Source: Cyclobacteriaceae bacterium (lineage in GTDB: Bacteria > Bacteroidota > Bacteroidia > Cytophagales > Cyclobacteriaceae). Taken from it: a stretch of 38,484 nucleotides of DNA. Position 1 is the stretch's first letter. Each line of letters opens with the position of its first letter. The notes beneath the pieces were generated by a model, which worked only from the letters and a program-made list of their open reading frames with translations, did no database searches and was not told the origin of the DNA. Below, piece by piece: positions 1 to 38,484 of this stretch. The stretch is from the NCBI GenBank assembly GCA_019638285.1, contig JAHBUB010000033.1:1-38484 (forward strand), in the 5' to 3' direction. A program made the position numbers and the translations under genes.

Positions 1-158
1 GCTAGCCTTTCTGAATGTTCTTCACCAACAAAAATCGGAGGATGCAAAGAAGTAACTTCCGCGTTAGTAGGAAAACCGGGATGACCTTCATCGGTGCTTA
101 GTCAGGTTTGGGTGGGTCGGCCGGCTCTTCGCGAATGCCCTGCCTTGGTGGGTACCAA
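1..158. other. Unassigned edge segment
   Basis: I cannot assign a gene here. On the plus strand a frame open from the window edge ends in TAA at 53-55 and could be the last 17 codons of a gene entering from the left. On the minus strand a frame stays open from about 90 to the edge without an ATG. Both are too short to judge. The part around 100-155 is richer in G and C than the rest of the intergenic DNA in this window. It is bounded on the right by the terminator of the TonB receptor gene. Confidence 0.25.
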
Positions 159-197
159 TAAAAAAGCCAGTCGCTCCCCAATAGGAAACGACTGGCT
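159..197 (-). terminator. Rho-independent terminator of the TonB receptor gene
   Basis: A perfect 9-bp stem, AGCCAGTCG at 165-173 and CGACTGGCT at 189-197, encloses a 15-base loop. Read on the minus strand, the stem is followed at once by a run of six T (complement of A160-165). It lies 15 bases beyond the receptor stop codon. This is the clearest classical intrinsic terminator in the window. Confidence 0.85.
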
Positions 198-211
198 ATT
201 CACTTTACTAT

Positions 212-2626
212 TTAAAAATTAGCCCTGAGGGATAAAACAAAGTTTCTTCCAGGGGCAGAGATACCGGAGCTATAAGGACGGTAACGTTGGTCGGCCAGAT
301 TTTCAATACCCGCATTGAGGGTAAAGGTCTCTGACAAATTATACATTGCCTTCACATTAAAAGTATACCATGCCGGAGCATAGTTTTTTCCATTGGCATC
401 CTTGGCATACAACTCAACCTTCGATTTTTCACCAAATGGCAAATCATCAAATTTGGTCTCGGCCATATAATTGGCATAAAACTGCAATTGCAATTTATTG
501 GCCCTGTAGTTTAGACGGGTAATTCCAAATGCCGGTGCTGCATGTCTGGATGGACTCTTGGTTCCATCGTCCAACTCTTCTTCGCCCACCTGATAGTTAA
601 AATCAGATGATATACTAAAGCCTGCTGGAAGCTTAATTTCCAATCCTGCCTGCAGTCCATATACATTGGCCACTGCTGCATTTTGTACGGCTTGTACTTT
701 ACTCAAAGTACCTGAGTACATGATGCTATCTTGTCCGCCCAATTGAAAATCTCTTTTCACCATGGCATTTTCCAAAATAGTGTAGTAGCCCGCAAGGTCA
801 ATTTTCACTGACTCTCCAAATACTTTTGCCACACCAAAGTCAAAATTATAGGCATATTCCGCTTCCAAACCAGGGTTGGGAACTGTCACACCACCCAATT
901 CAGAATCAAAGACTTTACCTAAATCATCCAAATTTGGAGAACGGAAGGCAGTTCCAAAGTTTGCACTTATTACCCATTCATCCGTAGGGCGATACACGCC
1001 ACCGATGCTACCCGTCAACGAACCATTATCCACCTTTGCAGTAGTAAAAGGGAAAGGATAATAAGGAAGGTTTTGAGTAAAGTCCGCATCAATACCTACT
1101 TTATTGTAGCGTATACCTGCCATGGCGGTAAACTTATCTGAGACTATAAATTCATCATTCAAATAAATAGCCGAAGAACTCCAATTCGCAATGGGATACC
1201 GTGAAGGTCCCGCAGCGGTCACGCCCGTAGAAATGTTTGTAATGGCGCCCGTTGATTTTACATCATCGTAGACGTATTCAACACCATAATAAAGATTTTG
1301 CCGGTCACTCAAGGATTTCGTGAAATCCAGGTTAATGGAATAGGCTTCTACATTTTCAACGTTAACCGTGCGATCCTTCTTATTTAGGGAGCGATCCATT
1401 CTGCTTTCTTCAAACGATTGCTGCGCCAGGCGCAAAGTCATCTCATCGTATATCGCATTTTCTCCTTTATGGTTGATGGTCAGATTGTTCATCATCCATT
1501 TTTGTGGCCCGTAATACCATTCTGCATATCGGAGCGTACCATTTTTAAAACGGTTGTTCCTATCATATCTGCCGTAAGGGGAGGTTTCTGAATAATGAAA
1601 AGCATATTGGAAATCCCAATTCTCATTTGGCTTAAATCTGATCTTCTGCATCATATTTACCTGCGAGTAGGCCGAAGGTATCTGAAGCAATGGGTCCACC
1701 TGTGTGATCACGCGATCCACACTGTCCTGCCGTTGTACGTGGATGGACTTGATGTAATCTTCCGGGCCATGGCTGCCTTGTTTGAGGTCGGCATAGTCCC
1801 AGGTGCTGAAGCTGGTAACCGATGCCCACTTCTTCCAACCAATGTTCACATCAAAGTGACCTGTTTTTTCCTGGTTCGCAGAGGAATACCGGCTCACCGC
1901 CTTGCCTGTTATCAGGGGTTTGTCATTTAATGACAACTGAGGTGTAAGCGTCTGGAAACTCATCACGCCACCAATGGCATCGCTACCATAGATTACAGAT
2001 CCGGGCCCAAATAATACTTCTGTTTTTTCAATGGCAAAGGGGTCCAGGTTGATCACGTTTTGTAAGTTTCCTTCTCTAAAAATCGCGGAATTCATCCGTA
2101 CGCCATCCACTGAATAAAGTAGCCTGTTGGTAGCAAAACCCCTAATCATAGGGCTCCCACCACCCTGCTGGCTTTTTTGCATATACACCTTGCCAGAAAG
2201 ACTCAATAGATCGGCTGCTGTTTGTGGATTTAAAAACGCCACGTCTTTGGCAGAAATAGTAGCAATATGTGCCGGAATATCAGAGGTGTTCTGTTGCCAT
2301 CTTGTAGCAGAAACCACCACCTGATCGAGAAGGATATTCGTTCTGATCAATTGAAGGCTGAAGTCAGACTCTTGAAGCTGACCATAGCTTTTAGTTTGCG
2401 TTGCATAACCCAACAAACGGATTTGGATTTTTTCTGCATCCTTAAGCGCTGATATATCAGCTTGCCCTTCTGCATTGGTGGTCACATATGCCTTGGACGA
2501 TGCACTTGCCAGGGTTACCATTTCCAATGGCTCACCTGACTCACTGTCGGTAATGGTTATTACCTGAGACTGGGCAAAAAACACCACTCCCATCAATAAC
2601 CATGACATGGTTAGAATTCTTTTCAT
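212..2626 (-). CDS. TonB-dependent outer-membrane receptor, hemoglobin/heme-receptor type
   Basis: An outer-membrane beta-barrel that takes up a large ligand, probably heme or an iron complex, using energy from TonB. Residues 1-20 are a signal peptide ending FFAQS. Residues about 21-95 form a carboxypeptidase-regulatory-like domain typical of Bacteroidota receptors. A TonB-box-like stretch (LLDQVVVSATR) leads into the plug, whose signature MIRGFATNRLLYSVDGVRMN and the following GNLQNVINLDPFAIEKTEV and FGPGSVIYGSDAIGGVMSF are characteristic of the hemoglobin/transferrin/lactoferrin receptor family. The barrel ends in the expected terminal phenylalanine (LSLRANF). At 804 residues the length is normal and the frame intact. 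It is probably co-transcribed with the small membrane protein just upstream. Heme specificity is inferred from the plug signature; no heme-binding His pair was verified. Confidence 0.93.
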   Translation of the reverse strand: MKRILTMSWLLMGVVFFAQSQVITITDSESGEPLEMVTLASASSKAYVTTNAEGQADISALKDAEKIQIRLLGYATQTKSYGQLQESDFSLQLIRTNILLDQVVVSATRWQQNTSDIPAHIATISAKDVAFLNPQTAADLLSLSGKVYMQKSQQGGGSPMIRGFATNRLLYSVDGVRMNSAIFREGNLQNVINLDPFAIEKTEVLFGPGSVIYGSDAIGGVMSFQTLTPQLSLNDKPLITGKAVSRYSSANQEKTGHFDVNIGWKKWASVTSFSTWDYADLKQGSHGPEDYIKSIHVQRQDSVDRVITQVDPLLQIPSAYSQVNMMQKIRFKPNENWDFQYAFHYSETSPYGRYDRNNRFKNGTLRYAEWYYGPQKWMMNNLTINHKGENAIYDEMTLRLAQQSFEESRMDRSLNKKDRTVNVENVEAYSINLDFTKSLSDRQNLYYGVEYVYDDVKSTGAITNISTGVTAAGPSRYPIANWSSSAIYLNDEFIVSDKFTAMAGIRYNKVGIDADFTQNLPYYPFPFTTAKVDNGSLTGSIGGVYRPTDEWVISANFGTAFRSPNLDDLGKVFDSELGGVTVPNPGLEAEYAYNFDFGVAKVFGESVKIDLAGYYTILENAMVKRDFQLGGQDSIMYSGTLSKVQAVQNAAVANVYGLQAGLEIKLPAGFSISSDFNYQVGEEELDDGTKSPSRHAAPAFGITRLNYRANKLQLQFYANYMAETKFDDLPFGEKSKVELYAKDANGKNYAPAWYTFNVKAMYNLSETFTLNAGIENLADQRYRPYSSGISAPGRNFVLSLRANF

Positions 2627-2657
2627 TATAAATATTTTATATTATTAAATTAAGTTC

Positions 2658-2691
2658 GTCTCTCCATTTCAGTGTTTGCCGAAGGAGAGGC
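2658..2691 (-). other. Hairpin between the small membrane protein and TonB receptor genes
   Basis: GTCTCTCC (2658-2665) can pair with GGAGAGGC (2684-2691), eight pairs including one G-T wobble. The hairpin sits between two co-directional genes. It is followed by AT-rich DNA without a clean T run, so it may be a weak terminator/attenuator or an mRNA-processing structure in the receptor 5' leader. Regulation by it is speculation. Confidence 0.4.
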
Positions 2692-2713
2692 TATGTACAT
2701 AGCAATCGAAATC

Positions 2714-3250
2714 TTAGACGATGTTTTCGGGAGGGGGAACAGAGGGGGATGAGGCCAGGGATTGATAACCGACACCTATGAATAGGTTGGTGCTAATCAT
2801 CTCTCTCCAGGGAGAATATTCATTTTTAGGAATGGGTGAGAAATATAACGATTGAAAAAATGAATGCAGTTTATTGATATTCTTTTTGTGCTGAGGATCA
2901 TCTCCCAAAGCCATAGCAACCAGGTCATCAAGTTGGTTATTTATGATTGTCTCTGCTTCATCCTCCCAACACCAGTAATAAGTTGTGTCTCCTTTTACCT
3001 TCGTATCCACTACATCATACATCACACCCTTAAACTCAAATTCCAAATCATGCTCCCAATCTAAATGCTCTTGCTTTTCTTTCTCAGTAAACTTGAGCAA
3101 AACCAATTCTTTTTTATCCAGCCCGGCCACTATCCTCCCCATCACCTCTCTTCTCACTTTATATTTTTGAATTTTAAAGTGAATAAAGGTAGCGGTCAAA
3201 GGGACCACAAAACAGAGGAAAAGGAAAATGCTGAATAATTTACCTTTCAA
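2714..3250 (-). CDS. Conserved hypothetical membrane-anchored protein next to TonB receptor
   Basis: Function unknown. Residues 3-24 are a hydrophobic N-terminal anchor or uncleaved signal. The rest is a soluble, charged domain containing ELVLLKFT, a tryptophan-rich DWEHDLEFEFKGVMYDVV stretch, and GDTTYYWCWEDEAET. The C-terminal tail is low-complexity and proline-rich (SVPPPENIV). I recall similar proteins of about 150-180 residues beside TonB receptor or metal-related genes in Bacteroidota, but have no assigned role for them. The start appears to be TTG at 3248-3250: the frame is closed by TAA eight codons upstream and no in-frame ATG precedes the hydrophobic segment. It lies 87 bases upstream of the receptor gene on the same strand, so shared expression is likely. 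Confidence 0.75.
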   Translation of the reverse strand: MKGKLFSIFLFLCFVVPLTATFIHFKIQKYKVRREVMGRIVAGLDKKELVLLKFTEKEKQEHLDWEHDLEFEFKGVMYDVVDTKVKGDTTYYWCWEDEAETIINNQLDDLVAMALGDDPQHKKNINKLHSFFQSLYFSPIPKNEYSPWREMISTNLFIGVGYQSLASSPSVPPPENIV

Positions 3251-3304
3251 AATCAGAGATCGTTAAAATACTTAACCCAACACACACTTCTGGTTCATTA
3301 TACG

Positions 3305-3381
3305 GTATGCAGCCATACGAAGATTGAAATTGACATAATAACAACGCTCGAAAGTAGGGCCTTGGTTCAATTTCAATCTTC
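3305..3381. repeat. Perfect 15-bp inverted repeat downstream of M14 peptidase gene
   Basis: GAAGATTGAAATTGA at 3319-3333 is matched exactly by its reverse complement TCAATTTCAATCTTC at 3367-3381, with a 33-base loop. Flanking CCAT (3313-3316 region) and ATGG (just after 3381) extend the match across a two-base bulge. A separate small hairpin, GTATG/CATAC (3305-3309 and 3314-3318), abuts it. The repeat begins 12 bases beyond the stop of the leftward M14 gene. It is AT-rich without a following T run, so it is not a textbook terminator. Confidence 0.75.
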
Positions 3382-3392
3382 ATGGTCTCTTA

Positions 3393-6167
3393 TTAATTCT
3401 CTAAATGATTCCAGTTAATTAGTACATTCCATACCAGCGGTGCATCGTGGTGGTTCAGGTAGCGGTGCAGCGGATCAAACGTAAACGCGATCACACGCCC
3501 TGCTCCCTGTGGCACATTAAATATACCGCCATGGCCGATGATGGTCTGCTCGTTGCGCACCATACCCGATAGCACATAAGGTGAATCCTTCTTTCCCTCG
3601 TCTTTTTTCTCCTTCTCTACCTTCCTGTCTGGCATACCCATAATAAGACCGGTGTAAGGAACTTCATCTTTTAATGGCTTGGTACCGTATTGCAGCACCA
3701 TCATATCCCGGTCGTATTTTTCAACCTGGTAAAGTGGACCATTGCCCCTGAACACATGGAAGGTCTCAGGGTAGCCGTACAACATCGGGCTGTTGGACTT
3801 GCGCGCTTTCACGGTTACCACAGAGCCCGGATGAAACAATCCTTGTGCATTGTAAGGCGCCAGTGCACGGGCTATGCCCGTCTCCGCTACCATCTTAGTA
3901 GAGTTATCGAGGGTTATCACTACCCCACCCGCGTCTATAAATACTTTCAGTTGGTTCATCCCATCCATTCCAGGGCCACCGGTCATATCATTGGTGGCAT
4001 CGGGCACGCCATGCGATGGGTACTCAGCAGTTTTGGTAAATGGCATCGGTCCGAATTTCGCATCCACACCATAGATAAAGTCACTCACGTTGCCTCTCAT
4101 ACGAGGTACCAATATCACATCAAATTTCTTGCGCAGGTCTCCTGCTTTCAGATCGTCTTTGTCAATAGAAGTATAAGGAATGCCTCTCTGCTCAAACGTG
4201 TAGCGCGACCAGCCTTCATCTTGTGTGCTGAACCAGCTGTGATAGATAGCAACCCGCGGCAGGGTTACCTCATGTTGTTTTCCACTGGGTGCACTCGCCA
4301 CGGCTTTCAGGTCTAGCTGATAGTCACTGCCTATCTTACCGGCCTGCTCTTTGCTAAGACCTTTGAATATTACCGATCCGGGAAGCAACGTATCTCTTCC
4401 TATTATTTGCTGTTCGTCCAGTACCGACAGGGTCGCTTTCTTGTTTTGCGATTTGGCCCAATACATGGCGGGCAGCACCGTATTTTGTGCTTTATAATTC
4501 AAAATATAATTACCTCCACTGCCTTCCACTGCTCCGTTGTACTTCACATCCGCAGTAACCATCTTCAGGTCACTGGCACTGAATTTCACTTCCTCCTCCG
4601 TTTTCACATCTACCCCATACACAAGACCAAGTGTCCAGGCGATATCGTCATAAGGAGGAAACTTTGCCTCTTTGGGATAGCTCTGATTGGTTAGCAACGT
4701 GATGGCCAGATTGCGATAAGGCTGATCCATGAGCACCACGTACTCACCTTGCTTGCTGCCCGATTTTGTTTCATGTACCTCTATGCCTTGTACGCGCAAT
4801 TGGTTCACTAAATAAGCGACCATCGCAGGGTCTCTTTGTTCTTTAGGGATGACAAACGCTTTGGGTGAATCTGTCTTTCCTTTTTCCAGGGCATTCACTC
4901 CTTTTTGATAGAAATTATGAAGCAATAATTTGCTGTTGTTGGCCGTATAAGTCAATGACGCCAGCACTCCTGCCTGCATATAATTAGTGTTATTTCGGGA
5001 TGACCAGAACACCTCCTGTGTGGGGGGCGCAGGACGGTACCACTCTCTGCTGGTAGCGGGGTCGCCAGCATATTTTTGATCCGACAGATCACGCAGATAG
5101 GTGTTGGCTCCTGCATTACCAAAGGTTTCATAGAATCTGCCAATACTGTTGTGGTTGTTGGCCACCCACATGGCGTATCCCGGCCACCAGCCATCAAAGA
5201 AGGCCCAGGTAAAAGTACCGGGTAGTCCTTGTGCTGCCATTGAGGTGATGTCATGGTTGGCCATGGTCTGCCACTCCCCTATGGTAATTGGATCCATATA
5301 ATCGTTATAAGGTCCGGTACCGGTAGAGATGTACAACAACGGCACAGATTCATGCAAGTCCAGCATCACTGACGGATGCCATTCGTAGTACATTTTAAAA
5401 ATTGCTTTGCTCAATTCCTGCGACACTTGTATACCATCGCGGTTGTTGTCGTGAAATACGTACTTGCCCCAATAAGGTGTACTCCGGGGAAAGCCATCAT
5501 CATAATCCTTTCTGGATTTGGTATAGCGATAGTACCAGTCAACCTGCTTGTCGCGTCCGTCAGGTTCAGATGCAGGGTTGATGAGTATAATTACATTATC
5601 AAGAATGTTTTGAATGTCTTCTGATTGACTTGTTACCAGCCGATACGCGAGTTCCATCAGCATCTCTGGGGATCCCATTTCTGTAGAATGCAGGCCACCA
5701 TTGAGGTAATAAATTGGTTTGCTGTCGCTGATAATTTTACCAGCTTCCATGCTGGAAGTTTTTCTTGGATCCGACAACTTCCCGAGTTGCTGCTTGTAAT
5801 GATCAATGCGTTTCATGGATTCCTCATTGCCAATCACCACCAGCTTGATTGCTCTGCCCTCTTCCGTTGTACCCAGCTGCTCTACTCTTATCAAAGGAGA
5901 AGCCTTGGCAAGCACGTCATAGTAGGCATAGATTTCCGAGGTACGATGCATTACACCCGGTGCCCCTATGATCTGTCCAAAATGTTTCCTTGGTGAAGGC
6001 ACATTGGGATCGTCCAGGAGGTTCAATACCGAAGGAGGGAGAAACTGCGGATCGGTAGTGTATTCCTTTATTTTTTTGTTGTATTCTTCATCAATTTGCT
6101 GGGCAAATGAAGAAGTGCTACCCAACATAAGTGCCAGGCAGAAAAACAATAAATAGTGTTTACGCAT
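3393..6167 (-). CDS. Secreted M14-family zinc carboxypeptidase (copy 1)
   Basis: A zinc metallopeptidase exported across the inner membrane. The signal peptide is residues 1-22, cleaved near SSFAQ. The M14 catalytic domain covers about 70-400. Zinc ligands are H160 and E163 in LHSTEMGSPEM and H272 in DLHES. The substrate-binding N-R pair is in DNNRDG (N242, R243). The likely catalytic glutamate is E347 in RFYETFGN. The remaining 500 residues include a region around 640-800 that resembles the class I glutamine-amidotransferase-like fold seen at the C-terminus of long M14 proteins of this kind. At 924 residues it is full length for that group. It is a tandem paralogue of the next gene upstream, with the same numbering of active-site residues. 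Substrate unknown; peptide scavenging is the likely role. Confidence 0.92.
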   Translation of the reverse strand: MRKHYLLFFCLALMLGSTSSFAQQIDEEYNKKIKEYTTDPQFLPPSVLNLLDDPNVPSPRKHFGQIIGAPGVMHRTSEIYAYYDVLAKASPLIRVEQLGTTEEGRAIKLVVIGNEESMKRIDHYKQQLGKLSDPRKTSSMEAGKIISDSKPIYYLNGGLHSTEMGSPEMLMELAYRLVTSQSEDIQNILDNVIILINPASEPDGRDKQVDWYYRYTKSRKDYDDGFPRSTPYWGKYVFHDNNRDGIQVSQELSKAIFKMYYEWHPSVMLDLHESVPLLYISTGTGPYNDYMDPITIGEWQTMANHDITSMAAQGLPGTFTWAFFDGWWPGYAMWVANNHNSIGRFYETFGNAGANTYLRDLSDQKYAGDPATSREWYRPAPPTQEVFWSSRNNTNYMQAGVLASLTYTANNSKLLLHNFYQKGVNALEKGKTDSPKAFVIPKEQRDPAMVAYLVNQLRVQGIEVHETKSGSKQGEYVVLMDQPYRNLAITLLTNQSYPKEAKFPPYDDIAWTLGLVYGVDVKTEEEVKFSASDLKMVTADVKYNGAVEGSGGNYILNYKAQNTVLPAMYWAKSQNKKATLSVLDEQQIIGRDTLLPGSVIFKGLSKEQAGKIGSDYQLDLKAVASAPSGKQHEVTLPRVAIYHSWFSTQDEGWSRYTFEQRGIPYTSIDKDDLKAGDLRKKFDVILVPRMRGNVSDFIYGVDAKFGPMPFTKTAEYPSHGVPDATNDMTGGPGMDGMNQLKVFIDAGGVVITLDNSTKMVAETGIARALAPYNAQGLFHPGSVVTVKARKSNSPMLYGYPETFHVFRGNGPLYQVEKYDRDMMVLQYGTKPLKDEVPYTGLIMGMPDRKVEKEKKDEGKKDSPYVLSGMVRNEQTIIGHGGIFNVPQGAGRVIAFTFDPLHRYLNHHDAPLVWNVLINWNHLEN

Positions 6168-6251
6168 CGGAAAGGGTTTATTTGAGGCTACTAATATAGT
6201 AATACGCTTATTGTAACCCTCAATGGCACTGATAAACGGTTGGGTTTGTAT

Positions 6252-6365
6252 TTCTTAGGTATTGAGTATTAGAACTTAGGAATTTGTAACTAAATCCCAA
6301 GACCTAAGTCCCAAGTCCCAATACCTAAGTCCCAATACCTAAGTCCCAATACCTAATACCCAATC
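6252..6365. repeat. Heptamer repeat array A (inverted arms)
   Basis: The right part, 6296-6365, is ten consecutive 7-base units with consensus CCYAAKW (for example CCCAATA, CCTAAGT). The left part, 6252-6286, is five heptamers of the reverse-complement type (TTCTTAG, GTATTGA, GTATTAG, AACTTAG, GAATTTG). The two parts can pair, for example TCTTAGGTATTGAG at 6253-6266 against a CCCAATACCTAAGT unit, 12 of 14. The array ends two bases from the stop codon of the leftward M14 copy 2, so it lies in that gene's 3' untranslated region. Confidence 0.85.
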
Positions 6366-6367
6366 TC

Positions 6368-9127
6368 CTACAAATGATTCCAGTTGATCAATACATTCCA
6401 CACCAAAGGTGCATCACTCAAATTGAGATAGCGATGCAATGGATCAAACGTAAAAGCTACTGCTCTACCTTTGCCCACCGGTACGTTAAAGATGGTGCCC
6501 TGTCCGATAATGGCTTGTTCATTTCTTACCATACCAGACAATACATAGGGTACATCTTTCTCTTTTGTTTTTGTGTCTGATGGAGCTTCTGATTTCTTAT
6601 CAGGCAAGCCCATGATGGGTCCAGTATATTCCACATCATCTTTTAATGGCTTGGTGCCATATTGCAACACCATCATGTCCCTATTGTACTTGGGTGTTTG
6701 AAACAAAGGTGCAATGCCCCTGAAAATTGGAAACACCTCAGGGTATCCATAGGTTACAGGACTGTCTTTTTTCTTGATCTTCACATTAACCACAGACCCT
6801 GGATGGAAAAGTGAAGGAGCGTTGTATGCACTTAGCCCGGGAATAATACCGGCATCTACCAACATCTTGGATGAATTATCAAGTGCCACGATCACGCCTC
6901 CTCCATCTACAAATTGACGCAGTTGACTTACACCCTCGAAGCCGGGACCTCCGGTCATGTCATTGGTAGCATCAGGAAATCCGTGGGAAGGAAACTCTTT
7001 TGTTTTGGTATAAGGTAATGGTCCCCATTTTTTATCAATCCCATTCACAAAATTATTACCATCACCGCGCATGCGTGGCACCAGAATCACATCAAACTTA
7101 GTGTTAAGAGCTCCGGCCCGCAGGTCATCTTTATCAATGGAGGTATAAGGAATCCCATAGCTGTCGAAAGTGAATCTCGACCAGCCTTCATCCTGCGTAT
7201 TGAACCAACTGTGGTAGATGGCTATGCGTGGCAAGGTAACTTCGTGTTGTTTTGCTGTGGGTGCGGTACTTACTGCAGTAAGGTCAAGTCCAAATTGAGT
7301 ACCGATCTTTTTCGCCTGATCGGAAGTGATGCCGGAGAACACGACAGATCCCGCTTCCATATTGGTTCCACCTATAGAAGCACTGGCCTCCAGCACACTA
7401 ATTTTTGCTTTCTTATTTTGTGATTTAATCCAATACATGGCAGGCAGTACTGCATTTTGTGCTTTGTAATTAAGTACATACGTTCCTCCATTTCCTTCTA
7501 CTTTTCCTTCATACCTCACTTCGCTGGTCACCATCTTCAGGTCACTGGCGTTGTAACTCACTTTGTCCTCCGTTTTCACATCTACACCATAGAGGTAGCC
7601 CATCGTCCAGGCGATATCGTCATAGGGAGGAAACTTTGCCTCCTTAGGATAATCTTGTTTAGACAGCAACGACACAGCGAGATTCCGATAAGGCTGATCC
7701 AGCAGCACCACGTAATCGCCTGATCCTGATTGATGCACTTCAATGTTTTGCTTAATCAACTGGTTCACTAAGTAAGCAGCCATGTTCGGGTCGCGCTGCG
7801 CTTTTGGAATTACATAAGCACGAAGAGACCCCTCCTTACCGCGCTTAATATTGTTTAGTCCTTTCTTGTAATAGTTATTAAGCAATAAATCGGCATTGGT
7901 GGCAGTATATCCCAACGCAGCGATCACACCGGCTTGCATGTAGTTCACATTATTTCTTGAAGACCAATTTACTTTTTCTGTAGCCGGGTCAGGACGGTAC
8001 CATTCTCTGCTGGTGACAGGGTCTCCCGCAAAACTGGATTTAGATAAGTCGCGCACATACGTATTGGCCCCTGCGTTTCCAAAGGTTTCATAGAAGCGGC
8101 CAATGGAATTATGATTATTGGCGATCCAAAATAAATAACCGGGATACCAGCCATCGTAGAAAGCCCAGGTAAAGGCACCTGGCAATCCCTGAGTCGCCAA
8201 TGCAGTTACATCGTGATTGGCCATTACCTGCCACTCGCCTACTAAAATAGGATCGATGGTCTCATTATAGGGGCCTGTTCCGGTAGACATATATATAAGT
8301 GGCACCGACTCGTGCAAGTCGTGCATCACCGTAGGGTGCCAGTCGTAATAGATCTTGTAGACTGCTTTGGTAAGTTCTTGAGATATCTGCAATCCATCGC
8401 GGTTATTATCGTGGTAAACATACTTACCCCAGTAAGGAGGTGAATGCATGAACCCATCTTCGTAATCATCATGAAATTTAGTGTAGCGATGGTACCAATC
8501 CACCTGTTTATCACGTCCGTCTACTTCAGCAGCAGGATTCACAATGATGATCACGTTGTCCATGATATTTTTAATCTCTTTGCTGCTGCTAGTGACTAAC
8601 CGATAGGTTAACTCCATCATCATCTCAGGAGAACCCATTTCAGGAGAATGCAGTCCGGCATTAAGGTAGTAGACGGGCTTGCTGTCCGCAATAATAGCCT
8701 CCACATCTTTACCTTCCAGTTTGCGCGGATCTGCCAGCAGCGCCAGTTGGCTGCGGTAGTGGTCTATGCGTTTCATTACGTCTTCATTGGCGATCACCAC
8801 AAGTTGTATAGGTCTTCCCTCTTCTGAAGTACCCACTTGTTGCATGGAAACTTTGGGAGAAGCCTTAGCCAGTGCCGCATAGTAACCATAGATTTCAGTA
8901 GTGGTGTGCATTTCGCCTGGAGCGCCAATGATTTTACCAAAATATTTTAATGGCGAAGGCACCTTGGCATCTGTTACCAGATTAAGCACCGACTCTGGTA
9001 AGAACCGGGTATCGGTGGTATACTCTTTTATCTTCTTATTGTACTCTTCGTCAATTTGCTGAGCAAATAAGGAAGTGCCGCTGAGGATTAACGCTAGGCA
9101 GGCAAATAGAATGTAGTGTTTTTGCAT
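6368..9127 (-). CDS. Secreted M14-family zinc carboxypeptidase (copy 2)
   Basis: A tandem paralogue of the adjacent copy 1, very similar from the signal peptide to the C-terminal NVLINWNHL. The open frame extends to 9205, but I place the start at the ATG at 9125-9127 because it gives a proper signal peptide (MQKHYILF...SLFAQQ) aligned with copy 1; the upstream 26 codons look non-coding. With this start there are 919 residues, and the zinc ligands fall at the same positions: H160, E163 (LHSPEMGSPEM), and a His in DLHES; NNRDG and RFYETFGN are also kept. The C-terminal third carries the same amidotransferase-like region. Both copies look catalytically intact, so they may differ in substrate or expression. 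Confidence 0.92.
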   Translation of the reverse strand: MQKHYILFACLALILSGTSLFAQQIDEEYNKKIKEYTTDTRFLPESVLNLVTDAKVPSPLKYFGKIIGAPGEMHTTTEIYGYYAALAKASPKVSMQQVGTSEEGRPIQLVVIANEDVMKRIDHYRSQLALLADPRKLEGKDVEAIIADSKPVYYLNAGLHSPEMGSPEMMMELTYRLVTSSSKEIKNIMDNVIIIVNPAAEVDGRDKQVDWYHRYTKFHDDYEDGFMHSPPYWGKYVYHDNNRDGLQISQELTKAVYKIYYDWHPTVMHDLHESVPLIYMSTGTGPYNETIDPILVGEWQVMANHDVTALATQGLPGAFTWAFYDGWYPGYLFWIANNHNSIGRFYETFGNAGANTYVRDLSKSSFAGDPVTSREWYRPDPATEKVNWSSRNNVNYMQAGVIAALGYTATNADLLLNNYYKKGLNNIKRGKEGSLRAYVIPKAQRDPNMAAYLVNQLIKQNIEVHQSGSGDYVVLLDQPYRNLAVSLLSKQDYPKEAKFPPYDDIAWTMGYLYGVDVKTEDKVSYNASDLKMVTSEVRYEGKVEGNGGTYVLNYKAQNAVLPAMYWIKSQNKKAKISVLEASASIGGTNMEAGSVVFSGITSDQAKKIGTQFGLDLTAVSTAPTAKQHEVTLPRIAIYHSWFNTQDEGWSRFTFDSYGIPYTSIDKDDLRAGALNTKFDVILVPRMRGDGNNFVNGIDKKWGPLPYTKTKEFPSHGFPDATNDMTGGPGFEGVSQLRQFVDGGGVIVALDNSSKMLVDAGIIPGLSAYNAPSLFHPGSVVNVKIKKKDSPVTYGYPEVFPIFRGIAPLFQTPKYNRDMMVLQYGTKPLKDDVEYTGPIMGLPDKKSEAPSDTKTKEKDVPYVLSGMVRNEQAIIGQGTIFNVPVGKGRAVAFTFDPLHRYLNLSDAPLVWNVLINWNHL

Positions 9128-9220
9128 GGGAATGGTCTGTTTTTCTAGAATACGAAAAGTAGCAAATACCCTTACGCCCATGTGGTTTGTATTGATAAGC
9201 GGCAAAGTTTGTTTATAGAC

Positions 9221-9297
9221 GTTTCCAGTTACAGGTTACAAGTTTCCAGTAATCATCAACCATTATCTAGTATCCAGTATCTAGCATCCAGCATCAC
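9221..9297. repeat. Heptamer repeat array B
   Basis: Eleven contiguous 7-base units run from 9221 to 9297 with consensus close to GTATCCA: GTTTCCA, GTTACAG, GTTACAA, GTTTCCA, GTAATCA, TCAACCA, TTATCTA, GTATCCA, GTATCTA, GCATCCA, GCATCAC. The last unit overlaps the stop codon of the leftward M28 peptidase gene (9294-9296). Unlike the other arrays in the window, no clear inverted partner is seen. Confidence 0.85.
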
Positions 9298-10958
9298 CTC
9301 TTTTCAATCTTCACAGGTGTTTGTCCAAACTTCCCACCAAAAAAATCACCTTTGTTCCATGTGGGCCGCTGTGGATCGTTGGCCACCTGATATCCGGTAA
9401 GAAAATTAACCTTCACATGGGTGCCCGCAGCGTCAAAATCAAAATCCTGACTCATGTCGTCATTGGGTCTGTGGTAGGTAGTACTTCGCCATGCCAAATC
9501 GGATACACTTCTATCTATCTTATCTTCTGGAACCGTTTTGAAACCACTCTTTATAAATAAAGCGGGGATTCCTTTCTTGATGAAACTATAATGATCACTT
9601 CGAATAAAAACTACTTGCTCAGGAAAGGGATCGGGCGCAATGTCAATGTGGAGGTATTTGGCAGTAACACCCAAAGGCTTCGATAGACTCGAATGCTGCG
9701 CTCCATAAGGAACAATGTCTAAAATCGGGTGAAAGAAGAAAGGCATATCGATAGAAAAGTTAGCGACAATACTCTCCTTCGGTACCGTTGGGTTATTGGC
9801 AAAATAATCTGACCCCAACAAACCCATCTCCTCACCCGTCACGATGGCTATAATAATGGAACGTTTGGTAGGCTCCGGCAATCGCATGTAGGTACGTGCT
9901 ATCTCTAATAAAATAGAAGTGCCCGAAGCATTGTCGTGTGCCCCATTATATATTGAGTCTCCTTTCATAGGCGCGCCCACTCCTACATGATCCACATGGG
10001 CAGCATACACCACGTATTCATTTCTTAATACTGGATCACTTCCAGGAATTACCCCAATCAGGTTGGAAGATTGAATGGTGGTAGTGGTGGTGGCTACTTT
10101 CATTTCCGCATCCAGGTTGAGCGCAAATGACATGGGCTTATTGGCTTTAATGCTTTCAATGACAGCTTCCATTTTCTTATTTGAATTCGAAAATAGTTTG
10201 TCGGCCTGCGCTGTATTGAACACGCCTATCACTTTTAGTTCTTCAAAAGTATTTTGTGCTTTGCCTTGCTTGTCCGCCCAACGTATAGTTCCGGATTTAG
10301 ATCTGTTCACTGTAGACTCCCAGGTTCTTCGTGAATCTCCGGGCAACTGCATAGAGATTGCACCTACCGCACCGCGCTGCACTGCTTCTTCATATTTAGT
10401 GGAGGCCGAAGAAAAATAGGCGCGTTCATTGGATGGAAATGATTCCGGAGCCTGATCGAAGTAAACTACAATCTTTCCTTTTACATCTATCTTATTATAA
10501 TCATCATACCCCAGCTCCGGGGCATGAACACCATACCCCACAAAGACCAATGGTGCTGAAACTTCAGAAGCATTGAGTACCAGGTTGGGTTGCAGTACGT
10601 AATCCTTACCAAAGGTCTGTACTTCCTTATTCCCCTTTTTAATTATACTTAAACTGCTTTTAGAATTGTCTACAACCCCACTCTTCAGGGTCACAGGCTG
10701 AACGTACGATTTACCCTCTACACCGGGCAGTAAGCCTATGCTGATAAATTGGGCTTCTACATATTTTGATGCCAACGCAAACCCGGGGGTGCCTGGTTTC
10801 CTACCCAGCAACAAATCATCCGCCAGATAAGTCATGTCTGCTTTGATGTGACTGGGCTTTATCTCTTTAATGGCGTTTTCAGCAGCTGGTGTGATTTGCG
10901 CAGATAAACAATGTGCCGTTATTACAAAGAGGGACACGGAGAGTAGTTTTCTTATCAT
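9294..10958 (-). CDS. Secreted M28-family zinc aminopeptidase with PA domain
   Basis: A di-zinc aminopeptidase, exported by a signal peptide (residues 1-20, cleaved near CLSAQ). A protease-associated (PA) domain spans about 125-245. The M28 catalytic domain spans about 295-545. Expected metal ligands are H321 (AAHVDHVG), bridging D342 (GAHDNASG), E377, D404 (FSIDMP) and H456 (RSDHYSF); E376 in TGEEMGLLGS is the general base. FSIDMPFFF replaces the more usual NIDMVG-like sequence after the fourth ligand. Length of 554 is normal. It lies 166 bases upstream of M14 copy 2 on the same strand, so the three peptidases form a leftward group likely to work in extracellular or periplasmic peptide digestion, although heptamer arrays separate the genes. 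Confidence 0.92.
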   Translation of the reverse strand: MIRKLLSVSLFVITAHCLSAQITPAAENAIKEIKPSHIKADMTYLADDLLLGRKPGTPGFALASKYVEAQFISIGLLPGVEGKSYVQPVTLKSGVVDNSKSSLSIIKKGNKEVQTFGKDYVLQPNLVLNASEVSAPLVFVGYGVHAPELGYDDYNKIDVKGKIVVYFDQAPESFPSNERAYFSSASTKYEEAVQRGAVGAISMQLPGDSRRTWESTVNRSKSGTIRWADKQGKAQNTFEELKVIGVFNTAQADKLFSNSNKKMEAVIESIKANKPMSFALNLDAEMKVATTTTTIQSSNLIGVIPGSDPVLRNEYVVYAAHVDHVGVGAPMKGDSIYNGAHDNASGTSILLEIARTYMRLPEPTKRSIIIAIVTGEEMGLLGSDYFANNPTVPKESIVANFSIDMPFFFHPILDIVPYGAQHSSLSKPLGVTAKYLHIDIAPDPFPEQVVFIRSDHYSFIKKGIPALFIKSGFKTVPEDKIDRSVSDLAWRSTTYHRPNDDMSQDFDFDAAGTHVKVNFLTGYQVANDPQRPTWNKGDFFGGKFGQTPVKIEKR

Positions 10959-11110
10959 TAGAAAGTTGGTTAGCTATGCTAAAGATAACCATTCCAATTT
11001 TTAAATGACAAACACTATCGATTGCGCGCTCAATTAATTTTATCCGATATTCAGAAGCCTCTAATAATAGCAGAATGATCTCTTGGTATTTGATTAGTTA
11101 CTAGCAATGG

Positions 11111-12689
11111 CTAATGAAGCGCATGAGAAGGGTCAACTTTCCGTTTAGAAGGCTTCAAAATAAGCACCAAAGGGATGCAGCATAAAAAGAAAATGCCAAT
11201 GTATAAAAACACGTCCATATAGGTAAGCAACGCAGCCTGCCTGGTCACAATCACATCCAACATTTTATTGGCCTTCATAGTGGCTTCCTCAACACCAAAT
11301 CCTTGAGACATAAAACCGGCCTTCATTGCGGCAAGACGCTGTTGTACATCGAGGTCATAAGGTGATATATGACTAATCATATCACCCCGATGCTGCACGT
11401 TGGCCCGGCTAATAAAAGTACTTATCAATGCGATACCAAAAGAACCACCTAACTGCCTCACCATACCTGTAAAGGCTGCCCCTTGCCCAATCTCTTTTCC
11501 GTTTAAAGTGGACAATGCCAATGTAGTAACGGGAACAAATAAAAGTCCTAAGCCCACGCCTCGCACCATTAACAAAACAAAAAAGTCACTCTCTCCGGAA
11601 TACGGGGTGATGATAGTGTATGCCCACAGGCTATAACCAAAGAAAATAGAGAAGCCGAGTGCGATCAAATATTTCTGTGGAATGCCCCCTTGAATCAGCC
11701 GCCCCACTATGGGCATCATCATACCTGTAGCTATCGAACTAGGCACCAACAAAAGTCCAGCCTGCAGGGCAGTCCACCCTAGAGAGTTCTGCGTGAACAA
11801 TGGAATGATAAACGTAGAGCCGTACAAACCAAAACCTAGAATAAACGACAATACCGTACCTATCGCCAAGTTGCGATTTTTCAATACGCGTAAATCAACC
11901 ACGGGATTTCTAGACACCAATTGCCTCCAAATAAAGAGGTAAGCACCTATGAAGGACATGACGGAAAAGGCAATGATTCTTCCATCTTCAAACCAATCAT
12001 GCTCCTGTCCTTTTTCCAATACAAACTGCAATGAACCCACCGCTATGATGAGAAAGAAAATTCCCCACCAATCGATTTCTCCAGCCGAACGTTTCCCTCC
12101 ATAGTTTGGGCTTTTTCACATAAGTGAGCGTAAGCAGCGTGGCAATTATTCCAATAGGTATATTAATATAAAATATATAGGGCCAACTAAAGTTGTCGAC
12201 AATGTATCCGCCCAGAGGCGGCCCTAAGGTAGGCCCCACAATTACACCCATCCCATATAATGCCTGCGCCATGCCTCGCTTTTCGGCTGGGTACACCTCT
12301 GTAATGATTGTTTGTGAGGTTACCAGAAGGGCACCCCCACCAAGACCTTGAACAAATCTAAAAAACACAAGCTCCCAGATATTGGTAGCATTACCACATA
12401 AAAAAGAGGCAGCTGTAAAAAGAATAATAGAAGCAGCAAAGTAATTGCGTCTTCCAAACTGCTGTGAAAGCCAACTGGTAAGGGGAATGATAATTACGTT
12501 TGCAATAGCATAAGCCGTAATGACCCAACTCACGTCACTGAGCGTGGCTCCCAGGTTACCCTTCATGTCATTGAGTGCCACGTTTACAATGGTCGTATCG
12601 ATGATCTCCAGCAACGCACAAAATATGGCGGTGATGGTAATAATCGCACGCGTAAACCCGTACTCTACTAAAGAATCCTCTTGAAGCAT
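11111..12689 (-). pseudogene. MFS drug-efflux permease, DHA2/EmrB type, with a one-base frameshift
   Basis: Inner-membrane proton-drug antiporter of the 14-helix DHA2 family, split into two overlapping frames. The N-terminal frame (12689 to about 12108) has helix 1 with EIIDTTIVNVAL, the loop motif LSQQFGRRNYF and the motif C region VGPTLGPPLGG. It goes out of frame at CCCAAACTATGG (the AAA is at 12105-12107). Removing one A gives KKPNYGGKRSAGEIDWWG and joins the C-terminal frame, which runs through GSLQFVLEKGQ to the stop at 11111. The full span is 1579 bases, 526 codons plus one base, so one deletion restores a 525-residue protein of normal family size. The rest is undamaged, which suggests a recent mutation or a sequencing error. 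Last gene of the efflux operon, one base after the adaptor gene. Confidence 0.85.
12105..12107 (-). other. Frameshift site in the MFS efflux gene
   Basis: The plus strand reads TTT here (AAA on the coding strand) in the context CCC-AAA-CTA-TGG. One A too many explains the whole break in frame. A +1 slip of the proline codon CCC onto CCA would also give the corrected protein, but the site lacks other features of programmed frameshifting. Confidence 0.8.
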
Positions 12690-12690
12690 A

Positions 12691-13776
12691 TTAATCTACC
12701 TGCACGTCTACGATTACATTCATTCCCGCTCTCAACTTTTTCGACTTTTCAATTTCATCGGTGAGCACAATCTTTACAGGTATGCGTTGCACCACTTTTA
12801 CGAAGTTGCCCGATGCATTGTCAGCAGGAAGTAAGGCAAACTTTGCCCCCGTAGCCGGAGATATCGACTCCACTCTTCCCATAAATTTATCACTGGGGTA
12901 AGCATCTACCTCAATCTCCACCGATTGGCCCGGTTTCATCTTCTCTAACTGGGTCTCCTTAAAGTTGGCCACGATCCATTTTTGATTTTCACTTACAAGC
13001 GCAAATAATGATTGACCTGCCTGAACCAATTGACCCTGTTGTACAGACTTACGGGAAATTATTCCTGCTGCGGGTGCCAACACATAGGCATAAGACAATT
13101 GCAATTGAGCAAACTCAAGATTTGTCTCCCGCTCCTTGATAATCGTGCGGGCAAGTGCAATGTTCTTTTCACTCACATTACTTTGGGACTTACGCGATGA
13201 GGTTTCTCTGAATATAGATTCCTTTTGTTTTTTTGCTACTTCTAATTGTTTCACAGCTGATTCCATCTCAGCCTGCGCTTGTTCAAATTGCTGCTGCGTA
13301 ATGGAGTGAGATGTAATTAGATCCTCGTATCTTTTAAAGTCCTGTTCAGCGCGTCTTTTTCTGACTTCAGCTATTTCAATATTTGCCTGATAGGCAGCAA
13401 GGTTAGATTGGGCTCCCAGTACATTCTCATAAGAAGTAGTGAAGCCTGCTTCTGCTCCCGCCAAACTCGCCTTGGCATTATCTAAGGCAGCCTGTGCCTG
13501 CATTACCTTCAATTTTAAATCTCTGTCATCCAACACCACCAGTGTATCTCCCTTTTTTACCAACTGATTATCATCTACATAAAGCTTATCGATATACCCA
13601 GATACTTTGGGTATAATCGGGCTAATGTCTGCTTCTACTTGTGCATCTTCAGTTTCTTCGTGTGATAATCCATGAATGTATTTGGTTATACCAAATATCA
13701 AACCCAGTGTAACCAGTACGATCAGTACAACAGCGAAGGCTTTATTTTTACGATTTTTATTTGAATTCGATTCCAT
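12691..13776 (-). CDS. HlyD/EmrA-family membrane-fusion protein
   Basis: Periplasmic adaptor that bridges the MFS pump and the TolC-like channel. Residues about 13-31 are the single inner-membrane helix. The split biotinyl-lipoyl-like halves lie at about 48-80 (ISPIIPKVSGYIDKLYVDDN, with QLVKKGDTLVVLDD) and about 235-260 (APAAGIISRKSVQQGQLVQAG). Between them, about 85-225, is a long alpha-helical hairpin rich in A, E, K and Q. A beta-barrel follows, with FKETQLEKMKPGQSVEIEVD. The 361-residue length fits EmrA. Its stop codon lies one base from the MFS start and it follows the TolC-like gene by 24 bases, so it is clearly in the operon. Confidence 0.93.
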   Translation of the reverse strand: MESNSNKNRKNKAFAVVLIVLVTLGLIFGITKYIHGLSHEETEDAQVEADISPIIPKVSGYIDKLYVDDNQLVKKGDTLVVLDDRDLKLKVMQAQAALDNAKASLAGAEAGFTTSYENVLGAQSNLAAYQANIEIAEVRKRRAEQDFKRYEDLITSHSITQQQFEQAQAEMESAVKQLEVAKKQKESIFRETSSRKSQSNVSEKNIALARTIIKERETNLEFAQLQLSYAYVLAPAAGIISRKSVQQGQLVQAGQSLFALVSENQKWIVANFKETQLEKMKPGQSVEIEVDAYPSDKFMGRVESISPATGAKFALLPADNASGNFVKVVQRIPVKIVLTDEIEKSKKLRAGMNVIVDVQVD

Positions 13777-13800
13777 ACTATTTAAAACAACTGAGTTTTA

Positions 13801-15126
13801 TTATTTAAGATTTCCGATTGATTGCTGCAATTCATAATAGGCTACCATCGCATTGGCATGGGTGGTTGCATAATTAAGTTTGCTTTCAAGTAACAATGTA
13901 TTTGCATCCAGGTAGTCAGATAAAAGAAGCAATCCATTTTTGTATTTGTTTTCACTGATTGTAAAGTTTTCTTGTGCTTGCGCTATCGCCCGGTCAGTAA
14001 TCTCCAGCTTATCCTGCATTTGCCTGTACTTTAAAAACTTTTGCTTTATCTCCATTCTGATATTGTTACCCATCTCCTTCTGAGCAGCATCTACCTGATC
14101 CATTTGGGCACGTACCTCACGCATTTTGTGGGACGCATGAAGAGCGCCTGTAATGCTATACCTTAAGGATAGTCCGGCATTCAATGCATTATTAATAGTA
14201 ACTACATTAGGCAGGTAGGCATTGACTAACCCTGCACTCAATCCCAAAGAGGGAAGTCGGTCGGCCTTCACCATTTTATAACTCATCTCGCTCGCCTTTA
14301 CTTTATAGGCTACTGATTTTAATTCATTTCTATTCTCTAAACCTTGTTGAAGACATTCCTCCCATGTGCTGTTTCCGGATACTTCAAATATCCCCGCTGT
14401 ATCCAACACTATCTGTGTGTCTTCAGGCATACCCAATAAAATGATCAGGTTGTATTCAGCCATTTGCACATTATTATTCACTTCCGTCAATCCAAGTTCG
14501 ATGGAGTTAGCTTGTAGTTCAGCCCGCAATCTATCATTGCGAGGAAGAACACCATTCCGTTCCAGGTTCCTGAATTCTTCCGCACGCTGTTCAGCTTGTT
14601 TCAGGTTTTCTTCAACCACATTTCTAGTCTCCAGCAGTTCATAGTATTGATACACTGCTTTCATGGTATTAAGTGCTACTGCATTTTTAGTAGTCTCTAC
14701 ATCATAACGAGCCGCTTCTTCCAGGTACTGCGTCATGGTTTTGTTATGACGAAGTTTAAATCCATTAAAAATGGGTTCAGAAGCTGTAACCTGAAGCAAT
14801 CCAAGAGAATGCAAATTGGAAAATGCAGACAAAGGCGAGGGGTCTGATCCATTGTTATTATCAGAAGGTTCGGACATTTTTATGTTGGGAGTATTTACCC
14901 TTATATAAGACCCACTCACACCCACATCGGGTAAAAATCGATCCTTGGCTTCTCTCACCCTGGCCTGTGCTTCTGTCAGCTTTGCATGAGAGGTCATCAG
15001 TTGCGTGCTGTTCTCCACTCCCATTGTCACAGCCGATTGGAGCGTAATTTTTTGAATATGTTGCGTATGGCCTATGGAAATGCAGCCGCACACAAAGGAT
15101 AATATTACGAATCTTATTTTTGTCAT
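13801..15126 (-). CDS. TolC-family outer-membrane efflux protein
   Basis: Outer-membrane channel of a tripartite efflux system. Signal peptide 1-21 (cleaved near GHTQ). The remainder is the doubled outer-membrane-efflux domain: two long helical repeats with the pattern seen in AVTMGVENSTQLMTSHAKLTEAQARVREAKDRFLPDVGVSGSY shared by TolC-like proteins, and a second half starting near ELKSVAYKVKASEMSYKMVKADRLPSLG. At 441 residues it is typical for a Bacteroidota member. It starts five bases after the tetR stop codon, which indicates translational coupling with the regulator. Confidence 0.93.
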   Translation of the reverse strand: MTKIRFVILSFVCGCISIGHTQHIQKITLQSAVTMGVENSTQLMTSHAKLTEAQARVREAKDRFLPDVGVSGSYIRVNTPNIKMSEPSDNNNGSDPSPLSAFSNLHSLGLLQVTASEPIFNGFKLRHNKTMTQYLEEAARYDVETTKNAVALNTMKAVYQYYELLETRNVVEENLKQAEQRAEEFRNLERNGVLPRNDRLRAELQANSIELGLTEVNNNVQMAEYNLIILLGMPEDTQIVLDTAGIFEVSGNSTWEECLQQGLENRNELKSVAYKVKASEMSYKMVKADRLPSLGLSAGLVNAYLPNVVTINNALNAGLSLRYSITGALHASHKMREVRAQMDQVDAAQKEMGNNIRMEIKQKFLKYRQMQDKLEITDRAIAQAQENFTISENKYKNGLLLLSDYLDANTLLLESKLNYATTHANAMVAYYELQQSIGNLK

Positions 15127-15131
15127 ATGAC

Positions 15132-15725
15132 TTACTTAACGATATAGCTTTTCAACATTTCCTTGAGATGCTTCTTTACTCTCTCCTTAAAGGCCTCAGC
15201 ATCTTCTTTGGCTCCAATTATCTTTTCCCTAAATCCCGAATGAGTAGTTTGATACATAAGACCAAAAATTGTACTTATTACAAGATCCAGATCGATGTCT
15301 TTCCTGAAAACCTTTTTATGCTGCCCATTCTCCAATATCTTTTTAATTTCATCTTTATTGCGCCTTATGATTTTAGATAACAAATCATGGAGTTCAGGTC
15401 GCAGCAATCGCGTAGACATTTCGCGGTGAATCATCTGATAGTAATTGCGATTTGAATGCAATCTTTCCACATACAAATCAATTACTTGATTCAATTTTTG
15501 GATGGGATCCGAAGTGGTGTTACTAATATCTGTTAATCTCAGGCGAGTTTGATCCGTCATTTCCTTCACTATGGAAGCCAGTAGATTTTCCTTGGAACCA
15601 AAATGGTAATTTATTAAAGCTACGTTCGCTTCGGCTTTCGTGGCCACTTCTCTCACAGTAGTCCTATCAAATCCCTTTTCCTCAAAAAGTTCTTTGGCGG
15701 CTGCCAAAATCTTCACTTTTGTCAT
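15132..15725 (-). CDS. TetR-family repressor of the efflux operon
   Basis: Residues about 3-55 form the TetR DNA-binding domain: ILAAAKELFEEKGFDRTTVR, then EVATKAEANVALINYHFGSKENLL, which carries the classical helix-turn-helix ending in YHFGSKE. The C-terminal ligand-binding part (60-197) is less conserved and mostly helical. It is the first gene of a four-gene leftward operon (regulator, channel, adaptor, pump). By analogy with such operons it probably represses its own operon and is released by a substrate of the pump. The likely operator lies 23 bases upstream of the start codon. Confidence 0.93.
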   Translation of the reverse strand: MTKVKILAAAKELFEEKGFDRTTVREVATKAEANVALINYHFGSKENLLASIVKEMTDQTRLRLTDISNTTSDPIQKLNQVIDLYVERLHSNRNYYQMIHREMSTRLLRPELHDLLSKIIRRNKDEIKKILENGQHKKVFRKDIDLDLVISTIFGLMYQTTHSGFREKIIGAKEDAEAFKERVKKHLKEMLKSYIVK

Positions 15726-15747
15726 GGTTTTCTGAAAACAGGGCGCA

Positions 15748-15786
15748 AATTAAACGCTTGTTTAAGTTTTAAACAAGCGTTTAATT
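15748..15786. promoter_or_regulatory. Twin palindromic operator upstream of tetR
   Basis: A perfect 18-bp inverted repeat (15748-15765 and 15769-15786) has a three-base spacer. Each arm is itself a palindrome of form TTAAACnnnnGTTTAA: TTAAACGCTTGTTTAA and TTAAACAAGCGTTTAA. Their centres are 19 bases apart, so two repressor dimers could bind on nearly one face less than two helical turns apart. It lies where the promoter of the efflux operon should be. Binding by the adjacent TetR protein is inferred from position and form. Confidence 0.8.
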
Positions 15787-15865
15787 AATAATTCTCGCAG
15801 TTCTTAAGCAGGTTCGATTCGTAGCTGAAACAGTGCAAATCACAGGCTACAGGATAGAATTTAAA

Positions 15866-18535
15866 TCATTCGTATTTCAATGTCTCAGCAGGATTAGTAT
15901 GCGCTGCCTTTAGGGAATGGTAACTCACTGTGAGCAATGCAATAACTACACCGCATAATATGCTTCCAGCAAGCAAAGTCCAGTCCATGTCTATCCGAAA
16001 TTCAAATTTGGTTAACCATTGGCGCATGACATACCACGAAAATGGAATAGCAATAATAAAAGCAATAATAGAAAGCCAGATAAATTGTTTGTTCATTAAT
16101 ACAAAAATATTGCTAAGCTCCGCTCCCATTACTTTGCGAATGCCAATTTCTTTCGTTCTGTTCACAGCATTGATTCCAGCCAACCCAAACAAACCCAGAC
16201 ATGAAATAAGAATGGCAAAGCCAGTGGACAACCCAACAATACTCATCCAACGCTGATGCGACTCGTACTGCCTGGCCACATCCTGATCCATAAAAGTATA
16301 GTCAAAAGGTTTATCAGGATATAATGCTATCCATGCCTTGGTTAATTTTTCTATGGTCTCAGGAATATTCCGGGATGACACCTTTACCAACATAGTAGCC
16401 AGGTGACCTACAAATTCTTTGTCCATACTTAAAAACATGGGGTCAATGGGCGCCTCAAGAGAACGGTAGTGATAATCTTTTAATACTCCAATAACACGAG
16501 CACCTGGCCCTACCGAATCTTCGTTGTAATTTAAGTATTCATTTAGTGGGTCTGTCCAACCCATGTCTTTTACAAGTGCTTCATTCACTACTACGGCATT
16601 GGTATCGGAAGGAATGTTGACATCAAAGTTTCTGCCCGATTCCAATTCCAAATTCAGCAACGGCACATAATACGGATCGACAGCATACACAAAGGCTGAC
16701 CGATTAATGCCATCAATTTTGTACCCGTTTTTTGACCAACCTCTGTTAAAAGAAGAACTGGTACCGGAGACAGCAACCACATCCCCATCATGTTGCATAC
16801 GCGTGCGAAACCGCGCAACCACTTTTTCCGCCTCATTGTTCCAGCCCGTTTGTGTAGGAATTACCAATACTTGGTCACTATTATATCCCAGGTTCTTGGT
16901 GGTTATAAAATACATCTGCTTATACATGATCACCGAACTGATGATTAAGAATGCCGACAATGCAAATTGAAGCACCACCAATGGTTTGGTAAAGGCAGTG
17001 TTTACCTTGGTCCCGTACGAATTTTTTAATACCAGAACCGGTTTAAACCCTGAAAGCACCAATGACGGGTAGCTTCCTGCCAATAGCCCTACTAATAACG
17101 TTATCATTACCCCAGAACCTAAAAGGATAAGTAGATTTTCATTTGATATGGGAATAGCTTTATCCGTAAACTCGTTGAAGAAAGGTAAAAACAAAATAGC
17201 CAGTCCAAAGCCAATTATTAATGATATGCAAGCCAGCACCAACGACTCAAATCCAAATTGGAAAATCAATTGTTTTCTGAACGCACCCAGCACCTTTCTT
17301 ACTCCTACTTCCTTTCTTCGCGAGGCAGATGATGTAAGCGCCAGCGAAATGTAATTGATGCAAGCAATCAACAAGATCAACAATGCAATACCTCCCAAAA
17401 TAAAAGAATACTGAGGGTCGCTTACCTTTTCCCAGTCAATTTCCTTTTTGAGGTGGATGTCAGGCAAGGCGGTATAACCGTAGTGAAAAATGTCGATATT
17501 ATCGGGTACGTTTCCTTCTTTGCGCCTATTCTTCAGCCTGTCACCCATGTGCTTTTCTGTAATTTTCTCGAGGTTATAATTAAACGCAGTGAGGTCGCTT
17601 CCAGCTTTTAATTGTACAAAAGTGGGTGTGCTAAAACTTCCCCATCGATCAAGTTGTTTTTCATAGTAAGGTCTGTTTTCAATAGGAAGTAAAATTTTAA
17701 AATTGATGCTGGAGTTGGACGGTGGTGTTTCTATAATACCCGATACCAAAAAAGATTTTTCACCTTCGCTGTCAATTTGCATCGTTTTGCCGATGGGATT
17801 TTCGTCACCAAAATACTTGTGCGCCACTCCTTCTGTTATTGCAACTTCGGAATTCGTTGCGAATAACTTTTCGCGGTTTCCTGAAATCAGTTTAAAGGAA
17901 AACATGTTAAAGAAATCGGCATCCACATAAGTTAGGTCTTCGGTAAAAACTTTATCATCGTATTTTACAATTCCTTTAAAGCTGTTTGAATACCGGGTGG
18001 CATACTCCACCATAGGAGCCTCCTCCTTAAGTACCTGTTTTAATCCTAATTGCATATAAGCATGTGAGTCATTCCTGTCTTTTTCCTCTACATTTACATC
18101 CCAGTAGGCATATTCATGCACATCAATGCGATAGATGTTGTTCTTATTCGTATGAAATTGATCAAAACTTTGTTCGTCCCTGATAAAAAGGAAAATCAAC
18201 ATACAAAATGCAATGCCGATACTGAGGCCTACTGCATTTATAATTGAGTAAACTTTTCTTTTCTGAATATTCCTCCAGGTTACTTTCACATAATTTCCAA
18301 TCATAATCGTATTTATTAAGGTGATAGAAAATCGATTTCGCAAAACAATTTCAGGATGAAAAAAACGCAGTACATTCCATAGCAACCTTCTTTTAGCATA
18401 GCCCTTGCCCCTGACACTCAGGTCAATTTCAAATTGTTCCCTTAAGTCCCCTTCAATACTTTCGTACAAGGCCTCCGGGCAAAACCACCGGAGTAAGCGC
18501 AATACAGAAGCAGAAGGTGTAGTGTTGTTATTCAT
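15866..18535 (-). CDS. FtsX/MacB-type permease with N-terminal prefix domain, PadR-linked
   Basis: An 889-residue membrane protein. Residues 1 to about 75 are an extra cytoplasmic domain (RLLRWFCPEALYESIEGDLREQF, then GYAKRRLLWNVLRFFHPE) known as the permease prefix domain 2, often found on permeases beside PadR regulators. The rest is the usual two-module permease: helix near 98-118, large periplasmic domain, three helices at about 378-500, then a second module. The FtsX signatures are KEVGVRKVLGA (408-418) and KEIGIRKVMGA (795-805). It ends in the family tail NPAETLKYE. It follows the PadR gene by 31 bases on the same strand, implying a two-gene operon. The ATPase partner is not in the window; substrate unknown. 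Confidence 0.9.
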   Translation of the reverse strand: MNNNTTPSASVLRLLRWFCPEALYESIEGDLREQFEIDLSVRGKGYAKRRLLWNVLRFFHPEIVLRNRFSITLINTIMIGNYVKVTWRNIQKRKVYSIINAVGLSIGIAFCMLIFLFIRDEQSFDQFHTNKNNIYRIDVHEYAYWDVNVEEKDRNDSHAYMQLGLKQVLKEEAPMVEYATRYSNSFKGIVKYDDKVFTEDLTYVDADFFNMFSFKLISGNREKLFATNSEVAITEGVAHKYFGDENPIGKTMQIDSEGEKSFLVSGIIETPPSNSSINFKILLPIENRPYYEKQLDRWGSFSTPTFVQLKAGSDLTAFNYNLEKITEKHMGDRLKNRRKEGNVPDNIDIFHYGYTALPDIHLKKEIDWEKVSDPQYSFILGGIALLILLIACINYISLALTSSASRRKEVGVRKVLGAFRKQLIFQFGFESLVLACISLIIGFGLAILFLPFFNEFTDKAIPISNENLLILLGSGVMITLLVGLLAGSYPSLVLSGFKPVLVLKNSYGTKVNTAFTKPLVVLQFALSAFLIISSVIMYKQMYFITTKNLGYNSDQVLVIPTQTGWNNEAEKVVARFRTRMQHDGDVVAVSGTSSSFNRGWSKNGYKIDGINRSAFVYAVDPYYVPLLNLELESGRNFDVNIPSDTNAVVVNEALVKDMGWTDPLNEYLNYNEDSVGPGARVIGVLKDYHYRSLEAPIDPMFLSMDKEFVGHLATMLVKVSSRNIPETIEKLTKAWIALYPDKPFDYTFMDQDVARQYESHQRWMSIVGLSTGFAILISCLGLFGLAGINAVNRTKEIGIRKVMGAELSNIFVLMNKQFIWLSIIAFIIAIPFSWYVMRQWLTKFEFRIDMDWTLLAGSILCGVVIALLTVSYHSLKAAHTNPAETLKYE

Positions 18536-18566
18536 TTTTCAGTACATCAACAGGTAGATTTAGTAG
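18528..18566 (-). pseudogene. Possible C-terminal remnant of a lost permease
   Basis: Directly after the PadR stop codon, in the same frame, the gap reads LLNLPVDVLKNE and then TAA. This matches the terminal motif of the permeases here (NPVDSLRDE, NPVEALRNE, NPAETLKYE, each followed by a stop). The start codon of the downstream permease overlaps the end of this tail (ATG at 18533-18535). It may be a recombination or deletion scar left by an earlier permease gene. The match is short, so chance cannot be excluded. Confidence 0.35.
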
Positions 18567-18905
18567 TTACCCCTGCCCATAACTTATTTTCAACTGAGGA
18601 ATTAACTTCCACAACTCTGTTCTTGATTCTTTCATGGCGCGCAACACGGCAATACCCGCATTGGTGATGGTAAAGATTCTTTTTCTGCGCCCCCCTCTCG
18701 AATTGGTTGCGCCTCCCATGCTTGATTTTACATATCCTTTATCTTCCAATCGATATAAGGTTACATGCACGGCACTAAGGTTTACATCCCTGTCCACACG
18801 GTGTTTGATTTCTGTAACAATGGCGTTGCCGTAGGCTTCTTCTTGAAGAATTCCCACTATCGTTAGGATGAGTTCTTCAAATTCTCCCAGGTAGGATTTA
18901 TTCAT
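18567..18905 (-). CDS. PadR-family transcriptional regulator
   Basis: A 112-residue winged-helix repressor. The PadR fold is seen as LGEFEELILTIVGILQEEAYGNAIVTEI (helices 1-2), VNLSAVHVTLYRLEDKGYV (recognition helix and start of wing), and GGRRKRIFTITNAGIAVL (wing and helix 4). The short C-terminal part allows dimerisation only through one helix, as in subfamily 2. It is paired with the prefix-domain permease just downstream and likely controls both genes. A promoter and an imperfect palindrome lie in the first 30 bases upstream. Confidence 0.92.
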   Translation of the reverse strand: MNKSYLGEFEELILTIVGILQEEAYGNAIVTEIKHRVDRDVNLSAVHVTLYRLEDKGYVKSSMGGATNSRGGRRKRIFTITNAGIAVLRAMKESRTELWKLIPQLKISYGQG

Positions 18906-18907
18906 TT

Positions 18908-18933
18908 GTATATAGTTTGTAAAACAAATATAC
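18908..18933 (-). promoter_or_regulatory. Candidate promoter and operator of the PadR operon
   Basis: On the minus strand TATATTTG (18925-18932) fits the Bacteroidota -7 element TAnnTTTG exactly; no good -33 element is seen 19 bases further up. The same bases lie in an imperfect palindrome, GTATA-TAGTTTGT...ACAAATATAC on the plus strand, starting three bases before the PadR coding region. Overlap of a promoter and a palindrome next to a PadR gene suggests autorepression. Confidence 0.45.
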
Positions 18934-18999
18934 GGATTAGTATAAATTTTGTTAAAGAAATGTAGGGGGAATTTAATTTAGACGCTTAAATGTGCTTAT

Positions 19000-21360
19000 T
19001 TACTCGTTTCTGAGTGTCTCCGCAGGGTTGACCAAGGAGGCCTTGAGCGAATGGTAGCCCACCGTAATCCACGAAATAGAAAGTACTGCGAGGCAGGTAC
19101 AGGTTATTAACCATGTTTCTATTTCCACCCGATAAGTAAATCCGGACAACCACTTTTGCATGATAAACACAGCAAGCGGAATGGCGAGCGCAAAACTGAT
19201 TAAGATTAGTTTGGAGTATTCTCTTCCAAATAAAGTAAGTACACTCTGAATGGATGCTCCTAATACTTTACGAATACCAATTTCCTTTTTTCGCTGCGTG
19301 GCCATGTAGGCGGACAATCCAAACAATCCAAGACAGGCAACAAAAATGGCCAGCAATGTAAACAACGCCAATACCTCGCCCATAACCCTGTCATCCTTCA
19401 TCAGGTTAGCAAAATTCTGATCCAAAAAATGATAGCGCAAAGGTTCATTCAACGATAAGTTAGTCCATTCCACCTCCAGGTATTTAATTACTTCTTCTGC
19501 TTCGTTGCTTTCCAATCGCACAGCAATTTGAAATCCTTCATCGGAGAAGGAAATCATAGAAGGTGCAATTGTATTGCGAAGTGTTTCAAAGTTGAAATCC
19601 TTAACGACTCCAATAACTTCATATTTTTTATTAAGCACTTCCCCAATAGGATCATTCAGTTGTAAAGCCCTCACGGCAGCTTCATTCAGTATTACAGCGT
19701 TTGAATCTGAGGATAATAAAGGATTGTAAAATCTTCCAGATACCAATTGAAATCCAAGTGTAGAAGGGTAATCAAAATCGCCCTGAAACCGGTTAATTCT
19801 AAGAGGTTCGTCTACATAGATGGAACTCACACTACTTATCGAAAAACTATTAGGTGCTGCTGGCACCCTATTGACAACGCTAGCACTTATAACCCCAGGA
19901 TGCGAACTTAACGATCGTTTAAATTCATGGATGCGATGTTCAAGCAAATCAGCATTTTCAATAATCAAAATATTATCTTGCTGAAAGCCAAGATCTTTAT
20001 TGCTTATGTAATGCAACTGGCGAAAGATTACCAATGTTCCTATTATCAATAATGTGGTCAAGCCAAATTGAAAAACTACCAATACATTACGGAATATTGC
20101 ATTTGATCTTCCTTTAAAACTGGATTTCAAAACATCAACCGGCTTAAATGCAGAAAGGGCAAGTGCTGGGTAAATACCAGATAAAACGCCTAGCAACAAT
20201 GAAAGTAAAAACGTGAGGCCAAGGTGAAATGGGTTTGAAAAAATAGAATTTAAAAGTTCTAAACCAGTAAGATTTTCAACGCTGATAAGAATAATCTCAG
20301 CAAGTCCCAAAGCCAACACAAGTGCTAATAAACTGATAAGGATGGATTCACCCAGAAACTGAAAGGTTAATTGAGAGCGTGTTAAACCAACTACTTTTTT
20401 AATCCCTACTTCTTTGCCGCGATTTATCGCTCTTGCTGTTGAAAGATTAATGAAATTTATGGAGGCTGTGATTAATATTAACAAAGCAACGACCATCAAC
20501 AGGTACACCATCGTTTGATTACCACCAGTGGTTAGGTCAAACCTTAGCGTGCCTTTAAGGTAAATGTCTTGCAAAGGTTGAACAATCAATCGAAACGCAT
20601 CGTCCCTGGCAAACCACTCTTCAAACGATAAGCTACTTCCCAGATTAGGAAATACTTTTGTCTCCATGAGTTTATCCGTGGCTGCCTGAATGGTTGCCAA
20701 ATCTGTTCCGGGTTTTACTTTTATATAATTGTACCTATCAATCATAAACCAGTTAGGGTCCAGTTGAGTAAGCGGAGTAGAGACAGCCCAAAAAGATGCA
20801 TTTAAGTGAGAATTGACAGATTCTGTATCCACTACACCTTTTACTGTGTACAAATGAACCCCATCCTCTAATTTCAGTTCTATAGTTTTACCAAGTGGAT
20901 CATCTTTAAAAAGCTTACCTGCCAGTTTCAAATCAAGTACTATTCCATTACCATCAATGTTTCCACTTCCGTTTTCAAACTGGTATGGAAAAAGTTCAAA
21001 GAAACTTGGCTCAACGAAAAGGCCAGGCTCTTTGGTGGTAAAAGTGCCAATGTTTACTTCTACATCTCCATAATTTTTCACCCGGCAAGTATTTTCTACC
21101 CAGGGATATTCTTTGGGTAATACGTCCAAAAGAATCAACGGACCATTGGCGAACTCACCCATGGTCATAAATTTGGTGGCTATCCTATATACGTTATCGG
21201 AATCCTTAAAATGCTTTTCGTAACTCAATTCACGAAAAACATAAATAAGAATGACAAGACTACAAGCAATGCCAATTGCCAGCCCTGTTACATTAATAGC
21301 CGAATAGGTGAATTGGCGGGTAAAATTCCTGATCGCTATTTTGAAAAAACTTTTGATCAT
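19000..21360 (-). CDS. FtsX/MacB-type ABC permease (fourth gene of operon)
   Basis: A 786-residue, eight-helix permease. Helix 1 at about 20-42 (SAINVTGLAIGIACSLVILI), a first periplasmic MacB-like domain to about 280, three helices to about 400, a second periplasmic domain, and three final helices. FtsX signatures are KEVGIKKVVG (316-325) and KEIGIRKVLGA (692-702). The first is followed by LTRSQLTFQFLGES, close to the corresponding part of the 813-residue neighbour (both have LSTAR before it), so these two form a closer pair. The start lies ten bases after the upstream permease stop codon. Ends NPAETLRNE. No ATPase nearby. Confidence 0.9.
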   Translation of the reverse strand: MIKSFFKIAIRNFTRQFTYSAINVTGLAIGIACSLVILIYVFRELSYEKHFKDSDNVYRIATKFMTMGEFANGPLILLDVLPKEYPWVENTCRVKNYGDVEVNIGTFTTKEPGLFVEPSFFELFPYQFENGSGNIDGNGIVLDLKLAGKLFKDDPLGKTIELKLEDGVHLYTVKGVVDTESVNSHLNASFWAVSTPLTQLDPNWFMIDRYNYIKVKPGTDLATIQAATDKLMETKVFPNLGSSLSFEEWFARDDAFRLIVQPLQDIYLKGTLRFDLTTGGNQTMVYLLMVVALLILITASINFINLSTARAINRGKEVGIKKVVGLTRSQLTFQFLGESILISLLALVLALGLAEIILISVENLTGLELLNSIFSNPFHLGLTFLLSLLLGVLSGIYPALALSAFKPVDVLKSSFKGRSNAIFRNVLVVFQFGLTTLLIIGTLVIFRQLHYISNKDLGFQQDNILIIENADLLEHRIHEFKRSLSSHPGVISASVVNRVPAAPNSFSISSVSSIYVDEPLRINRFQGDFDYPSTLGFQLVSGRFYNPLLSSDSNAVILNEAAVRALQLNDPIGEVLNKKYEVIGVVKDFNFETLRNTIAPSMISFSDEGFQIAVRLESNEAEEVIKYLEVEWTNLSLNEPLRYHFLDQNFANLMKDDRVMGEVLALFTLLAIFVACLGLFGLSAYMATQRKKEIGIRKVLGASIQSVLTLFGREYSKLILISFALAIPLAVFIMQKWLSGFTYRVEIETWLITCTCLAVLSISWITVGYHSLKASLVNPAETLRNE

Positions 21361-21370
21361 ATATTCTAAA

Positions 21371-23812
21371 TTATTCTTCTTTCAATACTTCGATTGGATT
21401 CCTTAAACCAGCCTTTATGGATTGATAAGCAACGGTAACCCAGGTAATGGCTAACATGGAAAGCCCCGCCCATACAAATTCACTAATGGTAATATCCACC
21501 GGATAGGGAAATTGACTTAGCCAATCATTCATGGCGTACCAGCCTAGCGGAACTGCAATAACAAACGCTATCAATACCAGCATTGTAAAGTTTTTATTGA
21601 GAAGGAACACAACCTGATTGACCGATGCACCCATTACTTTCCTCACTCCAATTTCTTTCTTTCTTTGTTCAGCAGAGTAAGTAACCAAACCTACCAGACC
21701 TATCATAGCAATTAAAAGCGATAGCCCTGCAAATACACTAAACAATCCCCCCAACCGTTGTTCTCTTTCGTATTGACTTGCCCACATCTGATCTAAAAAC
21801 GAGTATTCAAAAGGAGCATCGTTAATGCGGGCCTCCCACTTTTCTTTCAAAGCTGCAATAATGTCGCTAGCGTAATTGCTTTGAATTTTAATGGCAATCA
21901 CTTTCCCAATCTCCCAAATATCTGAATCTATATGATAGAAAATAGAAGGTGCAATTTCTCTGTGCAGCGAAGCAAAATGAAAATCCTTAACCACTCCAAT
22001 AATTTCCCCCACATCATCACCCAACTCGGAATAAATAATTCTCTTACCTATTGCTTCATCAGGGGTCCAGCCAAATAACCGAACGGCTGTTTCGTTAGGG
22101 ATTACTTTGTTTTTATCACCCGATCTGTTCAAATCGAAGGCTCTACCAGCAACCAAAGACAATCCCATCGTCTCGAAATAATGTTCATCAATTTTAGTTT
22201 GTGAAATAGAGAGTTCAATATCACCTCCCTCCTTCTTGAAAACATCTTCAAATGAACCACGACCTGGTACTGTCATGGCAATACTTGCATCAACTACACC
22301 CGGCAGCGAACCCACCTCTTCACGGAAAGCTTTCACGCTTTCACCGAGTCGTTCAGCATTATTTAATACTAAAATATTTTCTTTGTTAAAGCCCAGGTTC
22401 TTTGATTGAAAATAATCAAGTTGCTTTTGTACAATGATGGTAGCAATAATAAAAACGATAGAAACAACAAACTGAAGAGTCACCAGGCCATTGCGCAAAC
22501 CTGATTTGAATCCAGAAGCAATTTTTCCCTTCAACACATTCGCTGGTTTGAAAGCCGTGAGATAAAAAGCTGGGTAAATACCAGCTACGAATCCAACTAC
22601 AATAGGAAGCGCAATCAGCAACCACAAATTGTTACCTCCATCCCATATCGAAAATGGCATTTCAATGCTCAATACATTAGAGATTACTATCCTGAAAAGT
22701 TCCAACAGCCCCAATCCCACCAACGTAGCTAACGAAGTCATCAAAATTGATTCTAATTGAAATTGAAATATCAATGACTGCCTGAATGCACCCAAAACTT
22801 TTTTAACACCAACCTCCTTGGCCCTTGAGGCGCCACGAGCTGTGGACAGGTTAACAAAATTGATGATGGCCAACACCAGCACAAAAAATGCTACCAGTGA
22901 AAATATTTGCACATATTTAATATCTCCAGTTGGTCCAATGCGATTGTCAACTTTATCCGAATATAAGTGAATACTTCTAACAGGCTGAAGGGCAAACGTC
23001 CAATCACCCTTACCTTTCATAAATTCTTCATAATTTATCCCCAACCTCCCAAAACTTGGGATAACGTACTGGGTGACCATACTTTTCATTTTGCTTTCCA
23101 AAGCTGCAACATCAGCTCCTGGTTTTAACTTTACATAAGTGGCTGTTTGCGTCCAAACCCAACTCCATTCAAATCGTTTGATGTTTGGATTGGTGTACAT
23201 TGAAATCAAATAATCAAAATGAAAATGCATGTTGTCAGGTTGATGTGTCGTTACCCCGGTAATCTCAACAGCACGCTTGTCTTCTCCAAATTGCAGAATC
23301 TTTCCTAAGGCTGGCTCATCACCGAAAAACTTCTTAGCGATCTTATCTGAGATCACCACTTTGTCCACTCCTTGTAGTGCGGTTATTGAATTACCTTCTT
23401 TCAATGGGATGGAGAAAAAATTAAAGAAGTTAGAATCAGCAGCCAACACATTATCCTCATTGAAAGCCTCAATCTGACCGTTCGGCTGTTGATAGCGAAC
23501 TAAATAACTACCCGCAGTATTCACCCTCATTGATTGCTCCACCTCTGGAAAGTCTTCGCGTAAAACCAACGCCAGTTGGGGCCCAGTTGAGCCCATCATG
23601 CCACCATTAGGCGCCCATATCAAGGTTTGATTTACTCTATAAAGTCTGTCCAGATCTTTGTGAAAATTGTCATAGCTCATTTCAAATTTCACATAGCTCC
23701 AAATCAAAAGGCAAACAGATATGCCCAATGCCAATCCCACTATATTGATAAGAGAGAAGTAACGCTCTCTAAGTATGTTTCGGATCGATGATTTAAAAAA
23801 GTTTCTTAACAT
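21371..23812 (-). CDS. FtsX/MacB-type ABC permease (third gene of operon)
   Basis: 813 residues with the complete two-module layout. N-terminal helix about 20-40, preceded by the amphipathic start MLRNFFKSSIRNILRER. Signatures KEVGVKKVLGA (332-342) and KEIGVRKVMGA (719-729). The first periplasmic domain includes the conserved FFGDEPALGK and PGADVAALESK elements common to these permeases; a GDWTF...LQPVRSIHLYS stretch precedes the second helix. Ends NPIEVLKEE. Separated by 38 bases from the preceding gene and 10 from the next. It resembles the 786-residue protein more than the other two operon members. Confidence 0.9.
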   Translation of the reverse strand: MLRNFFKSSIRNILRERYFSLINIVGLALGISVCLLIWSYVKFEMSYDNFHKDLDRLYRVNQTLIWAPNGGMMGSTGPQLALVLREDFPEVEQSMRVNTAGSYLVRYQQPNGQIEAFNEDNVLAADSNFFNFFSIPLKEGNSITALQGVDKVVISDKIAKKFFGDEPALGKILQFGEDKRAVEITGVTTHQPDNMHFHFDYLISMYTNPNIKRFEWSWVWTQTATYVKLKPGADVAALESKMKSMVTQYVIPSFGRLGINYEEFMKGKGDWTFALQPVRSIHLYSDKVDNRIGPTGDIKYVQIFSLVAFFVLVLAIINFVNLSTARGASRAKEVGVKKVLGAFRQSLIFQFQLESILMTSLATLVGLGLLELFRIVISNVLSIEMPFSIWDGGNNLWLLIALPIVVGFVAGIYPAFYLTAFKPANVLKGKIASGFKSGLRNGLVTLQFVVSIVFIIATIIVQKQLDYFQSKNLGFNKENILVLNNAERLGESVKAFREEVGSLPGVVDASIAMTVPGRGSFEDVFKKEGGDIELSISQTKIDEHYFETMGLSLVAGRAFDLNRSGDKNKVIPNETAVRLFGWTPDEAIGKRIIYSELGDDVGEIIGVVKDFHFASLHREIAPSIFYHIDSDIWEIGKVIAIKIQSNYASDIIAALKEKWEARINDAPFEYSFLDQMWASQYEREQRLGGLFSVFAGLSLLIAMIGLVGLVTYSAEQRKKEIGVRKVMGASVNQVVFLLNKNFTMLVLIAFVIAVPLGWYAMNDWLSQFPYPVDITISEFVWAGLSMLAITWVTVAYQSIKAGLRNPIEVLKEE

Positions 23813-23850
23813 TAGATCTAGTAGTAAGTAGTATATAATAAGAATACAGT

Positions 23851-26238
23851 CTATTCATTTCTTAACGCCTCCACCGGATTGGCTATGGATGCTCTCACTG
23901 ATCGATAGCCCACCGTAGCCAAGGCAATGAGTAGTGTAATGCCAATACCCGTCACAAACATGAAGCTATTGAGCGGTACACGATAAGCAAAATTATCGAG
24001 CCAATTACCCATCACATAGGCCGCCAAAGGGGAGGCAATAACAAAAGCGACAACGATCAGAATAATAAATTCCTTTGAAAAAATAATGAGGATGTTTCCA
24101 GTAGATGCCCCCAATACTTTGCGCACACCTATTTCCTTTTCCTTTTCATTGGCCATAAAAGAGATCAAGCCATATAACCCCAAACAACCAATGGTAATGG
24201 CGATCCCTGAAAAGAGAATCAGTAGAGTGGACATTTTTTGTTCTGATTCATAGAATTCCTTAATCTCATTGTCCAAAAACTCATAGCTGAATAAAAAGTC
24301 GGGGTACTGTGTTGTCCATGCCTTCTCTATTTCACTTAGAGTTTGTTTCCCTGATCCAGCTTTTAATTTAACGGATGCTGTGCGGTAACTGTCGAGCTCA
24401 TTGAAAAGGATAGTAGGATCAATCTCACGTGTGAGTGACATGGTATGAAAATCTTTCACCACACCTGCCACCGCCAACTTCAATCCCCAAATAGTAATGA
24501 CCCTTCCTAATATATCTTCCGGGTTTTTGAGTCCTAGCGATTTCAGGAGCCGCTCGTTCACCAAGCAAGAATTGGCTGTATCCAAACCCACCAGGTTATT
24601 TCCTGCCAGAAACTCTATCTTAAACAAATTCACATAATTTTCATCTACCAATTTAACCTGTGTAAGGTGGTTATCTGCTATCCCTTCAATGGTAAAAATC
24701 GTCATGGACACCGATCCGCTGGATGGTGGTGTGTTGCATAGGCTTACACTTTCTACTCCACCCAACCTCAACAACTCAGACTTCAGCACCTTCTTATTGT
24801 TCAATGGTGCATTGTCCGGAATGGGTAGATTAATAACTGCATCTTTAGAAAATCCTAGATCTTTGTTTTCCAGAAAATTCATCTGCGATAATAGTATTAC
24901 AGTTCCTACAATCAACAATTGGGAGATCACAAATTGAAATACCACCAAACTTCTGCGCAAAGAAAAGCCTCCTGTGCTCCGGTTGGTAATTTTATTTTTT
25001 AGCGCCTGTGCGGGGCTGAAGCCAGACAGTAACAGGGCAGGATAAAAGCCGGAGGCTAAACTAACTACTATCCATACGATGAACAAGAATAAGATGAGTT
25101 GTATATTAGTAAAATCTACGTGCAGGTTAAGGTTCAGGAAAGAATTCAACCGGATCAATGCCAACTCTGATAGGCCCACAGATAATAACAATGCCGCCAA
25201 CGTAATTAGTCCGGTTTCAGCCAGATACTGACTTATTAACTGGAGCCTTTGGCTTCCCAACACTTTGCGAATGCCTACTTCCTTTGAGCGTTTCACGGCC
25301 ACTGCAGTAGAGAGGTTGATAAAGTTGATGCAGGCCGTAATCAATAAGAACAATGCTACTACTCCCATGGCAAGGATGGATGTTTTACTAACTGTAGCAT
25401 AACGATAGTTACCGAAGCGCGTATCATAATTCATATCCTGAAGTGGCTGTAACCATCTTTTTAAACTTACTTCCTCCCTATCGGTCTCATGTTTTTTGAC
25501 AAATGAAGGAAATTGATTGTTGATGGCATCAGGAGATGTTCCTGCTTCCAACATGACATAACATTGATCATCGCTATAAACACTGCCCCAGTCTCCATCT
25601 TCTTCCTTCTCTTTTTGGATGGTGAGGTAGGAAATAAGAATTTCAAAAGGAAAACTGGTATTATCAGGATGATCCTCCATGACACCGGTCACCTTCAGAT
25701 CTGTCTTATTATTCAATTTGATAAGCTGACCCATAGGGTTGGCGTCTCCGAAAAATTTCTTTGCTATATTTTTTGAAAGAATAACTTGATTGGGTTGCTG
25801 AAGCGCTGATTTGTAGCTTCCCATCAGGAAGTCTCTCTTGAAAAAAGTAAAGTAGGTAGAGTCAGTGTATGCGACTCCGTCTTCCTGTTCAAAAATCTTT
25901 GAAATACCACTGTCAACAATAGTAAACAGTGCGTTGTTATCGCCTGAAATAAACAAGACATGCTGGATACCAGTAAATTCACTGGCTACAGCCTCAGGGA
26001 GAGGGACAGGCACACCAGCAAAAAAATCTTCCCTACCGTTGTTCTGTGATGAAGATACTATCCGATAAATTCTATCCTTGTTGTTATGAAAATTATCAAA
26101 ACTCGTGTAGAAGGTGATCATCAGAAAAAGCACCAAGCTGCAGGTAATACCCAATGCAAGGCCAAAAATATTAATGAGGGAATAACTTAAATTCCTTTTT
26201 AAATTGCGAATGGCGATGGTGAAATAGTTTTTAAGCAT
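23851..26238 (-). CDS. FtsX/MacB-type ABC permease (second gene of operon)
   Basis: 795 residues, intact. N-terminal helix in SLINIFGLALGITCSLVLFL (20-39). Signatures KEVGIRKVLGS (319-329, with a final S in place of A) and KEIGVRKVLGA (701-711). LSTAVAVKR before the first signature and SQRLQLISQYLAET after it match the 797-residue upstream neighbour (LSTAVAIKK, SRTQLVSQYMGEA), so these two are the closer pair. The periplasmic domains carry FFGDANPMGQ and LQPLQDMNYD. Ends NPVEALRNE. It is 47 bases downstream of the previous permease. Confidence 0.9.
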   Translation of the reverse strand: MLKNYFTIAIRNLKRNLSYSLINIFGLALGITCSLVLFLMITFYTSFDNFHNNKDRIYRIVSSSQNNGREDFFAGVPVPLPEAVASEFTGIQHVLFISGDNNALFTIVDSGISKIFEQEDGVAYTDSTYFTFFKRDFLMGSYKSALQQPNQVILSKNIAKKFFGDANPMGQLIKLNNKTDLKVTGVMEDHPDNTSFPFEILISYLTIQKEKEEDGDWGSVYSDDQCYVMLEAGTSPDAINNQFPSFVKKHETDREEVSLKRWLQPLQDMNYDTRFGNYRYATVSKTSILAMGVVALFLLITACINFINLSTAVAVKRSKEVGIRKVLGSQRLQLISQYLAETGLITLAALLLSVGLSELALIRLNSFLNLNLHVDFTNIQLILFLFIVWIVVSLASGFYPALLLSGFSPAQALKNKITNRSTGGFSLRRSLVVFQFVISQLLIVGTVILLSQMNFLENKDLGFSKDAVINLPIPDNAPLNNKKVLKSELLRLGGVESVSLCNTPPSSGSVSMTIFTIEGIADNHLTQVKLVDENYVNLFKIEFLAGNNLVGLDTANSCLVNERLLKSLGLKNPEDILGRVITIWGLKLAVAGVVKDFHTMSLTREIDPTILFNELDSYRTASVKLKAGSGKQTLSEIEKAWTTQYPDFLFSYEFLDNEIKEFYESEQKMSTLLILFSGIAITIGCLGLYGLISFMANEKEKEIGVRKVLGASTGNILIIFSKEFIILIVVAFVIASPLAAYVMGNWLDNFAYRVPLNSFMFVTGIGITLLIALATVGYRSVRASIANPVEALRNE

Positions 26239-26285
26239 ACTCTTAATTAATAATTTTAATCCGTCTAGTTGATTATCTTATCTAT

Positions 26286-28679
26286 TTATTCATCCCTTAA
26301 TGAATCAACAGGATTGGCAACCCCAGCCTTTCTGGCCTGATATCCAATGGTAAGGAATGCAATGACCACATTGATAAGTCCACCCAGCAAAAAATAATAA
26401 GGTGATAAATCTATTTTGTATGCAAATCCACTTAACCATTGCTCCATCGCATACCAGCTTACAGGTGCTGCTATCAGGAATGCTATCAACAGAAGCTTCA
26501 TAAAATCCGTGGAGAAAAGAAGAACAATTCCTGCCACAGAAGCCCCTAATACTTTTCTTACCCCCACCTCTTTCGTTTTTTGCACCACCATAAAGGAGAT
26601 CAATCCAAATAACCCAAGACATCCTATACCAATCGATATTCCTGCAAATATTTTAAAGATAGAAAAGAGCTGTTCTTCCCTACTGTAATTCTTCGCCATA
26701 GCATCATCAAGAAACTCATAGGTAAACAAATAACCAGGATAAGCCATCTCCCATACACTTTTTATATGTTCGATTGTTTCTGGAACATTGCTATTGGAAA
26801 TCTTAACACCTCCCTCAAAGTACAGCACAGGGTATTGAAACATGACAATGGGTTTAATCGCCTCCCGAAGTGACTTGACATGAAAATCTTTCACCACTCC
26901 TACCACATTTCCCTTAATATCATTCATGCCAAACGAAATCTCTTTGCCAAGAACTTCTTCTGAAGAGTACCCCAACTCGCGAGCGGCAGTTTCGTTAATT
27001 ACAAATTCAATTTCTTCCCCATTCTGGTTCTCCTTTAAATACCACCTTCCGGAAGTAAGCCGCAGATCGTATGTTTTCAAATAATCGAAGTCCACAGTTT
27101 TAAACGATACCTCAAAATCTCCTTCAAGTCCGGTCACTTTTACTTCAGAATTGATGTCATTATCAGATGTGGGAGCTCCTACACCAAAAGAAACGTTTTG
27201 TACATTGCTATTCGATAGCAATTCAGTTTTCAGTGTGTGAAGTAATGTAGGGTCATTATCCTTTAAAGAAAAAGTTACAATCTGTTCTTTATCAAATCCG
27301 AGCGGTTTGTTTCTAAAAAAGTTCATCTGACTCGCCACTACAATTGTTCCAATAATTAATACCTGACTAATCACAAACTGAAAGGTGACCAATCCACTTC
27401 TGAGAAAAAGTGAGGAGCTATTGTGGCTACTCAATCTGGCTTTCAATGCGGCCACAGGTTTGTACCCAGATAAAATCCAGGCAGGATACAAGCCAGACAA
27501 TAACGAAACCAATAAAATACCACTCGCAAATATCCAAACAGAGGATGGATTGCTTAACGTAAGCATGGACATACCTGTATCCAAAAAGGTATTTAAGAAA
27601 GGAAGTACACGTTCTGCTATGCCCAATGCAATCAATGCCGATATAAATGTCAGCACAAACGCCTCACCCATGTATTGGCTCACAAGTTGCGTACGCGAAG
27701 CCCCCATCACTTTTCTCACTCCTACTTCTTTTGCTTTCTTGATCGCAACCGCTGTACTTAAATTAATAAAATTGATGCATGCAAGGAGTAAAATAAAAAT
27801 CCCAACCATACCTAACACCCACAAATACGTAGTGTCAATAGTATAACCCGAATTAGATTGCGCATACGCTTTATCAAAATGAATTTCGTTCAGTGGTTGT
27901 AACTCATATCTTGTTTTTGTTGCGCTCTCTTCGGATAAGTATTTCTTTGGAAGTGAAACCATTTTTTCCTCAAAATCAGCTTCAGAAATGCCATCAGGAA
28001 GCAGGATATAGTTGGTAAATTCAATTGTCACATTCCATGAATCATATTTAAACGCACCAATAAATTCATTATTAAACGAGTCAATCGACACAATCATCGA
28101 AAAAGTAAGGTGAGAGTTTTTTGGAGGATCCTTAATAACACCAACGATTTCTACATCGACTACCTCAGAAATATTTACTATCTGTCCAATGGGTGATTTC
28201 GAACCAAATCGATTTCGCGCCATAGACTCAGTGACTACCGCTACATTTCTATTCTTAAATGATTGAAGTGGGTTTCCTTCTATTGCTGGGAAATCAAAAA
28301 CTTTGAAAAACGAGGAGTCAGCAAACATTACATTTGGCTCTATCCACATTTTTTCTCCCACCTTCAACTGATGTTCTTCTGGTGGATAGATTTGTGTAAC
28401 TGCCTTCAGCTCCGGGAAATCGTTTATTAAGGCTGCCCGCAACGGAAATGGAGTGGAAGAAGTACGCTTTGTCAATGATCCGCCTGATTCTTCTCGGGTG
28501 ACCCTGAAGATGCGATCTTTCTTAGTATGGAACTCATCAAAGTTGAGTTCATAGTCAATCAACAGAAACAAGATCAAACAAATGCTTATACCCAGACTCA
28601 GACCCAACAAGTTGATGATGGTCGAAACCTTGTTCCTAGTTAGATTTCTAAAAGTTATTTTGAGGTAGTTCTTCAGCAT
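26286..28679 (-). CDS. FtsX/MacB-type ABC permease (first gene of operon)
   Basis: 797 residues and first of the four-permease leftward operon. N-terminal helix in TIINLLGLSLGISICLILFL (20-39). Signatures KEVGVRKVMGA (317-327) and KEVGVRKVLGA (703-713). The first periplasmic domain has RFGSKSPIGQ and LQPLNEIHFDKAYAQ. Ends NPVDSLRDE. It is divergent from the sigma-54 activator gene, with a 193-base shared control region containing a candidate sigma-54 promoter. Proteins of this kind usually need a MacB/LolD-type ATPase; that gene is absent here and must act from elsewhere if it exists. Confidence 0.9.
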   Translation of the reverse strand: MLKNYLKITFRNLTRNKVSTIINLLGLSLGISICLILFLLIDYELNFDEFHTKKDRIFRVTREESGGSLTKRTSSTPFPLRAALINDFPELKAVTQIYPPEEHQLKVGEKMWIEPNVMFADSSFFKVFDFPAIEGNPLQSFKNRNVAVVTESMARNRFGSKSPIGQIVNISEVVDVEIVGVIKDPPKNSHLTFSMIVSIDSFNNEFIGAFKYDSWNVTIEFTNYILLPDGISEADFEEKMVSLPKKYLSEESATKTRYELQPLNEIHFDKAYAQSNSGYTIDTTYLWVLGMVGIFILLLACINFINLSTAVAIKKAKEVGVRKVMGASRTQLVSQYMGEAFVLTFISALIALGIAERVLPFLNTFLDTGMSMLTLSNPSSVWIFASGILLVSLLSGLYPAWILSGYKPVAALKARLSSHNSSSLFLRSGLVTFQFVISQVLIIGTIVVASQMNFFRNKPLGFDKEQIVTFSLKDNDPTLLHTLKTELLSNSNVQNVSFGVGAPTSDNDINSEVKVTGLEGDFEVSFKTVDFDYLKTYDLRLTSGRWYLKENQNGEEIEFVINETAARELGYSSEEVLGKEISFGMNDIKGNVVGVVKDFHVKSLREAIKPIVMFQYPVLYFEGGVKISNSNVPETIEHIKSVWEMAYPGYLFTYEFLDDAMAKNYSREEQLFSIFKIFAGISIGIGCLGLFGLISFMVVQKTKEVGVRKVLGASVAGIVLLFSTDFMKLLLIAFLIAAPVSWYAMEQWLSGFAYKIDLSPYYFLLGGLINVVIAFLTIGYQARKAGVANPVDSLRDE

Positions 28680-28718
28680 AATCTGTTGGTTGATTTCCGC
28701 TTATTATGATTTACCCAG

Positions 28719-28733
28719 ACCATAAACATGCCA
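28719..28733 (-). promoter_or_regulatory. Candidate sigma-54 promoter of the permease operon
   Basis: On the minus strand TGGCATGTTTATGGT matches the -24/-12 consensus TGGCACGnnnnTTGC at all five leading bases, the central G, and the T and G of the -12 part. It departs at three positions, including the usually conserved final C. It lies about 40 bases before the first permease start codon and opposite a gene for a sigma-54 activator, which supports it. Still a weak match. Confidence 0.35.
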
Positions 28734-28796
28734 ATAATGTAAATACTTTATAATCAATTAATTACTTAGAATAGGTGTTCGCTCTTGTAAAAAAGA

Positions 28797-28835
28797 GTAA
28801 CAGAAACGATACACATAAATGTGTGATATTGTTAC
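28797..28835. promoter_or_regulatory. Nested inverted repeat upstream of the sigma-54 activator gene
   Basis: The core ACACAT-aa-ATGTGT (28811-28824) is a perfect 6+6 palindrome. Around it GTAACA (28797-28802) and TGTTAC (28830-28835) form a second matching pair, with spacers of eight and five bases. It ends 38 bases before the regulator start codon. It may be the binding site of the activator (as an enhancer for the leftward promoter about 80 bases away) or of another regulator. Confidence 0.5.
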
Positions 28836-28872
28836 AATTTGCTACCTTGATCCTCCAATCATTTGAGAAGCA

Positions 28873-30240
28873 ATGACCAAAGGAAATATTCTTATTGTAG
28901 ATGACGACCGGGATGTATTGGAAACAGCTAAAATGTTCCTCAAGCAGGAGTTTTCAAATGTCGTAATTGAAGAAGATCCTGAAAATATCCTACCTCTGTT
29001 AAATCAGCAGGATTTTGATGTTATCCTTTTGGATATGAATTTCAGCAAGGGAATTAACGATGGAGCGGAAGGGTTTCAATGGCTCGATCAAATTCTAAAA
29101 CTAGACACCCAAGCCGTTGTTATTCTTATCACAGCATACGGTGAGGTAGACCTTGCTGTAAAGGCGATGAAATGCGGAGCAACAGATTTTGTACTCAAAC
29201 CCTGGAAAAATCAAAAGCTATTAGGCACCATCTTGTCTGCCTTTCAACTGAGGAAATCCAAAAAAGAGCTTGAAAAAGTAAAGTTGACCCAGGAAAAATT
29301 GAGTAGCGATCTGGACATTGGCTTTACTGATTTTGTTGGTAGTTCCAACGCCATACAACGGGTGCATGAATTAATAGATCGTGTTGCAAGTACGGATGCG
29401 GACGTGCTAATCCTTGGTGAAAACGGAACTGGCAAAGAGCTGGTAGCACGCGCCATCCATCGTCAGTCCCTTAGAAAAGACAAAGTCTTTATCAGTGTAG
29501 ACCTGGGTGGAATCACAGAATCGCTTTTTGAAAGTGAGCTATTCGGTCATGTGAAGGGTGCCTTTACCGATGCCAAACAAGATAAGCCAGGAAGGTTTGA
29601 AATCGCCTCAGGAGGAACATTGTTCCTGGATGAAATTGGTAATCTCTCCCCTTCACTTCAATCCAAATTGCTAACCGTTCTCCAGCAGCGAAAGATTCAA
29701 CGGGTGGGATCCAACAAAGAGATCAGTGTAGACTTTAGGCTAATATGCGCCACCAACATGCCGCTGTACGAAATGATCTACGAAAAAAAGTTTCGTCAAG
29801 ACTTATTGTATAGAATTAATACAGTGGAAATCAGAGTGCCACCGCTTAGGGAAAGACAAGAAGATATGGATTTGCTCGTTCAGCATTTCCTGGAGATGTA
29901 TGGCAAGAAATATAAACGTCAGGGAATAAAGATGGATAAAGCTATTTTCACGAAATTAAAAAAGTATCCTTGGCCAGGCAACATCAGAGAACTTCAACAT
30001 GCGATTGAAAGGGCTGTGATCTTAACGGATGGGAAAGTGATTCACTCTGCTGACTTACTTATTAACAGCATTCCGGCTAAGTCGCAAGAGCCTAGGCAGC
30101 AGCTTACGATGGACGAAATGGAAAAGTCTTTTGTTATAGAATCATTAGACAAACATGAAGGAAATGTAAGCAAGACAGCGCGTTCGCTTGGGATGACGCG
30201 TACCGCTTTGTATAGAAGAATGAAAAAGTATAAGATATAA
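28873..30240 (+). CDS. Sigma-54-dependent response regulator, NtrC family
   Basis: Activator of RNA polymerase containing sigma-54. Receiver domain 1-125: acidic pocket D10-D12, phospho-acceptor D54 (ILLDMNF), conserved K109 (VLKPW). AAA+ domain about 150-390: Walker A GENGTGKE (182-189), Walker B FLDE (251-254), arginine-finger region FRQDLLYRIN (307-316). The sigma-54-contacting loop reads GAFTDA (229-234), not GAFTGA. C-terminal Fis-type helix-turn-helix about 413-455 (NVSKTARSLGMTRTALYRRM). It is the first of a rightward pair with the histidine kinase, but 171 bases and hairpin array C lie between. Divergent to four permeases, which it probably controls. Confidence 0.95.
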   Translation: MTKGNILIVDDDRDVLETAKMFLKQEFSNVVIEEDPENILPLLNQQDFDVILLDMNFSKGINDGAEGFQWLDQILKLDTQAVVILITAYGEVDLAVKAMKCGATDFVLKPWKNQKLLGTILSAFQLRKSKKELEKVKLTQEKLSSDLDIGFTDFVGSSNAIQRVHELIDRVASTDADVLILGENGTGKELVARAIHRQSLRKDKVFISVDLGGITESLFESELFGHVKGAFTDAKQDKPGRFEIASGGTLFLDEIGNLSPSLQSKLLTVLQQRKIQRVGSNKEISVDFRLICATNMPLYEMIYEKKFRQDLLYRINTVEIRVPPLRERQEDMDLLVQHFLEMYGKKYKRQGIKMDKAIFTKLKKYPWPGNIRELQHAIERAVILTDGKVIHSADLLINSIPAKSQEPRQQLTMDEMEKSFVIESLDKHEGNVSKTARSLGMTRTALYRRMKKYKI

Positions 30241-30253
30241 TTTTGATCAATGA

Positions 30254-30340
30254 ACTGTTGACAGTTGATAAAAACAATTGACAATAAACATGGTTGCACT
30301 GAATAGTTGTCAACTGATCTTTGTCAACTGTCAATTTATT
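30254..30340. repeat. Heptamer repeat array C (inverted arms)
   Basis: Left arm 30254-30288: ACTGTTG, ACAGTTG, ATAAAAA, CAATTGA, CAATAAA. Right arm 30306-30340: GTTGTCA, ACTGATC, TTTGTCA, ACTGTCA, ATTTATT. Pairing is strong at TTGACAGTT (30258-30266) with AACTGTCAA (30326-30334) and at TTGACAA (30278-30284) with TTGTCAA (30307-30313). The array starts 13 bases after the response-regulator stop codon and is followed by a T-rich run, so it could act as a weak terminator before the kinase gene. Confidence 0.8.
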
Positions 30341-30411
30341 TTTTTGACCCTCACTTTGCAAATCATCGAAGAAATCAATGAATATGATAATCTTTGCGTG
30401 AAACTTAACAC

Positions 30412-31776
30412 ATGTTCTATAAAAAATTCACCTTCTTAATTGTTCTAAGGATTGCGTTGCTGACAGTTAACGTATTGATACTTTCCATTATTTTCGGTGA
30501 TACCCGACTTTTTTTTAATCAAATTATTTTATTTGTTCTGCTGACCATTCAAATAGGGGAATTGATCCGGTTTGTGAACCATACCAATCGGGAGCTTGCA
30601 AGACTTTTTCTGGCCATCCGTTATTCCGACTTCTCCATTACATTCCGAGAGCCTCCTTTGGGTAAATCTTTTAAAGAACTCCAGCATAGTATGATGGAAA
30701 TTATTCAAGCCTATAAGGACGTGAAAATAGAAAAAGAGGCGCAATATCATTTCCTGCAAACGCTTGTCAAGCAACTCCAGTTTGGAATCATATCACTTGA
30801 AAGTGAAAGCACTATCACCATCATCAATCCAATGGCAGAGCAGTTGGCAGGAATACCTGGAGCAAAGAATTGGAAGATAGTGAAACAGTTAAATCCGGAA
30901 TTTGCGGAACGGATGGATGAACTTGGTGACAATGCCCGAAGCTTGATGCAGTTTACAGTCAATGGAGAGAAGAAGACATTCGCGGTGGATATCCGCACTC
31001 CCATTATTCTGGATAAGCCACACAAGCTCATTACATTTCAAGACATCAATTCTGAAATTGAGCAAAAGGAAATTGAAGCATGGCATAAATTGATTCGGAT
31101 TCTAACCCATGAGATCATGAACTCGGTCACTCCCATTGCTTCGCTTACTGAAACCATGCAAACTATGCTCGAAGACAAAGAAGGAGAGCAGAAGCAAATA
31201 AATGAAATTGAAGAAGAAACCATTACAGACATTCGCTTTTCATTAAAGACTATTCACAAGCGCAGCGAAGGTCTTCTCAGCTTTGTTGACGCCTATAGAA
31301 AACTGACCAAGGTACCTCACCCTTCTATTGAATCCATTGTAGTAAAGGAAATGTTGGATGAAATTATTCGGCTGATGCAACAACAAGCTTCTGAATTAAA
31401 ATCAATTGATTTTATAGTGGATGTAAATCCGATTGATCTTATTGTCCGTGCTGATCCCAAACTCATTGAGCAAGTAATTATCAATTTGGTCACCAATAGC
31501 ATACAAGCCATAGACAGTAAAAAAGCCGGAATGATCACTTTAAAAGGGTATAAAGAAAACAACCGGATCATTATTGAAGTAGCTGACAATGGAAAAGGAA
31601 TACCAGAAAAAGAATTAAGTGAAATTTTTGTTCCGTTCTTCTCTACCAAAAAGGAAGGATCAGGAATTGGTTTAAGTCTGTCAAAACAAATTATGAGTCT
31701 TCATGGAGGAACCATTAAGGTAAAGTCTACCCATGAAAAAGGAACTTCATTTTATTTAAGCTTCAGAAAGAAATAG
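30412..31776 (+). CDS. NtrY-like sensor histidine kinase
   Basis: Membrane histidine kinase, partner of the upstream response regulator. Two closely spaced N-terminal helices (about 8-29 and 33-52) leave almost no periplasmic loop, so sensing is likely in the membrane or by the PAS domain (about 110-215, QFGIISLESESTITIINPMA). H-box LTHEIMNSVTPI with H233 as the phospho-acceptor is the NtrY form. ATPase domain: N-box NLVTNSIQAI, G1 DNGKGIPE, F-box FVPFFSTK, G2 GSGIGLSLSKQI. At 454 residues it is short for NtrY because it lacks the large periplasmic loop. Co-directional with the response-regulator gene; array D starts three bases after its stop. Confidence 0.94.
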   Translation: MFYKKFTFLIVLRIALLTVNVLILSIIFGDTRLFFNQIILFVLLTIQIGELIRFVNHTNRELARLFLAIRYSDFSITFREPPLGKSFKELQHSMMEIIQAYKDVKIEKEAQYHFLQTLVKQLQFGIISLESESTITIINPMAEQLAGIPGAKNWKIVKQLNPEFAERMDELGDNARSLMQFTVNGEKKTFAVDIRTPIILDKPHKLITFQDINSEIEQKEIEAWHKLIRILTHEIMNSVTPIASLTETMQTMLEDKEGEQKQINEIEEETITDIRFSLKTIHKRSEGLLSFVDAYRKLTKVPHPSIESIVVKEMLDEIIRLMQQQASELKSIDFIVDVNPIDLIVRADPKLIEQVIINLVTNSIQAIDSKKAGMITLKGYKENNRIIIEVADNGKGIPEKELSEIFVPFFSTKKEGSGIGLSLSKQIMSLHGGTIKVKSTHEKGTSFYLSFRKK

Positions 31777-31778
31777 TC

Positions 31779-31942
31779 TTGAGTATTTAGTCCTTAGTCC
31801 TTAGTATTGAGTATCCGTTCACCCAATACTACTTTGTCATGTTCGCCTTTTTTGCCCTAAGCCCTGAAGGGAAAAGGCGAAAAAACCAAATCGATTTTCG
31901 AATGTAACAAAGTTGGACTAAGGACTAAGAACTAAATATTAA
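31779..31942. repeat. Heptamer repeat array D with structured core
   Basis: Left arm 31779-31813 is five heptamers (TTGAGTA, TTTAGTC, CTTAGTC, CTTAGTA, TTGAGTA). Right arm 31915-31942 is GGACTAA, GGACTAA, GAACTAA, ATATTAA, which is the reverse complement type. Between them lies a further palindrome: ACTTTGTCATGTTCG (31831-31845) against CGAATGTAACAAAGT (31899-31913), 12 of 15, and an inner perfect 10-bp stem TTCGCCTTTT (31842-31851) with AAAAGGCGAA (31872-31881). The whole 164-base element fills the gap between the kinase stop and the amidohydrolase start, which is only five bases further. Confidence 0.85.
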
Positions 31943-31946
31943 AAAA

Positions 31947-33176
31947 TTGAAAGCTGAATCAATTAGAATCAATTCAAAACGGCTGAATGATCGCATTCAG
32001 GAAATGGCTCAATTTGGAGCACTTGCATCTGGAGGAGTGAAGCGTTTAACGCTCTCTCCTCAAGATAAAGCAGCCAGAGATTTGTTCAAGCAATGGATGG
32101 AAGAACTGGGGCTTGAAATAGCAATTGATGAGATCGGAAATATGTTCGGTATATTAAAAGGCAAAAATGCTGATCGATGTATCGGAATTGGTTCTCATCT
32201 GGACAGCGTGCCAACCGGAGGAAGATATGATGGCCCAGTAGGTGCCCTTGGCGCACTGGAGGTGGCGCAAACGCTAATCGAAAATAACGTGCAACTTAAT
32301 AGCACGCTGGTCGTAGCGAATTACACCAACGAAGAAGGGGTTCGTTTTTTCCCAGATATGATGGGAAGCCTTGCTCACGTCAAACCAGAAGAAGTGCCAA
32401 ACTATTTAAAGGCCAAAGATAAAAACGGAATTACTATTGATGATGCACTTAAAGAGATTGGGTACAACGGAGGTATGAAATGTGGAACTCTTCGCTACAA
32501 TCATTTTATAGAAATCCATATTGAACAAGGTTCAATCTTGGAGGAAAGGAAAATTGATATTGGTATAGTGCAAAGCGTACAGGCCATTCATTGGCTAAAA
32601 CTTACTTTGATTGGTAAGAGTGCGCATGCGGGTACAACCCCCATCCATGCACGAAATGATGCCTTCTACGCTTTGAGCAAGCTATCCTGTTTTGCAAGAG
32701 AGCTTTGTTATAAAATTAAAGACCAGCTCATTACCATTGGCACTATCGAAGTGAAACCCAATGTAATAAATGTAGTACCTGAAGAAGTAGTAGTGACACT
32801 GGACATGCGAAATCTTAGTGATGATAAATTGAAGCTTGCGATTAATCAAATCGAAAACTTTATTGCTACTGATGAATCGTTTGCTCACATCAAAGTAAGC
32901 AAAGAAGTATTAGTAAATGTACCCGCCATACCCTTCAATGAAAACGTGGTAAATGCCATCGACAAAAGTTGTCAACAGCTTGGGTATTCATCGTACAAGA
33001 TGCATAGTGGCGCTGGCCATGATGCACAAATTCTGGCAACCCAATTTCCAGCCGCTATGATTTTTATCCCATCAAAAAACGGAGTAAGCCATGACGTGGA
33101 TGAATACAGCAGTCCTGAGCAAATTGAAAAAGGAGCCAATGTGTTACTTCACACTGTACTTCATCTGGATGAGTGA
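31947..33176 (+). CDS. M20-family Zn-dependent amidohydrolase (allantoate/N-carbamoyl amino acid hydrolase type)
   Basis: Cytoplasmic di-metal hydrolase that cleaves ureido or carbamoyl groups; the substrate may be allantoate, ureidoglycine or an N-carbamoyl amino acid. Metal ligands by family pattern: H84 (GSHLDSVPTGG), D95 (RYDGPVGA), E130 (YTNEEGVRF), H191 (IEIHIEQG) and H382 (GVSHDVDEYS). SAHAGTTP and the dimerisation domain (about 213-330) are also present. Length 409 is typical. The start is probably TTG at 31947: the family begins with a helix like INSKRLNDRIQEMAQFG, and no in-frame ATG precedes it. The sequence just before the start belongs to repeat array D. No other purine or pyrimidine catabolism genes are nearby. 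Its stop codon abuts that of the leftward permease. Confidence 0.9.
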   Translation: MKAESIRINSKRLNDRIQEMAQFGALASGGVKRLTLSPQDKAARDLFKQWMEELGLEIAIDEIGNMFGILKGKNADRCIGIGSHLDSVPTGGRYDGPVGALGALEVAQTLIENNVQLNSTLVVANYTNEEGVRFFPDMMGSLAHVKPEEVPNYLKAKDKNGITIDDALKEIGYNGGMKCGTLRYNHFIEIHIEQGSILEERKIDIGIVQSVQAIHWLKLTLIGKSAHAGTTPIHARNDAFYALSKLSCFARELCYKIKDQLITIGTIEVKPNVINVVPEEVVVTLDMRNLSDDKLKLAINQIENFIATDESFAHIKVSKEVLVNVPAIPFNENVVNAIDKSCQQLGYSSYKMHSGAGHDAQILATQFPAAMIFIPSKNGVSHDVDEYSSPEQIEKGANVLLHTVLHLDE

Positions 33177-33182
33177 TCACTC
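33171..33182. other. Palindrome spanning two abutting convergent stop codons
   Basis: GAGTGATCACTC is a perfect 12-base palindrome formed by Glu-stop (GAG-TGA) of the rightward hydrolase and Glu-stop of the leftward permease. The two genes meet with no gap and no overlap. Confidence 0.85.
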
Positions 33183-35624
33183 GTACTTAAGTGTTTTCGC
33201 TGGCTGTGACCAAGCCGTTTTTATCGTTTGGTAACTAATGGTAATTGCTGCGATAAGCAACGAAATACCGCCAGCAAATACGAACACCTGCCATCCTATA
33301 CCCACCCGGTATTCAAAGGATTGCAGCCAGGCTGTCATAGTATAATAGGTGATAGGAATTGAAATTAATAAGCTGACACCAATTAGAAACAAGTAATCTT
33401 TTGATAACAACACCAACAGAGATTGTTCGGTGGCACCCATAACTTTGCGGATGCTTATTTCTTTCGTCCTGTTTTGCATGGCCAACGAAGCCAAGGCATA
33501 AAGCCCCAGACTTCCTATAAGAATGGCAAGAAAAGTGGCAATGCTAATAATCTTACCCAGGTTCTGGTCATTTCTATATTGTGCTGCCATGGCCTGATCC
33601 ACAAACGTAAAGGCAAACTCTTCGCTATTGGTCAATCGATCCCAAATATTCTTAACAGCATCAATGGTATTTGCCATATTTCCCGCCTGAAGGCGAACAA
33701 ATAGTTTTGGTGTTGGATTATTATCTACGTTTATGTTTTCTATTCCAGAAGCAATCACTCCCGCATCCATTACTAACACCAAAGGTTCAACAGCTGTGTA
33801 TAGTGATGAATAATTAAAATCTTTCACAACGCCTATTATTTCATGATCTCCAAAATTTTTACCAGGCAATCTTTTTCCAATGGGGTCTGTTAATGAATAG
33901 CTTTTAACCAGAGCTTCATTCACAATAATTGACCTGCGAGGATCAGCAGTGTTTTCTTCCGAAAAATTCCTGCCCGCCACCATCTCCATATTCATTTCCG
34001 GAATATAATCTGCGTCTACTACATTCAAATTAAAAGTACGATAGCTTCCCTGCTCGTCTGTAAAACCGATGTTGGTCCAGCCTCCGTTGCCAAAATCATG
34101 AGAAGCTGCAAATACCCCGGACACACCACTGACTTTAGCTAATTCATTTTTAAAGGGTTGGGCTTTTTCAAATCCTTTTTGTACTCGCTCTACCAAACGG
34201 AAATTTCCGGGCACATTCAGTTGAATTACCATCAACTGCTCCTTATTGAAACCAAGGTCTTTGTTTTGCAGGTAGGTCAATTGACTCCTCATGATGAGCG
34301 TACTGGAAATTAATAATATCGACAACACCAATTGAACCCCAACAAGCACTTTCCTTAGTCCTTGTTTGCTACTTCCTGTCGTAAGATTTCCTTTCAAAAC
34401 TGAAACCGGCCTAAATCCCGACAATACAAAAGCCGGGTAGCTCCCAGCAAATAACCCAATAATCAAAATAGTACTTAGGGTAACCAACAACATAAACCTG
34501 TTGGGTTCCATCACCAACTGCTTACCCGACAGATCGTTAAACAATGATAAATTCAAATAGGCCAACAATACACCTATCACCAGGGCAATAATGGTGACGA
34601 TAACCGCCTCCCCAATGAATTGAAAAATCAAATGCTTTCGCTCCGCACCTACCACCTTCCTTATTCCCACCTCCTTTGCTCTTCTTATCGACCTTCCAAC
34701 AGAAAGCGTAACAAAGTTGATACAAGCAACTAAAAGAATAAGCAAAGCGATAGTTGCCAAAATTGCTGCATACTTTGGATTGCTCACTGGGGCAATGCCA
34801 ACGGGATAGTAAGTATCCAGGTGAATATCTGTGAGTGGCTGAAGTCCCAATTCGTATTTGGCATCAAAGTCTGGGCCCAATACTCCTTTCATAAAAGTTT
34901 GCATCTTACTTTCTAATTGCGGCACATCCACATCATCCCTCAACAACACGTAGGTTTCCGGAGTAATGCTAAACCAGGCAGAAGTCAAAGTCCGTTCGCC
35001 ATACAGCTTGGGATAGTTTAGATCAGAAATCAAAATATCAAACTGAATGCTTGAGTTGGTGGGTACATTTTTAACCACCGCTTTTACAGCAAAATCCTGA
35101 AAAACATCGTTAAACTGAATGGAAATAACTTTGTTGATGGGATCATTATCACCAAAATATTTTAAGGCCATCCGTTTTGTTATCACCACGCTATTTGCGC
35201 CAGACAAAGCAGTTTCTGTGTTTCCCTCTTCAGTTGGAAAGTCAAAAACTTTGAAAAAATTTTGTCCACCAATAGTAACTTGCTCTGAAAATAAATCGTC
35301 ACCTACTTTAACTTGCGGCCCAATATTATTTATTCTCACCTGATATTCGACTTCCTCAAAATTATCTTTCAGTGTTGGACCCATAGGAAATGGGGTTACG
35401 GTATAAAAGAAAACTTCATCCTTTCCATAATCTTCACGTGCCCAAACCCTGTAAATCCTATCCGCCTTAGAATGAAAGGTGTCAAATGTCCACTCATCTT
35501 TCACAAAAAGAACAATGAGAATACAGCATGCAATACCGATGCTCAATCCTAGGATATTAATAATGGAATGGGTCTTACTCCGAAGCAACGACCGAAATGC
35601 AATTTTTAGATAATTCTTAAGCAT
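33177..35624 (-). CDS. FtsX/MacB-type ABC permease (separate single gene)
   Basis: 815 residues with the full two-module layout. N-terminal helix in SIINILGLSIGIACCILIVL (20-39). First signature KEVGIRKVVGA (317-327); the second is KEISIRKVMGA (721-731), with serine where the others have glycine. Periplasmic domains include YFGDNDPINK and LQPLTDIHLDTYYP. Ends QPAKTLKYE, where Q replaces the usual N. It is monocistronic: it is divergent from the hypothetical gene at 35841 and converges with the amidohydrolase with no gap. Not one of the close pairs in the four-gene operon. No ATPase nearby. Confidence 0.9.
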   Translation of the reverse strand: MLKNYLKIAFRSLLRSKTHSIINILGLSIGIACCILIVLFVKDEWTFDTFHSKADRIYRVWAREDYGKDEVFFYTVTPFPMGPTLKDNFEEVEYQVRINNIGPQVKVGDDLFSEQVTIGGQNFFKVFDFPTEEGNTETALSGANSVVITKRMALKYFGDNDPINKVISIQFNDVFQDFAVKAVVKNVPTNSSIQFDILISDLNYPKLYGERTLTSAWFSITPETYVLLRDDVDVPQLESKMQTFMKGVLGPDFDAKYELGLQPLTDIHLDTYYPVGIAPVSNPKYAAILATIALLILLVACINFVTLSVGRSIRRAKEVGIRKVVGAERKHLIFQFIGEAVIVTIIALVIGVLLAYLNLSLFNDLSGKQLVMEPNRFMLLVTLSTILIIGLFAGSYPAFVLSGFRPVSVLKGNLTTGSSKQGLRKVLVGVQLVLSILLISSTLIMRSQLTYLQNKDLGFNKEQLMVIQLNVPGNFRLVERVQKGFEKAQPFKNELAKVSGVSGVFAASHDFGNGGWTNIGFTDEQGSYRTFNLNVVDADYIPEMNMEMVAGRNFSEENTADPRRSIIVNEALVKSYSLTDPIGKRLPGKNFGDHEIIGVVKDFNYSSLYTAVEPLVLVMDAGVIASGIENINVDNNPTPKLFVRLQAGNMANTIDAVKNIWDRLTNSEEFAFTFVDQAMAAQYRNDQNLGKIISIATFLAILIGSLGLYALASLAMQNRTKEISIRKVMGATEQSLLVLLSKDYLFLIGVSLLISIPITYYTMTAWLQSFEYRVGIGWQVFVFAGGISLLIAAITISYQTIKTAWSQPAKTLKYE

Positions 35625-35840
35625 AGGGTTGGCTATTTAGAGGAGCAATCTAGCAAAATACCATATTAGAAAAAAGGCCCGAAAAACTATACCTAGGTGA
35701 ATGTTATGAGTTGTTAATTACCTGTGACGAATTTGTTGTTACTTTCATACCCCTGTTAACGGTAGAGACGATCAATAGAATGTAATTCCTTATTTGTTTT
35801 TTCTTAACTTCGAGTTATCAGTTAGTTTAAGTTAGCAATT

Positions 35841-36311
35841 ATGTATATCGCGTTAATATTTCTGGCAAGTATTATAAATCACCAGGAAGTGCCCTATAAG
35901 CCTGATGAAGAGTTTACCATAGCGCTCGATTTATCTTTCAAGCAAAGACCACCAGCTTCTAATTATAATTACAATTTTGATGAAACCAGCAGAGAGTATC
36001 AAAAACGAACCATGCCTGGCGCTACCCCCTATGTGATCTTATCCATTTCTATAAACAAAGTAAATGAGAACGAAACAAGATTAAAGATTTTTCAGGGTGA
36101 TGAAAAAATGGTGCTCAGTAAAAAGTTAAATAAAAAATTAGAGTTTAAGATTGACGCGGGATATACGGATGACCTTGTGGATCAATTACCTGGTCACTAT
36201 CATATCATCTCGTTTTATGATAATAACAAAAAGGAGGTAAGTCGCATTGTGATCAATTTTGATAAGGACGGAAATTACTTTGTCAACGGTAAAGCTCGAG
36301 GGAAAATATAA
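35841..36311 (+). CDS. Hypothetical protein
   Basis: Not recognised. 156 residues, starting MYIALIFLASIINHQEVPYKPDEEF. The first 12 residues are hydrophobic and might be a short secretion signal, but no clear cleavage site is seen. The rest is hydrophilic with alternating beta-type segments (YVILSISINKVNENETRLKI, LEFKIDAGYTDD, YHIISFYDNNKKEVSRIVIN), suggesting one small beta-rich domain. It is alone between two genes on the opposite strand. The coding frame has normal codon use and the ATG follows a 216-base intergenic region; TAACTTCG at about 35804-35811 is one mismatch from a Bacteroidota -7 element. Confidence 0.65.
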   Translation: MYIALIFLASIINHQEVPYKPDEEFTIALDLSFKQRPPASNYNYNFDETSREYQKRTMPGATPYVILSISINKVNENETRLKIFQGDEKMVLSKKLNKKLEFKIDAGYTDDLVDQLPGHYHIISFYDNNKKEVSRIVINFDKDGNYFVNGKARGKI

Positions 36312-36372
36312 TTAACAACTCATCGGGTATGCACCTTGAAAACAAGAAATTGCCACCAAAAATCCGGAGGGC

Positions 36373-37047
36373 TTACTTTAAAGATGCTATTTTTTGCATC
36401 ACCCGCTCGACCATTGGGTCACAATAAACCAAATTGAATTCAAATATTTCTTCCGCTGCGTACATTTTTTCAATTTCTGATCTCAACATTTTCTTGGCCC
36501 TATTCAACCTCACCTTTACATTTGACTCGGTTATGTCGAGTGCTGCAGCTGTTTCAGATGTATTCATCCCAGTAATTTCTCGCAACGAGAATACCATTCG
36601 ATATTCTACTGGTAGAGAGGTTATCGCTTTTTCTATAACCTGACCAAGCTCATGGTTTGCCATTGATTGGCCGGGATCATTGTCGCTATTATTCGAAAAC
36701 ATCGGCTTCATTTTTTCATTGGTGTTCTCTAGACTCATTCTCTCATTTTTATAACTCGCCTTTTGTGCCTTTTTGTAGCAATTATTTAGCATGATTCGGA
36801 CGATCCAAGTTTTGAAGGTTGACCTGTTCTCAAATTTAGACAAACTGAAATAAGTGCTTACAAGTGTATCCTGCATCAAATCTTGCGCATCCGCATGATC
36901 ATAACCGTAGGATCGGGCCACCTTATATAAGTAAGGATTATACCTCCTTATTATAATTTCATAAAGTGTCTCCTCTCCTATTAATATCCGATCAATAATT
37001 TCCTGATCACTTAATTGGGCAATTCGTTTTGTTATCGAAGCTTCCAT
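36373..37047 (-). CDS. ECF-type sigma-70 family RNA polymerase sigma factor
   Basis: Region 2 spans about 26-92 (YEIIIRRYNPYLYKVARSYG, then DAQDLMQDTLVSTYFSLSKFENRSTFKTWIVRIMLNNC). Region 4 spans about 138-192 (SLPVEYRMVFSLREITGMNT and ETAAALDITESNVKVRLNRAKKML). After region 4 is a C-terminal extension of about 30 residues (FEFNLVYCDPMVERVMQKI), which I recall from a subgroup of Bacteroidota sigma factors. Start ATG overlaps the stop of the upstream membrane-protein gene by one base (TAATG), so the two are coupled. No anti-sigma gene follows; the next gene downstream is on the other strand. Confidence 0.93.
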   Translation of the reverse strand: MEASITKRIAQLSDQEIIDRILIGEETLYEIIIRRYNPYLYKVARSYGYDHADAQDLMQDTLVSTYFSLSKFENRSTFKTWIVRIMLNNCYKKAQKASYKNERMSLENTNEKMKPMFSNNSDNDPGQSMANHELGQVIEKAITSLPVEYRMVFSLREITGMNTSETAAALDITESNVKVRLNRAKKMLRSEIEKMYAAEEIFEFNLVYCDPMVERVMQKIASLK

Positions 37048-37493
37048 TATTGTATTAACTTAATTCCTACTTTATCATCTAATACAAGGCTTCCGCCAAT
37101 AAAATTCCCTACCATCAAAAGAAGAACAAGAAATACTTTAATTCCTAGTACCGCAACACTTCCTTCATGGAAAGACGGATAGGACAGATACATCGAATAA
37201 GCCATTACCGTATATCCAATCAGTACAACTCCGTTTATACTACCATGAAGCAAAGCCTTCTTCATGACGTCTTCCTTTTCCGCTGCAATCGATGTAATAT
37301 CCAAGGCTCCAAAAATTGCAGCCACCCATCCTATCCCAACTCCACATACCAATATCCAAAAAGAAGCAAAAGCAAAGCTTACATTGTGCGTGTATATCAA
37401 AAGCCCATAGAGTAAACATTCCACAGGAAAAAGGGCCGCAGGAAAATGCAGTAGCATCATATGGATAGGATGGCCGAAAATTTTCATTTCCAA
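37047..37493 (-). CDS. DUF2231-like four-helix membrane protein
   Basis: A 148-residue inner-membrane protein with about four helices (approximately 12-33, 38-62, 80-105, 113-138). The N-terminal motif GHPIHMMLLHFPAAL (H8, P9, H11, H16, P18) is the hallmark of the DUF2231 group, whose conserved histidines suggest heme or metal binding, though this is not proven for the family. It overlaps the sigma-factor start by one base and follows another small membrane protein by nine bases. That arrangement makes it a candidate for sensing or anchoring linked to the sigma factor. Confidence 0.82.
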   Translation of the reverse strand: MEMKIFGHPIHMMLLHFPAALFPVECLLYGLLIYTHNVSFAFASFWILVCGVGIGWVAAIFGALDITSIAAEKEDVMKKALLHGSINGVVLIGYTVMAYSMYLSYPSFHEGSVAVLGIKVFLVLLLMVGNFIGGSLVLDDKVGIKLIQ

Positions 37494-37502
37494 ATCTTCT
37501 AT

Positions 37503-37841
37503 CTATACAAAGGTAAATATGAGTAAAGCGACAAATGCAGCCACTGCCACCAGTGCATGCACAAATGCTATACCCAACGGCCGGGTCTTTGATTTTAGAT
37601 TAGTAAAGAAAAGATAAAATCCACCCAAGGCTCCTAAAACAAATAAAATAATGCTGAATTGGGGGTAATTTGTAGGATTTTGAAGTGCATACACAGTAAT
37701 CAACACCAGAGCAATTGCCGCAATAATCCCATGACTATAGATTACACCTTTTGGTGCATCATTCTTTGAAAGCCACTTCAGGAGGATAATAAGCCCTAAT
37801 ACAGCCGCAATGGCAAATAGAGCAATAGTTATATATAACAT
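37503..37841 (-). CDS. Small four-helix membrane protein
   Basis: Not recognised as a named family. 112 residues, almost entirely hydrophobic, with helices at about 2-22, 35-52, 62-80 and 90-110. Histidines in YSHGIIAA and FVHALVAV lie in helices 2 and 4 at similar depths and could ligate heme or metal, as inferred only from their placement. First gene of the leftward trio with the DUF2231 protein and ECF sigma factor. Divergent from yebC with a 133-base intergenic region. Confidence 0.75.
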   Translation of the reverse strand: MLYITIALFAIAAVLGLIILLKWLSKNDAPKGVIYSHGIIAAIALVLITVYALQNPTNYPQFSIILFVLGALGGFYLFFTNLKSKTRPLGIAFVHALVAVAAFVALLIFTFV

Positions 37842-37974
37842 AGTCTTAAATTTTGGTTACGATCAGTATAGAGTGCCTTATCTTCCGAAAGGTTACAAAC
37901 AGGGGCTCGTATATTTTCTGTTTCAATTCAGACACTTAATTTTACAGCACTCAAAACCGAAAGAATTTTAAGCC

Positions 37975-38484
37975 ATGGGACGTATTTTTGAAACGAGAAA
38001 GCATAAAATGTTCGCACGCTTTGACCGAATGGCCAAAGCATTTTCTAGAATAGGGAAAGAAATTTCAATCGCTGTAAAAATGGCTGGTCCATTGCCGGAA
38101 AATAATCCCCGGCTTAGAATGGCCATGCAAAATGCCAAAGGTGCTAACATGCCTAAAGACCGTGTAGAAAATGCCATTAAAAAAGCATCGGCAAAAGACA
38201 CCGCCAGTTACGAAGAAGTTACTTACGAAGGCTACGCAGCCCACGGAGTGGCTGTGGTTGTAGATACGCAAACCGATAACCCCACCAGAACAGTTGCCAA
38301 CGTGCGTTCCTATTTCAATAAACTAAATGGATCTTTGGGCACACAGGGCTCGGTAAGCTATATGTTTAAAAAATTGGCTCTTTTTAAATTTGCACTAGGT
38401 AAGTTTAATGCCGAAGAGTTGGAGTTAGAATTGATAGATGCCGGACTTACAGATTTGCAGGTAAGTGAAGATACTGTTTTGGCT
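37975..38484 (+). CDS. yebC: YebC/PmpR family protein, partial at window edge
   Basis: Open from the ATG at 37975 to the window end (170 codons without a stop); family members are about 235-245 residues, so about 70 are missing. The N-terminus MGRIFETRKHKMFARFDRMA is the Bacteroidota form of the usual AGHSKW start. It then has the conserved DRMAKAFSRIGKEI, NPRLRMAMQNAKGANMPKD, VENAIKKA, YEGYAAHGVAVVVDTQTDNP and NVRSYFNKLNGSLGTQGSVS. YebC proteins act as translation factors that ease ribosome stalling at proline stretches or as DNA-binding regulators, depending on the organism. The gene reads rightward from the shared promoter region with the membrane-protein/sigma operon. Confidence 0.95.
   Translation, partial: MGRIFETRKHKMFARFDRMAKAFSRIGKEISIAVKMAGPLPENNPRLRMAMQNAKGANMPKDRVENAIKKASAKDTASYEEVTYEGYAAHGVAVVVDTQTDNPTRTVANVRSYFNKLNGSLGTQGSVSYMFKKLALFKFALGKFNAEELELELIDAGLTDLQVSEDTVLA

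Follow-up and report, generated by a model that had tools for sequence, protein, structure and literature searches.

The question raised by this locus is what kind of DNA fills four gaps between protein genes, in which short words return about every seven bases and which begin at, or a few bases behind, a stop codon. The window (the whole stretch of 38,484 nucleotides analysed, contig JAHBUB010000033.1 of a Cyclobacteriaceae bacterium) contains four such arrays, A to D, listed with the neighbouring genes in Table 1. In the initial annotation they were suggested to be free-standing 3'-end structures or products of replication slippage.

Table 1. Positions of the heptad arrays and of the adjoining genes in the window
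Feature	Position	Strand	Description
Array A	6252..6365	-	Heptad hairpin; lag-7 segment 6269-6364, score 25; fold z -7.4
Array B	9221..9297	-	Mostly direct heptads; lag-7 segment 9221-9295, score 28; fold z -2.1
M28 peptidase gene	9294..10958	-	Peptidase_M28; stop overlaps array B
NtrC-type response regulator gene	28873..30240	+	Sigma54_activat, Response_reg, HTH_8; upstream of array C
Array C	30254..30340	+	Hairpin of GTCAACT-like words, then a T run; fold z -3.8
Histidine kinase gene	30412..31776	+	HATPase_c; between arrays C and D
Array D, left arm	31775..31814	+	AGTnnnn units; lag-7 score 19
Array D, interior	31815..31914	+	Without IVP gene; partly palindromic; folds within the D hairpin
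Array D, right arm	31915..31942	+	ACTnnnn units; lag-7 segment 31915-31958, score 17

Heptad arrays in the window

All four arrays were initially described as having an exact period of 7, and this is true of A, B and D, which are found as lag-7 segments and give period-7 or period-14 rows in TRF. In 77-base windows the identity at lag 7 peaks at 0.636, compared with 0.494 in the best of 60 shuffles and 0.506 at the best of the other lags from 4 to 12. Array C stays below every lag-7 threshold applied, in the 77-base windows as well as in the segment scan, and is a hairpin whose right arm carries GTCAACT-like words spaced 14 and 7 bases, so that an exact period is overstated for it. The units differ among the arrays and drift within them, and do not form a perfect tandem of TAACTGA; the notion of a period that is kept while the sequence of the unit changes is borne out.

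The placement at or within about 13 bases of a stop codon was correctly read. The genes on either side of array A are both on the minus strand, and 3 bp separate the array from the stop of the upstream gene (6368-9205). Array B overlaps the stop of its gene, array C starts 13 bp past the stop at 30240 and the first AGT of the left arm of D overlaps the kinase stop TAG. The identities given to the genes upstream of B, C and D (M28 peptidase, NtrC-type regulator, histidine kinase) agree with the profile domains, and the kinase has relatives at 86, 73 and 61% identity. Inverted arms had been noticed in three arrays and correspond to clear, long hairpins at A, C and D (RNA fold z for D -7.1), while B folds weakly, with 4 of 200 shuffles equally good. 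When judged by eye, a T run follows the stem of C and none follows A, B or D. An Rfam scan of the window returned no matches, all four arrays sit between protein genes, and no PF05635/S23 gene lies inside any of them. The interior of D has no second copy in 2.77 Mb of its own genome and is not a dispersed repeat there; three stretches similar to C are present on contig C5.

Period-7 signal across the genome

The lag scan of the own genome covered 2,771,306 of 3,978,398 bases, counted segments scoring at least 14 and was controlled with one order-3 Markov shuffle. An excess of period 7, which had been proposed as a check, is present: 29 lag-7 segments were found versus 0 in that shuffle. The other lags from 4 to 13 gave 0-18 segments (18 at lag 12), and lags 14 and 21, being multiples of 7, gave 20 and 30. 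Enrichment behind stop codons was the second proposed check and is likewise found, with 15 of 27 intergenic arrays within 10 bp of a stop (expected 3.9 ± 1.8). Divergent gaps hold 1 of 23 arrays, as against 313 of 1336 among all gaps.

With regard to the words themselves, ACT at period 7 is enriched in the own genome (31+24 matches versus 5+3 for the reversed pattern) and in the sum over 39 genomes (1510 versus 427). A universal ACT-anchored heptad was nevertheless dropped, as no more than 23 of the 39 genomes have an ACT count above that of the reversed pattern, and 11 have a lower one.

Heptad arrays bordering IVP genes

IVP/S23 (PF05635), the 23S rRNA intervening-sequence protein, is a four-helix bundle that forms rings. 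Genes of this family were reached by way of pairs of arrays, and two sets were evaluated with a lag-7 flank cut-off of 12: 35 loci of the order and 80 named loci. The cut-off is reached at 22 of the 35 order loci versus 2 of 35 far flanks, other lags from 4 to 13 giving 0-1, and at 52 of the 80 named loci versus 16 of 80 far flanks, which means that the far flanks of the named set are raised as well. Among genes of the own genome that do not encode an IVP, 54 of 2465 (2.2%) have such a flank. The score is missed at 13/35 and 28/80 IVP loci, some of which have period 8 or 9, and the own genome has six IVP genes of which only three reach it. The two flanks are inverted relative to each other: the reverse complement of the right flank matches the left one above three shuffles at 30 of 35 order loci, and an inverted-flank score of at least 13 is found at 58 of 80 named loci near the gene and at 1 of 66 far from it.

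The arms fit closely between genes. Arms were counted when they scored at least 11 and had a gene boundary no more than 400 bp away; the distance is 10 bp or less for 41 of 59 arms that face a stop and for 39 of 46 that face a start. The called neighbours are mostly co-directional with the IVP gene, on the left (28/31 and 71/75) and on the right (31/34 and 67/74). In 128 IVP arms taken in one polarity, AGT or AGA occurs in 95 and ACT or TCT in 14; since the arms also use other words, the claim is limited to a preference for AGT/AGA in one polarity. A minor observation is that 74 of the 128 arms contain stops in each of the three frames in the left polarity (33.5 when shuffled) and 41 in the opposite polarity (15.3 when shuffled), also above shuffle; an excess in both polarities is expected because 7 and 3 have no common factor.

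Over the 39 genomes the number of IVP genes follows the number of ACT arrays with rho 0.67, a correlation that is not clean because the reversed pattern gives almost the same value (0.63). For the period-8 pattern rho is 0.21 (p 0.20), and one genome, G028, holds 135 of the 205 period-8 matches. Two genomes, G003 (77% complete) and G036, have ACT arrays and no IVP match.

Words shared between elements and sites in relatives

At non-matching sites the sharing of arm words is 0.287 for IVP pairs with a protein similarity of at least 0.65 (20 pairs, drawn from few loci and not independent) and 0.008-0.020 below 0.5. The correlation of arm sharing with protein similarity over whole sets was discarded as evidence, being no better than in the far flanks (order set 0.205 versus 0.300, named set 0.204 versus 0.211, both together 0.241 versus 0.205); a separation is seen only for pairs at non-matching sites. 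Array D is linked to IVP loci by its words: 96% of the heptamers of its left arm are found in the arms of an IVP locus of its own genome (L140) and 70% of those of its right arm in the arms of another IVP locus (L149). Array A has 26% of its heptamers in common with the arms of locus L198, about the maximum (0.266) of 300 random intergenic stretches whose 99% point is 0.167, and B and C share no words above random with any IVP arm tested.

The genes that flank C and D abut at the matching sites of relatives (G040, G017). Those around C are 5 bp apart in the close relative G040, and the own gap measures 171 bp, which is more than the 87-bp hairpin. An IVP element near a thiolase gene is present in the own genome and in G040 and absent from G017. 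At site B the relatives have other sequences: G040 carries another gene there, and in G017 the site is filled by about 1 kb that includes a gene resembling a RAYT by eye, hence this site offers no empty-site evidence. The choice between insertion and loss at C and D is drawn from the relatives only, no movement having been observed.

Origin of the arrays

Plain replication slippage, by which the arrays would be long simple sequence repeats of the STRR type, extended seven bases at a time where no coding constraint acts, with the tie to IVP secondary, is unlikely. Heptanucleotides are reported to outnumber the other classes in most genomes rich in repeats, and slippage has been put forward for them (Mrazek 2007, as related in the available part of PMC4679880); the number of units is variable, an IVP gene is missing near many arrays, and the excess of lag-7 segments does place tandem units beyond chance, although this names a descriptive class only. 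Against it stand the rarity of arrays beside other genes compared with IVP loci, the organisation of arms as inverted pairs adjoining stop and start codons, and the near absence of arrays from divergent gaps. Slippage may set the number of units within the arms. An origin of the hairpins as transcription terminators or stabilisers of mRNA 3' ends, the heptad build being incidental, is improbable: the strong folds at A, C and D, the T run after C and the position directly after stop codons speak for it, but A, B and D lack such a run, a terminator at C or D would cut an operon, the neighbouring genes being adjacent in a relative, and this view does not account for the association with IVP genes. 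The initial idea of free-standing products is opposed both by the arrays that border IVP genes and by the sites of C and D. Repeats of REP type mobilised by a RAYT (Y1_Tnp) transposase are very improbable. The RAYT-like gene at site B of G017 is accompanied by palindromic repeats, and Y1_Tnp is matched six times in the own genome, five times over the cut-off; yet the repeats of G017 are not heptad arrays and a lag-7 array lies within 500 bp at none of the six loci (best score 7).

It is considered probable that the arrays belong to a family of small IVS-like elements at gene junctions of operons. As the arrays look like the borders of IVP genes, A to D may be gene-less copies, which is put forward for D, as probable for A and C and as perhaps true of B. 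This reading is built on sequence comparison, that is on arms beside PF05635 genes, their position and direction, the words shared by similar IVPs at unrelated sites and by D and an IVP element of its own genome, and genes that abut in relatives. The element would consist of an IVP/S23 gene flanked by a pair of inverted arms, each made of about five seven-base units that drift in sequence, and would mostly lie in sense between protein-coding genes of an operon, with the outer edges of the arms at the stop of one and the start of the next. Gene and arms would move as one unit, the transcribed arms could pair into a stem and be open to cleavage by RNase III, which has been shown for a rRNA IVS, and the heptads might be recognised by an IVP pentamer. 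Gene-less copies may be mobilised in trans or left by gene loss.

A wider reading is offered tentatively, as possible but less likely than not: a cross-phylum class of selfish elements acting at the RNA level. A pentameric IVP ring would follow a seven-base grid along the transcribed arms, each subunit taking one AGW triplet and each arm offering about five, in the manner of TRAP, which reads spaced triplets. A single element that enters stop/start junctions in sense, often with an arm providing the stop codon, would then account, in forms with and without the gene, for ribosomal IVS and for the intergenic heptamers of Bacteroidota, and perhaps for the heptamers of cyanobacteria and Beggiatoaceae as well.

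Comparison with known systems

Cyanobacterial STRR are short tandem heptamers in intergenic DNA, and the arrays resemble them by that description alone. Closest is the 23S rRNA IVS of Coxiella burnetii, in which tandem heptamers lie beside an S23 gene and which is cut out by RNase III; according to the available part of the report (PMC4990558) it also has a PF05635-type gene within stem-forming inverted terminal repeats, in sense direction, and is called selfish. In contrast, the six IVP loci of the own genome were not found in rRNA genes (the Rfam scan covering the window only) and have protein genes as neighbours, the arms are arrays of drifting heptads, and there are probably gene-less copies. 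In open-licence PMC text, which excludes preprints and most subscription papers, no paper tying PF05635 to seven-base arrays was found beyond these Coxiella heptamers. The function of the protein is given as unknown in the available parts of PMC11270868 and PMC4990558; the tie to heptads offers a candidate ligand and makes the question accessible to a binding assay.

PF05635 also resembles Avd of diversity-generating retroelements (PMC10053308, in part), and the IVP of L140 matches bAvd weakly (E 7.8e-06), short of the cut-off of the family. In contrast to those retroelements, none of the arrays was found next to a reverse transcriptase gene; such an enzyme was rejected as a partner, the single RVT_1 match of the own genome being located on contig C79 and lacking heptad flanks. 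The tRNA-Leu intron of Nostoc has in its P6b region a stem of degenerate seven-base units (TDNGATT or NNTGAGT) that changes in steps of seven, but these units lie inside a group I intron and the available part of PMC4476775 mentions no IVP gene.

No named family of this sort in Bacteroidota was known to the initial annotation, and here it has to be corrected, for the available part of PMC4679880 describes repeats of the heptamer TAACTGA in five Bacteroidetes as well as in various cyanobacteria and in Beggiatoaceae. They too are intergenic arrays, often just upstream of starts, with one set of Flexibacter litoralis just past a stop. They differ in having a fixed unit and in being proposed as translational regulators, with no IVP mentioned in that part of the paper. 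The tie between PF05635 and heptads also gives the heptamer repeats, recorded independently in various phyla, a candidate for a common origin.

Period-7 arrays across the genome

The window spans contig C27 of the source genome from end to end. The initial annotation ascribed an exact period of 7 to all four arrays of the window, which holds for A, B and D, whereas C forms a hairpin and is weakly periodic; the stop-codon positions it gave were reproduced. Folding of A, C and D beats 200 of 200 shuffles each, and that of B is not better than all 200. The anticipated genome-wide excess was borne out by lag-match scoring of 2,771,306 bases of the draft source genome (3,978,398 bases, 85 contigs), where 29 lag-7 segments score at least 14 versus none in one order-3 Markov shuffle. 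At this score the other lags from 4 to 13 give 0 to 18 segments (18 at lag 12), and lags 14, 15 and 21 give 20, 17 and 30, respectively. Lowering the threshold to 13 yields 33 lag-7 segments, from which six lying mostly inside predicted genes were removed. With genes called by simple open-frame rules, a stop codon is found no more than 10 bp from 15 of the remaining 27 arrays (null mean 3.9, sd 1.8, maximum 10 over 200 simulations), in agreement with the proposed link to stop codons; start codons lie equally close to nine (null 4.9, sd 2.0, maximum 11, 200 simulations). When arrays are merged into sites and only sites with two called neighbours are counted, 18 of 23 are flanked by co-directional genes, four by convergent and one by divergent ones; gaps of at least 40 bp in the same genome number 833, 190 and 313, respectively.

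Features discussed in the text, with their locations
Feature	Location	Description
Array A	window 6252-6365
Array B	window 9221-9297
Array C	window 30254-30340
Array D	window 31775-31942
Open frames	window 19000-28679, minus strand	four successive frames, each 786-813 aa long, which may be paralogues in tandem
Three C-like hairpins	source contig C5, near 508, 19532, 26448-26514	each beside a predicted stop codon
ACT arrays	source C48:115-138; C58:114-144	some 115 bp into their contigs, suggestive of an assembly break at the repeats
IVP gene group	G018:C36:117304-122073	5-kb span with three PF05635 genes, beside a thiolase gene
L261, site of B in a relative	G017:C33:34200-38400	about 1 kb separates M28 and next peptidase genes; open frame RAYT-like by eye, with palindromic repeats; a different element type at B's junction

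Arrays bordering intervening-sequence protein genes

Four successive ACTnnnn units have 55 matches in the source genome versus 8 for the reversed pattern. Several matches are paired, with AGTnnnn on the left, ACTnnnn on the right and an interior of about 20 to 400 bp, and some arrays are single. The genome carries six genes of the 23S rRNA intervening-sequence protein (IVP, PF05635), all flanked by repeats by eye, three of them with a lag-7 score of at least 12; this score is reached at 54 of 2465 other genes (2.2%). No heptad border was seen there at RVT_1 (one locus) or Y1_Tnp (0 of 6 loci). PF05635 is present in 33 of 39 genomes searched, the source genome included, and the IVP of locus L140 is 71% identical to a protein of a Cyclobacteriaceae genome, which makes Bacteroidota the probable source group. 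IVP is also named among the domains in a figure legend on CRISPR-linked systems (PMC10910872).

Among 35 IVP loci of the order set (the six of the source genome and the best locus from each of 29 relatives), a lag-7 flank score of at least 12 is seen at 22, versus 2 when far flanks are scored. The same score is attained at 0-1 loci for lags 4-6 and 8-13, and at 16 loci for lag 14. In 30 of the 35, the left flank and the reverse-complemented right flank match better than in all three shuffles. A separate scan gave the named set, the best 80 of at least 576 confirmed IVP loci, in which the lag-7 score is reached near the gene in 52 of 80 versus 16 far, lag 8 in 9 versus 1, and inverted repeats scoring at least 13 occur in 58 of 80 near versus 1 of 66 far (14 loci have no far flank). 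Within these best 80, the records outside Bacteroidota by title that have such a lag-7 flank are Gloeocapsopsis, Thiohalocapsa, two Fibrobacter records and metagenome-assembled genomes labelled, possibly wrongly, Limnohabitans, Alphaproteobacteria, Phycisphaerales, Ignavibacteriales and Acidobacteriota. Loci of the same 80 labelled Nomurabacteria, Desulfosarcina, Desulfobacteraceae, Desulfatiglandales, Lambdaproteobacteria and Methanophagales stay below 12 at lag 7, and several of these loci have their best score at period 8. Perfect ACTGAATT arrays of period 8 occur in many places on the 9-Mb single contig (C1) of relative G028, with 135 matches of the period-8 ACT pattern.

Arm anatomy was described from 128 arms scoring at least 11, a cut which omits short arms: the median arm has 5.0 units (rounded lengths of 5, 4 and 6 units occur in 41, 33 and 20 arms, respectively), and the consensus unit in left-arm polarity holds AGT or AGA in 95 and ACT or TCT in 14. 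Where such an arm has a gene boundary within 400 bp, its outer edge is no more than 10 bp from a stop codon in 13 of 16 cases of the order set and 28 of 43 of the named set (best 80 of at least 576); for start codons the corresponding counts are 14 of 16 and 25 of 30. Counting called neighbours only, IVP genes share the direction of their left neighbour in 28 of 31 and 71 of 75 loci and that of their right neighbour in 31 of 34 and 67 of 74 (same sets), a sense bias which agrees with an element residing within transcripts, like an rRNA IVS (intervening sequence).

Relation of the window arrays to IVP arms

Heptamers of D recur in IVP arms: 96% of those in its left arm are found at L140 of the source genome and 70% of those in its right arm at L149; for A, 26% are found at L198. 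Among 300 random intergenic 90-bp stretches the 99% point is 0.167 and the maximum 0.266, and B and C fall inside this random range. Further source arrays have words in common with L140 (several) or L144 (contigs C17, C34). The C-like hairpins are a small family on one contig.

In the window the intergenic distance is 171 bp for C and, measured to the called start, 170 bp for D. In G040 (kinase 86% identical) the regulator-kinase gap is 5 bp and there is a 4-bp overlap between the kinase and the gene after it; both junctions are tight in G017 (73%), and G015 (61%) has a C gap of about 100 bp without the window's hairpin and a different neighbour at D. An IVP element stands by a thiolase gene in the source genome and at the same site in G040, with only a few ACT heptads in G017; the same thiolase gene adjoins IVP genes in G008, G015 and G018 as well.

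Arm words and protein similarity were compared for 97 of 115 loci with usable protein and arms (the named part being the best 80 of at least 576). Far flanks correlate with protein similarity as well as arms do, or better (0.300 versus 0.205 in the order set, 0.211 versus 0.204 in the named set, and 0.205 versus a modest 0.241 together, the arm value of 0.241 being equalled in 0 of 2000 permutations), and the analysis was therefore limited to pairs with scarcely matching far flanks (3098 of 4656). Arm sharing in these pairs is 0.008-0.020 below a protein similarity of 0.5, then 0.038, 0.058 and 0.108, and reaches 0.287 in the 20 pairs with a similarity of at least 0.65, of which 14 share 0.1 or above; these 20 come from few loci, e.g. 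Mucilaginibacter, Sphingobacterium, Daejeonella and Flavihumibacter records. No arm heptamers are in common in 12 of 15 pairs among the six source loci.

Possible mechanism and known systems

The proposed IVS-like elements are described from their observed borders, position, direction, word sharing and tight junctions in relatives. An IVP pentamer may bind one heptad unit per subunit, in likeness to TRAP; PDB entries 2gsc and 2rld hold five chains each. A homopentameric torus is described in PMC4990558, citing Lin 2006. The arms would base-pair within the operon transcript, and their stem may be an RNase III substrate, after the Coxiella rRNA IVS, for which PMC4990558 reports cutting in vitro. 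The arrays are classed as IVS-like elements and not as rRNA IVS, because an rRNA location was not found in the window. Searches of open-licence text found neither a general tie of PF05635 to inverted heptad arrays nor the idea that arrays at stop codons are members of the family without a gene. Heptamer repeats are already reported from Bacteroidetes (PMC4679880) and an rRNA IVS (PMC4990558), and heptad stems from the Nostoc tRNA-Leu intron (PMC4476775).
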